Source: Acidimicrobiaceae bacterium (GTDB taxonomy: Bacteria; Actinomycetota; Acidimicrobiia; Acidimicrobiales; Aldehydirespiratoraceae). Taken from it: DNA of 64,000 nt. The notes under the pieces are model-generated. The model saw only the letters and a program-made list of their open reading frames with translations. It was not told the origin of the DNA and made no database searches. The stretch covers positions 1-64,000 of the forward strand of contig VXTM01000052.1 of the NCBI GenBank assembly GCA_009837445.1. The letters are read 5' to 3'. This document shows, in pieces, positions 1 to 64,000 of the stretch. Positions within the stretch are counted from its first letter, which is position 1; each line of letters opens with the position of its first letter. The position numbers and the translations under genes are program-made.

Positions 1-160
1 CAAGTGTCACACACCTACCGGAGCCAACATGTCAAGCATCACCCGGAACAGCACAAGTGTGTCAAGTGGCAGCCCGCTTCAGCCGACATATTCAAAGTGG
101 TAACCATCCGAAATCCTTCAGATATATTCCGACTTCAAAGCCTATTTTTGCTACCATAAC

Positions 161-237
<77 letters not shown>

Positions 238-324
238 AGCACGACCGAGGTTAGCCCGGCCTTGAAGCAGGGTGATGCGTTGCGGTTTGGTCGCGCCACT
301 TGGGCAGGCGCTGGCCTTCTGGCT

Positions 325-510
325 CTATGGACCCAGCAACGATGCGGGAGTCACGCCGACTCCATCGGCACGCCGGTATGCCTCACGGCCGGTCGTGATC
401 ACAGCCGAGTCCACCAGGCGGGGCCCCAGCCGGTCGCCCAGCGACATCGGCCACATCCGCACGGTGACGATGCGTCCCGCCGCTAATGAGGCAGTTTCGT
501 CACCGCTCAT
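325..510 (-). CDS. Possible small protein, unknown
   Basis: A 61-codon ATG frame occupies most of the stretch between the tRNA and the last pilus gene. Third codon positions in its second half are mostly G or C, as in real genes here, but I recognise no domain and see no clear ribosome binding site. It contains no signal peptide or membrane segment. It could be a short protein, or the 3' remnant of a longer gene. Apart from it, 238-592 shows only a partly repetitive CAGTTTCG/GACAG-containing patch at 490-550. Confidence 0.25.
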   Translation of the reverse strand: MSGDETASLAAGRIVTVRMWPMSLGDRLGPRLVDSAVITTGREAYRRADGVGVTPASLLGP

Positions 511-592
511 GTGACAGTTTCGACAGGAGTTCTGTTACAGAATCGACAGTCGTCGGTGCGAGGCGCGGGGTACGGCTGGACTTGGGCCTGGG

Positions 593-952
593 TCAGCAGG
601 TGGTGATGGCGGCGCGGGCCCGGTCCTTGATCTGGGCGCCCAGCCCGCGGTCGTATGCGACTATGTGCTCGCCGGTGGTGGGGGTGAGGCGCTTCCAGAT
701 GATCGGATCCCACGACACCTGCGCCGTTACCACGACGCCGGCATCGCCCGCTGCGCAAGCCTCGACATCGTCGGTCTGGGGCGGGTCGCATCCTTCGTGG
801 GTTAGGCAGCTCGCCACGAAAGCGTCGGCGGAGTGCTCGGCTCGCAGCTTGGCGAGGTCCACGGCCGCGCTGTGACTTGCGTGGTCGCGCAGCGACGCAC
901 TCATCACGGTGACCATCGTCGCCAGCATCAATACCAGCAGTGGAACAGTCAC
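593..952 (-). CDS. TadE-like pseudopilin (119 aa)
   Basis: This is the last gene of the minus-strand Tad/Flp pilus operon. The product begins with a hydrophobic helix (residues 3-20) followed by a helical stretch and a small extracellular domain with three Cys residues, ending in a terminal Cys. This is the layout of TadE-family minor pilins, which prime or cap Flp pili. The start is a GTG with a GGAGG ribosome binding site 6 nt upstream. The acidic residue that usually precedes the membrane helix in TadE proteins is not obvious, so the family call rests on size, topology and position. Confidence 0.6.
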   Translation of the reverse strand: MTVPLLVLMLATMVTVMSASLRDHASHSAAVDLAKLRAEHSADAFVASCLTHEGCDPPQTDDVEACAAGDAGVVVTAQVSWDPIIWKRLTPTTGEHIVAYDRGLGAQIKDRARAAITTC

Positions 953-961
953 CTCGGCCTC

Positions 962-1336
962 CTAGGGCGCTGGGCAGGGGGCTCGAACGTGCCCGGTCGT
1001 TGCTGGTCGGGTCTGGGCGTAGCCGGTAACGCACACCCGGCTGTGGATCCGGGGACCGGGCACCCGGCACGCGATGGTCACCGCGGCCGACGCGCCGGGA
1101 TCATGGTGGGCGAGCACAGCACCGGTCTGGGTGCATGCGGCCAGGGTCGCGCCCAGGGCAACCCGGGCCGCGGTGTCGACGGCCTCAGTACCGGAGTCGA
1201 CGGCGGCTCGGGCCGCAAGCTCTGCCGCCACCGCGGCCCGGGTCTGGCTGTTGGATTGCCCGCCAACGAAGGCCACAGCCCAAAGGGACAGCGCCACGAC
1301 CGGCGCGGCCATCACCAGCGCCACTGCCTCATCCAC
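962..1336 (-). CDS. TadE-like pseudopilin (124 aa)
   Basis: A short protein with an N-terminal hydrophobic helix (about residues 5-25) and a Cys-containing C-terminal region, the second of three pseudopilin-like genes in a row. The codons immediately before the GTG start spell Arg-Gly-Arg-Ala in the same frame. With the following Val-Asp-Glu they resemble the RGxAxxE motif that introduces TadE helices, but an in-frame TAG (the stop of the previous gene) sits directly before them. Translation therefore has to start inside the motif or be coupled to the preceding gene. The ribosome binding site is weak. Confidence 0.55.
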   Translation of the reverse strand: MDEAVALVMAAPVVALSLWAVAFVGGQSNSQTRAAVAAELAARAAVDSGTEAVDTAARVALGATLAACTQTGAVLAHHDPGASAAVTIACRVPGPRIHSRVCVTGYAQTRPATTGHVRAPCPAP

Positions 1337-1348
1337 GGCGCGGCCTCG

Positions 1349-1765
1349 CTAGCACGTTGGGGTGAGTGTCCAGCCGGACGCGGCGGCGGCCCGGGTGGGC
1401 GCGCAGGCGACCGCGGTCGCCTCCAACCATCTTCGGGCTCCGGCCGCTCCTACCCGCACCGAGGCCACCACCGTGCAGCCGGCATCGGTGGCCAGGGTGT
1501 AGTCGGTGGCCGTCGCGGCCGAACTGTGCTCGGTGCGAGCCGCGGCCGCCCGGGCGGCCGCAGTGACTCCGGCCTCCCATGCGAGGCCGGAGTCCGTGCA
1601 GTCCCAGTCGGCGGCGTCGAGGGCCTGGGCGGCGGCCGTGGCCGCGGCCAGCGCCGCACCGGAGGCGGTGATGCGGGCGATCTGGTGGACATACGTGCCG
1701 AACAGGAGCGCCGCGACAACGAATATCACGCCAACGGTGCGAAGGACCCCGACCGCGGTGTCCAT
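1349..1765 (-). CDS. TadE/TadG-like pseudopilin (138 aa)
   Basis: The product has a single N-terminal membrane helix (about residues 8-30), an Ala-rich helical region and a C-terminal domain with Cys pairs, ending in Cys. This matches the size and topology of TadE/TadG minor pilins and fits its place between the pilin-like gene and two further TadE-like genes. No strong ribosome binding site is visible before the ATG. It shares its reading frame with the next gene downstream, separated by a single TAG. Function in the pilus tip or membrane anchor is inferred from context. Confidence 0.55.
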   Translation of the reverse strand: MDTAVGVLRTVGVIFVVAALLFGTYVHQIARITASGAALAAATAAAQALDAADWDCTDSGLAWEAGVTAAARAAAARTEHSSAATATDYTLATDAGCTVVASVRVGAAGARRWLEATAVACAPTRAAAASGWTLTPTC

Positions 1766-1813
1766 GGCCGCAGAAGTCCAGGACGATCAGCAGCTCGGCT
1801 GGGACCGGACCGG

Positions 1814-2020
1814 CTACGAGCACTTCTTGGTGGCCGCGGTCCACGTGCCGCCGACCGCCTTGCACAGGTTCTCGTGCTGGATCTGGCTTTTCTCGGCTGC
1901 GGGGTCCGCCGCGGGGTCGGGTGTGTTCTCGCCGACCACCCGCCACGTGAAGAGCACGACGGCGGCGGTGACCGCGATGGTGGCGGCGAGCATGATGATC
2001 TTGGCAACGGGTGAATCCAT
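1814..2020 (-). CDS. Flp-pilin-like small membrane protein (68 aa)
   Basis: A 68-residue protein at the position that the major Flp pilin gene occupies in actinobacterial tad operons. It has one membrane helix (about residues 8-27) followed by an acidic Pro-rich linker and a compact C-terminal motif with two cysteines around Gly-Gly-x-Trp. The start ATG has AGGAG 8 nt upstream. The classical Flp cleavage motif (Gly before Glu/Tyr) is not seen, so it may be a minor or divergent pilin. The Cys-GG-Trp-Cys motif recurs in the exported proteins at 14-18 kb. Confidence 0.55.
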   Translation of the reverse strand: MDSPVAKIIMLAATIAVTAAVVLFTWRVVGENTPDPAADPAAEKSQIQHENLCKAVGGTWTAATKKCS

Positions 2021-2077
2021 GGGGATGTCTCCTTGGTGAGCTTCGGATGACTGTCTGGGAGGGCCCGAGCGCGGGGC

Positions 2078-2800
2078 TCACAGGCCGATGCGCGTGCTGG
2101 CCAGCAGCGCGAGAACAACGACCGCGCTGGCGGTGACAGCTGCGAGGGTGGCCGTGCCGGTGACGGCCCGTCCGAGTGCCTCGACACGGACCCGGCGATC
2201 GTCCTCAAGTGCTTTGACGGCCTGGGAGATGAGCCGGTCGATGAGATCGGTGGCTCCCGCGCCGTCCCGGTCAGCCGCCGCGAGGGTGGCCACGAGCGTC
2301 TCGGCTGATGATCCGCCGAAGTGGCCGGCAGCGGCGGCGAGAGGGTCGCGTCCCGAGGCCAGGGCCAGGTTGATGGTGCTGGCCGCAGGGGCGAAGGCGG
2401 ACGTCCTGACCCGCTCGGCGGCGGCCACCGCGGCGTCGTTGATGGGCCGGCCCGCCGCGCAGTACAGCCGGGTCCGGCGCAGCCACTCCAGCAGCGCCCC
2501 GTCGCGCTGGGATCGGAAGCCGGCCAGCACGACGCCTCGTAGCAGCGAAGCGGTCGCCACTGGAGCCCACAGCGCGGCGGCGACCGCGGCCAGAGCGCCC
2601 GCCCGAACGCCGGCAATCGCGGCCCCGGCGGTGAGCACCAGCCCGGCGACGGCGACAGACGCAACCGCGGTTGCGGCCCGCCGTCGCGCCGGCGGCCATC
2701 CCACCGCGGCCAACTCGACGGTGCCGGTCGGCTGCAGCACGTCGGTGAGCGCAAGCCTCAGGGCGGCCGCGGTGCCCGATACCACGGTCAGCCAGATCAA
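2078..2800 (-). CDS. TadC-like type II secretion/pilus membrane protein
   Basis: About 240 residues with a GspF/TadC-type layout: hydrophobic segments near the N terminus and around residues 45-85, a soluble helical region with the conserved run of small residues and Arg-Thr, and a final hydrophobic helix. TadC pairs with TadB to form the inner-membrane platform driven by TadA. The only sensible in-frame start is a TTG at 2800 with GGGAGG 6 nt upstream. It overlaps by TTGA the stop of a 34-codon bridging frame, suggesting translational coupling. Longer versions of the frame upstream have no ATG or GTG after the tadB stop. Confidence 0.75.
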   Translation of the reverse strand: MIWLTVVSGTAAALRLALTDVLQPTGTVELAAVGWPPARRRAATAVASVAVAGLVLTAGAAIAGVRAGALAAVAAALWAPVATASLLRGVVLAGFRSQRDGALLEWLRRTRLYCAAGRPINDAAVAAAERVRTSAFAPAASTINLALASGRDPLAAAAGHFGGSSAETLVATLAAADRDGAGATDLIDRLISQAVKALEDDRRVRVEALGRAVTGTATLAAVTASAVVVLALLASTRIGL

Positions 2801-2901
2801 CGCGACCCTCCCGAGCGGAGGGCGCTGCGACTCATCTCCGGAGTCCTGCGGAGGGCGCCGCGGCTCGTGGCCGCGACTCTGTAATCGGTGCGGCTGCTCA
2901 T
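2797..2901 (-). CDS. 34-aa bridging ORF between tadB and tadC
   Basis: This very short ATG frame overlaps the stop codon of tadB by ATGA and the TTG start of tadC by TTGA, so it exactly fills the 97 nt between the two genes. Its product is Arg/Ser-rich with no recognisable domain. It may be a leader that carries ribosomes from tadB to the weak TTG start of tadC, or a small basic protein. It may also be a trace of an ancestral frameshift at the tadC 5' end. Coding status is uncertain. Confidence 0.35.
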   Translation of the reverse strand: MSSRTDYRVAATSRGALRRTPEMSRSALRSGGSR

Positions 2902-3713
2902 CGCCCGCCCCCGGCCCGGGCGATGGAGCGGGCGGGCAGCAGGACCCGGGCACAGAGCACCGCGACCACGGCGGATCCCCCCAGGAGCAAGGCGGCGCCG
3001 CCCGCCCCGGCCAGCCAGGCGCCCACATCGTCGGCGCTCCAGGCCGCGCCGGCCACCAGTCCCGCGCCCAGCAGCACTACGAGAGAAAGGGTGGGCATGG
3101 TGACGGCGACGCGGGCGTGGAACATCCGGGCCGTGGCCGCGGCCTGCGACGCCTCCTGCTCGAGCACCTCCACGGTCTCGACCCACCGGCCGCCGCCCTC
3201 GGCAGAGATGGCGATCAGATCGGCCAGGGACCGGGCCGCCGACGACGGCACCCGAGCCGCGAACCGCTCGGCGGCGACATCGACCCCGACCGTCTCGCAG
3301 TCGGCGGCCAGAGCCTTGGCGGCCCTGCCGATCGAGCCGCTGACCAGCGGCGCAGCCCGACCGATGGCGTCGGTGACGGTTACCGCGACCGAGGCCTGGT
3401 TGGCGAGCACGCCCGCGAGCCGGGCAACCCCCTCGGCCGTGGAGTTCCAGCGCCTCGAAGCCAGCAGAACCTTCACCGCCGCGGCGCATACCGCCGCGCT
3501 GATGGCGGCGGCGGTGGCATGGCCGACCGCGAGGCCGGCAGCCATCGCGACGGTCGCCGCTACGGCTCCGCCCACCGCCTCAGCGGGGATGTTCGTGCGG
3601 CGGCGGGGGCCCGTCCTGACCCGCATCGACCAGCGTGTCCCCGATGCCGGCCACAACACCACCCCGATGGCCAGCGCTCCGCCGGCGGCGATGATCCATC
3701 CGGCGGCGCTCAC
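2898..3713 (-). CDS. tadB: TadB-like pilus assembly membrane protein
   Basis: A 271-residue integral membrane protein with a type II secretion system F domain. There is an N-terminal helix pair (residues 1-20 and about 45-75), a cytoplasmic region of roughly 110 residues ending in Glu-Ala-rich helices, and two C-terminal membrane helices (about 210-235 and 240-265). With TadC it forms the platform for Flp pilus extrusion powered by TadA. The GTG start at 3713 overlaps the tadA stop by GTGA. The upstream extension of the open frame is low-quality Arg/Pro-rich sequence and was excluded. Confidence 0.85.
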   Translation of the reverse strand: MSAAGWIIAAGGALAIGVVLWPASGTRWSMRVRTGPRRRTNIPAEAVGGAVAATVAMAAGLAVGHATAAAISAAVCAAAVKVLLASRRWNSTAEGVARLAGVLANQASVAVTVTDAIGRAAPLVSGSIGRAAKALAADCETVGVDVAAERFAARVPSSAARSLADLIAISAEGGGRWVETVEVLEQEASQAAATARMFHARVAVTMPTLSLVVLLGAGLVAGAAWSADDVGAWLAGAGGAALLLGGSAVVAVLCARVLLPARSIARAGGGR

Positions 3714-5395
3714 CGGACACGCTCGCTGACAAGGCCGGCGACCCGGCCATTGCCGTTTCCGCTGGGGAGGCCGTGGACAGCCGCCAGGTGGCCGCCAGCC
3801 GTCAGCGGCCGCGAAGGGACCGTAGACACCAGCCCAGTCCCTTCGGTGACCTGGCCGCATACTCCGGCGGCGCGGTACACGTCGACCATGCGACCCTCCG
3901 GGGCCGCCACGGGCACCGCCCAGCGCTCGCCGGGCATAAGCCGCCACAGGCCGCGGGTCTCGATCATGCCCTCGGCGGACAAGCCGGTGATCTGGGTGAC
4001 GTCGGCGATGGCCCGCTCACCGGCGTGATTGCGGCCCATCCACACCAGCAGGTGCACCGCGATCGCGATCGAGCGCCGGGCCAGACCCTCGTCGGCACCC
4101 TCCGAGGTGGCGTAGGCGGTGAGCTTCTCGAGCACGCCCTCTCCGGGAGGGGAGTGCAGCGTGACCAGACACCCGTCGAGGCCTGACGACATGGCGTCGA
4201 GCAGGGCCATGGTGCCCTCGCCCCGAACCTCGCCCACCACCAGCTTCGAGCTGTTGGCCCGCTTGGCGTCGCGCACGTGGTCGGCCATCGAGTGCTTGCC
4301 CACGCCGTCGTTGTTGGCGTCGCGGGTGAGGCGCTCGTAGGCGTTGGGGTGGATGCCGTACTCCCGCAGGCGCAGTTCGGGCGTGTCCTCGATGGTGTCG
4401 ATGCGCTCGTCGGGGGGAACCTCGGCCAGCAGTGCCTGGCACAGCGTGGTCTTGCCGCCGCCCATGGCTGCGGCCACCACCACATTGGCCCGGACCTTGC
4501 CGGCGGTCGCCTCCACCAGCACCGCGGCCAGCTCCCGGCTGCACAACCCCAACTCGGCCAGCGTTCGCCCGCCGGCCATGTTGGATCGCAGCACCAGAGT
4601 CGGCGGCGAGCACACGAACGCCTCGGCGTGCAGCCGCCATCGGTCGCCGATGCGGGTGTCGAGCCGCGGGTCGAGTTCGTCGAATCGTTGGGGCCGCCCG
4701 CCCGAGTAGGCCGCCAGGAAGCGGCAGGCGGCCACCAGCTCGTCGTCGGAGCCGAACGGCGACGGGCGGCTCTCGCGGGTTCCGTCCGAGAACTCGACCA
4801 CCATCGACTCACCGCCCCGGATCTGGAACTCCTCCACCCCGCCCTCGTCGAGTAGGCCGCGCAGGCGATGGGCGGCCGCCGCGGCCGCGGACTCGCGGCG
4901 CACGGCGGCATCGGCTCCGTCCATGCGCTGGGGCGCCGCGGCCAGCGAGCCCAGCGAGCGGCCCAAGCGATGCAACTTCTTCTCGGACCGCCGGGTCGGC
5001 AAGGGCGGCACCGCCCTGACCACCTGGACGCCGGCCAGCACCCGCAGCTCGGCAATGTCTACCTCGTGGCTCGATATGACAACCAGCGCGATGGGTACCC
5101 TCGACGCCGGCCCTGCATTCAGGCCTAGCCGGCTGCGCAGACCCCGTCCCGATCCGCCCGTCACCCACACCACCCCCGCGGCCGCAGCCGCTGCGGCCCG
5201 CAGCACGGTCTCGCTCTCCGCGGGATCGACCGCGGCGACCGACGCCCTGTCCGGCGCCGCGGCCAGCGCCGGGTCGGCCAGCGATTCGCCCACCACGGCG
5301 TCGGGGGCCGAGGCCCGGACACCCTCGATGATGGTGCGGACGACCCAGTCCGCGGCGTGGCGATCAAGGTCGCGATCGGCTGAGACCATCAACAT
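3710..5395 (-). CDS. tadA: TadA/CpaF family pilus assembly ATPase
   Basis: A 561-residue secretion ATPase. The C-terminal half has the CpaF/TadA core: a Walker A loop AMGGGKTT at about 310-317, an acidic IDTIEDTPEL box at about 332-341, and a Walker B/His region with VVGEVRGEGTMALLDAMSSG around 385-410. It hydrolyses ATP in the cytoplasm to drive Flp pilus assembly through TadB/TadC. Residues 1-150 are an extra N-terminal region typical in position of a degenerate TadZ/receiver-like module; I cannot confirm this homology by eye. The ATG start lies 6 nt after the stop of the SAF-domain gene. Confidence 0.88.
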   Translation of the reverse strand: MLMVSADRDLDRHAADWVVRTIIEGVRASAPDAVVGESLADPALAAAPDRASVAAVDPAESETVLRAAAAAAAGVVWVTGGSGRGLRSRLGLNAGPASRVPIALVVISSHEVDIAELRVLAGVQVVRAVPPLPTRRSEKKLHRLGRSLGSLAAAPQRMDGADAAVRRESAAAAAAHRLRGLLDEGGVEEFQIRGGESMVVEFSDGTRESRPSPFGSDDELVAACRFLAAYSGGRPQRFDELDPRLDTRIGDRWRLHAEAFVCSPPTLVLRSNMAGGRTLAELGLCSRELAAVLVEATAGKVRANVVVAAAMGGGKTTLCQALLAEVPPDERIDTIEDTPELRLREYGIHPNAYERLTRDANNDGVGKHSMADHVRDAKRANSSKLVVGEVRGEGTMALLDAMSSGLDGCLVTLHSPPGEGVLEKLTAYATSEGADEGLARRSIAIAVHLLVWMGRNHAGERAIADVTQITGLSAEGMIETRGLWRLMPGERWAVPVAAPEGRMVDVYRAAGVCGQVTEGTGLVSTVPSRPLTAGGHLAAVHGLPSGNGNGRVAGLVSERVR

Positions 5396-5401
5396 CCCGC
5401 A

Positions 5402-6010
5402 TCACCCCCCGAGGTGGACGACCGTGTACGCGGCGCCGTCCGGGCATCCCGGCCAGCCCGCGGCCGGTGCCTCCCATATCCACCACACCGCCGGGCCCAG
5501 CCGCGCCGCCAGTTCAGGCCCGGCCTCCACCACCACGCTGCCGTCACCGGCGGCCACGATGGGCATGACCGCGGCCGCGCACCCTCCCGGCTCAGCTGCG
5601 AGTACCGCGACCGCCCCGGTCGCTGGACCCGGATCGGGCCACAGCGACGGATCGACCGCCACCGCGAGCAGCGCCGCCGACGGGTCCGCCGCGGAACCGG
5701 TACCGGGACCGGCCAGCAAGGACTCCGACAGCACCGTCCCGGCAGGCACCGCCACCGCAGGAACCCTCCCGGCCAGCTCCGCGGGGGTCACGAACAGGGC
5801 GGCGGTCTTCTCGGGCATCTCGACTGTCACGAATTGGCCGGGCTCGCGGCGGGCCGCCCAGTCCTCGGCGGTCGCCACGACCTGCACCGCAGGCTCGGAG
5901 CGCTCGGGGCGTCCGAACAGCCACACCGACACGGCCACGACCACGACGATCAGCGCCGCGGCCGCCAATCTCCGGGCCTGACCCGACAAGGGGGCGGCAT
6001 TCGTGGCCAT
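5402..6010 (-). CDS. SAF-domain CpaB/RcpC-like protein
   Basis: First gene of the pilus operon, encoding 202 residues. After a positively charged N terminus there is one membrane helix (residues 16-31). A SAF-type segment follows in which Gly-Arg-Val-Pro-Ala-Val-Ala-Val-Pro-Ala-Gly-Thr-Val-Leu is the recognisable conserved core at about 80-93. CpaB/RcpC proteins sit in the envelope and are thought to bind peptidoglycan or stabilise the Flp pilus channel. The ATG has TAGGAG 8 nt upstream, and an AT-rich promoter region lies before it. It is shorter than proteobacterial CpaB, as expected for an actinobacterial homologue. Confidence 0.7.
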   Translation of the reverse strand: MATNAAPLSGQARRLAAAALIVVVVAVSVWLFGRPERSEPAVQVVATAEDWAARREPGQFVTVEMPEKTAALFVTPAELAGRVPAVAVPAGTVLSESLLAGPGTGSAADPSAALLAVAVDPSLWPDPGPATGAVAVLAAEPGGCAAAVMPIVAAGDGSVVVEAGPELAARLGPAVWWIWEAPAAGWPGCPDGAAYTVVHLGG

Positions 6011-6233
6011 CGGCGGCTCCTAGACCATCCGCTCAGGGCCTGACCCGATAGACAGGCTGGATGACTGAAACATCATGGAGAAGCAGTTAATGCTAATTCT
6101 CTTCTGATTACAACCCTTTCAAATAATTTTCATTAATTCATGCAGTAAGTCACTCTACTTAGGTGCGGCCGGGCTCGGCCAGGAACGGCGCTCGTCGATC
6201 GTCCACCGCGGCTTGGGTGGTAGCTTCGGCCCG
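6011..6233. promoter_or_regulatory. AT-rich divergent promoter region (tad operon / hpnCDE)
   Basis: The interval between the divergent pilus and squalene operons contains the most AT-rich stretch of the first 40 kb (about 6061-6160). On the minus strand TTGAAA followed 17 nt later by GAATTA, and an overlapping TTGTAA, are plausible -35/-10 pairs for the pilus operon. On the plus strand TCTACTTAG at about 6153-6161 could serve hpnC. No sigma-specific consensus is certain. Confidence 0.4.
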
Positions 6234-7154
6234 GTGAGGGCATCGCCGCAGGGGTCGTCGGCGGAGCCCGGCGGGGAGTCGGCCGGGGGAGAGGCCGTCG
6301 AGAGTCATGCCGCCCTCGAGGCGGTCATGGCACGAGCCTCCGGTGAGAACTTCCCCGTCGCATTGCGGCTGCTGCCCCGAGCAGTGCGGGACCATCTGCG
6401 GGCCATCTACGGGTACGCCCGGCTCGTCGACAACCTCGGTGACGAATACCCCGGCGACCGCCACGCCGCCCTCGACTGGGTCGAGGACCAGCTCGACAGC
6501 CTGTTCGCCGGAACCCCCCGCCACGAGGCCTTCGTCCAGCTGGCACCGACGGTGCAGCGCTTCGGGCTGGCCCGCGAACCCTTCGACCAGCTGCTGGCCG
6601 CCAACCGGCTCGACCAGCACAAGTCCCGCTACGAGGACTTCGACGAACTGCTCGGGTACTGCAAGCTGTCGGCCAACCCCGTCGGGCACCTCGTGCTGGC
6701 CGTCTTCGAGGCATCCACCCCGGAGCGGGTGGCCGCCTCCGACGACGTGTGCAGCGGGCTGCAGGTGCTGGAGCACCTCCAGGACGTGGCCGAGGACGCC
6801 GCGATGGGGAGGGTGTACTTGCCGGTGGAGGACATGGAGCGCTTCGGCGTCGCCGCCGACGACCTGCGAGCACCCGTTGCCTCGGCGAGCCTCAGAGGCT
6901 TGGTCGCCTACGAGGCCAGCCGGGCCCGCGCCATGCTCGACCGGGGCGGACCGCTGGTGGCTTCGCTGCGTGGATCGGCCCGCCTGGCCGTGGCCGGGTT
7001 CGTGGCCGGAGGGCTCGCCAACCTCGACGCGATCCAGGCCGCCGGCTTCGACGTGCTGGGCCGGACCCCCAAGGCCGGCCCGGCCCGGGTGCTGGGCCGG
7101 CTGGCCGGCGTGTACGGCCCGAGCCTGATCAGGCGCGGGGCCGGCCCGGCGTGA
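6234..7154 (+). CDS. hpnC: Squalene synthase HpnC-like protein
   Basis: A trans-isoprenyl diphosphate synthase of the squalene/phytoene class (306 residues from the GTG at 6234; a TTG at 6213 is also possible). It shows both Asp-rich motifs: DNLGDEYPGD at about residues 65-74 and LQDVAED followed by GRVYLP around 180-195. In the three-step route HpnD makes presqualene diphosphate, HpnC converts it to hydroxysqualene and HpnE reduces that to squalene. The gene overlaps hpnD by GTGA and is followed by hpnE, so the complete set is present. No squalene-hopene cyclase lies in the window. Confidence 0.93.
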   Translation: MRASPQGSSAEPGGESAGGEAVESHAALEAVMARASGENFPVALRLLPRAVRDHLRAIYGYARLVDNLGDEYPGDRHAALDWVEDQLDSLFAGTPRHEAFVQLAPTVQRFGLAREPFDQLLAANRLDQHKSRYEDFDELLGYCKLSANPVGHLVLAVFEASTPERVAASDDVCSGLQVLEHLQDVAEDAAMGRVYLPVEDMERFGVAADDLRAPVASASLRGLVAYEASRARAMLDRGGPLVASLRGSARLAVAGFVAGGLANLDAIQAAGFDVLGRTPKAGPARVLGRLAGVYGPSLIRRGAGPA

Positions 7155-8044
7155 TCGACGCCGAGGCGGCCTACCGCCGCTGCGAGGAGATCACCTGGTC
7201 GGAGGCCCGCAACTTCGCGTACGGCATCCGCCTGCTGCCGCCCCCCAAACGAAGAGCCATGGCCGCGCTGTACGCCATGGCCCGCCGCATCGACGACGTC
7301 GGCGACGGCGACTGGCCCCAGGAACGCAAACTCGCCGCGTTGAGCGACCTCCACTCGGTGATCGAGGCCCTCGAGGCGGGCCGGGTGGAAGACCCCGACG
7401 ACCCGGTGCTGGCCGGGGTGGCCCACGCCGCCGCGGCCTACCCGATCCCGGTAGCCGCCCTGCACGAGATCGTCGAGGGCTGCGAGCACGACGTGCGGGG
7501 CGAGACCTACGCAACCATGGACGACACCGTGCGCTACTGCCGCCTGGTGGCCGGATCGGTGGGGCGCCTGTCGCTGGGAGTCTTCGGCACCCGGGCGCCG
7601 AGACGTCCGATCGGCCATGGGCCCGGATCGGAGGCCGCGCCGCCGGCCGAGGAGCTCGCCGACGACTTGGGCGTGGCCCTCCAGCTCACCAACATGCTGC
7701 GCGACATCTCCGAGGACCACCGGATGGGGCGCATCTACCTGCCCGAACAGGAACGAGAACGATTCGGGATCGAACCCGGCCAGTGGGCGCCGCCGGAGAG
7801 CGTCGCCGCGCTGGTGCAGTTCGTGGCCGGCCAGGCGGTCATGTGGTTCGAGCGCGGCCTGGTGCTGCTGGACCACCTCGACCACCGGAGCCGGGCCTGC
7901 ACCGCGGCCATGGCCGGCATCTACCGGCGCCTGCTGGCCCGCATCCTGGCGCAGCCCGCCGCCCCGCTCGAGCGGCGCGTCAGCGTGCCCGCCTGGGAGA
8001 AGGGCCTCGTGGCCGCCCGCAGCCTCAGCGGGCTGCGGCCGTGA
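7151..8044 (+). CDS. hpnD: Presqualene diphosphate synthase HpnD
   Basis: A 297-residue squalene/phytoene synthase family enzyme condensing two farnesyl diphosphates. The first Asp motif is RRIDDVGDGD (about residues 41-50) and the second is MLRDISEDHRMGRIYLP (about 183-199), both intact. Start and stop codons overlap those of hpnC (GTGA) and hpnE (GTGA), indicating a tightly coupled operon. The start was chosen from the GTG overlap; a longer open frame upstream is an out-of-frame shadow of hpnC. Substrates are cytosolic or membrane-associated isoprenoids. Confidence 0.93.
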   Translation: MIDAEAAYRRCEEITWSEARNFAYGIRLLPPPKRRAMAALYAMARRIDDVGDGDWPQERKLAALSDLHSVIEALEAGRVEDPDDPVLAGVAHAAAAYPIPVAALHEIVEGCEHDVRGETYATMDDTVRYCRLVAGSVGRLSLGVFGTRAPRRPIGHGPGSEAAPPAEELADDLGVALQLTNMLRDISEDHRMGRIYLPEQERERFGIEPGQWAPPESVAALVQFVAGQAVMWFERGLVLLDHLDHRSRACTAAMAGIYRRLLARILAQPAAPLERRVSVPAWEKGLVAARSLSGLRP

Positions 8045-9426
8045 ACGCCCCGGGTGAGCGGCCGCGGGTGGTGGTCGTCGGCGGCGGTCTGGCCGGGCTG
8101 TCCGCCGGGCTGGAGGCAGCCGACCGCGGCGCCGAGGTGACGCTGCTCGAGCGGCGTCCCCGTCTCGGCGGCGCCACCTGGTCCTTCGAACGCCACGGCG
8201 TGTGGTTCGACAACGGCCAGCACGTCTTCATGCGGTGCTGCACCGCCTACCAGGCCTTCCTGGAGCGCATCGGATCAGCCGGCGGCGTGTTCATGCAGAG
8301 CCGGCTGGACGTGCCGGTGCTGGCACCCGGCGGGCCGGTCGGGTCCATCAGGCGCACCGGCGGCCCCGCCCCACTGCACCTCGCCCCGGCCCTGCTGACC
8401 TACCCCCACCTGAACCTGCGCCAGCGGATGGCGGTGCTGCGCGCCGGGCTGGCCATGCGGAGGCTCGACCCCGACGATCCGTCCCTCGACGACACCGCCT
8501 TCGGCGACTGGCTGTCGGCCCACGGCCAGGACCGGACAGCCACCGAGACCTTCTGGAACCTGATCGTGCTGCCGACCGTCAATGTCGGCGCGGCCGACGC
8601 CTCCCTCAAGCTGGCCGCCAAGGTGTTCGTGACCGGGCTGCTCACCGAGGCCGCCGGGGCCGACATCGGCTGGGCCCGGATGCCGCTGTCGGCCCTTCAC
8701 GGAGACGCGGCCCGGCGGGCCCTGGAGGCCGCCGGCGGCCGGGTCTCGATCCGGGTCCCGGTTACGGCGGTACGGCCCGCAGCGTCCGGCGGCCTGGAGG
8801 TCCGCGCCGACGGGCAGACCCTGGAGGCCGACGCCGTGGTGGTGGCCGTGCCCCATGACGCCGTCGGGGCGCTGCTGCCGCCTGGCACGGTGGCGTTCCA
8901 GGACCGCCTCCACGAGTTGGGCACCTCGCCCATCGTGAACGTCCATCTGGTGTACGACCGGCCAGTAACCGACATGGCCCTCTTCGCCGGAATCGGCACC
9001 GACGCGCAGTTCGTGTTCGACCGCACCGATGGCGCCGGGCTCGACGACGGCCGGCAGTGCCTGGCCGTGTCGCTGTCGGCCGCCGAGGCCTACATCGGCC
9101 GCCCGGCCGCCGACCTTGTGTCTCACTTCACGGCCGAGCTGGCCCGCCTGCTGCCCGCCGCGGCCAGCGCTACCGTCACCGAGTCGATCGTCACCCGCGA
9201 GCATTCGGCCACCTTCCTCGGGGCGCCGGGCACCGACAGCCTCCGCGCCGGCGCCGAATGCGGCCTGCCGGGCGTGTACCTGGCCGGGGCATGGTCGGAC
9301 ACTGGCTGGCCGGCCACGATGGAGGGAGCGGTCCGCAGCGGTACCCGGGCCGGACGTCTCGCCGTCGGGCACGCGACGGGATCAGCGGCCGGCCGCGCCG
9401 GTGCCTCGGGAGGCTCCGATGTCTGA
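8041..9426 (+). CDS. hpnE: Hydroxysqualene dehydroxylase HpnE
   Basis: A 461-residue FAD-dependent amine-oxidase-fold protein. The N-terminal dinucleotide-binding motif is VVVGGGLAGLSAGLEA with a downstream Glu-Arg-Arg (about residues 11-38), and a second FAD contact region near the C terminus reads YLAGAWSDTGWPATMEGAVRSG (about 415-436). HpnE enzymes reductively dehydroxylate hydroxysqualene to squalene, completing the pathway begun by HpnD and HpnC. The GTG start overlaps the hpnD stop. It resembles phytoene desaturases, but its neighbours identify the squalene role. Confidence 0.92.
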   Translation: MNAPGERPRVVVVGGGLAGLSAGLEAADRGAEVTLLERRPRLGGATWSFERHGVWFDNGQHVFMRCCTAYQAFLERIGSAGGVFMQSRLDVPVLAPGGPVGSIRRTGGPAPLHLAPALLTYPHLNLRQRMAVLRAGLAMRRLDPDDPSLDDTAFGDWLSAHGQDRTATETFWNLIVLPTVNVGAADASLKLAAKVFVTGLLTEAAGADIGWARMPLSALHGDAARRALEAAGGRVSIRVPVTAVRPAASGGLEVRADGQTLEADAVVVAVPHDAVGALLPPGTVAFQDRLHELGTSPIVNVHLVYDRPVTDMALFAGIGTDAQFVFDRTDGAGLDDGRQCLAVSLSAAEAYIGRPAADLVSHFTAELARLLPAAASATVTESIVTREHSATFLGAPGTDSLRAGAECGLPGVYLAGAWSDTGWPATMEGAVRSGTRAGRLAVGHATGSAAGRAGASGGSDV

Positions 9427-9473
9427 GCCCACTTTGGTCCAACCGGGTGCGAGACGCGCCGAGCGACACCCGC

Positions 9474-9479
9474 TAAGGT
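9474..9479 (+). promoter_or_regulatory. -10 box of a probable leaderless transcript
   Basis: TAAGGT fits the actinobacterial TANNNT consensus and ends 7 nt before the ATG at 9487, with no purine-rich ribosome binding site between. Transcription would start at or beside the start codon. The same arrangement recurs before several other genes in this window. Confidence 0.5.
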
Positions 9480-9486
9480 TCAAGTC

Positions 9487-10104
9487 ATGACAGCCCCCCA
9501 TGGTCACTCTGCGGGAGGAGGCTCGGCGGGACGGGCGATTCTGCTTGTTGCCGTCGCAATTGCAGTGGGAGCGTTCCTGCTCGCCCGCGGCTTCGACGGG
9601 GCCGACGACACCACCGCCACTGCAGGGAACGGCACCGGTCAGACATCGACCGACCCCGACAACGGCGAGAACGGGGACGATCCGGCGGCCGTGGAGACGA
9701 CAACGACGACGACTACCACCACGACCACGACCCAACCCCCGATCGTCACGCGGCCGCCCGGCGAGGTGAAGGTGGCTGTGGCCAACGGCACCGGCGACAG
9801 GGGTCGGGCCGGCCGGACGGCGGGCATTCTCAACGCCAGCGGTTATGTGACCGCGGCCAAGAACACCGAACAGGACCGCGTCGGCGAGTCGGTCATCTAC
9901 TACCGGCCCGGCTACGGCGACGACGCCAAGGCAGTCGCCTCCGCCCTGGGAGCTCCGGCGGACCTGCTGACTCCCGCGCCGGCAACCATCATGACGCTGA
10001 TCCGGAACCCGGAGACGCCTCAGGACCTCGAGACGTTCAACATCTTCGTGGTGGTCGGCACCGACAACGTGATCCTGGACCCCGATCCGGTCGCAGCCGG
10101 CTAG
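9487..10104 (+). CDS. LytR C-terminal-domain protein, membrane anchored
   Basis: A 205-residue protein with one N-terminal membrane helix (about residues 17-33), an acidic linker, and a run of about 12 threonines (residues 71-82, encoded by ACN repeats). A LytR_C domain follows (about residues 93-185) with the typical VAVANGTGDRGRAGRTAGIL and a later tract ending in FVVVGTD. LytR_C proteins are extracytoplasmic and associated with the actinobacterial cell envelope; the domain occurs alone or after LytR-CpsA-Psr catalytic domains. No catalytic LCP domain is present here. The exact role is unknown. Confidence 0.8.
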   Translation: MTAPHGHSAGGGSAGRAILLVAVAIAVGAFLLARGFDGADDTTATAGNGTGQTSTDPDNGENGDDPAAVETTTTTTTTTTTTQPPIVTRPPGEVKVAVANGTGDRGRAGRTAGILNASGYVTAAKNTEQDRVGESVIYYRPGYGDDAKAVASALGAPADLLTPAPATIMTLIRNPETPQDLETFNIFVVVGTDNVILDPDPVAAG

Positions 10105-10149
10105 GCGGCACCGGAAGCGGGGCGCTGACAGCCCCGCCGTGACGCGAGA

Positions 10150-11154
10150 ATGTCGGATGTGCGAGTGCTGGCCGCGCCCGACAAGTTCCGGGGAACCGCC
10201 TCGGCCGCCGAGATAGCCGCGGCGGTCGCTGAGGCTGCCGCCGCCGTCACGGCGTCGTGTGACACCGCGCCGATGGCCGACGGCGGCGAGGGCACCCTGG
10301 ACGCGCTGGGCGGCCCCACCCGGACGTCGGTGGTAACCGGGCCGCTGGGCGAGCCCGTCGCCGCGCCCTGGCGGCTCAGCCGCGGCGTGGCCGTCATCGA
10401 GATGGCGCTCGCCTCGGGTCTCGCCCTGGCCGGTGGCGCATCCGGCAACGATCCCGTCAACGCCACCACGGCCGGCACCGGCGAGCTGATCGCCGAGGCG
10501 GTCTCAGCCGGCGCCCGCCGAGTGCTGGTGGCGGTGGGCGGCTCGGCCACCACCGACGGCGGCCTACCAGCGGTGCGGGCCCTGCCGTCGCCTGCCCGCA
10601 TGTCGGGCGTGGAGATGATCGTGGCCTGCGACGTCCGCACCGCCTTCGTGGACGCAGCCGCCGTCTTCGGCCCGCAGAAGGGGGCTTCTCCGGCGCAGGT
10701 CGAGCTGTTGACGCGGCGCCTGAGGACCCTGACCGAGATGTACGAGCGCGACTTCGGGGTCGACGTCGCCGCGCTGCCCGGAGCGGGCGCGGCCGGGGGC
10801 CTGGCCGGCGGTCTCGCCGCTCGGGGCGCCAGCCTGGTCGGCGGCTTCGAGGTGGTCGCCGACGAGATCGGCCTGCGGGAGCGCATCGCCGACGCCGATG
10901 TGGCCGTCACCGGCGAGGGCCGCTACGACGCCACGTCCCTGGAGGGCAAGGTGGTCACCGGCGTGGCTGAACTGGCGGCCCGGTCGGGCACAAGGGTGCT
11001 GGCGGTGGTGGGGAGCCGCGACCCGACGGCGCCTGTGCTCGAGAACGTGGAGTTGGTCGACCTGACCGCCCGGTTCGGCTCGCAGCGGGCCCACGCCGAC
11101 CCCTGCGGCTGTGTGAGAGAAGTCGTCGAGGTCGCCCTCCGAGGCGACCCTTAG
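10150..11154 (+). CDS. Glycerate kinase (GarK/GlxK family), internally shortened
   Basis: Family signatures are clear: AAPDKFRGTASAAEI at the N terminus, PMADGGEGTLDAL, NATTAGTGELI, VGGSATTDGG, VFGPQKGASP, PGAGAAGGLAGG and TGEGRYDATSLEGKV. The enzyme phosphorylates D-glycerate with ATP to 2-phosphoglycerate (or 3-phosphoglycerate in some members). The protein has 334 residues against roughly 375-380 for typical members. About 25-30 residues are missing between the DGG motif (about residue 138) and VACDV, where the usual Gly-Met-x-x-Ala-Leu-Gly helix should be. The motifs on either side stay in frame. Activity is therefore uncertain. It overlaps the convergent small membrane gene by 4 bp. Confidence 0.85.
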   Translation: MSDVRVLAAPDKFRGTASAAEIAAAVAEAAAAVTASCDTAPMADGGEGTLDALGGPTRTSVVTGPLGEPVAAPWRLSRGVAVIEMALASGLALAGGASGNDPVNATTAGTGELIAEAVSAGARRVLVAVGGSATTDGGLPAVRALPSPARMSGVEMIVACDVRTAFVDAAAVFGPQKGASPAQVELLTRRLRTLTEMYERDFGVDVAALPGAGAAGGLAGGLAARGASLVGGFEVVADEIGLRERIADADVAVTGEGRYDATSLEGKVVTGVAELAARSGTRVLAVVGSRDPTAPVLENVELVDLTARFGSQRAHADPCGCVREVVEVALRGDP

Positions 11155-11372
11155 CGTCGCAGTCTTCCGGTCAGGGCCAGCCAGGCCAGGGCCACCAGCA
11201 CTACCAGGATCATCAGCAGGGTGATCAGCACGGCGAAGATGGAGATGATCCACCGCACCATCGTGACCGCGCCGACCACGGTCAGCGCTCCCAGGATGAT
11301 ATGGGCCGGCCAGGGCAGGCGACCCAGCAGCTCCACCACTCCACCGGTCGCTCTCTCCATGGGCGATCCCAC
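11151..11372 (-). CDS. Small hydrophobic membrane protein (73 aa)
   Basis: A 73-residue protein with two adjacent hydrophobic stretches (about residues 23-42 and 43-67) and a basic C-terminal tail Gly-Arg-Leu-Arg-Arg, which predicts an inner-membrane protein. I recognise no family. It is convergent with the glycerate kinase gene, their stop codons sharing 4 bp. Two alternative ATGs (Met-1 and Met-5) are possible. Function unknown. Confidence 0.55.
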   Translation of the reverse strand: MGSPMERATGGVVELLGRLPWPAHIILGALTVVGAVTMVRWIISIFAVLITLLMILVVLVALAWLALTGRLRR

Positions 11373-11587
11373 AAGCCGATCCTATCGCTGCGCCTGTAGA
11401 GCGCCCGAAAGAGGGTGCCAGCGCCTCGCGCCGCGGCGTGGGTCATTCCCGCTCTTGTTCGCTGCGCTCACGGGCCGCTCGGGCCACGGCCTCGCGCCGT
11501 ATGGACCGCATCGTCTCGTCTATTCGCTCGGCCTCTTGTACCATGGCCCGTCCCGTCAGTCCTGTCGCGAGCCCAGCGAGGAACGTC

Positions 11588-11869
11588 ATGGCCGTCACCG
11601 TCCGAGTGCCCACCACGCTTAGAGCGCTCACCGCCGGAGCGTCGGAGGTGGCCGTGGACGGCGCCACCCTCGCGGAGGTGCTCGAGTCGCTGGAGTCGTC
11701 CCATCCCGGGTTCCGCGACAGGATCCTCGACGAGGCGGGCGAGCTGCGCCGCTTCGTCAACGTGTTCGTCAGCGACGACGACGTGCGCTTCCTCGACGGG
11801 CTCGGTACCGCTGTGGCCGATGGCGCCACCGTGAGCATCGTCCCGGCCGTGGCCGGCGGACGCGCCTAG
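11588..11869 (+). CDS. MoaD/ThiS-family sulfur carrier protein
   Basis: A 93-residue ubiquitin-like protein: [12 protein letters not shown] at the N terminus, an Ala/Leu helix with [18 protein letters not shown], then [19 protein letters not shown] and the terminal strand [12 protein letters not shown]. These match MoaD/CysO-like carriers, which accept sulfur as a C-terminal thiocarboxylate after adenylation for molybdopterin, cysteine or thiamin synthesis. The start is the ATG at 11588 with GAGGA before it; the longer frame upstream is non-homologous. The protein ends GG-Arg-Ala rather than GG, so two residues would need to be removed before activation. Neither an adenylating enzyme nor a protease gene is nearby. 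Confidence 0.8.
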
Positions 11870-11960
11870 CCCAGCCGCCTGTTCGATCCTCGCCTCCGGC
11901 CGGATCAGGGCCGCCATATTCCGGCTCGACGGGTTGTCATCGCGGGTCTGCGCCGGTTGA

Positions 11961-13667
<1,707 letters not shown>

Positions 13668-13844
13668 TTCGCCGAATCGCTAGTACACGGCCTGCTCAGA
13701 CCCCCGGGGGGAATCTCGGGTTAGTTCTGCGCAGTCAGTCCACACAAATCGCACCAAGAAATCTGGGCGGCGACATCGGGTTGGATCGCTCGCCGCGGCC
13801 AGATAAGTTCGTGATCTCCTGTCATTTTGATGACTCAGGAGTAA

Positions 13845-13989
13845 TTGCCGCATAGCGCGTCGGCGTATCTCCCGTCGCCGCTCCATCGCTGGCCTACACC
13901 ACTCGGCTGTCATCTTGAGGGCCTGGGGGGTCGTTGCCGCCTAGAGCGTCGGCGTAGCTGCCGCCGCTATCACCACTACATCGCTGGCC
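13845..13989. repeat. Imperfect direct repeat pair downstream of groEL
   Basis: Two copies (13845-13894 and 13934-13989) start TTGCCGC, share AGCGTCGGCGTA and end ATCGCTGGCC, with a 6-nt length difference. On the minus strand both translate to Gln-Arg-x-Ser-Gly-Asp-(x)-Tyr-Ala-Asp-Ala-Leu-x-Gly-Asn, but in different frames. They look like a decayed duplicated coding unit. Otherwise 13668-13893 holds no gene that I can support. Confidence 0.55.
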
Positions 13990-14049
13990 CGGCTGGGCTG
14001 ACGCCAACGTTGGCTCTAATACGACGCATGCAAGGAGCGCTCCGATCAC
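13894..14049 (-). CDS. Possible small exported peptide (51 aa)
   Basis: A GTG frame on the minus strand with GGAGG about 10 nt upstream. The product starts with a hydrophobic stretch (residues 1-14) and a signal-peptidase-like Ala-Ser-Ala before Gln, then a short Cys/Gly/Asp-rich peptide ending Asp-Asp-Ser-Arg-Val-Val. The positively charged n-region expected of a signal peptide is lacking, and codon third positions are less GC-rich than in neighbours. It runs divergently from, and partly against, the lipoprotein gene that follows. It may be a remnant: a second copy of its C-terminal motif lies just past its stop in another frame. Confidence 0.3.
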
Positions 14050-14104
14050 CAGACAGACACCTCCACTCCGCCAGAGCCCACCCCGACGCCGCGTCCTGCT
14101 TGCG

Positions 14105-15079
14105 GTGGCCGTCGCGGTCCTTGTGGCCGGTAGCTGCTCCGACGACGGCCCAGATGCGGCGGACGGCGATGCCGCTCCGTTCGCTCCAACCACCAGCCCG
14201 CCTGAACTGCTGTCACCGCTGGACACCGCGGCGGTAAAGCCAACCGAGGCCGGGAATCGTGACGCTGCCGGTACCGCTGGGGACGGCAACCTTGAGACGG
14301 CGCCGGCTCAAGCCCCCGGCGCCGAGGCCGCGGCCCGCGGGAACGACATGGATGTGTTGCCCGAGCCGGCTGTGCCCGAGGTGGTGGTGCCTGAGTCGTC
14401 CGTGCCGGCTGCTGCGGCTCCCGACGAGGTGATCGCTGAGGGCACAGTGCCTGAAGGCACCAGCTTCGACCTCCCCGAGCCCGAGCCGGAGCCCGAACCG
14501 GTGCCTGAGCCCGAGCCGGAGCCCGTCCCCGAAGCGGAGCCTGAACTTGAGCCCGAACCGGTGCCTGAGCCGGAGCCCGTCCCCGAACCTGAGCCTGAAC
14601 CCGCGCCCGTCCCCGAGCCGGAGCCAGTTGTGGGTCAGCCTGTCGACCGGGCCGACATCTGCGATCTGGTGGCGGGGACCTGGGACACGTCGTTGTCGCC
14701 TCCGCAGTGTGTGAACCCGACCCGGGTCTTTGAGCCGTTGCCGGAGCCGGTTGGCGAGCCGGTCACGTTGGTGCCCGACGAGGACGACTCGTTCGTGTCC
14801 GGCAGCGGCCGGCGCATCGTCCGCTCCGAACCAGTCGCCCTCGAAGTCGGTAGTTGTCTGTACAGCGAAGACGGCAGGTGCCGAAGCATCGTCACCGAGA
14901 TTGAGGACATCGGCTCGGGCTGGTGGCAGGTCGTCGTCTGCACCACCGCCGAGTCCTTTGTGCTGGCCGGGGTCGGCAACGTCGGCTGGCAGTTTGTCGC
15001 GTACGCATGGCGCGAGGGCGACGGGCGGTTGCGTGTCGAGCAGGACAACTGGGGCCCGGGCAACGACGGGCCCTGCTGA
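14105..15079 (+). CDS. Lipoprotein with Pro-Glu repeat, unknown function
   Basis: A putative exported lipoprotein. From GTG 14105 the product starts with a hydrophobic run ending Ala-Gly-Ser-Cys (lipobox-like). It continues with an acidic/Ala-rich region (residues 13-120), a Pro-Glu/Pro-Val-Pro repeat (about 123-175) and a C-terminal domain of about 145 residues. That domain contains [17 protein letters not shown] and a paired-Cys segment with CLYSEDGRC. Reading 20 codons further upstream in the same frame gives Thr-Arg-Gln plus an Arg-Arg-Arg n-region and a perfect signal peptide, but its first codon at 14045 is ATC, preceded by AGGAG at 7 nt. The true start may therefore be ATC. The next gene begins directly after its stop, so the two are probably co-expressed. 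Confidence 0.7.
14475..14630 (+). repeat. Tandem Pro-Glu codon repeat within lipoprotein gene
   Basis: The stretch repeats GAGCCCGA/GAGCCGGA units encoding Glu-Pro. It contains a larger duplication: 14489-14545 and 14549-14599 share the same order of units, the second lacking one GAGCCC unit. The encoded segment is an extended acidic spacer, probably crossing or standing off from the cell wall. Length variation between strains would be expected. Confidence 0.8.
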
Positions 15080-18000
15080 GTGAGTGTGGCGGTAAGCGCC
15101 GGCGGGCGCGCTCTCGCGTGGTTGCTTTGTCTGACCCTGGTTCTCTCCGTCGTCGCGGCTGGGTCTGCCTCGGCTGATCATGCGACCTCTGAAGACTGGG
15201 AGGGCGCCTTCGACCCGGCCGAACACTCGACGATTGTCCGCTACCAGTATTCGAGACTTCTGACCCACACCTTTCGCTGCGACGTACCATCGGGCTGCGA
15301 CTGGGGCGTCGGGACCGTTCACAGGCTTGGGGCCACTCAGGAGCGGATTTGCGAGTTCCTGTTCACGGAGGTGTTGTGGGGGGATTGCTCGGACTCGGCT
15401 CCGGGCGGCTGGACGCTGGTGAGCAGCGTCGAGCAGATCCACGACCCCCCGACGTGGAGCCTGCGGTATTGCACAGTGTCGGGCTGGGGGCAGAGCCCCC
15501 TGGAAGACGATTGGGGCACCACCGACGGGCCCATCGACGCCGAGGGCCACCGCTCCAACGTCGATGAGATCGGCGAGTCGATGTGGTTCGATCCGGTTCC
15601 GGTGGCCACCTCGATCCATGAACCGCCGTTCTGTGGGGTATGGGCCCGTACCACCCCGCCCGAGCCCGGCATCGACCCGGTAGTGGTCGAGCCCCAGAGC
15701 TGCTCCAGGGAGGGGTTCGTGTGGTTCTCCGAGTACGGGGGCTGCAGGCCCGAGGACTGCTCCGCCATCGGGGGCGGCTATGTCCGCAACCCCGACGACG
15801 GCTGGTGCGAGCCCGCACCGCCTCCAGGGGGCATCTTGAACTCCTGTATCGCCAACTTCGAGATCCTGTTCCCGGACCTCGCCCGGCGGTCGTCCTACGA
15901 CGAGCCGCATGAGCGGCGCGCACACTGCTCGGGGCGGCGGCTGAACTATGTGCCGGTGTGGGTCACCGACCACGACGGCGACGCCCAGCGCGCGGAGACC
16001 AGCCAGACCGTAACCCACCGGGTGCTGCACATCACCGGGGCGACGCCGGTGCTGAACCCGCCCTCCACCGGCTTCGACTGGAACCCCGACAACCGCTGCG
16101 ACGGCGCCGACGAACTCAACGTCCATCCCGCCGTCGACTACGACTGCCTGCAGGTGTCGGTCACGGCGCAGGCCGGCTTCGCCGGGGCGAACCACTCCGG
16201 CTCCTACTTCAGGGCCAGCGGGTGCGCCAACCCGGTCGGATGGGCCCAGACCGCCGAGCGGGTCTGCGACAGCGCAGCGGGCGTCTGGTACGGCACCGCC
16301 CAGGAGCACGACCCCGGAGCTTGGACCGTCACCGTCGGGGACCTGGCCCGTGCCGGCACGTCCGACCATCTGGTGAGCGTCCCCTTCGTGGTGGATGTGG
16401 CCGACTGGGGAGACGCCGACTGGCTGCAGATCACCGCGGTGGCGTCGGACTACTGGGACAGCGCCACCCACTCCACTTCGCGCGACACCGTCACGTTCCG
16501 GGTGGCCCGCCGGGAGGGCCCGCCGCCGAGCAGCGACATCATCGAAGTCAACGTCCACGAGGTGGCCGATCTGCCGTACAGCGAGGGCAGCCGGTGGGTG
16601 TGGTGGCCGCGACCAGGACGGTGGGTACCCCACATCGATGACAGGCGCTTCGTGAAGATCGCCCGCAGCGAACTGCTGGCCAACGACGCCTGCCCCGCCG
16701 ATCTGGACTGCACCGACCCCGCCCAGTGGCCGGTCTCCGTCCCGGCACCGGAGGCGCAGCGGTGCACGTCGTGGGCGTTCAAGGCCCGTCCCACCTCCAG
16801 GATGCTGTCCACCGGGCAGGGTCTGGTCGGCTGCGACGACCTGAACGACGCCACCGACGCCGGCGTGCAGTACTGGCCCCGGCACTGGGCCGCCGGCACC
16901 GACACCTTCACCTACGAGACCCCCGGCGGCGTCGCCACCGTCGCGGTCCGCTTCACCGACGCGCCGCCGGTGTCCCGCGATGTGCTCGCCAACGTCGCCG
17001 GGACGACCTACCACACCGCCGGGTTCGACGCGCCCGCCGAGAGCAGCGTCCGCTACTGCTATGTGTGGAACTCGCGCTACAACACCTGCCAGCGGTACAA
17101 GTACCGCTACTACGTCGGTCACGTCCGCAGCGACAACCTGAGCTTCGCTGCGGAGCTGTTCACGGCTGGGCTGCGGATCGACGAGATCATGGACACCGAC
17201 CCCGAAGGCGACGCAGCCCACCTGGACCTCATCGCGGGCCACAACCCCGAACTCAGCGGCGGTGTCGGCGTCCATGCAGCGTCGGGCGGACCATCCCTGT
17301 GGGACCTCGACGAGACCTCAGCCAGCACCTACGGCAACAACCCGCTCTGCGGCTATCACGGAACCTGCCTCAGCGACGCCCAGCTGCTCACGTCGTTCCT
17401 GCGGCGTCCCCTCGATGACCCGGTCAATCCCGACACCGGTACTGCGCTCACCGGTGTCTCCGGCTGCGTGCAGGCCGGCACCGCCTCGATCACCACTGAC
17501 CTCACCATCTACAGGAACCCCAACAACGGCAAGGCCGCCTACCCCGGCGAGCTGCGCCACTGGACCGGCGAGGACCCCGGCGCGGGGTGCGCTCCCGCGC
17601 TGGCCGCGTCCTGCGACGCCGGCCCGGGCGCGATCCCCGCGTGGACGCTGTGCCTGACCCTGTGGCCCGACTCCCCGGGCCCCCAGCAACTCGACCTCGC
17701 CTACCGGGCCTGCGACGAGCGCCTCGACGCGTTCAACGCCGACCGGGCCGCCGCCGAGGCCGCCGGCCGAACCGAAGCCGACTACTGCTCCGAGGGAACC
17801 ATCACTGTGCTGCTGGGCGACTGCATCTGGGATCCGACCGACGCCGAACGGGCCGCGCTGGCCGCCCTGGTCGGCTGGCACAGCTTCCTTGAGGCCCTAC
17901 CGGAGGGATCGCCCGGCGAGCGGTGGCCCCCGCATCCGGAAGTGCCCGGCGGCGACCGCCACATCGTGGTCGCCAACTCGCCGGTCTGGCCCCGCGTCGC

Positions 18001-18472
18001 CACCGCCGACGCGCTCGACGTGGACAAAGGCGCCGGTTGCGTGTGGTCCGCTCAGTGGCTCCGGGCGACGGTGACGCAGATGCTGCCGTGGGTGCCGGCG
18101 CACCGGACCGCGGTCGAGACCCACGGCGGCCTCGCCCAGTGGCTCGGCATGTGGGATCGCCTCAGCGCTGGCCAGCGGGCCGAAGCCCAGCGCCTGCACG
18201 ACGGCGGCGACCTCACCAGCGTCGCCTGTCCCATCACGGCCGCGGCTGACGGCACCCAACCCGCCGAGCAGAACCTGTCCTACCGACAGTGCCGCTGGGA
18301 GCTGGCCCGACCCGGGGTGTGGCACTGGACCCTCGACGCCGGATTCACCGACGGAACCCGGACCGTCACCGAGACCCTCGCCGAGGACATCACCTGGTTC
18401 CGGAGCTTCGACGCCTACACGAACCAGCGGACCTGGTGGCGCGACGGACGGGCTCAGCCGGTGGCGGGGTAG
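15080..18472 (+). CDS. Large Cys-rich exported protein, unknown (1130 aa)
   Basis: The product begins with a signal peptide (Arg-10, hydrophobic 12-27, cleavage near Ala-Ser-Ala-Asp at 30-33) and is rich in paired cysteines and tryptophan throughout. Residues about 205-245 hold two short Cys loops, CSREGFVWFSEYGGC and CSAIGGGYVRNPDDGWC. Around 520-630 there is a cadherin/Ig-like fold signature (SELLANDAC then GTDTFTYE and VATVAVRF), as in bacterial surface proteins. No C-terminal sorting signal or membrane helix is seen, so it is probably secreted or held by its partner lipoprotein. The GTG start immediately follows the lipoprotein stop. I recognise no full-length family. Binding or adhesion is a guess from the fold hint. 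Confidence 0.8.
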   Translation: MSVAVSAGGRALAWLLCLTLVLSVVAAGSASADHATSEDWEGAFDPAEHSTIVRYQYSRLLTHTFRCDVPSGCDWGVGTVHRLGATQERICEFLFTEVLWGDCSDSAPGGWTLVSSVEQIHDPPTWSLRYCTVSGWGQSPLEDDWGTTDGPIDAEGHRSNVDEIGESMWFDPVPVATSIHEPPFCGVWARTTPPEPGIDPVVVEPQSCSREGFVWFSEYGGCRPEDCSAIGGGYVRNPDDGWCEPAPPPGGILNSCIANFEILFPDLARRSSYDEPHERRAHCSGRRLNYVPVWVTDHDGDAQRAETSQTVTHRVLHITGATPVLNPPSTGFDWNPDNRCDGADELNVHPAVDYDCLQVSVTAQAGFAGANHSGSYFRASGCANPVGWAQTAERVCDSAAGVWYGTAQEHDPGAWTVTVGDLARAGTSDHLVSVPFVVDVADWGDADWLQITAVASDYWDSATHSTSRDTVTFRVARREGPPPSSDIIEVNVHEVADLPYSEGSRWVWWPRPGRWVPHIDDRRFVKIARSELLANDACPADLDCTDPAQWPVSVPAPEAQRCTSWAFKARPTSRMLSTGQGLVGCDDLNDATDAGVQYWPRHWAAGTDTFTYETPGGVATVAVRFTDAPPVSRDVLANVAGTTYHTAGFDAPAESSVRYCYVWNSRYNTCQRYKYRYYVGHVRSDNLSFAAELFTAGLRIDEIMDTDPEGDAAHLDLIAGHNPELSGGVGVHAASGGPSLWDLDETSASTYGNNPLCGYHGTCLSDAQLLTSFLRRPLDDPVNPDTGTALTGVSGCVQAGTASITTDLTIYRNPNNGKAAYPGELRHWTGEDPGAGCAPALAASCDAGPGAIPAWTLCLTLWPDSPGPQQLDLAYRACDERLDAFNADRAAAEAAGRTEADYCSEGTITVLLGDCIWDPTDAERAALAALVGWHSFLEALPEGSPGERWPPHPEVPGGDRHIVVANSPVWPRVATADALDVDKGAGCVWSAQWLRATVTQMLPWVPAHRTAVETHGGLAQWLGMWDRLSAGQRAEAQRLHDGGDLTSVACPITAAADGTQPAEQNLSYRQCRWELARPGVWHWTLDAGFTDGTRTVTETLAEDITWFRSFDAYTNQRTWWRDGRAQPVAG

Positions 18473-18481
18473 CGTCGAGGC

Positions 18482-18961
18482 ATGGTCGAGCTGCATCCGC
18501 TGTGCGAGCCGCTCGCGCCCCTGCTGGGGACCTGGCGCGGCTCGGGTGAGGGCAGCTACCCCACCATCGACGACTTCGCCTACACCGAGGAGCTCGTCTT
18601 CGGCCACGTCGGCAAGCCTTTCCTGTCGATGGTCCAGCGCAGCCGGGACCTCTCGACCGGCGCGCCGCTGCACGCCGAAGCCGGATACCTGCGGGCACAG
18701 CCCGACGGGGCCGTCGAGCTGACGGTGGCCCAGCCGTCGGGGATCGTGGAGACAGACGTGGGCACGGTGACCCCGACACCCGACGGCCTGGTCGTCGAGC
18801 TGGAGTCCGACCGGGTCGGCCTCACCCCGACGGCCAAGTCCGTCACCGCGGTGAGGCGCCGGCTCAGCCTGGCCGGCGCGACGCTGGTGTCGGAGCTGTG
18901 GATGGCCGCAGTGGGCGAGGCGGAACTGATCCACCACGTACGAGCAGAACTGTCCAGGTGA
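18482..18961 (+). CDS. Nitrobindin-like heme-binding beta-barrel protein
   Basis: A 159-residue protein with the nitrobindin/THAP4-like signature LLGTWRGSGEGSYPTIDDFAYTEEL near the N terminus (residues 13-38) and a C-terminal HHVRAEL where the family places its heme-ligating histidine. Nitrobindins are 10-stranded cytosolic barrels that bind ferric heme and react with nitric oxide or peroxynitrite. A TAGCGT box ends 6 nt before the ATG with no ribosome binding site, suggesting a leaderless mRNA. The hemQ gene two genes downstream gives a loose heme context. Confidence 0.87.
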   Translation: MVELHPLCEPLAPLLGTWRGSGEGSYPTIDDFAYTEELVFGHVGKPFLSMVQRSRDLSTGAPLHAEAGYLRAQPDGAVELTVAQPSGIVETDVGTVTPTPDGLVVELESDRVGLTPTAKSVTAVRRRLSLAGATLVSELWMAAVGEAELIHHVRAELSR

Positions 18962-18981
18962 GGCCGCTCTAGTCTGGAGCC

Positions 18982-19779
18982 ATGGCCACCAAATCGAGGA
19001 GCCAGCAGCGGCTGGTGCGGCCCTGGAGCGGCGACGAGGCGCCCGGCAGCCGGCGAGCGGACCGCCTGGCCTCCGAGGAGCCGATGGCCATCGAACTCGA
19101 CGACGTGCGGGTGGCCACCACCATGCGCACCCCGGGCAACGACTTCGAGCTGGCCGTCGGCTTCTGCTACGCCGAGGGGCTGCTCGACGGTCACGGGGTC
19201 ACCCAGGTCAAGTACTGCGCCAAGGGCTCCGCGGCGGCCACCGACTTCAACGTGGTGTCGGTGTCCACCGGCGGCAAGGCGCCGCCTCCCCGGCCCCGGC
19301 TGACCACCACCACCTCGTCGTGCGGTTTCTGTGGCACGAGCGAGATCGACGAACTCGTCACCAAGCTCACTCCGGTCACCGGCGACCCCCTGCCGTGGGA
19401 GGCGCTGGCCGCCGCGCCCGAGGAGCTCCGGCCCGGACAGGAGCTGTTCGACGCCACCGGCGCGGTCCACGCCGCCGGGGTGGTGGCGACCGACGGGTCA
19501 GTGGCCACCGTGCGAGAGGACGTGGGCCGCCACAACGCGGTGGACAAGCTCATCGGCCGGCTGTTCCTCGACGGCGAGCTTCCGGCCACCGGGCTCGGTC
19601 TGGTCGTCAGCGGCCGGGCCAGCTTCGAGCTGGTCCACAAGGCCTGGGCCGGCGGCTTCCGGGCTCTCGTGGCGGTGAGCGCGCCCACCGCGCTGGCCGC
19701 GGCCACCGCGGAGGCGGCCGGGATGCAGCTGGCCGGCTTCGCCCGCAACGGCGCCATGACCGTCTACGTCGACTACTAG
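18982..19779 (+). CDS. fdhD: FdhD sulfurtransferase for formate dehydrogenase
   Basis: A 265-residue FdhD family protein. It carries MAIELDDVRVATTMRTPGNDFELAVGF (about residues 35-61), the catalytic pair Cys-Gly-Phe-Cys at 114-117, and the conserved REDVGRHNAVDKLIG and VVSGRASFELVHKA blocks. FdhD passes sulfur from a cysteine desulfurase to the Mo-bis-PGD cofactor so that formate dehydrogenase becomes active. No formate dehydrogenase gene is in the window. A TAGTCT box lies 6 nt before the ATG, consistent with leaderless transcription. Confidence 0.95.
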   Translation: MATKSRSQQRLVRPWSGDEAPGSRRADRLASEEPMAIELDDVRVATTMRTPGNDFELAVGFCYAEGLLDGHGVTQVKYCAKGSAAATDFNVVSVSTGGKAPPPRPRLTTTTSSCGFCGTSEIDELVTKLTPVTGDPLPWEALAAAPEELRPGQELFDATGAVHAAGVVATDGSVATVREDVGRHNAVDKLIGRLFLDGELPATGLGLVVSGRASFELVHKAWAGGFRALVAVSAPTALAAATAEAAGMQLAGFARNGAMTVYVDY

Positions 19780-19815
19780 AGCCGACCGCCGGGCGGAGCT
19801 TCGTACACTGCCGTG

Positions 19816-20493
19816 ATGGACGAACCGGTGGGAGTGGGTGACGGGCTGGCGGTGGTGCACCTGTTCTGTGCCCGCACGCCCGGCACCGACGAAGCCGGGG
19901 TGCTGAGCGCGGTGAAGCAGGCCACCGAGGCCGGGGGCCAGGTGGTGACGGTGGCAGTGCTGGGCCACAAGGCGCAGCTGTGCCTCATGGGCCTCCACGA
20001 CGACGCCTGGGCGCTGCGCGACCTGCAGACCGGGCTGGGGCGCGCCGGACTCGACGTGGTGGACAGCTACGTGTCGATCACCGAGCTGTCGGAGTACGCG
20101 CTGGGCCTGCCCGCGGAGATGGCCGAGATGCGCCTGCGCCCGAAACTGCCCCCGCCCGGCAAGCCGGCCTGGTGCTTCTACCCCATGACCAAACGGCGCA
20201 ACGCCGGCCAGAACTGGTACGAGTTGCCCTTCGACGAGCGCAAGGAGCTCATGCACGAACACGGGGCCTCGGGGCGCAAATTCGCGGGACGCATCGTGCA
20301 GCTCGTCACCGCCTCCACCGGGCTCGACGACTGGGAGTGGGGTGTGACCCTCTTCGGCGAGGACCTCCGCGCCCTCAAGGAGACCGTGTACACAATGCGC
20401 TACGACCGGGCCTCGGCCGCCTACGCCGAATTCGGCCCCTTCGTCACCGGCCTGGTCGGACCCGTCGACGAGATCCTCGCACGGACCCGCTAG
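19816..20493 (+). CDS. hemQ: Coproheme decarboxylase HemQ (chlorite dismutase family)
   Basis: A chlorite-dismutase-fold protein of about 225 residues. FYPMTKRRNAGQNWYELPFDERKELMHEHGASGRKFAG in the C-terminal half matches HemQ, including the Tyr region and the His of the heme site, and DDWEWGVTLFGEDLRALK follows. HemQ oxidatively decarboxylates coproheme to heme b, the last step of the coproporphyrin-dependent route used by Actinomycetota and Bacillota. The ATG at 19816 is preferred because TACACT ends 6 nt before it; a GTG at 19813 is the alternative. Confidence 0.93.
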   Translation: MDEPVGVGDGLAVVHLFCARTPGTDEAGVLSAVKQATEAGGQVVTVAVLGHKAQLCLMGLHDDAWALRDLQTGLGRAGLDVVDSYVSITELSEYALGLPAEMAEMRLRPKLPPPGKPAWCFYPMTKRRNAGQNWYELPFDERKELMHEHGASGRKFAGRIVQLVTASTGLDDWEWGVTLFGEDLRALKETVYTMRYDRASAAYAEFGPFVTGLVGPVDEILARTR

Positions 20494-20539
20494 AGGCCGG
20501 GCGGGTGGCCGCAACCCATAGGCCCCGCAGGCCCCGCCA

Positions 20540-21289
20540 GTGACCGGGGCGCCCGCCGGCTTCAGGGCGGTCTGGGACCGCGCCGGCGCCGTCGAAGGCT
20601 GGCTGACCCCCGAGCAGGGCCGGAGGCTGTTCGACGCGGCCCGGCAGCTGGGCCCGGGTGCGACCATCGTCGAGATCGGCAGCTTCAGGGGCCGCTCCAC
20701 CATCGTGCTGGCCTGGGCCGCGCCCGCTGATGCCGAGGTGGTGGCCATCGACCCGCACGGAGGCGGCGACCGCGGCCCCCAGGAGATCGCGCCCGACGCG
20801 GCCCGCGGCGACGCCGACCATGCCGCCTTCACCAACAACCTCGTCGCCGCGGGGGTGGGGAACCGGGTCAGGCACGTGCGCAAGCTGTCGGCCGACGCCC
20901 TGGACGACGTGCCGGGCGAGGTGGACCTGTTGTTCGTGGACGGCGCCCACCGCCTCGGTCCGGCCCGGGCCGACATCGTGCGGTGGGGCGACCGGGTCGG
21001 GGACGGTGGCACGATGCTGGTTCACGACGCCTTCAGCTCGGTGGGCGTGACCCTGGCCCTGCTGTCGACCACCGCGATCAGCCGCGGATGGAGCTACACC
21101 GGCCGCGTCGGGTCGCTGGCCGGATTCCGCCGCGCCGACCTGTTGCCCCGGGATCGCCTGATCGACGCGGCCCGGCAGGCCGCTCAACTGCCGTGGTTCG
21201 CTCGCAATCTCGCCATCAAGTGCCTGATCGTCGCCAGGATGGGTCGCCTGACCCGCCTGCTCGGGCACCGGGGCGGTTGGCCCTACTGA
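20540..21289 (+). CDS. Class I SAM-dependent methyltransferase (Methyltransf_24 type)
   Basis: 249 residues with a Rossmann methyltransferase core: TIVEIGSFRGRSTIVLA (motif I, about residues 41-57), AEVVAIDPHGGG (motif II, about 64-75), EVDLLFVDGAHRLGPARADIVRW (about 133-155) and GGTMLVHDAFSS (about 162-173). The DGAH block is characteristic of small-molecule or sugar methyltransferases linked to glycan gene clusters. The substrate is unknown. A second protein of the same kind is encoded at 28148-28780 and keeps the same EIGSxxGxS, VDGxH and HD blocks. The start is a GTG without a clear ribosome binding site. Confidence 0.8.
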   Translation: MTGAPAGFRAVWDRAGAVEGWLTPEQGRRLFDAARQLGPGATIVEIGSFRGRSTIVLAWAAPADAEVVAIDPHGGGDRGPQEIAPDAARGDADHAAFTNNLVAAGVGNRVRHVRKLSADALDDVPGEVDLLFVDGAHRLGPARADIVRWGDRVGDGGTMLVHDAFSSVGVTLALLSTTAISRGWSYTGRVGSLAGFRRADLLPRDRLIDAARQAAQLPWFARNLAIKCLIVARMGRLTRLLGHRGGWPY

Positions 21290-21324
21290 CAACCGCCCCA
21301 ACGCCAGGGGTTAGGGTGCCCGGC

Positions 21325-22050
21325 GTGGGAACACCGACGGCTGCCGGTGACGGTCAAAGGCTCCGGCCCGCCGGCGAGGCCGACATCCTGCGCTGGGCTG
21401 AGAGCCTGGCCGGCATAGCCCAGACCGGGCTCGGCTTCACCGAGAGCCGTTACGAGCAGGAGCGCTTCGAGGAGGTGCTGGCCGTGGCCGCCGACATCCG
21501 GGCCCACAGCGCGGTCGGGATCGACACCGGCGACCAGGTGCAGGACTGGCTCGACGGCGTCGGCTCGGGCATCGCCGGGTACGTCACGCCGAAGATCACT
21601 GTCGGCGCGATCGTCGGCGACGACGACGGCCGCATCCTGCTGGTGCAGCGGGCCGACTCCGGCTGGTGGCTGTACCCCACCGGCTGGTCCGACGTCGGCT
21701 ACTCGCCGTCGGAAGTGGCCGTCAAGGAGGTCCGGGAGGAGACCGGCATCGACTGCGAGGTGGTCCGTCCCATCGCCATCCTCGACGGCATGCGACTCGG
21801 CTTCCACCGCGTGCCGCTGGTGTCCATCGTGTTCCACTGCCGCAGCCTCGGAGGGGAACTCGAACCGCACCCGCTGGAATGCTCCGACGTGGGCTTCTTC
21901 GCCGAGGGCGAGCTGCCCGAGCGCACCGCCCGACCCGAGCTGTGGGCCCCGCACGCCTTCAGCGCCATCCGTGGAGAGTCCGTAGAGGTGCTCTTCGATC
22001 ATCCCCGAGACCCGCCCTGGCAAGGCGGCGAGACCGGAGTGGAGGGCTAG
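21325..22050 (+). CDS. Nudix hydrolase with N-terminal Nudix_N domain
   Basis: A 241-residue protein. Residues about 15-60 (ILRWAESLAGIAQTGLGFTESRYEQERFEEVL) match the helical N-terminal domain found before certain Nudix enzymes that act on nucleoside diphosphate-linked substrates. The Nudix box lies within GYSPSEVAVKEVREETGIDCEV, following a PTGWSDVGYSPSE lead rather than the usual GG. The substrate cannot be inferred. GTG 21325 is chosen because TAGGGT ends 7 nt upstream; GTG 21316 is also in frame. Cytosolic. Confidence 0.88.
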   Translation: MGTPTAAGDGQRLRPAGEADILRWAESLAGIAQTGLGFTESRYEQERFEEVLAVAADIRAHSAVGIDTGDQVQDWLDGVGSGIAGYVTPKITVGAIVGDDDGRILLVQRADSGWWLYPTGWSDVGYSPSEVAVKEVREETGIDCEVVRPIAILDGMRLGFHRVPLVSIVFHCRSLGGELEPHPLECSDVGFFAEGELPERTARPELWAPHAFSAIRGESVEVLFDHPRDPPWQGGETGVEG

Positions 22051-22944
22051 CTAGCCGCTGTCACGCAGGAACTGCTCGACCTCGGCCACCAGCCGGTCGG
22101 GGTCGTCGCGCAGGGAAGCCTTCGGGCGGGCTCGCTCCCGGCTGGCGTCCCAGGCCTTCTCGAGGCGGCCGACATACTCGGCGGTCTCGTCGTCCTCGGC
22201 CACGATCCGGGTGATCTCCCGCTCGTAGGCCTCGGCCCGCTGCTCGAGGTCGGAGATGGGAACCGGGGCCCTCATCACCGTGCACACCCGCTTCACCAGC
22301 GCGAGCGCCGCCTTGGGAGAGGGCGCGGCCGGCATGTACGACGGCACCGCCGACCAGAACGAGGCGGTGGGGTAGCCGGCGGTCATGAAAGCGGACGAGA
22401 GCACCCCGACGATTCCTGTGGGGCCCTCGTAGCCGGACGGGGTGAGGTCGAGCTCGGCCCGCAGCTCGGTGTCCTCGGCGGAGCCGTACACCTCCACATC
22501 GCGGCTGTGGGGCACCTCGGCCAGCAGTGCACCCAGGGTCACAACCCTCTTCACCCCCAGCGAGGCGGCCAGGGTGACCAGCTGCTCGGAGAAGGTGCGC
22601 CACCGCAGCTGCGGCTCGGTGCCGATCAGCACCACCGCGTCGATGGCGGGGTCGGCCAGGCGGGCCACCCGCACCTCGTTGGCGGGCCATGTGATGTGCC
22701 GGGCCTTGCCGTCATCCAGGCGCACCATGGGACGGCTGGCCGTGAAGTCGAAGAACGGCTCGGGATCGATCTCGGCTACCGGCTCGCATCCCCAGCGGTC
22801 GGCCAGGTGCGAGGCCGCGGTGGTGGCCGCGTCTCCGGCGTCGTTCCAGCCCTCGAAGGCAGCAATCAGGGTGGGGCCGTCGAGCTGTGGTTTGGGCTCT
22901 GACCACCGGACATGGGATGGTTCTATCGACACGGGCGCCACCAT
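22051..22944 (-). CDS. PAC2 family protein
   Basis: A 297-residue actinobacterial PAC2 protein. It has LIAAFEGWNDAGDAATTAASHLADRWG near the N terminus (about residues 26-52), ITWPANEVRVARL, VVLIGTEPQLRWRTF, and VVTLGALLAEVPHSR in the middle. The C terminus is helical and charged. PAC2 proteins are related to proteasome assembly chaperones in archaea and eukaryotes; the actinobacterial members have an uncertain role. The ATG at 22944 sits inside a TATGGT box that is 7 nt before a GTG at codon 5, so the real start may be 22932. It is convergent with the Nudix gene. Confidence 0.88.
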   Translation of the reverse strand: MVAPVSIEPSHVRWSEPKPQLDGPTLIAAFEGWNDAGDAATTAASHLADRWGCEPVAEIDPEPFFDFTASRPMVRLDDGKARHITWPANEVRVARLADPAIDAVVLIGTEPQLRWRTFSEQLVTLAASLGVKRVVTLGALLAEVPHSRDVEVYGSAEDTELRAELDLTPSGYEGPTGIVGVLSSAFMTAGYPTASFWSAVPSYMPAAPSPKAALALVKRVCTVMRAPVPISDLEQRAEAYEREITRIVAEDDETAEYVGRLEKAWDASRERARPKASLRDDPDRLVAEVEQFLRDSG

Positions 22945-22987
22945 ACCGCCGGTTCCGAAACTCGGGCCGTATCGGCCTCCGGCGCGG

Positions 22988-24946
22988 TCAAGCCAGCTCG
23001 GGGCGGTCGCGGAAGTGCTCCAGGGCCTCCGGGTTGGCCATCGCCGACGTGTTGGGGACCGGCCGCCCGCAGATCACGTCCCGCACCGCCGTCTCGGTCA
23101 TCTTGCCCGACCGGGTGCGGGGAATGTCGGGCACCGCGGCGATCACTGCGGGCACATGCCTCGGGGACAGCTCCGAGCGGATGCGAACCCGGATGGTGTC
23201 TCGCAGCTCGTCGGTCAGCTCATGTCCGGGAGCCATCCGCACGAACAGCACGACGCGGGTGTCGGCCCCCCACGGCTGGCCGACCGCAATGCTCTCGGAC
23301 ACCTCGTCGAGGTTGTCGACGCGCGAGTAGATCTCGGCGGTGCCGATGCGCACCCCGCCGGGATTGAGGGTGGCGTCGGAACGGCCCGAGATAACGAACC
23401 CTCCCGACGGGGTCCGCGACGCGAAGTCGCCGTGGTGCCAGACGCCGGCGATCCGCTCGAAGTAGGCGACCCGGTAGCGGGCGTCGCCGGGGTCGTCCCA
23501 GAAGCGCAGCGGCGTGGACGGGAACGGGCCGCGGCACACCAGCTCGCCCTCGACTCCGGTGGGGAGCGACCGGCCCTCCGAGTCCACCACGTCGATGTCC
23601 ATGCCCAACCCGGGACGCTGGATCTCGCCGCGGTGCACCGGCGCGGTCGGATCACCCGCCACCAGGCAGCCGCACAGGTCGGTGCCGCCCGAGATCGACG
23701 CCAGGTGCACATCGGCCTTCACGTTGGCGTGCACCCAGTCGAACCCCTCGGCCACCAGCGTCGAGCCGGTCGAGGTGATGGTGCGCAGCGACGACAGGTC
23801 GTGGGTGGCCGCGGGCCGGATGCCGGCGTTGCTGCAGGCGTCGATGAACTTGGCGGACGTGCCGAACAGCGTGACCTGAGTCTCGTCGACCAGGTCGAAG
23901 AGCCGGTCGGCCCCCGGGTGGGCGGGCGAGCCGTCGTACAGCACTGCGGCGGCACCGCAGGCGAGCGTCGAGGCCAGCCAGTTCCACATCATCCAGCCGG
24001 TGGTGGTGAAGTAGAACACCCGGTCGCCGGGCCGCACATCGCAGTGGAGCCGGTGCTCGCACAGGTGCTTGACCAGCAGCCCGCCGGTCCGGTGCACGAT
24101 GCACTTGGGCGGGCCGGTGGTGCCCGAGGAGTACAGCACGTACCAGGGGTGGTCGAAGGGCAGCTCCCGGAACACGACCGGGGTGGGTGCTGCACCGAAC
24201 CCGGCGCCGTAGCCGTCGAGCCAGCCCGGCTCCACCAGCACCGTGCGGTTGAGCGAACCCAGGTTGGCGGATATGTCGCGCAGGCGCTCGGTGCAGTCGT
24301 GGCGGCGGCCACCGTAGGGGTAGTCGGCGCAGGCGAACAGCACGGTCGGCGATATCTGGCTGAAGCGGTCCAGCACCCCGGTGGTGCCGAAGTCCGGCGA
24401 CGTGGAGCTGAACACCGCGCCCAGCCCGGCCGCGGCCAGCATGACGGCGTAGGTCTCGGGGCGGTTGGGGAGCCAGGCCGCCACCCGGTCCCCGGGCCCG
24501 ACGCCGGCGTCGATCAGCAGCTGCTGCACCCGGCCGGTCATGTCGTGCAGCTCGGACCGGGTGAGTTCGGCGGCCTCGCCGTCCTCGCCGCGGAAGATCA
24601 CCGCGACGTCGTCGGACACCGGTCCGAGCAGATTCTCGGCCACGTTCAGGCGGGCGTCGGGCAGGAACCGGGTGCGCCGTAGCCGGTCGCCTCCGTCGGT
24701 GCAAGCGTCCTCGCCGGGGATCTCGACCAGGCGCTCGCCCCGGTCGCCCTGGACGTCGCACCAGTCCCACACCGAGGCCCAGAACTCGCCGCTGTGTTCC
24801 ACCGACCAGCGGTGCAGGCTCTCGAAGTCGCCGGCGTCGACGCCGCGGCTGTCGCGCAGCCAAGCCCTGAACTGCTCGAGGTTGGACCCAGCCACCCGCT
24901 CCGGCGACGGCGTCCACAGGGGCGGGGCCGCCTCGACGCCGGTCAC
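22988..24946 (-). CDS. aacS: Acetoacetyl-CoA synthetase
   Basis: A 652-residue ANL superfamily enzyme of the acetoacetate-CoA ligase type. The adenylation motif is VLYSSGTTGPPKCIVH (about residues 269-284), and TTTGWMMWNW follows. The A8 hinge reads SGRSDATLNPGGVRIGTAEIY, and the catalytic Lys is in RTRSGKMTE near the C terminus. The N terminus (LEQFRAWL, LHRWSVEHSGEFWASVWDWCDV) is specific to AacS. It activates acetoacetate to acetoacetyl-CoA with ATP. The GTG start overlaps the GNAT gene stop by GTGA, so the two are coupled. Confidence 0.94.
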   Translation of the reverse strand: MTGVEAAPPLWTPSPERVAGSNLEQFRAWLRDSRGVDAGDFESLHRWSVEHSGEFWASVWDWCDVQGDRGERLVEIPGEDACTDGGDRLRRTRFLPDARLNVAENLLGPVSDDVAVIFRGEDGEAAELTRSELHDMTGRVQQLLIDAGVGPGDRVAAWLPNRPETYAVMLAAAGLGAVFSSTSPDFGTTGVLDRFSQISPTVLFACADYPYGGRRHDCTERLRDISANLGSLNRTVLVEPGWLDGYGAGFGAAPTPVVFRELPFDHPWYVLYSSGTTGPPKCIVHRTGGLLVKHLCEHRLHCDVRPGDRVFYFTTTGWMMWNWLASTLACGAAAVLYDGSPAHPGADRLFDLVDETQVTLFGTSAKFIDACSNAGIRPAATHDLSSLRTITSTGSTLVAEGFDWVHANVKADVHLASISGGTDLCGCLVAGDPTAPVHRGEIQRPGLGMDIDVVDSEGRSLPTGVEGELVCRGPFPSTPLRFWDDPGDARYRVAYFERIAGVWHHGDFASRTPSGGFVISGRSDATLNPGGVRIGTAEIYSRVDNLDEVSESIAVGQPWGADTRVVLFVRMAPGHELTDELRDTIRVRIRSELSPRHVPAVIAAVPDIPRTRSGKMTETAVRDVICGRPVPNTSAMANPEALEHFRDRPELA

Positions 24947-25410
24947 AGCGTGTAGCGGTACACGTTCGACTCCCGCTGCTGGAAGCCCATCCGGGCGTAC
25001 AGGCGGTTGGCGGCCTCCCGGGCGGGCCGCGACGTGAGGTCCGTGCTGCGTGCCCCCAGCTGTCGGGCCCTGTCGAGCGCGGCCTCGCTGAGCATCTCAC
25101 CCACCCGCCGGCCCCGCATCGTCTTGTCCACCACCACGTCCTCTATGCGGGTGCGCACGCCGGTGGGGATGCGGAAGGCGACCAGGGTGAGCGCGCCGAC
25201 GATGCGCCCCCGGTGCCGGGCCACGAACAGCACCGTCGCGGGCGACGCCACGATCTCGGCGAGCTCGGCCCGGCTGGGGGGCGGGTTCGACGACGACAGC
25301 TGCGGGATCAGCCGGTCCATCGCCTCCACAAGGTCGTCGGTGACGGCCAGGCACTCGCGGACCTCGACCTCGGCGGCCTCGGGCTCCATCTCGCCTCCGG
25401 GTGCAGTCAC
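24943..25410 (-). CDS. GNAT family N-acetyltransferase
   Basis: A 155-residue acetyltransferase. The acetyl-CoA binding region reads IEDVVVDKTMRGRRVGEMLSEAALDRARQLGA (about residues 89-120), with Arg-Gly-Arg-Arg-Val-Gly as the pyrophosphate loop, followed by REAANRLYARMGFQQRESNVYRY typical of the family C terminus. The acceptor is unknown. The GTG start gives a seven-residue lead before an internal Met at 25389. Its stop overlaps the start of the acetoacetyl-CoA synthetase gene, though a functional link is not evident. Confidence 0.85.
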   Translation of the reverse strand: MTAPGGEMEPEAAEVEVRECLAVTDDLVEAMDRLIPQLSSSNPPPSRAELAEIVASPATVLFVARHRGRIVGALTLVAFRIPTGVRTRIEDVVVDKTMRGRRVGEMLSEAALDRARQLGARSTDLTSRPAREAANRLYARMGFQQRESNVYRYTL

Positions 25411-25484
25411 GACAGCGGAGGGTAGACGAAGAGGGCCGCCGCCGGTCGCTCCGGCCGGCACCGGCGCCCATCCGCGGCCCGCTG

Positions 25485-26753
25485 TCAGCTGGGAACGATC
25501 CGTGCCACGGGGCCGTTGAGCGACAGCGTGTAGAGCTCGCCCTGAGCGTCCTCGCCGAATGACGCCAGCGCGCCGCCCGGCACCTCCACCCCCAGGTCCC
25601 GGAACTCGACTTCTCCGGTGGAGATCTGCACCGCCCACAGGCGCGACGTGCAGTAGTCGCCGAAGACGTAGGCGCCGTAGAGGTCCTCGATGGCCGACCC
25701 CCGGTACACGAACCCGCCGGTTACGCTGCAGCCGTCGTCCTGGCCGTACTCCCACACCGGGTCGGCGTGGCTGGGCGGCTCGTCGCCGGCGTAGGAGTGC
25801 AGGCCCTCGCGCAGGCGCCAGCCCAGATTGGCTCCCAGCCCGCCGCCGTCGGCGGCTAGCAGCACCGTCACCTCCTCGTAGCGGTCCTGTCCCACATCCG
25901 CGATCCACAGGTCGCCCCTGTCCCGGTCGAACGAGAACCGCCACGGGTTGCGCACCCCGGTCAGGAAGATCTCGGGCCGCCCGGCCGGATCCTGGCCGTC
26001 GGCGGCCGAGAAGGGATTGTCCGGGGGCACGTTGTACGGCTCGACCGCTTCCGGCGTCGGCTCGATCCGCAGGACGGCTCCAAGCCAGGTCGTGGCGTCC
26101 TGCCCGGCGTCGAGCGGATCTCCCGCCGAGCCCCCGTCGCCGAAGCCGATGTACAGCAGCCCGTCCCCGCCGATGGCCAGGTCGCCGCCGTTGTGGTTCC
26201 TGAACGGCTGCTGCTGGGTGAGGATCGTCCGCCGCCAGCCGCTGAGACCGGTCCCGTCCCGCTCGAAAGCCTCGACGCGGGTGTCGCCTGCCAGGTCGGT
26301 GAAGTTCGCGAACAGCCAGCGGTCGGTGACCGCGATGCCGAGCAGGCCCTGCTCGCCGGTGGCCCTGGTCTCGGCGGTGATGTCGAGGATGGTCTCCACC
26401 ACCTCGCCGCGCTCGATGTCCACCCGTGAGACGAGGCCGGCCCGCTCCGCCACCCATACCAGGTCGTCGCCGGGCGCCACCGCCATGTCGATGGGCTCGT
26501 CGAGCGTCAGCACCACTTCGGCGTCCACATCGGCCGCGAACATGTTGCCGTCGGGCCTGGGTTCGGGCTGCTCCGGATCCACTGTCCCGGTCTCTTCAGC
26601 GGGCGGCTCCGAGGTCGGTGCCGGGGCCGCGGTCACGGAGGGCACCGTGGGCCTTGGCGCCAGCAGCTCGTCGTCGGCCGCGCACCCGCCCGCAGCCGCC
26701 ATGACCGCCACCATCGCGGCGCCCACCCACACACGGCGGAGCCGACGAGTCAC
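25485..26753 (-). CDS. PQQ-type sugar dehydrogenase lipoprotein (YliI/GSDH family)
   Basis: A secreted lipoprotein of about 422 residues with a six-bladed beta-propeller of the glucose/sorbosone dehydrogenase type. The signal peptide contains Arg-Arg and ends Ala-Gly-Gly-Cys, followed by a Pro/Thr/Glu linker to about residue 65. Propeller landmarks are AERAGLVSRVD, GLLGIAV, FRNHNGGDLAIGGDGLLYIGFGDGG, TGVRNPWRFSFDRDRGDLWIADVGQ and GGFVYRG. Such enzymes oxidise aldose sugars using PQQ. GTG 26753 after GGGGG is preferred; ATG 26789 would add 12 residues. It lies directly downstream of tesB. Confidence 0.85.
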   Translation of the reverse strand: MTRRLRRVWVGAAMVAVMAAAGGCAADDELLAPRPTVPSVTAAPAPTSEPPAEETGTVDPEQPEPRPDGNMFAADVDAEVVLTLDEPIDMAVAPGDDLVWVAERAGLVSRVDIERGEVVETILDITAETRATGEQGLLGIAVTDRWLFANFTDLAGDTRVEAFERDGTGLSGWRRTILTQQQPFRNHNGGDLAIGGDGLLYIGFGDGGSAGDPLDAGQDATTWLGAVLRIEPTPEAVEPYNVPPDNPFSAADGQDPAGRPEIFLTGVRNPWRFSFDRDRGDLWIADVGQDRYEEVTVLLAADGGGLGANLGWRLREGLHSYAGDEPPSHADPVWEYGQDDGCSVTGGFVYRGSAIEDLYGAYVFGDYCTSRLWAVQISTGEVEFRDLGVEVPGGALASFGEDAQGELYTLSLNGPVARIVPS

Positions 26754-26789
26754 CGTCCCCCCGGGTATGCGCCCAACGTCCCGAACCAT

Positions 26790-27632
26790 TCAGCCGATCG
26801 GACGGATCAGGCCCTCCTGCACCACCGACGCCACTAGGCGGCCGTCGCGGGTGAACACCCGGCCGGTGGCCAGGCCCCGGGCACCGCTCGCTGCCGGGGT
26901 GTGCTGGTCGTACAGCAGCCACTCGTCGGCCCGGAACGGACCGTGGAACCACATGGCGTGGTCGAGGCTGGCCAACATGACGCCCGGGTGGGCCGCGCTG
27001 GTTCCGTGGGGAGCCAGCGTGGTGTCGAGCAGGGTCATGTCGCTGGCGTAGGTGAGCAGGCAGGTGTGCAGCACTTCGTCGTCGCCGAGGGTCCCGTTAG
27101 CCCGCATCCACACCCTCTGGGTGGGCGGCAGCGGACCGCTGCGGTCGAGCGGGCTGGTGGTCACGTACCTGATGTCGAGCGCCATCATGCGGTCGGGATG
27201 GTGCCGGTCGGGGTTGGCGGCCCTGAGGCGCTCGGCGCGCGACTCGAGCGTCTCGGGGTCGGGCACGTCCGGCATCGGCTCCAGATGCTCGTAGCCGTCC
27301 TCGGCCACATGGAACGACGCGGCGAGCTGGAAGATGGCCCTGCCGTGCTGGATGGCCACCACCCGCCGGGTGGTGAACGAGCGGCCGTCCCGGATCCGGT
27401 CCACGTCGTAGAGCACCGGCGCCTTGGGGTCGCCGGCCCGCAGGAAGTAGGCGTGCAGCGAATGCACCGCGCCCCGCTCAACCGTGCGGGCCGCGGCCAC
27501 CAGCGCCTGGCCGGCCACCTGACCGCCGAAGATCCTCTGCCGGTCGTCGTCGGGCGAGCGGCCCCGGAAGATGTTGACCTCGATGGCCTCCAGGTCGAGC
27601 AGGGCCACCACGTTGTCGAGCGCGGTCTGCAT
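26790..27632 (-). CDS. tesB: Acyl-CoA thioesterase II (TesB family)
   Basis: 280 residues forming a double hotdog protein. IFGGQVAGQALVAAARTV (about residues 34-51) and LHAYFLRAGDPKAPVLYDVDRIRDGRSFTTRRVVAIQHGRAIFQ form the first hotdog, and SLDHAMWFHGPFRADEWLLYDQHTPAASGARGLATGRVF with a catalytic Asp in LASLDHAMWFH the second. It hydrolyses acyl-CoAs to free acid and CoA in the cytosol. The gene is followed immediately by the sugar dehydrogenase gene, and 75 nt separate it from the divergent gtrA-like gene. Confidence 0.93.
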   Translation of the reverse strand: MQTALDNVVALLDLEAIEVNIFRGRSPDDDRQRIFGGQVAGQALVAAARTVERGAVHSLHAYFLRAGDPKAPVLYDVDRIRDGRSFTTRRVVAIQHGRAIFQLAASFHVAEDGYEHLEPMPDVPDPETLESRAERLRAANPDRHHPDRMMALDIRYVTTSPLDRSGPLPPTQRVWMRANGTLGDDEVLHTCLLTYASDMTLLDTTLAPHGTSAAHPGVMLASLDHAMWFHGPFRADEWLLYDQHTPAASGARGLATGRVFTRDGRLVASVVQEGLIRPIG

Positions 27633-27707
27633 CCGTCCATGATGCCCCCGCAGCGGTGCAAACTGCGGATGCCCGGCCGGCGGCGGCCCGCAATAGTCTG
27701 CGATCCA

Positions 27708-28148
27708 GTGAGCGGGTCACCGATGTCCACCCTGCAGCGGCTGAGAGCCGAGCACGGCCTCAAGGCCTTGCGCTACTGCGGCGTGTCGGTGGTCAACGTG
27801 AGCGTCGGGGTGAGTGTGCTGGCCATCTGCCACGGGCTGTTGGGCTGGCCGGCGGTCGGAGCCAACCTGGCCGCATGGATGGTAAGCACAGTGCCCGCCT
27901 ACCTGCTGAGCCGGGCCTGGGTCTGGCAGCGCAGCGGGCCCCACCGGCTGGCCGGCGAGGTGCTCACGTTCTGGGTGATGGCGCTGATCGGGCTGCTGCT
28001 CTCGTCGGCCGCGGTGTGGGTGGTGGAGGAGTTCACATCCGAGACGGTGTTCGTGGTGGCCGGCAACCTCGCCGCCTACGGGACGGTGTGGGTGGCCAAG
28101 TACGTCTTCCTAGACCGGGTGATGTGGCCGCGGGCCCACAGCAACTGA
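27708..28148 (+). CDS. GtrA-like membrane protein
   Basis: A 146-residue protein with four predicted membrane helices (about residues 23-43, 47-68, 84-106, 114-135). It carries the GtrA signature RYCGVSVVNVSVGVSVL at the first helix and NLAAWMVSTVPAYLLSRAWVW at the second. GtrA proteins are thought to help flip lipid-linked sugars across the membrane. TAGTCT lies 8 nt before the GTG at 27708, supporting that start; an ATG at 27723 is the alternative. Its stop overlaps the next start as TGATG, and a methyltransferase and polysaccharide deacetylase gene follow, suggesting envelope glycan modification. Confidence 0.87.
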   Translation: MSGSPMSTLQRLRAEHGLKALRYCGVSVVNVSVGVSVLAICHGLLGWPAVGANLAAWMVSTVPAYLLSRAWVWQRSGPHRLAGEVLTFWVMALIGLLLSSAAVWVVEEFTSETVFVVAGNLAAYGTVWVAKYVFLDRVMWPRAHSN

Positions 28149-28780
28149 TGGAGGACCGCCTGCGCTGTGCGGCCGAGGCGGCCCGGGGCTTCATGCCGCC
28201 CGATGAGGGGCTGGCTCTCTACGAGGCCGCCGTCTCGGTCGAAGTGGACGGACCGCTGCTGGAGGTGGGCAGCTACTGCGGGAAGTCGGCGGTGTACCTG
28301 GGCGCGGCGGCTCAACGGGACGGGAGGATCCTGTTCTGCGTCGACCACCACCGCGGCTCCGAGGAGAACCAGGCCGGCTGGGAGCATCACGACCCGGAGG
28401 TGGTGGACGCCGACCTGGGCGTGATCGACACGCTGCCGTTCTTCCGCCGCACCATCCGCGACGCCGGGCTGGAGCAGACCGTCGTGGCCGTGGTGGGCGA
28501 CTCGCCCACGCTGGCGTCGCTGTGGGCCACACCGCTGGCCCTGGTGTTCATCGACGGCGGCCACGGCGCGGAACCGGCTCACCGCGACTACGAGGGCTGG
28601 TCCCCTCATGTAAGGCCGGGCGGGTTGCTGGCCATACACGACGTGTTCGAGAATCCTGCCGACGGCGGCCGCCCACCGTACGAGATCTGGTGCCGTGCCC
28701 TGGCCGACGGATGCTTCAGGGAGCAGGCCGTAGCCGGCTCCCTACGGATCCTGCAGCGCATCGCCCCCGACCCGGACTGA
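28148..28780 (+). CDS. Class I SAM-dependent methyltransferase (Methyltransf_24 type)
   Basis: A 210-residue methyltransferase with PLLEVGSYCGKSAVYLGAAA (motif I, about residues 36-55), GRILFCVDHHRGSEENQ (about 59-75), LALVFIDGGHGAEPAHRDYEGW (about 129-150) and GGLLAIHDVFE (about 157-167). It is a paralogue of the 20540-21289 product. Its position between a GtrA-like flippase and a polysaccharide deacetylase hints at glycan or lipid-sugar methylation, but no substrate can be named. Start and stop codons overlap both neighbours (TGATG on each side). Confidence 0.82.
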   Translation: MEDRLRCAAEAARGFMPPDEGLALYEAAVSVEVDGPLLEVGSYCGKSAVYLGAAAQRDGRILFCVDHHRGSEENQAGWEHHDPEVVDADLGVIDTLPFFRRTIRDAGLEQTVVAVVGDSPTLASLWATPLALVFIDGGHGAEPAHRDYEGWSPHVRPGGLLAIHDVFENPADGGRPPYEIWCRALADGCFREQAVAGSLRILQRIAPDPD

Positions 28781-28842
28781 TGAGCCGACTGCACGAGATT
28801 CTGGACCCCTTGCCGACTGCACCAAGAAATATAGTGGCCACT

Positions 28843-30525
28843 ATGAGACGGCGGCCGTCGGCCAGGGGACTCGCGGTCCTTGCCGGGCTGGCCATGCTGG
28901 CCGCCGGATGCAGCGGTGCGAGCTCACCCCCGCCTGACCCACCGTTGACAGATGCGGCCGAACCGCCGACGGAGACGACTGCTCCCACGACCGCCCGTTC
29001 CACCTCCACGACAACCACGACTTCGACGGCGGTGACCACACCGACCGTGCCGGAGGCGACGCCCACTACCGCCGCGCCGAGCGAGAGCCTTCCGGACCAA
29101 GCGCCCACAGAGCCCGAGACCATCGATTGGAAGGACCTCGAGAGTCTCGTCATCGAGATCGACGGCGACTCTGTGCAGCTCGAGGGGGGGCGGGCCACCG
29201 TCACCTATGGTGGCGAGTCGGCGAGCACCTTCACGCTGAGGAACCGGGCGGCTCAGGGCGACCTCGACGGAGACGGCGATGAGGATCTAGCCGCCCACGT
29301 CGTCGTGCGCTCGGCAGGGACGGGAGTCTTCCACTATGTGGTACCCGTGATCAACGAGGCGGGCACTGCGGTGGCTCGGTCGCCGGTCCTGGCCGGAGAC
29401 CGCATAGTCATGGACAGCATCTGGGTGCAGGACGGGCTGATCGAGGTGTCGCTGTTCGATCGGGGTCTGGACGAGCCCTTCACGATCATCACCACACGCA
29501 CGATGCTGGAGATCGACGTGTCGGGTGGGGCGCCGGTTGTCGCGGTCGCCGGCACCGAGCCCATCGAGGACGTGCCCCTGCCCGGTCCCGGGCGTCCAGT
29601 GATCGATGTCCGGTTCGATCCGGGAGCGGTCAGCGCGGTGCAGTCCGGGTCCATCGACTTCCGGGAGCGGCAGACCTACACGGTGCAGGCATCGCAGGGC
29701 CAGCCGTTCACCGCCACGCTCGACGCGCCTCCGGGGGCGTGGCTTGATGTCCGCCTCGACGATCTCGTGGTCGCCCCGGCCTCGCAGCGGTCGCAGCTGG
29801 TGACCACAGAGCTGCCCGTCAGCGGCCCGTGGCAGGTGACCGTGTTCTCCTCCCACGCCGGTCCGGTCGACTATCGGCTGACGATCGAAGTGCTCCCGGT
29901 GGTTGAGGCCAGCCCCGCGACGACCACAACCGCGCCGATCGTGCGCCTGCCGAGACCGCCCAAGCCGGCCGGCGACGGCGTCGTGTACTTGACCTTCGAC
30001 GACGGCCCACACGCGGAGTACACACCGCAGGTGCTCGACATCCTGGCCCGCCACGACGCCAAGGCCACATTCTTCGTGGTGGGCCGGCTGGCGCGGGCCT
30101 ACCCCGACATCATCGAACGGATCGCGGCGGAGGGCCACACCCTCGCCAACCACACCTGGAACCACGAGGATCTGGCCACCCTGACCCGGCCGGCATTCGA
30201 CGAGACGGTCGGCCGGACAGAGGCGATCCTGGGGGATCTTGCCACGCCGTGCCTGCGGCCGCCGTACGGGTCGATCGGCGCTCACACCAGGGAGTGGGCC
30301 GCGGGCCACGGACTGTCGGTACTGACGTGGGACGGCAGCCCCATGGACTGGATGAACCCCCCGGCGACGGAGATCGCCGACTACCTCGTGCAGTGGGCGC
30401 CGACCGGAGCAGTCATCCTGCTGCACGACGGCGGCGGCAATCGCTCCAACACGGTCCAGGGACTGGACATGGCCATGGAGCGCCTGGCCGATCAGGGCCT
30501 GCGCTACGAGCCCGTCTGCCGCTGA
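28843..30525 (+). CDS. Polysaccharide deacetylase lipoprotein (NodB domain)
   Basis: A lipoprotein of about 560 residues. The signal peptide has Arg-Arg-Arg and ends Ala-Ala-Gly-Cys, then a Thr-rich linker follows. A central region contains an FG-GAP-like DLDGDGDEDLAA, and the C-terminal 190 residues form a NodB domain: TFDDGPH (motif 1, metal Asp), NHTWNH (motif 2, two metal His), RPPYGS (motif 3), LTWDGSPMDW (motif 4) and VILLHDGG (motif 5). All catalytic elements are present, so it should remove N-acetyl groups from peptidoglycan or another cell-surface glycan. An ATG at 28780 overlaps the preceding stop (TGATG) and would add 21 residues; the signal peptide favours 28843. Confidence 0.88.
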   Translation: MRRRPSARGLAVLAGLAMLAAGCSGASSPPPDPPLTDAAEPPTETTAPTTARSTSTTTTTSTAVTTPTVPEATPTTAAPSESLPDQAPTEPETIDWKDLESLVIEIDGDSVQLEGGRATVTYGGESASTFTLRNRAAQGDLDGDGDEDLAAHVVVRSAGTGVFHYVVPVINEAGTAVARSPVLAGDRIVMDSIWVQDGLIEVSLFDRGLDEPFTIITTRTMLEIDVSGGAPVVAVAGTEPIEDVPLPGPGRPVIDVRFDPGAVSAVQSGSIDFRERQTYTVQASQGQPFTATLDAPPGAWLDVRLDDLVVAPASQRSQLVTTELPVSGPWQVTVFSSHAGPVDYRLTIEVLPVVEASPATTTTAPIVRLPRPPKPAGDGVVYLTFDDGPHAEYTPQVLDILARHDAKATFFVVGRLARAYPDIIERIAAEGHTLANHTWNHEDLATLTRPAFDETVGRTEAILGDLATPCLRPPYGSIGAHTREWAAGHGLSVLTWDGSPMDWMNPPATEIADYLVQWAPTGAVILLHDGGGNRSNTVQGLDMAMERLADQGLRYEPVCR

Positions 30526-30567
30526 CCGCGGATCAGTAACTGTCTGAAGGGCCCGCCGCTTCCGGCG

Positions 30568-30700
30568 CGGCTAGGCTCCGGAGTGCCGACAGGCAGCGAA
30601 GCCGGTGAGAACCCGGCACTGTCCCGCAGCGGTGATGCTCGCCGGCCCCGGCCGGCAGGATGAGTCCGATCGCCTGGCTGCCGGCATGACGATCCGACCC
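30568..30700 (+). ncRNA. Cobalamin riboswitch
   Basis: The leader contains the core of the B12 riboswitch: CCGACAGGCAGCGAAGCCGGTGAGAACCCGGCACTGTCCCGC, split here by hairpins, then GGTGATGC, a GC-rich hairpin, and a B12-box-like AGTCCGATCGCCTGGCTGCC. It lies about 75-200 nt upstream of the btuF start, and the downstream segment with AGGGAGA could be masked when cobalamin is bound. It would repress the uptake/salvage operon when the vitamin is plentiful. The ends are approximate. Confidence 0.88.
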
Positions 30701-30773
30701 TCGAGGTAAGGGGAGGCTCGTGCGGTGGCACTCCCGCTGCTCGGCCCCGAACTCGAGCAGAAGGGAGAACACC

Positions 30774-31829
30774 GTGATCCGTTCCAACGCCCGAGCCCGT
30801 CAATTGGTACTGAGGCTCTTGTGTATGGCCACGCCGATGCTGCTGCTGGCTGCGGCCTGCGGCAGCGACGACGGCGACGACAGCACTGCACAAGCGCCTG
30901 CCACCACCGTCACATCGACCACCGCTGCACCGCAGCCGGAACCGGTTGAGGAACCCCCCTCGACGACAACCGAGGCGCCTGCGTCAACGACAACCGAGGC
31001 CGCGGCGGCGACAACGACGGAGCCTGCTGCCGCGCTCGACGAAGATGAACACGCCTATCAGCGCATTGTCTCGATTTCGCCGACCGCGACGGAGATGGTC
31101 TTCGCCATCGGTGCGGGTGACCGCGTGGTCGCCGTCGACCAGTTCTCGTACTACCCCGCGGAGGCGCCGGTTACGGACCTCGACGGCTGGAACCCCAACA
31201 TCGAAGCCATCGCCTCCTACGACCCCGACCTGGTGCTGATGCAGACCAGCGGCGATGTCGGCGCCAGTCTCGAAGCGCTCGGCATCGAGGTTTGGGCCCA
31301 TGACGCCCCCTTCGTGTTCGACGACGTCTACTTCCAGATCGAGTCGCTCGGCGCGGTCACCGGCCAGGGTGACGAGGCCGCCGCGCTCGTAGCCGACATG
31401 CAGGCCCAGATAGGCGAGTTGATCGCGGCCGCACCCGACGCATCGGGGCTCAGCTACTACCACGAGCTCGACAACACGCTCTACACCGTCACCAGCAGCA
31501 CGTTCATCGGTCAGGTCTACGGCCTGTTCGGCCTCACCAACGTGGCTGATCCCGCCGACGCCGACGGCAGCGCCTGGGGTTACCCGCAGCTTAGTGACGA
31601 GTACCTGGTGGACGCCGACCCCGACATCATCTTCCTGGCCGACACCCTGTGCTGCGGCCAGGACGCGCAGACGGTCGCCGCCAGGCCTGGATGGGACCTG
31701 CTCACCGCGGTCCAGACCGGCCGGATCGTGGAACTCAACGACGACATCGTGTCGCGCTGGGGTCCCCGCCTCGTGGACTTCATCGCGGCTATCTCCGGCG
31801 TGCTCGTGTCCATCGGCGCGGCGAGCTGA
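30774..31829 (+). CDS. btuF: ABC transporter substrate-binding lipoprotein, cobalamin type
   Basis: A 351-residue lipoprotein with a signal peptide ending Leu-Ala-Ala-Ala-Cys, a Thr/Glu/Ala linker with repeated ACAACCGAGGC units (about residues 40-85), and a BtuF/FhuD-type binding domain. That domain starts RIVSISPTATEMVFAIGAGDRVVAVDQFSYYP and continues NIEAIASYDPDLVLMQTSGDV. It captures corrinoids outside the membrane for BtuCD. The start is a GTG at 30774 with GGGAGA upstream. The riboswitch in front supports cobalamin rather than siderophore specificity. Confidence 0.9.
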   Translation: MIRSNARARQLVLRLLCMATPMLLLAAACGSDDGDDSTAQAPATTVTSTTAAPQPEPVEEPPSTTTEAPASTTTEAAAATTTEPAAALDEDEHAYQRIVSISPTATEMVFAIGAGDRVVAVDQFSYYPAEAPVTDLDGWNPNIEAIASYDPDLVLMQTSGDVGASLEALGIEVWAHDAPFVFDDVYFQIESLGAVTGQGDEAAALVADMQAQIGELIAAAPDASGLSYYHELDNTLYTVTSSTFIGQVYGLFGLTNVADPADADGSAWGYPQLSDEYLVDADPDIIFLADTLCCGQDAQTVAARPGWDLLTAVQTGRIVELNDDIVSRWGPRLVDFIAAISGVLVSIGAAS

Positions 31830-31856
31830 CAGCCGACGGGCCAGGGGAGTTCAGCG

Positions 31857-32927
31857 GTGACCGCAACCTGGGGTGACGACAGGGCTGAGACGGCCCTGCG
31901 GGCTGCCGGGCTGCGGCCCGCGTCGCTGGTCGCGGGCCTGGCTGCGGTCGTCGTCGCGGTGACCGCCGGCCTGACCCTCGGGCCGGTCGACATAGCGGCC
32001 CACCGGGTGGTGATCCAGCTGCTCGACGGGCTGCCGGCAGTCTCGCTCGACTCCGGTCTGAGCGACGCCCACGCGGCCATCGTCGAGCAGATCCGGCTGC
32101 CCCGCGTGGTGCTGGGGCTGCTGGTGGGGGCCACCCTGTCGATGAGCGGTGCCGCCTACCAGGGCGCGTTCCGCAATCCGCTGGCTGACCCCTACCTGCT
32201 GGGCATCGCGGCCGGCGCCGGACTCGGGGCCACCGTCGCCATCACCAGCAACCTCGGCGACGGCGCCGGCGCGCTCGACCCGGTTCCGCTGGCCGCCTTC
32301 GCAGGCGCGCTCATCTCGGTGACGGTGTCCTATGCCGCCGGCCACCTCGGGGGCCGCTCCACCGCGTCGCTGATCCTGGCCGGCATCGCAGTGGCGAGCT
32401 TCCTGACCGCCTGCCAGACCTACGTGCTGCAGGCCAACAGCGACGCCTTCCGCCAGATCTTCGCCTGGATCCTGGGCCGCATCGCCACCTCGGGATGGTC
32501 GGAGCCGGCCCTGATGCTGCCCTACTTCGTGGTGGCCGCGGCGGTGGTGCTGCGCTATCGCCGGGCCCTCGACGTGCTCGCGGTGGGCGACGAGGAAGCC
32601 GCCGCGCTCGGGCTGGAGCCGCGGCGGGTGCGGATGATCGTGGTACTGGCCGCCTCGCTGGGCGCGGCCGCGGCGGTGTCGGTGAGCGGGCTCATCGGCT
32701 TCGTCGGCATCATCGTGCCCCACGCCGTGCGCCTCGCGTTCGGCACCAGCAACCGGGCCGTGCTGCCGCTGTCGGTGCTGTTCGGCGGGGCCTTCATGGT
32801 GCTGGCCGATCTGGCCGCCCGCACCGCGCTGGCGCCGGCGGAGTTGCCCATCGGCGTGGTGACCGCGTTCCTGGGCGCACCGTTCTTCGTGCTGGTGCTG
32901 AGGACCAGCCGCAGGGAGATCTGGTGA
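31857..32927 (+). CDS. btuC: FecCD/BtuC family ABC permease
   Basis: A 356-residue polytopic membrane protein of the iron-siderophore/cobalamin permease family. It has IRLPRVVLGLLVGATLSMSGAAYQGAFRNPLADPYLLGIAAGAGLGA (about residues 80-126), the family hallmark, and the C-terminal SGLIGFVGIIVPHAVRLAFGTSNRAVLP segment that contacts the ATPase. About ten helices are predicted. With the ATPase gene, which overlaps by GTGA, and btuF it forms the corrinoid importer. GTG start. Confidence 0.92.
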   Translation: MTATWGDDRAETALRAAGLRPASLVAGLAAVVVAVTAGLTLGPVDIAAHRVVIQLLDGLPAVSLDSGLSDAHAAIVEQIRLPRVVLGLLVGATLSMSGAAYQGAFRNPLADPYLLGIAAGAGLGATVAITSNLGDGAGALDPVPLAAFAGALISVTVSYAAGHLGGRSTASLILAGIAVASFLTACQTYVLQANSDAFRQIFAWILGRIATSGWSEPALMLPYFVVAAAVVLRYRRALDVLAVGDEEAAALGLEPRRVRMIVVLAASLGAAAAVSVSGLIGFVGIIVPHAVRLAFGTSNRAVLPLSVLFGGAFMVLADLAARTALAPAELPIGVVTAFLGAPFFVLVLRTSRREIW

Positions 32928-33748
32928 CCGCGGCCGTAAGCGTGCGGGCGCTGGACGTCACTCTCGACGGCACCCGCGTGCTGCGCGGCGTCGACCTCGC
33001 CGCGGCGCCGGGGGAGTGGGTCAACGTCATCGGACCCAACGGGGCGGGCAAGACCACGCTGCTGCGGGCGCTGCTCGGCCTGGTGCCCTTCGACGGCGAC
33101 ATCGATATCGACGGGCTCGGTGATAACCACCGGCGGGCAGCCCGGGCCCGCAAGCTGGCCTACGTCCCGCAGACGCCGGTGATCCCCCCCGGGATGCTGG
33201 TGGCCGACTATGTGCTGCTCGGCCGCACCCCCCATCGGGGCGTGTTCGCGGCCGAGACCGCCAACGACCGCAGGATCGCGTTCGAGATCCTCGAACGTCT
33301 CGACCTGGAGGGCTTCGGGGAGCGAGCGGTCCAGTCGTTGTCGGGCGGTGAGCGCCAGCGGGCCGTGCTGGCCCGAGCCCTGGCCCAGCAGGCCGATGTG
33401 CTGCTCCTCGACGAGCCCACCACTGCGCTCGACCTCGGCCACCAGCAAGACGTGCTCGAGCTGGTGGACGCGCTGCGGCGCGAACGCGGCCTGACCGTGG
33501 TCGCCACGCTGCACGATCTCACCCTGGCGGCTCGCTACGGCGATCGCATCGCCATACTTGCTCACGGGAGGGTGGCCGAGACCGGTCCGCCCACGGAGGT
33601 GCTCACCGTGCAGAACATTGCTGCACACTTCGGAGCGACGGTGCGCATCGTCGACGACCCCGAGGGCCCCGTGATCGTGCCCACCACCGCGGCCCGCCGT
33701 TCGCAGGCCGAGCCTGCCCCGATCACTCAGAATGGAGACCAGCCATGA
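32924..33748 (+). CDS. btuD: ABC transporter ATPase, cobalamin type
   Basis: A 274-residue ATPase with Walker A GPNGAGKTTL (about residues 37-46), Q-loop in YVPQTP, signature LSGGERQRAVLARALAQQ (about 139-156), Walker B VLLLDEPTTALD and the switch His in TLHDLTLAARYGD. It energises the BtuC permease. Gene order and overlaps (GTGA with btuC, ATGA with cobO) place it in the same transcript. The C-terminal 30 residues are a non-conserved tail. Confidence 0.92.
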   Translation: MTAAVSVRALDVTLDGTRVLRGVDLAAAPGEWVNVIGPNGAGKTTLLRALLGLVPFDGDIDIDGLGDNHRRAARARKLAYVPQTPVIPPGMLVADYVLLGRTPHRGVFAAETANDRRIAFEILERLDLEGFGERAVQSLSGGERQRAVLARALAQQADVLLLDEPTTALDLGHQQDVLELVDALRRERGLTVVATLHDLTLAARYGDRIAILAHGRVAETGPPTEVLTVQNIAAHFGATVRIVDDPEGPVIVPTTAARRSQAEPAPITQNGDQP

Positions 33749-34317
33749 CCACGGCCGATGCCCCGCTGACGGAGGATCCCCGCCCCGGCGGGATGCACAC
33801 CGCCAAGAGCCTCGTGGTGGTCAACACCGGCGATGGCAAGGGAAAGTCGTCGGCCGCGTTCGGCACGGCCATGCGGGCCCGGGCGCGCCGGTGGCCGGTG
33901 GCGGTGGTGCAGTTCCTCAAGTCCGACGACTGGGTGACCGGCGAGCAGTTGATGGCCGAGCCGCTGGGCATCGACTTCTGGTCGCTGGGCGAGGGCTTCA
34001 CCTGGGACAGCGACGACCTGACCCGAGACGAGGCCGAGGCCCGCGAGGCCTGGCGCCACGGCAAGGAGCTGGTGGAGGCGGGCCAGCACCGGCTGGTGGT
34101 GTTCGACGAGATCACCTACCCCCTCAACTGGGGCTGGATCGACGCCGCGGAGGTCGAGGCCACGTTCCGAAGCCGTCCCGAGCAGGTGTCGCTGGTGCTG
34201 ACCGGACGTGACGCCCCCGCCTGGATGATCGAGCTCGGCGACACCGTCACCGAGATGGTCAAGACCAAGCACGCCTACGACTCCGGGATCCTGGCCAAGA
34301 AGGGCATCGACTTCTGA
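33745..34317 (+). CDS. cobO: Corrinoid adenosyltransferase (CobO/BtuR/CobA type)
   Basis: A 190-residue enzyme with the P-loop NTGDGKGKSSAAFGTAMRA (about residues 27-45), VAVVQFLKSDDW, and the conserved VVFDEITYPLNWGWID followed by LVLTGRDAP. It transfers the adenosyl group of ATP to cob(I)alamin or cobyrinate diamide to form the Co-C bond. It is translationally coupled to btuD (ATGA) and to cobU (TGATG), consistent with processing of imported corrinoids. Confidence 0.94.
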   Translation: MTTADAPLTEDPRPGGMHTAKSLVVVNTGDGKGKSSAAFGTAMRARARRWPVAVVQFLKSDDWVTGEQLMAEPLGIDFWSLGEGFTWDSDDLTRDEAEAREAWRHGKELVEAGQHRLVVFDEITYPLNWGWIDAAEVEATFRSRPEQVSLVLTGRDAPAWMIELGDTVTEMVKTKHAYDSGILAKKGIDF

Positions 34318-34859
34318 TGCCGCTGACCGTCCTCACGGGCGGGGTGCGCTGCGGCAAGTCGGCCGCGGCGTCGGCTGCGGCCTCGGCGGGCAGCGTGCCG
34401 GTGGTGTTCGTGGCCACCGCCGAGCCGGGCGACGAGGACATGGCCGCCCGTATTGGGCGTCACCGGGCCGACCGGCCGTCCGGCTGGACCACTCTGGAGG
34501 CGCCCCGGGATCTTCGCGCCGCGGTGGACTCGGTCGACCCGGACGTGACGCTTGTCATCGACTGTCTCGGCTTGTGGGTGACCAACCGGATGCTGGATGA
34601 ACCCCCGGCAGCTGGCGACGAGCTGGTGGCGGAGGCCGCAGGTCTGGCTCAAGAGTTGGCGGCCCGGCCAGGCCGGGCGCTCGTCGTCACCAATGAGGTC
34701 GGCTCGGGGGTGGTGCCGCCCACGCCGCTAGGACGCGACTTCCGGGATCTGCTGGGACTGGTCAATCAGGCGATGGTCCAGGCGGCGGACGATGCCTACC
34801 TGGTAGTGGCGGGCCGGCTGCTTCCCCTCATCGATCCGGCTGCCGCGCCGCGGGACTGA
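34317..34859 (+). CDS. cobU: Adenosylcobinamide kinase / guanylyltransferase
   Basis: A 180-residue bifunctional enzyme. The P-loop is TGGVRCGKSAAA (about residues 7-18), VFVATAEPGDEDMAARIGRHRADRP carries the nucleotide-binding His region, and VVTNEVGSGVVPPTPLGRDFRDLLGLVNQ is the family C-terminal signature. It phosphorylates adenosylcobinamide and then adds GMP to make AdoCbi-GDP. It shares one base with the cobO stop codon, and cobT follows after 11 nt. Confidence 0.94.
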   Translation: MPLTVLTGGVRCGKSAAASAAASAGSVPVVFVATAEPGDEDMAARIGRHRADRPSGWTTLEAPRDLRAAVDSVDPDVTLVIDCLGLWVTNRMLDEPPAAGDELVAEAAGLAQELAARPGRALVVTNEVGSGVVPPTPLGRDFRDLLGLVNQAMVQAADDAYLVVAGRLLPLIDPAAAPRD

Positions 34860-34870
34860 AGTAGAGACCA

Positions 34871-35872
34871 GTGACCGTGGCGGGCGGCGTCCTGGCCGGG
34901 CTGCTCGCGGAGCTTCCGGGGCTGGACCGTGACGCACGGGATCAGGTGGCGGCCCGGGCCGCGACCGTGCTGCGCCCCGCCGGTGCCTTCGCCCGCCTCG
35001 ACGCGGTGGCCTCGTGGTTGGCGGGATGGCAGGGTACGGCCACGCCGGGCGTTCAACGGCCCCATGTCGCTGTGTTCGCGGCCGACCACGGCGTCGCCGT
35101 CGACGGCGTGAGCGCCTACCCGGCCGACGTGACTGCGGCCATGGTCGAGGCCATCCGCAGCGGCGTGGCCACCATCACCGTTCTCGTCCGCGAGGCCGGC
35201 GCCACCTTGGAGCTGTTCGATGTAGGGGTGGGGCGGCCTACGGGCAACATCCGGGTCACCGACGCAATGAGCGTCGAGGAGTTCGACGAGGCCGCGGCGG
35301 CGGGCGCGACCGCGGTCGAATCGGTCGACGCCGATCTGCTGGTGGTGGGAGAGATCGGGATCGGCAACACCACTGCAGCCGCAGCTGTCGCGGCGGCCGC
35401 CCTAGGTGGCGATGCCGCTGGCTGGGTCGGTCCGGGCACTGGCGTGGTCGGTGCCGCGCTGACTCACAAGTGCGACGTCGTTCAGGCCGCGCTCGACCGG
35501 GTGGGTCCGGTCGCACCCCTCGAAGCGCTCCGGCGCCTCGGCGGCCGGGAGCTGGCCGCCATGGCCGGAGCGGTGGCCGCGGCCCGCCGGCGTCGGCTTC
35601 CGGTGGTGCTCGACGGGTTCATTGCCGGCGCCGCGGTTGCCCCGCTGGAGGTGGCCCGCCCCGGCAGCCTCGACCACTGCATCGCGGGGCACTGCTCGGC
35701 CGAGCCGGGTCACCAGCGGCTGCTGGAGGTGCTGGGACTCGATCCGCTCATGCAACTTGACCTGCGGCTGGGGGAGGGGTCGGGCGCGCTGGTGGCCGTG
35801 CCGATCATCCGCATGGCTGCGGCCGCGGTGGCGGAAGTAGCGACCTTCGAGGAGTGGGGACTGCAACCGTGA
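34871..35872 (+). CDS. cobT: Nicotinate-nucleotide:DMB phosphoribosyltransferase CobT
   Basis: 333 residues with the CobT signatures VAVFAADHGVAVDGVSAYPADVTAAMV (about residues 65-91), VGEIGIGNTTAAAAV (about 160-174) and, near the C terminus, LRLGEGSGALVAVP with the catalytic Glu. It makes alpha-ribazole phosphate from dimethylbenzimidazole and nicotinate mononucleotide, the lower ligand precursor of cobalamin. GTG start without a strong ribosome binding site. It sits between cobU and cobS, as in salvage operons. Confidence 0.94.
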   Translation: MTVAGGVLAGLLAELPGLDRDARDQVAARAATVLRPAGAFARLDAVASWLAGWQGTATPGVQRPHVAVFAADHGVAVDGVSAYPADVTAAMVEAIRSGVATITVLVREAGATLELFDVGVGRPTGNIRVTDAMSVEEFDEAAAAGATAVESVDADLLVVGEIGIGNTTAAAAVAAAALGGDAAGWVGPGTGVVGAALTHKCDVVQAALDRVGPVAPLEALRRLGGRELAAMAGAVAAARRRRLPVVLDGFIAGAAVAPLEVARPGSLDHCIAGHCSAEPGHQRLLEVLGLDPLMQLDLRLGEGSGALVAVPIIRMAAAAVAEVATFEEWGLQP

Positions 35873-35891
35873 CGCCGCGGCAGGACACACC

Positions 35892-36635
35892 GTGAGCCTG
35901 CGGCGGGCTTGGGCCTTCCTGACCCGCCTGCCCGGCGGCGCCCATCCCGAGACCGACCGGGAGCTGGGCCGAAGCGTCCCGTGGTTCCCGCTGGTCGGCG
36001 CGGTGGTGGGCGCGGTGTCCGGCGGGGTCTATTGGGCCCTCCACGGCCCGCTGGGAGGGACCGTCGCCGCCGTGCTGGCCGTCGCAGCCGGCGTCATCGC
36101 AACCGGCGGCTTCCACGAGGACGGCCTGGCCGACACCGCCGATGCCCTCGGCGGGTCGACCCGAGAGCAGCGCCTGGAGATCATGAAGGACTCCCGAGTC
36201 GGCGCCTTCGGGGTCCTTGCGCTGGTGTTGTCCACGCTGGTGCGGGTGTTCGCGGTCTCGTCGCTGGCCGCGGTCGATGGTCTGGTGGCGCTGGTGGCGG
36301 CCCACACCGTGGGCCGCTCGACGGCGGTGGCGACCATGGGTCTGGTGCCGGCAGCCGTCGGCAGTGGGCTTGGCCACAGCTACACCGAGCATCTGCCCCG
36401 CGCCTGGACGGCCGTCGCGGTTATCGCCTCCTCAGCGGTCGCAGCCGGTCTCGGACCCGCCGGCGCGGTCGCACTCCTGAGCGCGGCGGCTGGAGCGGCA
36501 ACCGTAGGACTGATCGCACGGCGGGCCTTCGGCGGGACCACCGGCGATGTGCTCGGCGCGATCGAACAGGTCGGCGAGATGGCTGTCCTCGTGTCAGTCG
36601 CAGGCCTGGTGGCCACCTACGGCTGGTCCTGGTGA
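35892..36635 (+). CDS. cobS: Adenosylcobinamide-GDP ribazoletransferase CobS
   Basis: A 247-residue membrane enzyme joining AdoCbi-GDP and alpha-ribazole (phosphate). Conserved GGFHEDGLADTADALGGSTREQRLEIMKDSRVGAFG (about residues 74-109) contains the Asp-rich metal-binding motif. Six or so hydrophobic helices predict the inner membrane, with RRAFGGTTGDVLGAIEQVGE near the end. It is the last gene of the riboswitch operon; cobD/cbiB and the corrin-ring genes are absent from the window, so the operon is for uptake and late assembly. Confidence 0.93.
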   Translation: MSLRRAWAFLTRLPGGAHPETDRELGRSVPWFPLVGAVVGAVSGGVYWALHGPLGGTVAAVLAVAAGVIATGGFHEDGLADTADALGGSTREQRLEIMKDSRVGAFGVLALVLSTLVRVFAVSSLAAVDGLVALVAAHTVGRSTAVATMGLVPAAVGSGLGHSYTEHLPRAWTAVAVIASSAVAAGLGPAGAVALLSAAAGAATVGLIARRAFGGTTGDVLGAIEQVGEMAVLVSVAGLVATYGWSW

Positions 36636-36637
36636 AA

Positions 36638-36652
36638 CCCGGCTGATCCGGG
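36638..36652. terminator. Short hairpin between convergent genes
   Basis: CCCGG-CTGAT-CCGGG forms a 5-bp stem just past the cobS stop and before the convergent SDR stop. There is no T-run, so if it terminates transcription it does so weakly or with Rho. Confidence 0.3.
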
Positions 36653-36659
36653 CAGGTAT

Positions 36660-37577
36660 TCAGGGCCGGGGGCTGTGGACCCGGCCGAAGGTGTAGGCGT
36701 CGGGCCAGCCGCGGCCGGCGACGCTCTGCTCCTGGCGGGAGATGATGTCGGGCAGGTCCTCGGGCTGCCAACCGTCGACCAGACTCTCGCCGAGCAGGTC
36801 GAACACCGGCCGGCGAAGCTCGACGAGGAGTTGGAGGCTGAAGGCGATGCGACCGGTCAACCGGTCCGGGTCGCCGGTGCAGAGGGCCAGCGCGGCCTCC
36901 GCCATTGTCTCAAGGGGCTCGAGCATCACGCCCTCCACCCACCCCGCCGCGACCAGCGACGGAGTGGCGATGGCTCCCTGCGGCGCCAGAGCGTTGACCG
37001 CGATGCCCTGGCCCTCGCACTCGCTGGCCACCGATACGGTCAGCCGGTTCAGAGCCGCCTTGGTGGCGCCGTACATCGCGCCCGCCTTGGAGGGCTTGTT
37101 GGTCGGGAACGGCGGCCCCGGCGGGAGCTCGGCCGAGAACGTGGTGAGGTTCAGGATCGCCCCGTGCCCACGCTCGCGCATCCCGCCGATCACCTCAGCG
37201 GTCAGCAGCCACGGCGCCCACAGATTCACCTGCAGGGCCCGCTCGAGGCGCCCGGCCGGCACGGACTCGAACGACCCGTAGCCGCCGACGGCCGCTTTGT
37301 TGACCAGGATGTCGACGGGGCCGAGCGCAGCCTCGGTCCGCTCCACCAGCTTCGTGCGGGCCCCGTGGGGATCGCTGAGATCCGACGGCAGCACCACGCA
37401 CTGGCCGCCTGACTCGCGGATCCGGTCCTGGGTCGCCTCGAGGCCGTCGACGCTGCGGGCCGTGATCGCTACCCGGGCCCCCTCAGCGGCGAGGCGCAGC
37501 GCGATCGCGGTACCGGTGCCACCCTTGCTGGCGCCGGTGACCAGCGCCACCTGCCCCTCGCATTGCCGCTGAGACAT
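36660..37577 (-). CDS. Short-chain dehydrogenase/reductase
   Basis: A 305-residue SDR with an N-terminal cofactor loop VTGASKGGTGTAIALRLA (about residues 13-30), an NKAA motif in place of the usual NNAG (about 93-96), and a YGATK active site (Tyr and Lys, about 169-173). The C terminus carries an extra 50 residues with RPVFDLLGESLVDGWQP. The cofactor is probably NADP(H), judged from the Lys/Arg after the glycine loop and strand 2 ITARS. The substrate is unknown. AGGAGG lies 4 nt before the ATG. It is divergent from the AIM24-like gene. Confidence 0.88.
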   Translation of the reverse strand: MSQRQCEGQVALVTGASKGGTGTAIALRLAAEGARVAITARSVDGLEATQDRIRESGGQCVVLPSDLSDPHGARTKLVERTEAALGPVDILVNKAAVGGYGSFESVPAGRLERALQVNLWAPWLLTAEVIGGMRERGHGAILNLTTFSAELPPGPPFPTNKPSKAGAMYGATKAALNRLTVSVASECEGQGIAVNALAPQGAIATPSLVAAGWVEGVMLEPLETMAEAALALCTGDPDRLTGRIAFSLQLLVELRRPVFDLLGESLVDGWQPEDLPDIISRQEQSVAGRGWPDAYTFGRVHSPRP

Positions 37578-37680
37578 CGGGCCTCCTTGAACGTGACGAA
37601 CCGCGCCTCGAGGATCGACTGACTCTTACTATGCGTCGGTTAGCCTCGCCGCAGCGGGCCCCGACACCCAGGAGGCAGCC

Positions 37681-38466
37681 ATGCGGAGCCACGAAATCGA
37701 CTACCAGATCTACGGCGACGACCTCCAGTTCGTGGAGATCGAGCTGGATCCCGGAGAGATCGTCGTCGCCGAGGCCGGCGCCATGATGTACATGGAGCAG
37801 GGCATCACGTTCGAGGCCAAGATGGGCGACGGCTCCGATCCCGACCAGGGCGGCTGGGGCAAGCTCAAGTCGGCCGCCAAGCGGGGGCTCACCGGTGAGG
37901 GCCTGTTCATGACCCACTTCATGAACAGCGCGCCCCAGGGCAAGCAGCGGGTGGCTATGGCCGCGCCCTATCCCGGCAAGATCCTGCCTATCAATCTGGC
38001 CGCGGCCGGCGGGCAACTCATCGCCCAGAAGGACGCGTTCCTGTGCGCGGCGTCGGGCACCAAGCTCGACATCGTCTTCAACCGCAAGTTCGGCACGGGT
38101 CTGTTCGGCGGGGAGGGCTTCATCCTGCAGTCCATCTCCGGCGACGGCCTGGCCTTCATGCACGCCGGCGGCACCATCATCGAGAAGCAACTCCAGGGCG
38201 AGACCATGCGGGTCGATACCGGCTGCATCGTGGCTTTCCAGCCCCAGATCCAGTACTCGATCGAGCGAGCCGGCAACCTCAAGTCGATGGTGTTCGGCGG
38301 CGAGGGCCTGTTCCTGGCCACCCTCACCGGTGTGGGCCGGGTGTGGCTCCAGTCGCTTCCGTTCAACCGGTTTGCCGACCGGGTGCTGGCCAACATCAGG
38401 CCCGGCGGTTCTCAGGGCGAGGGCTCGGTCATCGGCGGCCTGCAAAGCGTGTTCGAGCGCCGTTGA
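37681..38466 (+). CDS. AIM24/TIGR00266 family protein
   Basis: A 261-residue beta-rich protein of the widespread AIM24-like family: [35 protein letters not shown] at the N terminus, [32 protein letters not shown] in the middle, and [16 protein letters not shown] at the end. The family is related to a mitochondrial AIM24 protein and has no settled biochemical role. AGGAGG 5 nt upstream fixes the ATG. A TAGCCT box at about 37639 could be its -10. Confidence 0.9.
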
Positions 38467-38510
38467 GCGGCCGCGCCGACGGGCTGGACCGCAGCCGGCG
38501 GCGCGCTCGA

Positions 38511-39343
38511 TCAGACGATCGGGATGTCGAAGGAACCGAGCGGACCGAAGTCGAAGCGGAACTCGTCGCCCGGCGACACCGCCATCGGCCGCGTGAACGA
38601 GCCCGACAGGATCACCTGGCCGGCCCGCAGCGACAGGCCCTGCTCGGCGTAGCGGCGGGCCAGCCACACGATGCCGTTGGCGGGATGATCGAGCACTCCC
38701 GCAGCTAGCCCGGTCTCCTCGACGGTGCCGTTGCGGTGGGCGATGGCGCCCACCCAGCGCAGATCCAGATCGCGGGGACCGACCGGAAGGCCGCCGGTGA
38801 CGATCCCGGCGTCGGCCGCGTTGTCGGCGATGGTGTCCACCACGGTGCGGGTGCGGCTGGTGGCTGGATCGGTGCGGGGCGTCCGGGAGGCGATCAGCTC
38901 CACCGCCGCGGTGACATGATCGGTGGCGTCGAGCACGTCGTCGACCTTGAGGCCGGCGCCGTAGAGATCGTCGGCCAGCACGAAGGCCAACTCCACCTCG
39001 AGGCGAAGGTCGCAGAAGTCGGCGGCCGTGATGGGCTCGCCGGGGGCGAACACCATGGCGTCGGTCAGGAAGCCGGAGTCTGGGGTGTCGATGCTCATGG
39101 CCTGCTGCATGGCCCGGCTGGTGAGCCCGATCTTGTTGCCGACCACCTGCTCGCCCCTTCCCAGCCGGATGTCGAGCCAGGCGGCCTGCACCCGGTAGGC
39201 CTCGTCGACGGTCATGTGCGGGTGGACGCCGGTGGTCTGGCGGACCTGCCTGCGCTCGCGCTCGGCAGTGTCGAGCAGTTCAGCCTCAGCCCGGATCTCG
39301 GCGTCGGTGAGCCCGGCGGCGCCTTCCGCCCCGGGACGGTCGT

Positions 39344-39347
<4 letters not shown>
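38511..39347 (-). CDS. hpaH: 2-oxo-hept-3-ene-1,7-dioate hydratase-like (HpaH/MhpD family)
   Basis: A 278-residue hydratase/decarboxylase family protein. Landmarks are VGNKIGLTSRAMQQAMSIDTPDSGFLTDAMVF (about residues 69-100), LRLEVELAFVLADDLYG with metal-binding Glu residues, VTAAVELIASR, and VILSGSFTRPMAVSPGDEFRFDFGPLGSFDI at the C terminus. In the homoprotocatechuate pathway HpaH adds water to 2-oxohept-3-enedioate before aldol cleavage. The GTG start overlaps the quinone oxidoreductase stop (GTGA). Placement beside hpaF/hpaE-like genes supports this over the mhpD or decarboxylase alternatives. Confidence 0.82.
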
Positions 39348-40333
<986 letters not shown>

Positions 40334-40440
40334 GTTCGCGCCTCCCGCACTAGGTCCGGCCAGAGGCTAGGGGATGCCGGTCCGGCGGGCGCTGCGTGCG
40401 TCCGCTTGCTCGCACGGGCTTCGCCCGGCAATGCAACCGT

Positions 40441-41310
40441 CTAGGAGACGGGCTCATCGCGGATCGGGTTGCGCAGCGTCCCGATCTCGGGGACGGCCAC
40501 CTCCACGACGTCGCCGGGCTTCAGCCACCGCGGTGGGTCGAAGCGGGCGCCGGCGCCGGTGGGGGTGCCGGTGAAGATCACGTCGCCGGCGTCGAGGCCC
40601 ACGAACGTGGACAGGTAGTGGATCTGGTACTCGATGCTGAAGTGCATGTTGGAGGCCAGGTCGTCCTGGCGTAGTTCGCCGTTCACCTTGGTGGTGAGGT
40701 GCAGGTCGCCCAGCGCGCCGATCTCGTCGATGGTCACCAGCCACGGCCCGAGCGAACCGCTGCGGTGCCAGTTCTTGCCCTGGGTGACGTTGAAGCGGCC
40801 GTGCCGTATCCAGTCCCGGATGGTGCCCTCGTTGCCCAGGCTCACTCCGGCGATGTGGCTGCGGGCCTGCTCGACGGGGATGCGGCGCCCGCCAGTGCCG
40901 ATCACGACGACGATCTCGCCCTCGTAGTCGAGTTGCTCGGACTCCGGGGGTCGCAGCAGGGGCTGCTCGTGGCCGACCAGCGTCTCGGGGAAGCGCACGA
41001 ACACGCTCGGGTAGGAGTCGCGGCGCTCCTCGGCGTACTCGGCACCCCGCCCGCCGTAGTTCACGCCGATGCAGATGATCTTCCCGGGGCGCGGGATCAG
41101 GCGCTCGAAGGCGATGTCAGCGAGATCGTGGTCGAAGGCGGTGCCGGAGCCCGCCCAGCGGGCAGCCTCATCGAGGCGGCCCTGGGCGATCAGGTTGCTG
41201 AGGTCGGTCACGCCGTCGAGGCGGGAAGCGAGGTCGATCACCCCGGTGCCGTCCGGCGTGAGTACCCCGAACGACGGGTCTGCGTGGGCGGTGTAGCTGA
41301 GCAAGCGCAT
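40441..41310 (-). CDS. Fumarylacetoacetate hydrolase family protein (HpaG-like candidate)
   Basis: A 289-residue FAH-family protein. After a divergent N terminus, KIICIGVNYGGRGAEYAEER (about residues 86-105) precedes the metal site LDYEGEIVVVIG (about 137-148), then VSLGNEGTIRDWI and DVIFTGTPTGAGARFDPPRWLKPGDVVEVAVPEIGTLRNP. The family includes acylpyruvases, FAH and HpaG, the decarboxylase/isomerase of the homoprotocatechuate route. Its divergent neighbour is hpaF, so HpaG-like function is plausible but unproved. ATG 41310 is chosen because the longer frame is poor in conserved residues. Confidence 0.8.
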   Translation of the reverse strand: MRLLSYTAHADPSFGVLTPDGTGVIDLASRLDGVTDLSNLIAQGRLDEAARWAGSGTAFDHDLADIAFERLIPRPGKIICIGVNYGGRGAEYAEERRDSYPSVFVRFPETLVGHEQPLLRPPESEQLDYEGEIVVVIGTGGRRIPVEQARSHIAGVSLGNEGTIRDWIRHGRFNVTQGKNWHRSGSLGPWLVTIDEIGALGDLHLTTKVNGELRQDDLASNMHFSIEYQIHYLSTFVGLDAGDVIFTGTPTGAGARFDPPRWLKPGDVVEVAVPEIGTLRNPIRDEPVS

Positions 41311-41371
41311 GGGTGTCGGTGGGAATCGGCGGAGGGACAGAACCGTACAATCGTGGCGGACGGGACCGCCC

Positions 41372-41767
41372 ATGCCTCACATCATCATCGAACACTCCGC
41401 CAATCTGGCCGCCCTGACCGACGTGGACGCCCTCGTGGCGGCCGTCCACCAGGCGGCCCTCGACGACGGCCTGCCCGCCCTCGACGCCCTCCGGACCAGG
41501 ACCGCGCCCCGCGACCACTACCGCATCGCCGACGGCGACCCAGCCTACGGATTCGTCTATGTGACCGCCCGGATCGGTCCCGGCCGGGAACCGGAGGTGA
41601 TCGAGCGGTTCCTGAGGAGGCTGATCGACACCGTCGATGAGGCGCTGGCACCGCTGCAGGCCGACCATCCGGTGGCCATCAGCGCCGAGGTCCAACTCAT
41701 CGACCCGACGATGCGCATCAACCGCAACCACATCCGCGGCCACCTCGCCGAGCCCGGTGGCACCTAG
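41372..41767 (+). CDS. hpaF: 5-carboxymethyl-2-hydroxymuconate isomerase (HpaF)
   Basis: A 131-residue tautomerase-superfamily protein starting Met-Pro-His-Ile-Ile-Ile-Glu-His-Ser; removal of Met would expose the catalytic N-terminal proline. The ending RINRNHIRGHLAE is conserved in HpaF/CHMI. It isomerises 5-carboxymethyl-2-hydroxymuconate in homoprotocatechuate meta-cleavage. A TACAAT box (41346-41351) lies about 20 nt upstream, and the FAH gene is divergent. hpaE follows after 31 nt. Confidence 0.88.
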   Translation: MPHIIIEHSANLAALTDVDALVAAVHQAALDDGLPALDALRTRTAPRDHYRIADGDPAYGFVYVTARIGPGREPEVIERFLRRLIDTVDEALAPLQADHPVAISAEVQLIDPTMRINRNHIRGHLAEPGGT

Positions 41768-41798
41768 CCTCGGATCCGGCGCCGACGGGAGACGCACG

Positions 41799-43325
41799 AT
41801 GGTCACCACCGCCAGCTTCGAGGAGAACCTCGCCGCCGCCGGGCGGCATCTGGCTCGTTTCGCGGCCGAGCCGACGCTGCACCTGATCGGCGGCGAGGCT
41901 GCTGCCAGCGGCTCGGGCGAGACGTTCGCCAACGCATCTCCTATCGACGGGATGCACCTGGGGGATGTGGCAGCAGGAGACGCCGCGGACCTCGACGCCG
42001 CGGCTACAGCCGCCCGGGAGAGCTTCGACGCCTGGTCGCGTACGCCGGGCGAGCAGCGTAAGCGGATCCTCCACGCGGTGGCTGACGCCATCGTGGCCCG
42101 CGCCGGCGAGATCGCGGTCGTGGAGTCGGTCGACACCGGCCAGGCCATCCGCTTCATGTCCTCGGCCGCGCTGCGGGGCGCGGAGAACTTCAGGTTCTTC
42201 GCCGACCGGGCCCCGGCGGCCTCCGACGGCCTGGCCCTGCCGTCGGCGCATCATCTCAACTACACCAGCCGCCGCGCCGTCGGACCCGTTGGTGTGATCA
42301 CGCCATGGAACACGCCGTTCATGCTGTCCACCTGGAAGATCGCCCCCGCGCTGGCCGCCGGCTGCACAGTGGTGCACAAGCCGGCCGAGTGGAGCCCGCT
42401 CACGGCCTGCTTGCTCGCTGAGATCGCCCTCGACGCGGGTCTGCCCCCTGGGGTGCTCAACGTGGTGCACGGCATGGGCGAGACCGCGGGCCGGGCCCTC
42501 ACCGAGCACCCCGACATCGCAGCCATCGCCTTCGTGGGCGAGTCGGCCACCGGGTCGGCCATCCAGGCCCAGTCGGCGGCCACCCTCAAGCGGCTCCACT
42601 TCGAGCTCGGCGGCAAGAACCCGGTGATTGTCTTCGACGACGCCGACCTCGACCGGGCCCTCGACGCGGTGGTGTTCATGATCTACAGCCTCAACGGCGA
42701 GCGCTGCACCAGCTCCAGCCGCCTGCTGGTGCAGGGCAGCATCTACGACGGTTTCGTCGAGCGCCTGGCGGCCAAGCTACGCAGCATCCCGGTCGGCCAC
42801 CCCCTCGACCCCGCCACCGTGATCGGTCCGCTCATCCACCGGCGCCACTGCGACAAGGTGCGCAGCTACATCGAGCTGGCCTCGGCCGAGGGCGCCGCCG
42901 TGGTGGAGGGCACCGGATGGAACGACGCACCCGAGGACGGTAACTTCGTGGCGCCGGTGCTGTTCACCGGGGCCACCAACAACATGCGCATCGCCCGCGA
43001 GGAGATCTTCGGCCCGGCGCTCACCGCCATCGCCTTCGACGACGAGGCCGACGCCGTCGCCACTGCCAACGACACCGACTACGGGCTGGCCGCCTACGTG
43101 TGGACCGGCGACGTGGGTCGGGCCCACCGGGTGGCTGGCGCGGTGGACGCGGGCATGGTGTGGGTCAACTCCCAGAACGTCCGCCACCTGCCGACCCCGT
43201 TCGGCGGGACCAAGCGCAGCGGCATCGGCCGCGACGGCGGCGACTGGAGCTTCGACTTCTACATGGAGACCAAGAACGTGGCCGTCGCCCACGGCGACCA
43301 CCCCATCCCCAAACTGGGAGGCTGA
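41799..43325 (+). CDS. hpaE: 5-carboxymethyl-2-hydroxymuconate semialdehyde dehydrogenase (HpaE)
   Basis: A 508-residue NAD-dependent aldehyde dehydrogenase. GVITPWNTPFMLSTWKIAPALAAGCTVVHKPAEWSP binds NAD, FELGGKNPVIVFDDADL contains the general-base Glu, NGERCTSSSRLLV contains the catalytic Cys, and EEIFGPALTAI and PFGGTKRSGIGRDGGDWSFDFYMETKNV close the protein. The C-terminal WSFDFYMETKNV and position after hpaF fit HpaE, which oxidises CHMS. GGGAGA lies just before the ATG. Confidence 0.88.
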   Translation: MVTTASFEENLAAAGRHLARFAAEPTLHLIGGEAAASGSGETFANASPIDGMHLGDVAAGDAADLDAAATAARESFDAWSRTPGEQRKRILHAVADAIVARAGEIAVVESVDTGQAIRFMSSAALRGAENFRFFADRAPAASDGLALPSAHHLNYTSRRAVGPVGVITPWNTPFMLSTWKIAPALAAGCTVVHKPAEWSPLTACLLAEIALDAGLPPGVLNVVHGMGETAGRALTEHPDIAAIAFVGESATGSAIQAQSAATLKRLHFELGGKNPVIVFDDADLDRALDAVVFMIYSLNGERCTSSSRLLVQGSIYDGFVERLAAKLRSIPVGHPLDPATVIGPLIHRRHCDKVRSYIELASAEGAAVVEGTGWNDAPEDGNFVAPVLFTGATNNMRIAREEIFGPALTAIAFDDEADAVATANDTDYGLAAYVWTGDVGRAHRVAGAVDAGMVWVNSQNVRHLPTPFGGTKRSGIGRDGGDWSFDFYMETKNVAVAHGDHPIPKLGG

Positions 43326-43329
43326 GACA

Positions 43330-44754
43330 ATGCAGACGCAGATGCTTATCGGCGGGAGCTGGCAGGACGGCCGGGCCGAGCGGATCGAGGTGCTCGATCC
43401 CGCCACCGGCGACGGCATCGCCGAAGTGGCCGCCGGCGGCCCGGCCGAGGCCGTCGCGGCCTGCGACGCGGCCGCCGCCGCGCAACCGGGCTGGGCTGCG
43501 ACCGCGCCCCGGGCCCGCTCCGAGATCCTGCGGGACTGTCACCGGATCCTCATGGAGCACACCGACGAGCTGGCCGATCTGATCACCCTCGAGCACGGCA
43601 AGCCCCGAGCCGACGCGGTCGGCGAGGTGGCCTACGCGGCCGAGTTCTTCCGCTGGAACGCCGAGGAGACGGTGCGCATCCACGGCTCGATCAGCACCGC
43701 GCCCGCCGGCGACAAGCGGATCATCACGCTCCATCCTCCGGTGGGGGTGGTGGTGATGGTCACGCCGTGGAACTTCCCGGCGGCCATGATCACCCGCAAG
43801 CTGGCGCCGGCGCTGGGCGCGGGCAACGCGGTGGTGATCAAGCCGCCGAGGGAGGCGCCCCTGACTGCGCTGCGGGTCGGTGAGCTGCTGGCCGATGCGG
43901 GGGTTCCGCCAGGGGTCGTCAACCTGGTCCCGACCTCCGCTTCGGGGCCTTGGTTCGACGCCGCGGTCGACCATCCGGCCGTCCGCATGGTGTCGTTCAC
44001 GGGCTCGACGGAGGTGGGGCGGGTCCTGCTGCGCCGCTGCGCCGACCGGGTCCTCAAGACGGTGATGGAGCTGGGCGGCAACGCTCCGTTCGTGGTGTTC
44101 GCCGACGCCGATCTGGAGGCGGCTGTGGCGGGGGCGATGGTGGCCAAGATGCGCCATTCGGCCGAGACCTGCACCGCGGCCAACCGGTTCTTCGTGGAGG
44201 AGTCTGTGCACGACGAGTTCGTGGAGCGGCTGGCCGGGGCCGTGGGGTCGATGAAGGTGGGCAGCGGCTTCGACCCGGACGTGACCTGCGGTCCGATGAT
44301 CAACCCGGCCGCGATCACCAACATCGACAGGCTGGTGCAGGGCGCCATCAACGGCGGGGCCAGCGCCGTCACCGGCGGGTCGGCCATCGACGGGCCCGGG
44401 TTCTTCTACGAGCCCACCGTGCTGGGCGGGGTGGACCCGGCCGCGCCGATCACCCGCGAGGAGATCTTCGGACCGGTGGCGCCGGTGACCAGCTTCACCG
44501 ACACCGACGCCATGATCGCGGCGGCTAACGACACCGAGATGGGCCTCATCGGATACGTCTACACCGAGGACCTGGCCAAGGGCCTGAGGGTCAGCGAGCG
44601 CATCGAGGCTGGCATGGTCGGGCTCAACCGGGGCGCGGTGTCGGATCCAGCCGCCCCGTTCGGCGGCATGAAGCAGTCCGGCCTGGGCCGCGAGGGCGCC
44701 TCCGAGGGCATCTACGAGTTCTGCGAGACCCAGTACATAGCCGCCGACTGGTAG
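43330..44754 (+). CDS. Succinate-semialdehyde-type aldehyde dehydrogenase
   Basis: A 474-residue aldehyde dehydrogenase with VTPWNFPAAMITRKLAPALGAGNAVVIKPPREAP, MELGGNAPFVVF (general base Glu), HSAETCTAANRFFV (catalytic Cys) and EEIFGPVAPV. The ending is GREGASEGIYEFCETQYIAADW, as in GabD-type enzymes. It would oxidise succinate semialdehyde, the aldolase product of homoprotocatechuate degradation, to succinate. The start lies 5 nt after hpaE. The last 39 bp of this gene have a partial duplicate 16.8 kb away at 61557-61586. Confidence 0.88.
   Translation: MQTQMLIGGSWQDGRAERIEVLDPATGDGIAEVAAGGPAEAVAACDAAAAAQPGWAATAPRARSEILRDCHRILMEHTDELADLITLEHGKPRADAVGEVAYAAEFFRWNAEETVRIHGSISTAPAGDKRIITLHPPVGVVVMVTPWNFPAAMITRKLAPALGAGNAVVIKPPREAPLTALRVGELLADAGVPPGVVNLVPTSASGPWFDAAVDHPAVRMVSFTGSTEVGRVLLRRCADRVLKTVMELGGNAPFVVFADADLEAAVAGAMVAKMRHSAETCTAANRFFVEESVHDEFVERLAGAVGSMKVGSGFDPDVTCGPMINPAAITNIDRLVQGAINGGASAVTGGSAIDGPGFFYEPTVLGGVDPAAPITREEIFGPVAPVTSFTDTDAMIAAANDTEMGLIGYVYTEDLAKGLRVSERIEAGMVGLNRGAVSDPAAPFGGMKQSGLGREGASEGIYEFCETQYIAADW
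44716..44754 (+). repeat. Left copy of duplicated aldehyde dehydrogenase 3' end
   Basis: The coding end GAGTTC...CAG followed by ACATAGCCGCCGACTGGTAG is matched at 61557-61586, where the same order occurs with 9 nt deleted. The final 20 bases differ at a single position. The two copies are in direct orientation and bracket the catabolic cluster. Confidence 0.6.
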
Positions 44755-44776
44755 AGGCCGGCCGGCGCGGCGGCCT
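44755..44776. terminator. GC-rich hairpin between convergent genes
   Basis: AGGCCG and CGGCCT pair across a 10-nt GC-rich loop immediately after the aldehyde dehydrogenase stop and before the convergent aminotransferase stop at 44780. No T-tract follows on either strand, so Rho-dependent or bidirectional attenuation is more likely than a classic intrinsic terminator. Confidence 0.4.
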
Positions 44777-44779
44777 GGG

Positions 44780-46099
44780 CTATGGCGATGGCAACGCGCC
44801 TAGGGCGGTGTCGACGGCGTTGATGAGTTGTTCGATCTCGGGTTCGCCCATCGGTGTGGAGACCGCTCCGGTGCAGCTGTAGATCAAGAGGATGCCGGCG
44901 TTGAGCAGAGCATCGAAGAACTGTTGAAGGCGGGCTGCCTGTTCGAGGCTTGGGTAGGTGTCGCGATAGTGGCGGGGCGCTTCGGGTTGCATGTGGATGC
45001 GGAACATTGAGCCCGCTCCGGTGACGCTGGCGCCCATGCCGCGCCGGTCGATGACATCGGCGATGCCTTCTCGTGCCAGCTGTCCAAGCCGGTTGATGCG
45101 CCGGACCTCGTCAGCATCGAACATGTCCATGGCGACAAGGCCCGCTGTGAGGGTGATCGGGTTGGCCGAGAACGTGCCGGAGTGCGGCATGACGTAGCGG
45201 TCGCCGTGGGGGTTCATGACACTCATGATCTCGGCGCGGCCTGCTACCGCACCTACGGGGAAGCCACCGCCGATGATCTTGCCGAGTGCAGTGAGATCCG
45301 GGGTGAGGCCGTAGTGCTGCTGAGCTCCGCGGTGGCTGCTTCGGAACGTCACCACCTCATCCGCGATGAGCAGCGCCGAGTTGCGAGTTGCCCAGTTCCT
45401 TAGAGCGGCGACGTATTCGGGTTCGGCTGGACACAGTCCAGCGCGGTGCGGCATGACATCGAGCAGCACGCAGGCGATCTCGTCGGCGTGGCGGTTCAGG
45501 ATCCGCAGCGTGAGATCGGTGTCGTTGAAGGGCACGACGACGACATCGTCGAGCACCGACTGTGGTGTGCCCTCAGCGACGGGCACGCTGGCGGGGTCGG
45601 CTATGGGGCCCCAGCTGTAGGGGGTGGAGGTCTGGCTGACCTCGGCGTAGTCGTAGGTTCCGTGGTAGGTGCCTTCCGCTTTGGCGACCTTGGGGCGGCC
45701 CGTGAACGCTCTCGCAGCTTTGATGGCGCACATGACGGCCTCGGTGCCGGAGTTGACGAACCGGATCTGCTCGAAGCTGTGGACCCGTTCGCACAGGTGC
45801 TCCGCCAAGCGGAGTTCGACTTCGGTCGCGAGGGTGTGGGCCGTCCCTCGGCGCAGCTGTTTGGTGACGGCCGCGACGATCGCGGGATTGCTGTGGCCGT
45901 GAATCAGCGATGCCATGTTGTTGGCGAAGTCGATGCGCTCAGCGCCTTCGACGTCGGTGATACGACAACCCGATGCGTGGGCTGCATAGAGGGGGTGGGG
46001 CTTGCGCAGCACCGTGTTGCGACTGACACCGCCGGGCATGACCTTCAGAGCACGCCGGTAGAAGGCTTCGGACTGGGTGGCGCGGGGGGTTTCCGTCAT
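44780..46099 (-). CDS. Class III aminotransferase (glutamate-1-semialdehyde mutase-like)
   Basis: A 439-residue PLP fold-type I enzyme. It has MPGGVSRNTVLRKPHPLYAAHASGCRITDVEGAERIDFANNMASLIHGHSNP at the N terminus, FVNSGTEAVMCAIKAARAFTGRPKVAKAEGTYHGTYD, Asp in LIADEVVTFR, and the PLP lysine in LGKIIGGGFPVGAVAG. It is GSA-like in sequence, but the gene sits in a catabolic operon away from heme genes. Beta-amino-acid aminotransferases belong to this same subgroup, which suits the neighbouring aminomutase and CoA-transferase. GGAGA 8 nt before ATG 46099 fixes the start; a longer frame would overlap scoB. Confidence 0.85.
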   Translation of the reverse strand: MTETPRATQSEAFYRRALKVMPGGVSRNTVLRKPHPLYAAHASGCRITDVEGAERIDFANNMASLIHGHSNPAIVAAVTKQLRRGTAHTLATEVELRLAEHLCERVHSFEQIRFVNSGTEAVMCAIKAARAFTGRPKVAKAEGTYHGTYDYAEVSQTSTPYSWGPIADPASVPVAEGTPQSVLDDVVVVPFNDTDLTLRILNRHADEIACVLLDVMPHRAGLCPAEPEYVAALRNWATRNSALLIADEVVTFRSSHRGAQQHYGLTPDLTALGKIIGGGFPVGAVAGRAEIMSVMNPHGDRYVMPHSGTFSANPITLTAGLVAMDMFDADEVRRINRLGQLAREGIADVIDRRGMGASVTGAGSMFRIHMQPEAPRHYRDTYPSLEQAARLQQFFDALLNAGILLIYSCTGAVSTPMGEPEIEQLINAVDTALGALPSP

Positions 46100-46128
46100 G
46101 GTTTGTTCTCCGATCATGGGATCCCGCT

Positions 46129-46833
46129 TCACTCGCTGGGCGCCGAGTTGCCGTCCGGGTGCGATTCGCGGTGGGTGCTTCGCTGGTCGTGAAGAGGGGC
46201 GGCGGTGAGTCCTGCGACCTCGGCAAGAGTCACCCCGGGCGCCAGTTCACGCACCGCGAGTCCCTGGGGGGTTATGTCTATGACGGCGAGGTCGGTATAG
46301 ACGCGGTCCACGACGCCTCGACCGGTGAGCGGGTAGCGGCATTCGTTGACCAGCTTGGGTTCGCCTGCGCGGGTGCAGTGTCGGGTCATCACGTACACCG
46401 CTTTGACGCCTGAGACGAGGTCCATGGCCCCACCCACTGCCGGCACGGCGCGGGCGGCTCCGGTCGACCAGTTAGCCAAGTCGCCGTTGGCGGCGACTTC
46501 GAGCGCGCCGAGCACGCAGATGTCTAGGTGGCCGCCGCGGATCATCGCGAAGCTGTCGGCGTGATGGAAGAACGACGCGCCCGGCGCTGCGGTGACGGGT
46601 TGCTTGCCGGCGTTGATGAGTTCGGTATCTTCCTCGCCGGGTGGCGGTGGGGGTCCCATTCCCAGGAGTCCGTTCTCCGTGTGCAGGATCACCTCCTTGT
46701 CTTCGGCGATGCACTCGGCGATGGTCTCGGGCATGCCGATGCCGAGGTTCACATACGCGCCGTCGGGGATGTCGCGCGCGACCCATCGGGCGATCTCCCG
46801 GCGGTCGAGCGCTTGCGGGGTGGTTCTTGTCAT
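46129..46833 (-). CDS. 3-oxoacid CoA-transferase, subunit B
   Basis: A 234-residue family I CoA-transferase beta subunit. YVNLGIGMPETIAECI (about residues 26-41) is followed by the catalytic-Glu motif LHTENGLLGMGPPP (about 50-63), with VLGALEVAANGDLANW further on. The alpha/beta pair moves CoA from a donor such as succinyl-CoA to a 3-oxoacid. It overlaps the alpha subunit by ATGA. The 3' end extends about 15 residues past the conserved core. Between it and the aminotransferase lie 29 nt carrying that gene's ribosome binding site. Confidence 0.9.
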   Translation of the reverse strand: MTRTTPQALDRREIARWVARDIPDGAYVNLGIGMPETIAECIAEDKEVILHTENGLLGMGPPPPPGEEDTELINAGKQPVTAAPGASFFHHADSFAMIRGGHLDICVLGALEVAANGDLANWSTGAARAVPAVGGAMDLVSGVKAVYVMTRHCTRAGEPKLVNECRYPLTGRGVVDRVYTDLAVIDITPQGLAVRELAPGVTLAEVAGLTAAPLHDQRSTHRESHPDGNSAPSE

Positions 46834-47540
46834 AGCCAGCCTGTTTCGCTCCTGGAGGGATCGAGCCATTGGGGGGAGCGGTCTATCAGCACTACGCGGT
46901 CCACGAAGATGCCTGGGGTGACGACGGCTTCGGGATCAAGCGACCCGAGACCCACGACAGCGCTGGTCTGTGCGATGGTGGTTTCAGCTGCGGTGGCCAT
47001 CAGCGGAGCGAAGTTGCGGGCGGTCTTGCTGTAGACGAGGTTTCCGTGACGGTCCGCTGCGGCGGCCTTGATCAGAGCCACATCAGCGCCAAGGGCGTGC
47101 TCGAGCACGCACTCTCGGTCATCGAACCGTCCGTGTGGCTTGCCCTGGGCGAGGCTTGTGCCGACCGCGGTCGGTGTGTAGAACGCCGGGATGCCCGCAC
47201 CTGCGGCACGGATGCGCTCCGCAAGGGTTCCCTGCGGCACCAGTTCCAACCCGATGCGTCCGGCCCGATATTGCTCGGCGAACACCTCGGAGTCCGCGCT
47301 GCGCGGATAGGAGCAGATCATCTTGGCGACTCGGCCTGCCTTGATGAGAGCGGCCAGTCCGGTGGTTCCGCTGCCGGCGTTGTTGCTGATGACCGTGAGA
47401 TCACCGGCGCCCTGCTCGATGAGGGCGTCTATCAACTCGACCGGGCTGCCGGCCTCGCCGAACCCCCCGACCATGATGGTTGCGCCGTCGCCGATGTCGC
47501 GCACCGCGGCGGACGGATCGGCGAACCGCTTGTCGATCAC
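46830..47540 (-). CDS. 3-oxoacid CoA-transferase, subunit A
   Basis: A 236-residue alpha subunit with GATIMVGGFGEAGSPVELIDALIEQGAGDLTVISNNAG (about residues 18-55), the glycine-rich CoA site, and a later PAFYTPTAVGTSLAQGKPHGRFDDRECVLEHALGADVALIKA. It forms the heteromer with subunit B. GTG start 10 nt downstream of the kamA stop; translation is probably coupled. Together with aminomutase and aminotransferase genes it suggests that a 3-oxoacid is produced and activated here. Confidence 0.9.
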   Translation of the reverse strand: MIDKRFADPSAAVRDIGDGATIMVGGFGEAGSPVELIDALIEQGAGDLTVISNNAGSGTTGLAALIKAGRVAKMICSYPRSADSEVFAEQYRAGRIGLELVPQGTLAERIRAAGAGIPAFYTPTAVGTSLAQGKPHGRFDDRECVLEHALGADVALIKAAAADRHGNLVYSKTARNFAPLMATAAETTIAQTSAVVGLGSLDPEAVVTPGIFVDRVVLIDRSPQWLDPSRSETGWL

Positions 47541-47550
47541 AGCTGGGCTG

Positions 47551-48990
47551 CTAGCTCGACACTGCGGCGAGCTCCTGCAGTCTCGCCGACTTGAACCGCA
47601 CGTAGTCGAACAGGCCGGCTTCGTCGAAGAGGACCCGGTCCTCGTAGTCGTCGAACCACAGCGCCTCGGGGTTGCGGCCGACGATGCACATCTTGCCGCG
47701 GTCGGGAGCGTCGGCCGCGTTGCGCAGGATCTTGAACACAACGAACCCGTTCTCGCTGCCTGGCAATCCTTCGATGGGCTTGTCGGACACCGCGGCGACC
47801 TCTGTCTTGCCCTTGTAGTGGGTGATCGACAGCCGGGCGTGGTTCTCGACACCGGAGAGGCCCTTCTGGGAGTCGTTGAGGATCTGCCAGGCGGTCTCGA
47901 TGGGCACGTTGAAGGCCCGGTAGGCGACGATGTCGCGCCCGCAGAAGAAGTAGTGGTTCTCCACCGAGACCCGCTTGAGGGTGCGCTGCAGGATCCGCAG
48001 CGCGTCCGGGTCGTCGTTGACGCCTCTGATGATGGGCGACTGGTTCTCGACGCTGATCCAGCCCCGCGACACGACCGCGTCCATGGCCCGTCGACTGTTC
48101 CGATGCCAAACAGGGAACCCTCCGGAGTCCTCGATGTAGCCGCCTTCGCCGTCTTTGGCGAGCAGTTCGTCGGGGTGGTTGAAGTGCGTCATGAGCCTGA
48201 ACCCGACCTCGGGGTAGGTCTCATGGAACCGGTCGAGCATCTCCAAGAACGCGTCGTCGAACCGGTCGGGGTGGAACGCGAGTTCTTTGGTGCCGAGCCG
48301 GATCGCTTCCACGCCGGCTTCGGCGAGCGCGGTGAACCAGGCGGCCAGCTTGGAGTTGGGCAGCACCATCGGGTCGCCACCCGACAGCAGCATCTCACGC
48401 AGCTTCTCACGGCCCGACTCGGGGTGGACTCCGCCGTTGGCGGCGACCGCCGCGTTGTGGGCCCGCACATAGGCGACGACGTCCGGGATCTTGGCGATGC
48501 CCTTCTTTTCGACGGTGCCGTCTTGGCGTTCGATGTCCTTGCGGGCGATCAGTTCCTCGCGGTAGCAGAATCGGCAGTGCGCCGAGCACGTCGACACCAC
48601 ATACAGCAGCCCCATCTCATACTTGTGGAGCAGACCCTCCACTGGGCTGAAGTCCATCTGGTATCCGGGATCCTCTGATCCTTCGAGGTTCAGCGTCTCA
48701 TCCGGCGTGGCTTTGACGAGCTTCTGCAACGCCGGGCTGTTGCGGGCGAGTTCGAAATAGTGGCGGGTCATCTTGACGGGCATGCGCTGTTCGATGTCGC
48801 GTTCGGTGCCGCGTATCTGCAGCAGCCCGTCGAGTTCGGATTGGCTGTAGAAGCTGCGCATGTCCTCGGGCGCAGTGCTGTTGACGAACGGGTCGAGGCC
48901 GTTGAGGATCTGGCGGTCATAGCGCGGGTTCTCCACGTGGTCGAGAACCCGCAGTTCTCTCTGGGTGGGCTCGTACTTGGCGGCTCGCAT
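47551..48990 (-). CDS. KamA-family radical SAM aminomutase (substrate uncertain)
   Basis: A 479-residue protein of the lysine 2,3-aminomutase family. The radical SAM cluster motif is Cys-135, Cys-139, Cys-142 in TCSAHCRFCYR, SGGDPMVLP (about residues 203-211) follows, and a GKTEV near 394-398 corresponds to the PLP-lysine region of LAM. Members move an amino group from C2 to C3 using PLP and S-adenosylmethionine. From memory of the Clostridium enzyme, its lysine-binding Asp293 aligns with Arg-352 here, and Asp330 with His or Tyr near 391-392, so lysine is unlikely. AGGAG 6 nt before the ATG. First gene of the kamA-CoA-transferase-aminotransferase block. Confidence 0.85.
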   Translation of the reverse strand: MRAAKYEPTQRELRVLDHVENPRYDRQILNGLDPFVNSTAPEDMRSFYSQSELDGLLQIRGTERDIEQRMPVKMTRHYFELARNSPALQKLVKATPDETLNLEGSEDPGYQMDFSPVEGLLHKYEMGLLYVVSTCSAHCRFCYREELIARKDIERQDGTVEKKGIAKIPDVVAYVRAHNAAVAANGGVHPESGREKLREMLLSGGDPMVLPNSKLAAWFTALAEAGVEAIRLGTKELAFHPDRFDDAFLEMLDRFHETYPEVGFRLMTHFNHPDELLAKDGEGGYIEDSGGFPVWHRNSRRAMDAVVSRGWISVENQSPIIRGVNDDPDALRILQRTLKRVSVENHYFFCGRDIVAYRAFNVPIETAWQILNDSQKGLSGVENHARLSITHYKGKTEVAAVSDKPIEGLPGSENGFVVFKILRNAADAPDRGKMCIVGRNPEALWFDDYEDRVLFDEAGLFDYVRFKSARLQELAAVSS

Positions 48991-49177
48991 GGTTTGCTCC
49001 TGTCGCTAGATTCGGTGCCGGAGTTCGGTGCTGAGATCGGTTGCCGTGTGAGGTGGTTGGTCTGGTGTCGGCCTCCAGGGCCGGGCGGGGCGCTCGATCC
49101 GTTTGGTCTCATCGTCGGAACCATCGAAGACTGAGACCGGGCTACGAGTCCCCGCCCGGCTGTCCTGGAGGGGATTC

Positions 49178-49204
49178 ACCGCGCCGATGTCGTGTCGGCG
49201 CGGT
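49178..49204 (-). terminator. Strong hairpin after livK
   Basis: ACCGCGCCGA and TCGGCGCGGT form a perfect 10-bp stem around a 7-nt loop, three bases past the livK stop codon on the minus strand. A long T-run is absent. It separates the importer block from the kamA block; the remaining 48991-49177 shows only the kamA ribosome binding site and no clear promoter. Confidence 0.65.
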
Positions 49205-49207
49205 CTG

Positions 49208-50596
49208 TTAGCCGTCGAACGTCGACGCCGGGTAGAACTCCACGTTCACCCATTCGCCGTTAATGGCCTGCTGGATGGTGTAGGCGCCTGAGACAGTGCC
49301 CGACTCGTCGAACACCAGCGGCCCCGACGCGCCCTCATAGTTGATGGTTCCGCCGGAGGCGAGGATGTCGCGTCCCTCCGCGAAGGTGGACACCTTGGTG
49401 CCGTCGCTGTGCGCGACGCCGCGGATGGTCGAGTTGATCCCGGCTCCGTCGCAGCTGTCGGCGGCCTCCAGCGACAGTGCCACCAAAGTGATCATGTCGA
49501 AGGAGTTGGGCGCGAACGGATCGCCTGCCTTGTCGTAGCGCTCCTCGAAGGAGATGAACTCCGGCAGCGATGGGTCGGCATCGGCGAACTCGACGAAGGC
49601 CTTGTCGTTGATGAGCTCCGCTCCCACAGCATCGAATATCTCCGGCACTGCGAGGTCAGCGGTGAACAGCCACTCGCCCTCGAAACCGCCTGCGACGGCC
49701 TCCTTGATGACGGTCACGCCGGATTCCTGGCCACCGGCGAGGAAGATCGCGTCGGGGTTGTTCGCCAGCACGGTCGTCAGCTCGGCCTGATAGGACGGTT
49801 GGCCGGGGTTGTAGACGATGAAGTCGGTGATCTCTATTCCGGCTTCGAGCACTTCGGCGCGAGCGACCTCCGCGGGGGAGATCGTCGACTCCTCGTTCTG
49901 GATCAAGAACGAGACCGACTCGTAGCCGCGGCTCGACAGCCACAGACCCGACGCAGCTCCGTCACCGAGGTCCGATGACACGGTGCGGTACACGAAGTTG
50001 CCGCCCAACTCGTTGAGGTTGATCGTGCCGGCGTACGGCGACATGATCACGACCTCCTCGCGGTGGGCGAGATCGACGAGCGCGACCATCACACCCGAGG
50101 TCGGACCCATGACGGCGACCGCTCCTTCGCTCTCGATCATGTTGGTGGCCTCGCGTATGCCGGTCTCGGCGTCGCCTCCGGTGTCGGCCACCACGGTGCG
50201 GATCGTTCCGCAGCGGGTGCCGCCGGCTGCGTTGATCTCGTCGACGCCGAACTCGATGGCGTCAGCGACGATCTTGCCGAACTCGCCGAGTTCGCCTGTG
50301 AGCGGAACGAGCACACCGACGGTGATCTCACCGACATCGGCGGGCTCAGCGGGCTCGCTGGGCTCGTCGTCGGCCGGTTCAGCCATGTCGTCAGCGGGCT
50401 CGGCGTCGTCAGCGGGCTCGGCAGGTTCGTCGTCCGTCGGCTCGGCGTCGCCGGTGGCGGCGGGTTCGCTGGGAGTCTCGGTTGCGTCTGTCGCAGGCTG
50501 TTCGTCGTCGTCGTCGTCGCCGCAGGCCGCGGCAACCAGCGACAACGCGAACACGGCCGCGAAGAGCCGCAAGCAGATGGACTTGGTTGTATTCAT
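49208..50596 (-). CDS. livK: Branched-chain-type ABC substrate-binding lipoprotein
   Basis: A 462-residue lipoprotein. A signal peptide ends Val-Ala-Ala-Ala-Cys, an acidic Asp/Glu/Pro/Ala repeat linker spans about residues 27-90, and a type I periplasmic-binding fold of the LivK/Peripla_BP_6 kind begins ITVGVLVPLTGELGEFGKIVADAIEFGVDEINAAGG. It binds the imported solute outside the membrane. The family takes amino acids, amides, ureas and aromatic acids, so the solute is not defined. AGGAGG precedes the ATG. It is the last of five transporter genes, after livF. Confidence 0.9.
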   Translation of the reverse strand: MNTTKSICLRLFAAVFALSLVAAACGDDDDDEQPATDATETPSEPAATGDAEPTDDEPAEPADDAEPADDMAEPADDEPSEPAEPADVGEITVGVLVPLTGELGEFGKIVADAIEFGVDEINAAGGTRCGTIRTVVADTGGDAETGIREATNMIESEGAVAVMGPTSGVMVALVDLAHREEVVIMSPYAGTINLNELGGNFVYRTVSSDLGDGAASGLWLSSRGYESVSFLIQNEESTISPAEVARAEVLEAGIEITDFIVYNPGQPSYQAELTTVLANNPDAIFLAGGQESGVTVIKEAVAGGFEGEWLFTADLAVPEIFDAVGAELINDKAFVEFADADPSLPEFISFEERYDKAGDPFAPNSFDMITLVALSLEAADSCDGAGINSTIRGVAHSDGTKVSTFAEGRDILASGGTINYEGASGPLVFDESGTVSGAYTIQQAINGEWVNVEFYPASTFDG

Positions 50597-50666
50597 GGTT
50601 GATCCCCTCCTTGGGGTATTGGTGTGTCAGACCGGTGGCGGTCGGCCGCCGGTCTCTTGCCGCTCC

Positions 50667-51383
50667 TCAAGGAGCCTCTTGGCGCTCTTCGAGGAGCAGT
50701 TCCCTCAGACGGCCGGGTTTGAGCAGTTCCCGGCTGTCGAACTCGTCGGTGATGCGTCCGCCTTCGACGAGGTAGGTCCTCGCAGAAGCGGCGAGGATCA
50801 GGTCAGGGTTCTGTTCGACGACCCACACGACGCCCATCCCCGCATCGGCGAGGTCTCGGACCCACTCGACCATCTGCTTAACGAATAGCGGCGCGAGTCC
50901 CGCCGCGGGTTCGTCAAGCAGCATCACTCGGGGGTCGCCGACAAGCGCGGAACTGACAGCAAGTGTCTGGCGCTCCCCGCCAGAGAGCGTCGCGGCGCGC
51001 TGTGACGCTCTCTGAGCCAGGATCGGGAACCGCTCAAATACCGCCTCTAGGCGGTTCTTGGTGCCCCGATACGACAGTGCGGCTATGCGCAGGTTGTCGC
51101 GCACTGACAGCTCCCGGAACACGTTGTGCTCCTGGGGCACGTAGCCGACACCGTGGGCTGCGACATCCTGCGCGGTGCGGCCCGTGATGTCTGCGCCGTC
51201 GAGTACAACGGTGCCTTCGGAGGGCTGCAGGTGCCCTGCGATGGTCTTCATCAGGGTGCTCTTGCCGGCTCCGTTGGGGCCGAGCACCACCACGATCTCG
51301 CCGGCTGCGACCGCCAGGTCGACGCCGTGGAGGATCGTGACTCGGCCGTAGCCAGACACGAGGCCGCGTACGTCAAGCAGCAT
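50667..51383 (-). CDS. livF: Branched-chain-type ABC transporter ATPase LivF
   Basis: A 238-residue ATPase with Walker A GPNGAGKSTLM (about residues 35-45), GVGYVPQEHNVFRELSVRDNL (Q-loop, LivF type), signature LSGGERQTLAVSSALV, Walker B VMLLDEPAAGLAP and switch VVEQN. LivF and LivG form the heterodimer that drives the permease. Its start overlaps the livG end by 11 bp. A spacer of 70 nt before livK carries that gene's ribosome binding site. Confidence 0.92.
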   Translation of the reverse strand: MLLDVRGLVSGYGRVTILHGVDLAVAAGEIVVVLGPNGAGKSTLMKTIAGHLQPSEGTVVLDGADITGRTAQDVAAHGVGYVPQEHNVFRELSVRDNLRIAALSYRGTKNRLEAVFERFPILAQRASQRAATLSGGERQTLAVSSALVGDPRVMLLDEPAAGLAPLFVKQMVEWVRDLADAGMGVVWVVEQNPDLILAASARTYLVEGGRITDEFDSRELLKPGRLRELLLEERQEAP

Positions 51384-52173
51384 CGCCGCCCCCTAGGTAC
51401 GCGGAGATCACAGCAGGATCGGCGCGTATGTCAGCCGGTGGGCCCTGCGCGAGCAGTGCACCGTCGGCGAGCACGAGGATGTGGTCGGCCAACGCGAGCA
51501 GGAAATGCAGGTTGTGCTCGACGACGACGAGGGTCATCCCGCCGCTGTGGAGGTCCTGTAGCAGAGCAGCGAGTCGCTCCTGCAGGCCGGGGTGAACGCC
51601 GGCGGTGGGTTCATCCAGCAGCAGGACGGTCGGGTCGCGCACCAGCTGTCGTGCGACTTCGAGCATTCGCAGTTCCCCGCCAGAGAGGTCACTCACACGA
51701 GCCGCAGCTCGTTCGTGCAGACCGACGCGCCGCAGGATCGCCTGCGCCGCTTCGACGATTTCGGTCTCGTGATTTCGCCAGCTGCGCCCGAACGCCCACC
51801 GCAGGCTCTCTCCTGGGCTGGTCGCGCCCGCGACGACGTTCTGGAGCACTGTCAGCGACTCGAAGGCCCGAGGGGTTTGGAAGGTGCGGCCGATGCCCTG
51901 CTCGGCGATGGTGTCGGGGCTGGAGCGGGTGATGTCGTGTCCGTTGAAGAAGACCGACCCGGTGTCTGAGGTTTGAACACCGGACATGAGATCGAAGGTC
52001 GTGGACTTGCCGGCACCGTTCGGGCCGATCAGCCCGACGAAGGCACCCCGGTCGACGCCGAAACTCAGGCCGTCGCTGCCTCCGACTGCTTGCAGACCCG
52101 AGAACCGCTTCGAGATGTGTCTCGCCTCCAGCAGGGCACCGTTGAGCGCGGCCGCGCCGCCCGGGAGAGTCAC
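51373..52173 (-). CDS. livG: Branched-chain-type ABC transporter ATPase LivG
   Basis: A 266-residue ATPase: Walker A GPNGAGKSTTFD (about residues 51-62), GIGRTFQTPRAFESLTVLQNV (LivG-specific Q-loop), signature LSGGELRMLEVARQLV, Walker B VLLLDEPTAGVHPG and the C-terminal ISAYLGGG typical of LivG. The signature reads LSGGELR. The GTG start overlaps the livM stop by GTGA. Confidence 0.92.
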   Translation of the reverse strand: MTLPGGAAALNGALLEARHISKRFSGLQAVGGSDGLSFGVDRGAFVGLIGPNGAGKSTTFDLMSGVQTSDTGSVFFNGHDITRSSPDTIAEQGIGRTFQTPRAFESLTVLQNVVAGATSPGESLRWAFGRSWRNHETEIVEAAQAILRRVGLHERAAARVSDLSGGELRMLEVARQLVRDPTVLLLDEPTAGVHPGLQERLAALLQDLHSGGMTLVVVEHNLHFLLALADHILVLADGALLAQGPPADIRADPAVISAYLGGGDAA

Positions 52174-53099
52174 TTCGAGACCTTCAGACGTGTAGCCGCG
52201 GCTTGGAACGGCTGGTAGCGCAGTACCGCTATGAACACCAGGCCGGTGACCACATGCTCGACGGATGCCGCGATCTGCGCGGATCGCACCGTCTCGAAGG
52301 GCCAGGCCCGCACGATCTCCTCGAAGAACACAAGCCCAGCGGTTCCCAGCACTACGCCGTACACGGACCGCTCACCGCCGAGCACTAGTGCGATCCACAC
52401 GATGAAGGTGACCTCTGCTGTGAACAGCGACGGTTGCGCGAGGGTGGTGAACATGGCGTACACCGCGCCGGCGAACCCGACGGGCACCGCGGAGATCAGG
52501 AACACCTGCCGGCGCATCTTCTGCGCGGGCTTGCCCGCGGCCAGAGCGGCGGTTTCGTCGTCGCGGATCGCGTCGAGGGCCCGCCCGTACGGCGATACCA
52601 GAAGCCGCCTGAACACCAGCAGCGTCGCGACCAGCAGCAGTGCCGCGGCGCCTGCGAACACGTACTTCTCCTCTATCGGGCCCCAGTCCCCGAAGGGGCG
52701 TTCGACTCTGGCTAGCCCGACCGTGCCGTTGCCGATGCGTCTCTCGTTCAACAACAGCGAGTGGAAGACCTCAGCGAACGCGAAGGTGGTCAAGGCCAAG
52801 TACTCGCCCCGGAGCCGCAGCGTCGGCCAACCCGTGACCGCGGCGAACACCAGCGCTGCGAGTCCTGCGACGATGACCGCGGTCCACCACGGCCAGCCGA
52901 ACCCGAATTTGTACTGATCCAGCCCTTGCGGCGGGGGCTGCGTGAAGATGGCGTAGGTGTAGGCCCCTACCGCGAAGTAAGCGACGATCCCGAAATTGAT
53001 CATCCCACCGCGCGCGTATTGGAGGTTCAGCGACAAGGTGACGACGCCGAAGATGCTGCCGAGGGTCAACACAGTGACGAGCAGCTGCGGCCAGTTCAT
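52170..53099 (-). CDS. livM: Branched-chain-type ABC permease LivM
   Basis: A 309-residue membrane protein with about eight to ten helices and the LivM-type segments VTLSLNLQYARGGMINFGIVAYFAVGAYTYAI (about residues 20-51), LRLRGEYLALTTFAFAEVF and GRALDAIRDDETAALAAGKPAQKMRRQVFLISAVPVGFAGAVYAMF, the last carrying the ATPase-coupling EAA-like loop. It pairs with LivH. The ATG overlaps the livH stop by ATGA. Confidence 0.91.
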   Translation of the reverse strand: MNWPQLLVTVLTLGSIFGVVTLSLNLQYARGGMINFGIVAYFAVGAYTYAIFTQPPPQGLDQYKFGFGWPWWTAVIVAGLAALVFAAVTGWPTLRLRGEYLALTTFAFAEVFHSLLLNERRIGNGTVGLARVERPFGDWGPIEEKYVFAGAAALLLVATLLVFRRLLVSPYGRALDAIRDDETAALAAGKPAQKMRRQVFLISAVPVGFAGAVYAMFTTLAQPSLFTAEVTFIVWIALVLGGERSVYGVVLGTAGLVFFEEIVRAWPFETVRSAQIAASVEHVVTGLVFIAVLRYQPFQAAATRLKVSK

Positions 53100-53956
53100 G
53101 CGTCCCTCGTCCCTGCGAGCCCCGCGGGACGGAACAACAGCACCACGATCACCACCGCGAACGCGACCAGTGGCCGGTATCCGGCGGGGATCCAGTAAGC
53201 GGAGACGTCCATGGCCACGCCGACGAGCAGCCCCGACAGGATCACCGCATAGAGCGACCCCAGACCAGCGAGGATCGCGACCGCGAGGATCTGCAGGATC
53301 TGAGCGAACGCCAAGTCGGTTGTGAGTGTGGCGAGCACCGCCAACATGACCCCGGCTAGGCCTGCCAGTCCCGACGACAGCAGCCAGGTCGCCCGCGATG
53401 TGGCACTGAGATTGACGCCACGCGACGCGGCCAATTCGGGATTGACCGCCATCGCTCTGATCGCCAACCCGGTGCGGGTGCGGTTCAAGAACAGCGCCAG
53501 CGACACCGACACCGCCGCGGCCAGGCCGACCACGATGAGCTGGTGGCTGGTGACACGCAGCCCGAAGGCCTCATATCGGTGCGCCAGGCCGATGTCGAGG
53601 GTGCGGATGCCCGTTCCGATCAACCCGTGAAGCGCGCCTCCGATCACGAACGCGACCCCGGTGGAAGTGATCAACAGCACAGCCGGCCCGCGATGGCGGA
53701 TCGGGTCGTACACGACGCGGGCGATGCCGAGCCCTACCAGCGCGGTGAACGCGATCGCCGCGACCGCGGCTGCCAGGACGTGCCATCCGTGATGAGAGTT
53801 GAGCCACCAGGTCGTGAACGCGCTGACTCCCAGCAGTTCCGCATGGGCGATGTTCAAGAACCCCTCAACGCGGCGGGTCAACGAGAACCCGATCGTGGCG
53901 AGGATCAGAAAGCAGCCTGTCGCGACGCCCGACACGAAGAACTGCAGCAGCAGCAT
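53096..53956 (-). CDS. livH: Branched-chain-type ABC permease LivH
   Basis: A 286-residue permease. FLILATIGFSLTRRVEGFLNIAHAELLGVSAFTTWWL near the N terminus is the LivH hallmark, GLAIRAMAVNPELAASRGVNLSATSRATWLLSSGLAGLAGVML is the coupling loop, and a final helix with FRPAGLAGT follows. ATG 53956 is preferred because the cupin gene ends 7 nt upstream; a longer frame would run through the cupin stop region. Confidence 0.91.
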   Translation of the reverse strand: MLLLQFFVSGVATGCFLILATIGFSLTRRVEGFLNIAHAELLGVSAFTTWWLNSHHGWHVLAAAVAAIAFTALVGLGIARVVYDPIRHRGPAVLLITSTGVAFVIGGALHGLIGTGIRTLDIGLAHRYEAFGLRVTSHQLIVVGLAAAVSVSLALFLNRTRTGLAIRAMAVNPELAASRGVNLSATSRATWLLSSGLAGLAGVMLAVLATLTTDLAFAQILQILAVAILAGLGSLYAVILSGLLVGVAMDVSAYWIPAGYRPLVAFAVVIVVLLFRPAGLAGTRDA

Positions 53957-53963
53957 CGAAGCT

Positions 53964-54305
53964 CTACTCGTAGTTGCGTACTTCGAAGGTGATCGCCCCA
54001 TGGGGGCTCACCCACGGACCGTGGGCCATGCCCGGCGGGCGGCACGCGTACATGCCCTTGATGAAGGTCTGATCAAGGGTCAGGTCGTGGATGGCCCCCT
54101 CGACCAACCAGATTTCCTCCCAGAAGTCGTGGCGCTGCACTCCTGCTGCGGACGTGTCGGTGCCGGGGAGGAACTTCAACAACCGCGTGTACGACCCTGT
54201 GTCGGGGTCATCGGAGAGGATCTTGCTGTAGAGGCCCTCGATGCCCGCTTCGGGCTTCCACGGCAGTAGTTCGGGGTCGAAGAACTCGAACTCTTGCTTT
54301 CCCAT
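53964..54305 (-). CDS. Cupin-fold protein (ChrR-type)
   Basis: A 113-residue single-domain cupin. LLKFLPGTDTSAAGVQRHDFWEEIWLVEGAIHDLTLDQTFIKGMYACRPPGMAHGPWVSPHGA contains a His-x4-Glu-Glu and a Gly-Met-Ala-His-Gly pair, which fit the two cupin motifs binding a metal. It resembles anti-sigma ChrR-like or dioxygenase-like cupins. A catalytic or ligand-binding role in this catabolic operon is probable; no substrate can be assigned. The ATG shares one base with the nitrilase stop (TGATG). Confidence 0.8.
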   Translation of the reverse strand: MGKQEFEFFDPELLPWKPEAGIEGLYSKILSDDPDTGSYTRLLKFLPGTDTSAAGVQRHDFWEEIWLVEGAIHDLTLDQTFIKGMYACRPPGMAHGPWVSPHGAITFEVRNYE

Positions 54306-55762
54306 CAGGTGTCCTCCATGACGTTGACGATCGAGTAGGCGACCTCGAGCGAGCGGCCCCGTACTGGGTCTCGCAGAGCGACCTCAAAGCTGGGATGGAA
54401 CTCGAAACCCCCTGCGGCGGGGATGGTTCCCGACAGGATCACCGTCCCGGCCATGGGCCCCCCGAAGCGGTTCTCGACGAGTTCGATCAGCTCGCGAGGG
54501 GGACGCAGCGCCGCCACCGGGCCCGCCTGATAGCAGTCCTGGGCGGCTGCGGGGGTTCGGGCCTCGAAGGTCAGGTCGTCCCAGTGGGCTTCGATGTCGT
54601 GCAGGCGCCACACGCTTGTTGACAGGACCTTGGGGCAGTTCTGTTTGGAAGCGTTGATGTCGACGGTCTCCAACGCCCGGTCGGTGTGATCCGATGCAGC
54701 CGCCACCCAGACCTCGTTGCTGTCGATGAGCAGCGCGAACTCGACTTCCCCGCACGACGATGCGGTAGTTGCCTCGATGCGGGAGGCTGTCGTCAGCCGA
54801 TCAGCGCCAACCACGAAATAGGCGGGCACCTCGTCGGGTGGTTCGATTCCCTCTTCTTGGAGTTTCGCGATGTAGGCGTCGATGGCGTCGGTGTCTCTAG
54901 CGGTGTAGCCGGCGAGGATCACCCGCTTGGCGGTGAACCGGACAGCGGTGCCGTCATCGCGGCGCAGCACCAGGTCGTTGTCGGGATCGCCGAGTAGCCG
55001 CCGGTCGACGAGTGCCGGGAACCGGCTGCGGGCGGTGTGGGCCTCATCGAGTTGCACCGGCGCCGACACGAAGCCCGGATCGTCGCCGAGTGATGCGACG
55101 GTGATTCCCCACGGGTCGATGACCGCGGATCGTCCGCACAGCGTCGTGCCGCGGCCGGTGGCGCCGACGCCGTTGCACGCGAACACGAACGCCTGGTTCT
55201 CGATTGCTCGGGCCCGCAGCAGGGTGCTCCACGCCTCGACTCGAGGATGGGGCCAGGCGGACGCAACGATGAACCCGGTCGCGCCGTGTTCGCACATGCG
55301 GCGGAACAGCTCCGGGAAGCGCAGGTCGTAGCAAACCGCCATCCCCAGGCGGCCCAACGGCGTGTCGGCCACCACAACCTCGTCACCGGGGCTCAGCAGC
55401 CGCTGCTCCTGGCTGTCGAACCCGAACAGGTGCATCTTGCGGTACCTGGCGAGCTCGGCGCCGTCGGGTCCGAACAGAACCGAAGTGTTGTAGAGACACC
55501 CACCGTCGGCTTCGACCAGAGAACCCGCATGCACGCACGCGCCGACCCGTGCAGCGGTCTCGGACAGCGCTTCGAGCAGCGCGGGTGTGTCCTCAGCGGC
55601 TTGCGTGTACTGGTCGAACGCGAAGTAGCCGGGATGCCACATCTCCGGCAGAACGATCAGATCCGAGCCTGCGGCCGTGTCGATCCACCCGCGCACGAAG
55701 TGGGCCGGGCTCGGCGACGCGGCGGACGCGTCGGCGGGCATCTGGAGCAGCGAGACCCTCAT
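54305..55762 (-). CDS. Nitrilase-superfamily hydrolase fused to DUF2848-like domain
   Basis: A 485-residue two-domain protein. Residues 1-265 form a carbon-nitrogen hydrolase with the catalytic triad Glu in VLPEMWHPGYF (about residue 40), Lys in RYRKMHLFG (about 109) and Cys in MAVCYDLRFPELFR (about 144). Residues about 270-485 are DUF2848-like: KRVILAGYTARDTDAIDAYIAKLQEEGIEPPDEVPAYF, SSCGEVEFALL, SDHTDRALET, SKQNCPK and TVILSGTIPAAGGFEF. The last looks like the end of FAH-family folds. The nitrilase domain probably hydrolyses an amide or nitrile. Start and stop overlap both neighbours (ATGA, TGATG), so the fusion is unlikely to be an assembly error. Confidence 0.85.
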   Translation of the reverse strand: MRVSLLQMPADASAASPSPAHFVRGWIDTAAGSDLIVLPEMWHPGYFAFDQYTQAAEDTPALLEALSETAARVGACVHAGSLVEADGGCLYNTSVLFGPDGAELARYRKMHLFGFDSQEQRLLSPGDEVVVADTPLGRLGMAVCYDLRFPELFRRMCEHGATGFIVASAWPHPRVEAWSTLLRARAIENQAFVFACNGVGATGRGTTLCGRSAVIDPWGITVASLGDDPGFVSAPVQLDEAHTARSRFPALVDRRLLGDPDNDLVLRRDDGTAVRFTAKRVILAGYTARDTDAIDAYIAKLQEEGIEPPDEVPAYFVVGADRLTTASRIEATTASSCGEVEFALLIDSNEVWVAAASDHTDRALETVDINASKQNCPKVLSTSVWRLHDIEAHWDDLTFEARTPAAAQDCYQAGPVAALRPPRELIELVENRFGGPMAGTVILSGTIPAAGGFEFHPSFEVALRDPVRGRSLEVAYSIVNVMEDT

Positions 55763-58137
55763 GAGGAGGCTCCGCTGCCGTTGGCGGCGTCGATGTAGCC
55801 GAGCACTCGTTCGGGGGTCAGAGGCAGGCGGTTGACTGTGACTGTCCCGAGATGTGAGAGGGCATCCTCAACCGCCGAGGCGATCACCGCGCCTGGGGCG
55901 ATCGCTCCTCCCTCGCCCATGCCCTTGAGTCCGCCGATGGTGTGAGGGGAGGGCGTCTGGAGGTGAGCGACCCGGAAGTCCGGGATGTCGCTCATCACCG
56001 GCACGAGGTAGTCCGCGAACGTGGTTGACAGCGGCTGGCCCGCCTGGTCGTAAAGGAACTCCTCGAACAGGGCCGTACCGATGCCTTGGGCGACGCCACC
56101 GAAGATCTGACCTTCGACGATCGTCGGGTTGATCATCGGGCCGCAGTCCTCGACTACTGCGTAGCTCAAGACTCGGGACTTGCCGGTCAGTGGGTCGATC
56201 TCGACGGATGCCAAATGCGCGGCGTTGGTGTACGCACCGGTTCCGGGGTGCGCGTCGTAGGTTCTCGATGCTTCCAGGCAGGGCTCGACGCCTTCCGGCA
56301 GTCGTTCGGGGCGCTGATAGATGAGCCGGCACAGTTCGCTCGTATTGAGGAACTGGTTGGGGCTGCCGGCGACCGACACCCGACCCGATTCGACGACCAT
56401 GTCTTCAGGGGCTGCTTCGAGGATGTGCGCCGCTACCAATCGCAGTGTGTCCGCGACTGCGTCAGCGGCCTTTGTGACGGCACCGCCCGCGAGCACCGCG
56501 GAGCGGCTGGCGAAGGTGCCGGCGCCGTAAGCAACCTGTTCGGTGTCGCCGTATTCGACGCGGATCTGTTCAAGGTCCAGCCCAAGCCGGTCCGCTGCGA
56601 CCTGTGCCAGGGTGGTCTCTAGTCCTTGGCCGTGGTCGTGTATCGATGCCGACACGACTGCTGTCCCGGAGGCGTCGAGGCGCACCTTGGCGGTCTCATA
56701 CCCGAACACGATCGGAACGCCGCGCTGCTTGAACTCCTGGGTGGTGTGGGCGGTCTGTTCTGTGAACACCGCCAGCCCCACCCCCACCAGCCGTCCCGCT
56801 GCTCGGGCATCGGCTTGGCGCTTGAGCAGGCCTTCGTGGTCGCCGAGTTCCAGCACGGCGTCAAGCGACTCAAGGAGCGATCCACTGTCATAGACGAGCC
56901 CCGACGGGGACCGCCACGGATAGTCACCTTCCGAGAGCAGGTTGCGGTTGCGGATCTCCACGCGGTCGACACCGAGGTGACGGGCGATCTGGTCCAGGAG
57001 CCGCTCGATCGAGAAGCAGGCCGCGGGGCGGGCGACCCCCCGGTATGCGCCGTACGGGGTCTTGTTGGTGCACACCGACGTGGACGCGACCGAGTACTCG
57101 CGGATCCTGTAGGGGCCCGGAAGGATGCCCATGGCCATCCCGCCGTCCATGGTCGCGGTCCACGGGAACACCGAGTAGGCGCCCATGTCGACGGCTATGT
57201 CGGCCTCAAGAGCCAGGATCGTGCCGTCGTCGTCGAAGTAGCCCGTCACGGTGTGGCGGTGCTCTCGGGAGTGATGAGCCGCTACGAAATGCTCACGGCG
57301 GTCCTCGACCCATTTGACGGGCCGCCCCAACCGGCGCGCCGCCAAACAGCAGGCCACCTCCTCGGGATAGAGCTGGGCCTTGACTCCGAAACCGCCTCCG
57401 ACGTCGGGGGCGATCACCTGGATCAGGCTCTCGGGGACGCCCAGCGCCCAGGACAGCCCCGCCCGCACGAGATGGGGAATCTGGGTTGTTGTGTGGAGCC
57501 GGAACCGGCCCGTGCCGGGGTCGTGTTCCGCGACGCACGCCCGGTTCTCCATGGGAATGCCGCTGTGGCGCCCGTTGTGCAACTCGATCGACACCCGATG
57601 CGGCGCGGCCGAGCAGGTATCGCCGAATCCGTAGGTCTCTATCTGTCTGCGCACGAACGCGTTGTGTTGCCAGCCTGGATGCAGCGGCGCGCAGCCCGCA
57701 TCGAGGGCTGTGTCGATGTCCACGACGGTGGGCAGCGGGTCGAGGTGGGCCACCACCAGTTCAGAGGCGTCCTCGGCGAGGTACTCGTTGTCGGCGACGA
57801 CCATGGCGAGTGCTTCGCCCACATGGCGCACGCGATCCACGGCGAGGATCGGTTGAGCCGATTCCTGGAACCCGAGGTAGCTCGATACGCATCGCATCTC
57901 GGTGCCGGCGAAGTCTTCGCCGACGAACACTGCCTTCACGCTCTCAGCGGCAGCAGCGGCTTCGATGTCGAGACTGGCCACCGTGGCGTGCGCTTCGTGG
58001 GAGCGCACGAACTTCGCGGCGAGCACGCCAGCCGGGTTGATGTCGGCGACGTAGCGGCCGTCGCCTCGCAGCAGTCTGTCGTCTTGGCGGCGGGGCACCC
58101 TCGCCCCGAAGAAGCGGGGCGCCCCCTCAGTTGTCAT
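55759..58137 (-). CDS. Molybdenum hydroxylase large subunit (xanthine dehydrogenase/CoxL family)
   Basis: A 792-residue molybdopterin-binding subunit. ARVPRRQDDRLLRGDGRYVADI at the N terminus, APDVGGGFGVKAQLYPEEV, the active-site loop YGAYRGVARP (about residues 371-380), VVEDCGPMINPTIVEGQIFGGVAQGIGTALFEE and the catalytic Glu in GLKGMGEGGAIAPGA mark the family. The AYRGVAR loop is neither the AYRCSFR of true CO dehydrogenase nor exactly the AYRGAGR of form II proteins. It therefore hydroxylates an organic substrate with water, probably a heterocycle or aldehyde. ATG 58137 overlaps the small subunit gene by 11 bp. Confidence 0.92.
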   Translation of the reverse strand: MTTEGAPRFFGARVPRRQDDRLLRGDGRYVADINPAGVLAAKFVRSHEAHATVASLDIEAAAAAESVKAVFVGEDFAGTEMRCVSSYLGFQESAQPILAVDRVRHVGEALAMVVADNEYLAEDASELVVAHLDPLPTVVDIDTALDAGCAPLHPGWQHNAFVRRQIETYGFGDTCSAAPHRVSIELHNGRHSGIPMENRACVAEHDPGTGRFRLHTTTQIPHLVRAGLSWALGVPESLIQVIAPDVGGGFGVKAQLYPEEVACCLAARRLGRPVKWVEDRREHFVAAHHSREHRHTVTGYFDDDGTILALEADIAVDMGAYSVFPWTATMDGGMAMGILPGPYRIREYSVASTSVCTNKTPYGAYRGVARPAACFSIERLLDQIARHLGVDRVEIRNRNLLSEGDYPWRSPSGLVYDSGSLLESLDAVLELGDHEGLLKRQADARAAGRLVGVGLAVFTEQTAHTTQEFKQRGVPIVFGYETAKVRLDASGTAVVSASIHDHGQGLETTLAQVAADRLGLDLEQIRVEYGDTEQVAYGAGTFASRSAVLAGGAVTKAADAVADTLRLVAAHILEAAPEDMVVESGRVSVAGSPNQFLNTSELCRLIYQRPERLPEGVEPCLEASRTYDAHPGTGAYTNAAHLASVEIDPLTGKSRVLSYAVVEDCGPMINPTIVEGQIFGGVAQGIGTALFEEFLYDQAGQPLSTTFADYLVPVMSDIPDFRVAHLQTPSPHTIGGLKGMGEGGAIAPGAVIASAVEDALSHLGTVTVNRLPLTPERVLGYIDAANGSGASS

Positions 58138-58612
58138 CGGCTCGGCCCGTGGCGCTGTCGAGGGCGCGCTCGACGGCGTCGACGATGTGGTGGTAGCCGG
58201 TGCAGCGGCACAAATGGCCCGAGAGGTGCTCGCGGATCTCGTCGCGGCTGCAGGCCGGGTTCGTCGCGGCAAGTTCCACGACGCTCATGAGCAGCCCCGG
58301 TGTGCAGAATCCGCACTGCAGCCCGTGGCAGTCCTTGAACGCCAGTTGTATGGGATGCAAGCCGGCGCCGTTCGCGGAGAGCGATTCGACGGTCTCGACG
58401 CTGCGGGCGTCGGCCTGAATGGCGAGCATCAGGCAGGACCGCGCCGAGGCGCCGTCCACCAGCACGGTGCAGGCGCCGCAGTAGCCGTGTTCGCAGCCCA
58501 CATGGGTGCCGGTGAGACCCAGGCCGTCGCGCAAGAAATCCGACAGCAGCGTGCGGGGATCCACCTGCGCCGCGGTGCGCTCGCCGTTGACCGTAAGCGA
58601 GATCTCAGCCAT
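58127..58612 (-). CDS. Molybdenum hydroxylase small [2Fe-2S] subunit
   Basis: A 161-residue iron-sulfur subunit. The plant-type cluster is GCEHGYCGACTVLVDG (about residues 41-56) with a later Cys, and the second cluster is CGFCTPGLLMS...HLCRCTGYHHI (about 101-140). It carries electrons from the Mo site to FAD in the medium subunit. The ATG overlaps the medium subunit stop by 8 bp, and its own end overlaps the large subunit, indicating a single complex. Confidence 0.94.
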   Translation of the reverse strand: MAEISLTVNGERTAAQVDPRTLLSDFLRDGLGLTGTHVGCEHGYCGACTVLVDGASARSCLMLAIQADARSVETVESLSANGAGLHPIQLAFKDCHGLQCGFCTPGLLMSVVELAATNPACSRDEIREHLSGHLCRCTGYHHIVDAVERALDSATGRADDN

Positions 58613-59477
58613 CGCGGGCACCCGCTTCGTTCGCGCTGAAGGCTTGTCGGGCGGCGCGCAGGGTCTCGGCATGGACTAGGCGCTTGCGGAACGCCGACGA
58701 TCCGTGGATGTCGCTGATGGGGTCGACCGAGTCAGACGCAGCCTCGGCGGCGTCGGCCGCGGCTGTGGCTGACCCGCCGACTAGGGCAGCTTCGGCTTCG
58801 CGGCATCGCACCGGCCGGTCCGCCACACCCGCGATCGCGACACGCGCCTCGCAGATCTCACCGGCCTCAACGGCGCAGGCGACCGCGACGGCCACCGTCG
58901 CGAAGTCCCCGGTGCGGCGCTGGAACTCCGAAAACCCCCAGCGGTGGGCGCAACGGGTACTGAACCGCAGCGAGGTGACGATCTCATCGGGTCTCTTGGC
59001 GGTGGTGTACACCGACTCGAAGAAGTCCTCCGCGGTGATACTGCGCCAACCGCGCACCGACGCGAGCCCCACCTCACCGTCGAGCGCCAGCAGCACGATC
59101 GGCCATTCCGCTGCGGGGTCGGCGTGAGCGACGCTGCCGCCGACCGTGCCGCGGTTGCGGATGGCGCGATAGCCGACATAACCGGCGGCTCGTCTGGCGA
59201 GCGGCACCGACGCCGCCACCACGGCGTCGGTCTCCATCCGGTAGTGGGTGACCATCGCGCCCACCTCGACGCTGCCGTTTGTGCTGGCGATCGAGTCCAG
59301 CCCCGGAACCCGGCCGAGATCGATCACATGGCTCGGGGCGGCCAGGCGAAGGTTGAGCATCGGCAGAAGGCTCTGCCCTCCCGCCAACACCACTGCCTCG
59401 TCGGCGGTCTCGTTGAGGGTCTCCAGCAGCTCCGGAAGCGTCCGGGGGGCGTGGTAGGCGAATCTCGGCGGCTTCAT
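58605..59477 (-). CDS. Molybdenum hydroxylase FAD-binding medium subunit
   Basis: A 290-residue FAD subunit of the CoxM type. AVVLAGGQSLLPMLNLRLAAPSHVIDLGRVPGL (about residues 28-60) and YRAIRNRGTVGGSVAHADPAAEWPIVLLALDGEVGLAS (about 103-140) are the two FAD-binding motifs. It passes electrons to an acceptor such as a quinone or NAD. ATG 59477 is the first gene position of the long minus-strand operon; an upstream extension of the frame is non-conserved. The promoter region with palindromes lies beyond it. Confidence 0.92.
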   Translation of the reverse strand: MKPPRFAYHAPRTLPELLETLNETADEAVVLAGGQSLLPMLNLRLAAPSHVIDLGRVPGLDSIASTNGSVEVGAMVTHYRMETDAVVAASVPLARRAAGYVGYRAIRNRGTVGGSVAHADPAAEWPIVLLALDGEVGLASVRGWRSITAEDFFESVYTTAKRPDEIVTSLRFSTRCAHRWGFSEFQRRTGDFATVAVAVACAVEAGEICEARVAIAGVADRPVRCREAEAALVGGSATAAADAAEAASDSVDPISDIHGSSAFRKRLVHAETLRAARQAFSANEAGARDG

Positions 59478-59588
59478 GTGCTGCGCCGCCCTCCTCCCTT
59501 GTCCGGCGACTGCTGAGGTCCACCGCACATGCACGCACGGCCCGTGCAGCCCGGTGGTCTGTAGTGAACCACATGTACAATCTAAAAT

Positions 59589-59612
59589 CAAATATTTGCA
59601 ATTTCAAATTGC
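59589..59612. promoter_or_regulatory. Overlapping palindromes, candidate GntR operator
   Basis: CAAATATTTG (59589-59598) runs directly into the 15-base inverted repeat GCAATTTCAAATTGC (59598-59612). The segment is AT-rich against a GC-rich background and lies between the divergent medium-subunit and LLM genes. A related ATTTCATATTG occurs before the GntR-family gene. This is consistent with one regulator controlling both directions and itself; inference only. Confidence 0.5.
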
Positions 59613-59660
59613 AGAGTGTAAGCCGTCGGGCTCACCAGCCGCCCACAGAGAAGGACACTC

Positions 59661-60647
59661 ATGCGTTTCGGAGCCTGGATCCCATCGTTCGCCTACCCGC
59701 AACTCGACTACGACAGGGCCCGCCGAGGCACTGATGCGTTCTCCAAGACAGCCAACGAGCACGACATCGACCTGTGGGTGATCGACCACCTGCTGCACGC
59801 CCCGGGCCTCTATGGCATGGCGTGGCTCGAGCCCATGACCGTGCTAACTCACGCCGCCGCGGTCGCTCCCGACGTCGAGATGGTCGGCACCGGGATCCTG
59901 GTGCTGCCGCTGCGGGACCCGGTGCTGCTCGCCAAGGAGGTCGCCACCATGGACTACCTCACAGGCGGCCGCTACCAGTTCGGCATCGGACCGGGTTGGT
60001 ACGGCCCGGAGTTCGAAGCCACCGGAACCCACATCAGCGAACGCGGCAAGCGCACCGACGAGATCGTCGAGGCGGTCCGGCTGCTTCTCGCCACCCCTAA
60101 CGCGTCATTCGAGGGCCGCTACTACTCCTTCGAGGATGTCACCATCGAGCCCCGACCCCCGAAGATGCCTAACGTGTGGGTCGCCGGCGGGTCGCGCATC
60201 CCCGATGGAGCGTTCGACAACGATGTGCCCGTACTCGCCAGGACGGTGCGTGACCGGATCCTCGGGGCCGACTGGTGGCTGTCGCGATGCTCAGGCCAGC
60301 AAGAATGGGTGCATCGCGACTGGCAGCTCATCCAGGATGCCGCGGCTGAGCGCGGCGTCCCCTGCCCCCGGTTCGCGCACTGCAACTTCATCCATGTCGT
60401 CGACACCAGCGACCCAGAGAGGGCACGCGCTGAGCAGCACATCTACTTCGAGCAAGCAATGGGCAGCCACCGCACCCATGAGCATCTCGAGAAGAGCTAC
60501 TTCTTCGGGTCGATCGACGAGATCGTCACTCGCTTGCGCGACCTCGCTGACGGTGGCTGCGAATACGTCGTGCTGGGACCCACCAGCGACGACCCCGCAC
60601 AACTCGAATTGCTGAGCCGCCTGGTGATCCCCCAGGTCAACTCCTGA
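59661..60647 (+). CDS. LLM-class flavin/F420-dependent monooxygenase
   Basis: A 328-residue luciferase-like (beta/alpha) barrel protein. MRFGAWIPSFAYPQLDYDRARRG starts it, VGTGILVLPLRDPVLLAKEVATMDYLTGGRYQFGIGPGWYGPEFEATGTHISERGKRTDEIVEAVRLL (about residues 75-140) is the family core, and PNVWVAGGSR follows. Members use FMN or F420 to oxygenate or reduce small substrates, including opening of N-heterocycles. It is divergent from the Mo hydroxylase operon across the palindromic region. About 75 nt past the palindromes a CAGAGAAGGA ribosome binding site precedes the ATG. Confidence 0.9.
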   Translation: MRFGAWIPSFAYPQLDYDRARRGTDAFSKTANEHDIDLWVIDHLLHAPGLYGMAWLEPMTVLTHAAAVAPDVEMVGTGILVLPLRDPVLLAKEVATMDYLTGGRYQFGIGPGWYGPEFEATGTHISERGKRTDEIVEAVRLLLATPNASFEGRYYSFEDVTIEPRPPKMPNVWVAGGSRIPDGAFDNDVPVLARTVRDRILGADWWLSRCSGQQEWVHRDWQLIQDAAAERGVPCPRFAHCNFIHVVDTSDPERARAEQHIYFEQAMGSHRTHEHLEKSYFFGSIDEIVTRLRDLADGGCEYVVLGPTSDDPAQLELLSRLVIPQVNS

Positions 60648-60691
60648 CCCGCAACCAGAGCCGTGCCTCAGCGGGGGTTGAATGCGGCCGG

Positions 60692-61384
60692 CTAGGGGCT
60701 GTCCTCTTCCAGCAGGCCCGGTGTAATCGTCGCGGTTGCGAACTCCCGGTGGGCGGTCATCAACCGGATCAGCTTCTCGGCGTCGCGGGCACGGCACGCG
60801 TCGATCAGGCCTAGGTGCTGGTCCAGCGACACCTCCTGAACGTCGGTGTCCTTGTAGAGGTACAGCACCCGGTAGTGGTCGGTGTGTTCCCAAAGCCGCT
60901 CAATCTCGCGGACCAGGATCTTGCGCCCCGAAGCCCGGTAGGGCACGAAGTGCATCTCGCGATGGGCGACACTGGCCGTCCACAGGTCTCCCGCGGCGAG
61001 CGCTTGTTCCATCTCGACGCGGTACGCGTCCATCCGAGCGATGTCGGTGTCGGTGATGTTGGCGGCCCCAAGCCGGATCGCCTCGCACTCCAGCAGCAGA
61101 GTGATGTGCTGGAGTTCCGTGAACTCCTCGCGCGAGTGGCGTGCCACCCAGTAGCCGCGGCGCGGCTCGTTGATAACGACGCCTTCGTTCTGCAGTTGGC
61201 GCAGCGCCTCGCGCACCGGTACGGGACTCACGCTGCATGTCTTGGCGACAGCATCGACGGGGATCTTTGCGCCGGGGAGAAGCTCGCCGGTGATGATCAG
61301 CTTGCGTAGGTAGTGCAGCACGTTCTCATGAACTGACGGCTGCGGCACCGGCGGTGCCGAGGTGAACACTGCGTCTGCGGCCAC
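60692..61384 (-). CDS. GntR/FCD-family transcriptional regulator
   Basis: A 230-residue regulator with an N-terminal winged helix-turn-helix (VHENVLHYLRKLIITGELLPGAKIPVDAVAKTCSVSPVPVREALRQLQNEGVV, about residues 18-70) and a C-terminal FCD ligand domain. In the FCD domain His residues in VAHREMHF and SLDQHLGLI, with Asp upstream, fit the metal/ligand pocket. FCD regulators of this group usually sense an organic acid or catabolite. It is convergent with the LLM gene, and the AT-rich upstream region carries a matching operator-like site. Probable local regulator of the catabolic island. Confidence 0.9.
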   Translation of the reverse strand: MAADAVFTSAPPVPQPSVHENVLHYLRKLIITGELLPGAKIPVDAVAKTCSVSPVPVREALRQLQNEGVVINEPRRGYWVARHSREEFTELQHITLLLECEAIRLGAANITDTDIARMDAYRVEMEQALAAGDLWTASVAHREMHFVPYRASGRKILVREIERLWEHTDHYRVLYLYKDTDVQEVSLDQHLGLIDACRARDAEKLIRLMTAHREFATATITPGLLEEDSP

Positions 61385-61500
61385 GGCTTGAGGATCCCCC
61401 TTTCAGGGCTCCGGCTGTTTGGCTCCCGCAGGTGCGCACATGCGGGAACCGCAAGAGCCTGGAGGCGACACCATATCGCCGGGCTCCTCTGCAAAACGAT

Positions 61501-61511
61501 ATTTCATATTG
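61501..61511. promoter_or_regulatory. Candidate operator matching 59601-59611
   Basis: ATTTCATATTG differs at one base from ATTTCAAATTG in the palindrome before the LLM gene. It lies 117 nt upstream of the regulator ATG in an AT-rich patch and could be an autoregulatory site. Confidence 0.35.
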
Positions 61512-61556
61512 GAAACATCTGATTCGCAGCACCGTCGGGTCTGCTTGGCCGCCCGC

Positions 61557-61586
61557 GAGTTCCAGCACATAGCCGTCGACTGGTAG
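61557..61586 (+). repeat. Right copy of duplicated aldehyde dehydrogenase 3' end
   Basis: GAGTTCCAG then ACATAGCCGTCGACTGGTAG, in the same orientation and reading phase as the end of the gene at 43330-44754, translates to Glu-Phe-Gln-His-Ile-Ala-Val-Asp-Trp-stop. Upstream of it no further aldehyde dehydrogenase sequence can be recognised, so only the 3' tip remains. The rest of 61385-61614 holds the AT-rich regulator promoter region and no gene. Confidence 0.55.
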
Positions 61587-61614
61587 GTCCGATCCGGCAG
61601 GATGCTGTCTCTCG

Positions 61615-62796
61615 TCAGGCGTTCAGTTCGGCTGTGACGGCTTCGGCCAGGCGGCGGTACTGCGACTCGTCGTTGTAGAGGTGCGCGGAGATGCGCAGCA
61701 GGCGCTCGGGCGGCGCGGGCCAGATGAAGACCGGGACCTGGATGCGGTGCCGCTGCTCCAGCGCAGCCATGAGCGGGTCGAAGATCTCGGTGCCTGAGTG
61801 GCCGGCGGGCGGAACCGGCACCGAGGCGATGGCGCCGATCATGTCGTCGGGCGCGGGCGGGTCGATCCCTAGGGCGTCCAGCAGGATCCGGCGGCCGGAC
61901 AGGCACAGATCGCGGATCGTCCGGCGGACGCCGGGCCAGCCGTCGGGGTGCATGGCCCCTACCGCGTCCAGCGCGTCGGGCACCGTCAGCCAGGCGCTCG
62001 GATCGTCGGTGCCGGTCCAGTCGAACTGGGCGTGCAGCCGACCGCCTCCCGATGGCCAGCCGCCGTTGTAGCCGTGGCTGATCACCGAGTGGTACACATC
62101 GTCGCGCCGGTCGGCCCGCACCCACAGGAACCCGGCGCCCTTGGCCGAGCACATCCACTTGTGGCAGTTGGCGGTGACGTAGGACGCGCCCGATGCGGCC
62201 ACGTCGAAGTCGATCATCCCGGGCGCGTGGGCGGCGTCGACCAGCACCCGCACGTCGGGCTCGACCTCGGCCGCGATCTCCGCCACCGGCATCACCAACC
62301 CGGTCGCCGAGGTCACCGCGTCGATCAGCAGGATCCGGGTGTGGTCGGTGACCGCGGCCAGCACCGTGTCGGCGGCCTGCCGGGACGACTCGATCGGGAA
62401 CGGCACCTGGACCGTCGTCACCTTCGCTCCCGTCCGCGAGGCCGACACCTCCGCCGCGTTGCGGCAGGCGTTGTACTCGTGGTCGGTGACCAGGATCTCG
62501 TCGCCGGGCCCGAGCGCCGGCTCCAGCGAGCGCAGCACCGCGTTCACGCCCGCGGTGACGTTGTTCACGAACACCAGCCCGGTCTCGTCGCCACCCACGA
62601 AGTCGGCCACCGCCCGGCGGGCCGAGTCGAGCTCGCACTGGTAGTCGCCGCCGAGGAAGTACTTCGTCGGGTTGGCCTCCATGCGGCTGCGCAGCCGCTG
62701 CTGGGCCTCCAGCACCGCGGCGGGGGTCGCCCCGAACGACCCGTGGTTCAGGTGCAGCACACCCTCCTCGAGCACCCAGGCACTCACCGCGGTCAC
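61615..62796 (-). CDS. Class V aminotransferase (isopenicillin N epimerase-like)
   Basis: A 393-residue PLP enzyme. LHLNHGSFGATPAAVLEAQQRLRSRMEANPTKYFL at the N terminus matches CefD-like proteins, LLIDAVTSATGLVMPVAEI and VLVDAAHAPGMIDFDV carry the PLP Asp and His, and ANCHKWMCSAKGAGFLWV contains the Schiff-base lysine. Homologues include isopenicillin N epimerase and cysteine-desulfurase-like lyases. There is no beta-lactam cluster here, so specificity is unknown. The GTG start overlaps the glnS stop (GTGA), so it is co-transcribed with glnS. Confidence 0.87.
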   Translation of the reverse strand: MTAVSAWVLEEGVLHLNHGSFGATPAAVLEAQQRLRSRMEANPTKYFLGGDYQCELDSARRAVADFVGGDETGLVFVNNVTAGVNAVLRSLEPALGPGDEILVTDHEYNACRNAAEVSASRTGAKVTTVQVPFPIESSRQAADTVLAAVTDHTRILLIDAVTSATGLVMPVAEIAAEVEPDVRVLVDAAHAPGMIDFDVAASGASYVTANCHKWMCSAKGAGFLWVRADRRDDVYHSVISHGYNGGWPSGGGRLHAQFDWTGTDDPSAWLTVPDALDAVGAMHPDGWPGVRRTIRDLCLSGRRILLDALGIDPPAPDDMIGAIASVPVPPAGHSGTEIFDPLMAALEQRHRIQVPVFIWPAPPERLLRISAHLYNDESQYRRLAEAVTAELNA

Positions 62797-64000
62797 GATC
62801 CTTGCTGGCGGCGTTTCTGGATGTTGGCCCACTCGTCGCGGAGGCCGACGGTGCGGTGGAACAGGTCGGCCGCTTCGGTGTCGCAGGCGAAGTAGCCCAG
62901 GCGCTCGAACTGCACGACCTCCCCCGGGGGCGTGCCCGCCAGCGCCGGCTCGACCTTGGCGCCTTCGATCAGCTCGCGGGAGGCGGGGTTGTAGGACTCC
63001 AGCGGGTCGCGGCCGTCGGCGCCGGGCACGGGATCGGCGAACAGCCGGTCGTACAGCGCAACCCGCGCCTCCACCGCGTGGTCGGCTGACACCCAGTGGA
63101 TGGTGGCCCGCACCTTGCGGCCGTCGGGGGCCTGTCCGCCGCCGGTGTCGGGGTCGTAGGTGCAGCGCAGCCGCAGCACCTCGGAGTCCGGGCCGGTCTC
63201 GACGTCGTTGCAGCGCAGGAAGTAGCCGGCCCGCAGGCGGACCTCTCGACCGGGGGCCAGGCGGTAGAACTTGCGGGGCGGGTCGAGCATGAAGTCGTCC
63301 CGTTCGATCCACAGCCGCCCCGAGAACGGCACGTCCCGCTCGCCTGCGTCGGGATCCTCGGGGTTGTTCACCGCTCGGCGATGCTCGACCCGGCCCGCGG
63401 GCCAGTTGTCGATCACCACCTCCAGGGGGCGCAGCACGGCCATGCGGCGCAGCGCGTGGCGGTTGTGGTGGGTCCGCACGAACGACTCCAGCAGCTCGAT
63501 CTCGTGGACGCCGTTCACCCGGGCCACGCCGATGTGGGCACAGAACTCCCGGATGGCCTCGGGCGGGTAGCCCCGCCGGCGCAGGCCCCGCAGGGTTGGC
63601 AGGCGGGGGTCGTCCCAGCCGTCCACCAGTCCATCCGTGATCAGGGCGCTCAGCCTGCGCTTGGAGGTGACGGTGTGGGTGAGGTTCAGGCGGGCGAACT
63701 CGTACTGGCGGGGCCGGTCGCCGGGCAGCGGCAGATGCTCCAGGTACCAGTCGTAGAGCTGCCGGTGGGCGTCGAACTCCAGCGAGCACAGCGAGTGGGT
63801 CACCCCCTCGATGGCGTCGCTCTGGCCGTGGGCCCAGTCGTAGGTGGGGTAGATGCACCAGGCGTCACCGGTGCGGAAGTGGGCGGTGTGGCGGATCCGG
63901 TACATGACCGGGTCCCGCATCAGCATGTTGGGGTGGGCCATGTCGATCCTGGCCCGCAGCACCTTCTCGCCGTCGCTGAAGCGACCGGCCCGCATGGCGC
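62793..64000 (-). CDS. glnS: Glutaminyl-tRNA synthetase (5' part beyond window)
   Basis: The last 400 or so codons of GlnRS, running off the right edge with its start outside. IYPTYDWAHGQSDAIEGVTHSLCSLEFDAHRQLYDWYLEHL matches GlnRS rather than GluRS, VTSKRRLSALI is the KMSKS-like loop, and the C-terminal beta-barrel anticodon domains (VIDNWPAGRV onward to LGYFACD) are present. It charges tRNA-Gln directly. Most Actinomycetota lack this enzyme and use Glu-tRNA(Gln) amidation instead, so the gene may be transferred. Confidence 0.95.
   Translation of the reverse strand, partial: AMRAGRFSDGEKVLRARIDMAHPNMLMRDPVMYRIRHTAHFRTGDAWCIYPTYDWAHGQSDAIEGVTHSLCSLEFDAHRQLYDWYLEHLPLPGDRPRQYEFARLNLTHTVTSKRRLSALITDGLVDGWDDPRLPTLRGLRRRGYPPEAIREFCAHIGVARVNGVHEIELLESFVRTHHNRHALRRMAVLRPLEVVIDNWPAGRVEHRRAVNNPEDPDAGERDVPFSGRLWIERDDFMLDPPRKFYRLAPGREVRLRAGYFLRCNDVETGPDSEVLRLRCTYDPDTGGGQAPDGRKVRATIHWVSADHAVEARVALYDRLFADPVPGADGRDPLESYNPASRELIEGAKVEPALAGTPPGEVVQFERLGYFACDTEAADLFHRTVGLRDEWANIQKRRQQGS

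Follow-up and report, generated by a model that had tools for sequence, protein, structure and literature searches.

A gene island in the genome of an uncultured bacterium of the Acidimicrobiaceae, at positions 44755..61586 of the window (the whole 64,000-nucleotide stretch of DNA that was analysed), is real and conserved beyond chance, and it combines two modules. The first, referred to here as the core, consists of a KamA-like radical SAM enzyme, the A and B subunits of a CoA-transferase and a class III aminotransferase (AT3), and is often accompanied by an RpiR-type gene and a thiolase. The second comprises a Mo hydroxylase, a nitrilase-DUF2848 protein, a Cupin_7 protein and Liv genes. Judging from sequence, the core would on balance break down L-2-aminoadipate through 3-oxoadipate, and the front half of the island would supply the 2-aminoadipate from an imported N-heterocycle.

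Every gene named in the initial annotation was found where it had been placed, as judged by Pfam and NCBIfam profiles (Table 1). Fourteen genes lie on the minus strand between 44780 and 59591, with the divergent LLM gene and the GntR/FCD gene beyond them. The aminotransferase and CoA-transferase B genes overlap by 4 bp, and 10 bp separate the end of the KamA-like gene from the predicted start of CoA-transferase A, a GTG within a longer open reading frame that reaches 47852. The start of the Mo hydroxylase large subunit (MoL) is likewise a predicted one, within a frame extending to 58272. A gap of 217 bp lies between the KamA-like gene and LivK.

Table 1. Genes of the island, in window coordinates, with the matches that identify them.
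Feature	Position	Strand	Evidence
AT3, class III (HemL/GSAM-like) aminotransferase, proposed 3-aminoadipate beta-transaminase	44780..46132	-	PF00202; 6k8h 423 bits
CoA-transferase subunit B	46129..46869	-	TIGR02428 above cut-off; ENG motif (Glu65, presumably catalytic)
CoA-transferase subunit A	46830..47540	-	TIGR02429 above cut-off; closest in the PDB to SCOT subunit A 3cdk
KamA-like radical SAM enzyme, proposed L-2-aminoadipate 2,3-aminomutase	47551..48990	-	TIGR00238 below cut-off; 2a5h
LivK-type binding protein	49208..50596	-	PF13458 (Peripla_BP_6)
LivF ATPase	50667..51383	-	PF00005
LivG ATPase	51373..52173	-	PF00005 + PF12399
LivM permease	52170..53099	-	PF02653 (BPD_transp_2)
LivH permease	53096..54001	-	PF02653 (BPD_transp_2)
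Cupin_7 protein, 113 aa	53964..54305	-	PF12973, 39 bits vs cut-off 27
Fused nitrilase-superfamily amidase + DUF2848, single 485-aa frame	54305..55762	-	PF00795 (CN_hydrolase) + PF11010
Mo hydroxylase large subunit (MoL)	55759..58137	-	PF01315, PF02738, PF20256; quinoline 2-oxidoreductase 595 bits
Mo hydroxylase [2Fe-2S] small subunit	58127..58672	-	PF00111, PF01799
Mo hydroxylase FAD (medium) subunit (MoM)	58605..59591	-	PF00941, PF03450
LLM (luciferase-like) oxidoreductase	59661..60647	+	PF00296 (Bac_luciferase)
GntR/FCD regulator	60692..61384	-	PF00392 + PF07729

The initial annotation described a catabolic island with conserved synteny, and named homologues scattered without a shared neighbourhood as the observation that would speak against it. 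Instead, the same joint arrangement occurs in eight other Acidimicrobiia loci (L003-L006, L008, L013-L015), with most genes at about 60-100% identity; L005 and L013 are truncated by contig ends and the remaining loci by the fetched flank. Because the same order recurs in these eight loci, the arrangement is more than chance. MoL orthologues (72-91%) are present in all seven genomes searched from this set, those of every locus but L005, and the LLM (83-97%) and GntR (71-99%) genes adjoin MoM in 6/6 island genomes with fetched flanks. The view of the region as one island stands in that the joint set is conserved, but the set is made of two modules that also occur separately. The core is complete next to KamA in 59 of 80 loci, and complete cores are found in six phyla, with all loci spanning seven. 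On plasmids, a nitrilase or amidase together with DUF2848 and a cupin recurs alongside other hydroxylases; among the plasmid matches listed (the best 25 and 15 records), each carries a single module or part of one, and none carries the joint island. An RpiR-type gene is located between the two blocks in L006, L008, L014 and L015. This suggests that the core may be regulated independently of the front half.

The KamA-like protein scores 95 bits against TIGR00238 (cut-off 199); all six of its NCBIfam matches are under cut-off, and it has no Pfam match. Its sole PDB sequence match is 2a5h, a lysine 2,3-aminomutase (LAM), which is also the top fold match of its AF2 model (E 3.2e-15, with the next other protein at 1.1e-4). 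The TM-scores are moderate (0.55-0.65), and the structural alignment has 18-19% identity. The CX3CX2C cluster motif (C135-C139-C142) is invariant in 37/37 KamA-like sequences. Arg144 and Lys395, invariant in 82/82, align with Arg134 and Lys337 of LAM, its alpha-carboxylate ligand and PLP lysine; the Lys337 equivalent was placed via EpmB and plasmid LAMs, as the available 2a5h stretch ended before it. By motif, Arg and Lys equivalents and fold, the protein is a member of the KamA-type radical SAM aminomutase family.

In LAM, Asp293 and Asp330 grip the side-chain amine of lysine. The position of Asp293, where Asp is retained in EpmB and in a Sinorhizobium LAM, aligns without gaps with Arg352, an Arg in all 82 KamA-like sequences. 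Residue 388, which aligns with Asp330, is Ser in 70 of the 82 and Thr, Ala or Val in the other 12, and never Asp. The family is thus not lysine 2,3-aminomutase proper, and since both lysine-gripping residues are replaced, the substrate should be an acidic amino acid. Lysine itself was rejected as substrate on account of this loss and of partner genes whose products would convert its amine-bearing side chain to an acidic one. The clade of the island (14 copies, core-less paralogues excluded) and the lysine-linked clade (56 copies) have only three fixed differences, none of them at Arg352, residue 388 or the other residues discussed. The family is known here mostly from metagenome-assembled genomes.

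The nearest solved structure to AT3 is 6k8h, a Sphaerobacter transaminase, followed by ForI (350 bits), GSAMs (at most 235) and beta-phenylalanine aminotransferase (201). The Sphaerobacter thermophilus enzyme is described in its source as active on beta-amino acids (PMC10589169). AT3 thus appears to be related to beta-transaminases, and activity on 3-aminoadipate is proposed for it. Of the 80 loci, 25 have a thiolase match no more than 6.5 kb away from KamA. The single thiolase scored, that of L014, has pcaF as its top model, at 472 bits and under the cut-off of 597, and passes the general thiolase model TIGR01930. The genome of the window has a thiolase homologue (74%) away from the core. A homologue of one thiolase at E<=1e-90 is present in only 7/18 genomes, which counts against the scheme. 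The copy on a plasmid of Mesorhizobium sp. 113-3-3, a cultured carrier, has a CoA-transferase of another type.

The initial annotation suggested that an amino-acid fragment is converted to a CoA ester, an interpretation that is supported. It also held that the substrate could not be deduced; for the second block, a substrate can be proposed from active-site residues and from gene partners elsewhere, namely 2-aminoadipate. The KamA-like enzyme would move the amino group of L-2-aminoadipate from C2 to C3, and AT3 would convert the resulting 3-aminoadipate to 3-oxoadipate. The CoA-transferase would then form 3-oxoadipyl-CoA, which a PcaF-like thiolase would cleave to succinyl-CoA and acetyl-CoA. 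Genomes of the lysine-linked clade would obtain 2-aminoadipate from lysine by way of piperideine-6-carboxylate (P6C). In the clade of the window, the Liv importer would bring in a six-membered N-heterocycle, and the Mo hydroxylase, LLM oxidoreductase, nitrilase-DUF2848 protein and cupin would turn it into 2-aminoadipate, perhaps by opening the 2-aminoadipate lactam. We infer all of these reactions, and both substrates, from the genes present, their conserved order, the residues of the active site and the partner genes observed.

The link to lysine comes from the neighbours of the core in other genomes. In L080, KamA, both CoA-transferase genes, AT3, a P6C dehydrogenase (816.6 bits, cut-off 730) and a lysine-dehydrogenase-like gene form one operon on a single strand. 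A 75% homologue of the last gene adjoins the core in L019, together with an ABC importer. P6C dehydrogenase and lysine 6-aminotransferase are found 8-11 kb from the core on the same contig in G230, and a linkage of the same kind, with a thiolase, is seen about 20 kb from the core in G245. An acyl-CoA dehydrogenase gene, which has no role in the proposed scheme, neighbours P6C dehydrogenase in G230; L034 has one next to the core. P6C dehydrogenase is encoded in 19/21 searched genomes of the lysine-linked clade, as opposed to 4/20 KamA-less genomes of the window's order; in the class sample, the figures are 7/8 with KamA and 39/142 without (p = 0.0011). The same counts show that this gene also occurs without the core, and close homologues of the lysine-dehydrogenase-like gene (72-75%) are present in 3/20 KamA-less genomes. 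Lysine 6-aminotransferase was found in none of the 20 KamA-less genomes of the order and in only 10/51 genomes with KamA, hence it is part of the story and not a general partner of the core. Genomes with the core do not avoid hydroxyglutarate synthase (HglS), which, among genomes with P6C dehydrogenase, is present in 3/25 with KamA and 8/43 without (p = 0.73).

The clade of the island differs: P6C dehydrogenase was found in 0/13 of its genomes, and lysine aminotransferase, P6C dehydrogenase and the lysine-dehydrogenase-like gene were each found in 0/8 island genomes at the thresholds used. Island genomes therefore need another supply of 2-aminoadipate, and in the clade of the window the aminoadipate link is by homology only. 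Three genomes of the Microthrix group (G202-G204) have the core, with no MoL orthologue and none of the three lysine-side genes; their 2-aminoadipate supply is not accounted for by the proposed scheme.

The genes of the front half appear made for importing and opening an N-ring compound. The nearest PDB relative of MoL is quinoline 2-oxidoreductase (595 bits; next CoxL, 465), in agreement with the earlier suggestion of a ring-hydroxylating enzyme. MoL has the motifs AYRG and GEGG; it reads AYRGVAR where form I CO dehydrogenase has AYXCSFR, and was rejected as such an enzyme. The nitrilase domain is nearest to Nit2-type structures and keeps Glu40, Lys109 and Cys144 in 7/7 sequences. No PDB sequence match covers the DUF2848 part, and the AF2 model is too weak for its fold (pLDDT 61.8 overall, with many DUF2848 stretches under 50); the 50 Foldseek matches listed are of nitrilase type. 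The best model for the LLM protein, the F420-dependent family TIGR03619, scores 139.6 bits, under the cut-off of 166.9, and membership was not assigned.

The main rival substrate of the core is glutamate, which a glutamate 2,3-aminomutase would convert to 3-aminoglutarate; transamination would give 3-oxoglutarate, CoA transfer its CoA ester, and thiolysis acetyl-CoA and malonyl-CoA. The front half would then yield glutamate or 2-oxoglutarate. An Arg at the Asp293 position suits any acidic side chain, and the known glutamate 2,3-aminomutase has Lys there. The nitrilase domain resembles omega-amidases, and neighbour clustering shows many cores without a transporter cluster, as expected for a common metabolite. 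However, it is the three lysine-side genes that track or adjoin the core, the thiolase scored matches pcaF best, and no gene pointing to glutamate was met, though none was specifically sought. Glutamate is considered an unlikely substrate.

Less likely still is that the front half acts on P6C, the Mo hydroxylase forming 6-oxopipecolate and the nitrilase opening this lactam to 2-aminoadipate in place of P6C dehydrogenase. Mo hydroxylases oxidise the carbon adjacent to a ring nitrogen, an amidase is fused in, and island genomes lack P6C dehydrogenase; but they also lack the lysine aminotransferase and lysine-dehydrogenase-like genes, the Mo hydroxylase is nearest to the quinoline enzyme, and the LLM, DUF2848 and cupin proteins would be left without a role. 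A more serious, if still doubtful, possibility is that an N-heterocycle module and an amino-acid module are unrelated operons with different inducers that lie side by side. The occurrence of each module without the other, the RpiR-type gene between them in four relatives and the LivK-KamA gap fit this, while the order kept in eight other loci and the want of lysine-side supply genes in island genomes argue against it. The most far-reaching reading, less likely than not, makes the whole island one complete new pathway. An acid of the pyridine or quinoline type would be imported, hydroxylated, ring-opened and then deamidated, leaving L-2-aminoadipate, and a new radical SAM 2,3-aminomutase would lead through 3-aminoadipate to the end of the beta-ketoadipate route. 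Across at least six bacterial phyla, the core would also serve as a lysine route, none of its own steps requiring oxygen.

If the preferred route through 2-aminoadipate is correct, a widespread radical SAM family would gain a function, as an aminomutase for an acidic amino acid, and lysine carbon would have a route that bypasses 2-oxoadipate and joins the end of the beta-ketoadipate pathway. DUF2848 would be placed in a pathway setting. In the open-licence PubMed Central literature, no route via 3-aminoadipate or its synonyms was found by title and abstract start, nor were an aminomutase and 3-aminoadipate found together, and nothing was found on DUF2848.

Compared with known systems, the KamA-like enzyme shares with LAM (KamA/AblA) the cluster motif, the alpha-carboxylate Arg, a candidate PLP lysine and the predicted fold, but differs in its low identity to 2a5h and in both side-chain-binding residues. 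The beta-lysine catabolism of Pseudomonas B4, reportedly described by Barker, follows a similar logic, in which a beta-amino acid is transaminated to a 3-oxo acid, activated as a CoA ester and thiolysed; there the substrate is said to be acetylated beta-lysine, whereas here it would be an acidic amino acid. The last two steps proposed are those of the beta-ketoadipate pathway (PcaIJ and PcaF), as the CoA-transferase models and the L014 thiolase suggest, although TIGR02428 and TIGR02429 also include enzymes of the SCOT type, and it is SCOT that the island CoA-transferase most resembles in the PDB. In that pathway 3-oxoadipate comes from an aromatic ring, and here it would come from an amino acid. 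For AT3, the nearest solved relative, 6K8H, has known activity on beta-amino acids, while activity on 3-aminoadipate is a proposal. The known 2-aminoadipate routes share the entry from lysine and proceed through 2-oxoadipate, either to glutaryl-CoA or, by HglS as given in the source, to 2-hydroxyglutarate (PMC7286885); the proposed route would involve neither 2-oxoadipate nor a decarboxylation.

The initial annotation gave the gene list of the catabolic island correctly. A run of fourteen minus-strand genes extends from the Mo hydroxylase medium subunit (MoM) to a class III aminotransferase (AT3), with an LLM oxygenase gene divergent from it and a GntR/FCD regulator next. The window lies on contig C16 of an assembly (G000) of 3.9 Mb in 52 contigs, 93.8% complete. 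The G+C fraction per 2-kb block is 0.64-0.68 across 44-62 kb; in the rest of the window four blocks fall below 0.69 and all others lie at 0.69-0.74. Two aldehyde dehydrogenase genes converge on the island. The first scores above the HpaE cut-off (767 vs 638 bits), the nearest model to the second is SSADH, with a score below the cut-off, and close homologues of both (98-99%) were seen in L003 only, among 80 loci.

These loci are the best 80 of 161 relatives returned by a contig scan with the KamA-like protein, a candidate radical SAM aminomutase. The joint arrangement of the front half (Mo hydroxylase, nitrilase-DUF2848, Cupin_7, Liv genes) and the core (KamA-like gene, CoA-transferase A and B, AT3) is found in eight loci besides the window (L003-L006, L008, L013-L015), of which L005 stops 148 bp past KamA, L013 starts within the Mo hydroxylase large subunit (MoL) and the rest are bounded by the fetched flank. 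MoL orthologues, at 72-91% identity, are present in 7/7 joint-island genomes searched (all but that of L005); the MoL frame of G207 contains two stops, both ahead of the inferred start. No MoL orthologue was found in eight other KamA-positive genomes reached via the loci, in four KamA-positive genomes of the class sample or in five KamA-negative genomes searched, and paralogues (39-44%) are present among the genomes searched. Both LLM and GntR lie by MoM in all six island genomes with fetched flanks: two (G198, G199) have the window's order of MoM, LLM and GntR, and in four (G200, G201, G206, G207) GntR adjoins MoM with LLM farther out. Since the arrangement, the MoL orthologues and the LLM/GntR pair all recur across relatives, the island is a conserved unit, and its synteny is solid. 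L003, almost the same as the window and with a KamA-like protein 99% identical to the window's, gives little independent weight.

The core is widespread without the front half. Within 6.5 kb of KamA, the 80 loci contain CoA-transferase A (64), CoA-transferase B (63), AT3 (59), an RpiR-type gene (46) and a thiolase match (25), and in 59 loci both CoA-transferase subunits and AT3 lie no more than 5.5 kb away. Fourteen of the 21 loci lacking a complete core have none of these three genes in the sequence covered, which in eleven cases includes a 10-kb flank on either side; the remainder are L005, which ends just past KamA, and six partial loci, including L047, where the three genes are 8-9.5 kb from KamA. 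By title, the loci belong to Actinomycetota, Planctomycetota, Acidobacteriota, Gemmatimonadota, Verrucomicrobiota, Pseudomonadota and Krumholzibacteriota, with a few lacking a phylum; because the single Krumholzibacteriota locus is L047, complete cores occur in six phyla. A Mesorhizobium plasmid encodes KamA (63.5%), the ferredoxin FdxA, AT3 (63% to that of locus L050) and an annotated CoA-transferase, which gave no BLAST match to the core subunits at 1e-8. Only 5/198 genomes sampled from the window's class, its own counted, carry a KamA-like gene, the distribution of which is widespread but patchy. A thiamine-pyrophosphate-binding protein recurs near this gene (L009-L012, L021, L055, L091). 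In L034, an acyl-CoA dehydrogenase that has no place in the proposed scheme adjoins the core, and its homologue in genome G230 adjoins a piperideine-6-carboxylate dehydrogenase (P6CDH) gene.

In phmmer searches, the KamA-like protein aligns with lysine 2,3-aminomutase (LAM) 2a5h only, which is also the top Foldseek match of its AF2 model (pLDDT 81). Arg352, invariant in 82/82 KamA-like sequences, stands opposite Asp293 of 2a5h with no gaps close by, and a MAFFT alignment that includes EpmB of E. coli and LAM-like proteins from plasmids again places Arg at the 293 position. In the latter alignment Ser388 is opposite an Asp of the second Sinorhizobium protein, which we take to be LAM Asp330, the 2a5h stretch ending earlier. 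The cluster cysteines, Arg144 and Lys395 are retained in the family. Given that both Asp positions are replaced while LAM-type residues and the predicted fold are kept, we infer, on good grounds, that the substrate is likely acidic. Arg also occupies the 293 position in plasmid proteins annotated as LAM from Sinorhizobium medicae and Amycolatopsis (L097, L098), and their substrate may for this reason be other than lysine.

Fourteen island-clade copies (core-less paralogues left out) were compared with 56 lysine-linked copies, three of them without a core. Under our rule for a differing position (>90% and >85%), the clades differ at positions 15, 237 and 324 only, whereas residues 388 and 390 set the twelve core-less paralogues apart from both clades, and in ten of these residue 353, adjoining Arg352, does so too. 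By these residues, the island copy retains the lysine-linked type, and the core-less paralogues may have a different activity. One of the ten is the second copy in the window's genome (L002, L090; 75% identical, no core genes nearby), in which Asn353, Thr388 and Val390 are common to nine other core-less Acidimicrobiia copies.

Partner genes point to the compound that may enter the core, for which a route from 2-aminoadipate to 3-oxoadipyl-CoA is proposed. In L080, KamA, CoA-transferase A and B, AT3, P6CDH and a lysine-dehydrogenase-like gene are consecutive on a single strand; a close P6CDH lies within the locus here alone among 82 loci. In G230 and G245, P6CDH and lysine aminotransferase share a contig with the core. 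A survey of 34 KamA-positive genomes, chosen by us from 51, and 20 KamA-negative genomes of the window's order, with KamA clades read from the tree, found P6CDH in 19/21 genomes of the lysine-linked clade (absent from G209 and G243), 0/13 of the island's clade and 4/20 controls (Fisher 1e-7 between clades, the genomes not being independent). In a matched comparison within the class of G229, P6CDH occurs in 7/8 KamA-positive vs 39/142 KamA-negative genomes (p = 0.0011), or in 6/7 of the former after dropping G229, known beforehand; in those seven genomes it is not close to KamA, lying about 0.9 Mb off on the same contig in G279 and on another contig in six. The lysine-dehydrogenase-like gene, present in 5/35 KamA-positive vs 3/20 KamA-negative genomes searched, is thus no general marker. 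As the L080 gene has no NCBIfam match and has PDB relatives of saccharopine-dehydrogenase type, including PH1688, its name is inferred, helped by the adjoining P6CDH in L080 and G225. In the latter, a KamA-positive Planctomycetota genome, the gene (41%) stands immediately ahead of P6CDH. L019 carries a 75% homologue together with an importer, read by eye as of polar amino-acid type. Overall, 2-aminoadipate is moderately supported as the KamA-like substrate.

Coordinates of genes in the window and in related loci and genomes
Feature	Location	Coordinates	Strand
Fourteen-gene run, MoM to AT3	window	59591 to 44780	minus
Two aldehyde dehydrogenase genes	window	41637-44754	+
Second KamA-like copy	G000:C21	148154-149551	
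Annotated LAM	L097	3965-5044	
Annotated LAM	L098	3647-4933	
AT3 match	L080	12852-14141	same as L080 KamA
P6CDH	L080	14195-15691	same as L080 KamA
Lysine-dehydrogenase-like gene	L080	15707-16795	same as L080 KamA
Lysine-dehydrogenase-like gene and P6CDH	G225:C7	43455-46146	
Acyl-CoA dehydrogenase	L034	12718-13899	
Acyl-CoA dehydrogenase homologue	G230:C1	62291-63472	

The weakest step is the supply of 2-aminoadipate by the front half, the chemistry of which is speculative. The nearest relative of the Mo hydroxylase is quinoline 2-oxidoreductase, the nitrilase domain is nearest to Nit2-type structures with its Glu-Lys-Cys set intact, and P6CDH, lysine aminotransferase and the lysine-dehydrogenase-like gene were each found in 0/8 island genomes; for these reasons the front half is proposed to convert an N-heterocycle to 2-aminoadipate. 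On chemical grounds, a six-membered ring with a carboxylate adjacent to N would yield 2-aminoadipate by lactam opening. The proposal is further weakened by G202-G204, which keep the core without either the MoL orthologue or any of these three lysine-side genes.

Parts of the front half also occur on plasmids with no KamA adjoining: HpaB-type monooxygenase, flavin reductase, cupin, amidase, DUF2848 and Liv genes (as annotated) in Caballeronia; nitrilase, DUF2848, HpaB, Cupin_7 and flavin reductase in Arthrobacter; and Mo hydroxylase genes (30-32%), DUF2848, cupin and nitrilase in Natrinema. A search of open-licence PubMed Central papers did not find the pathway as a whole; its component families are already known.
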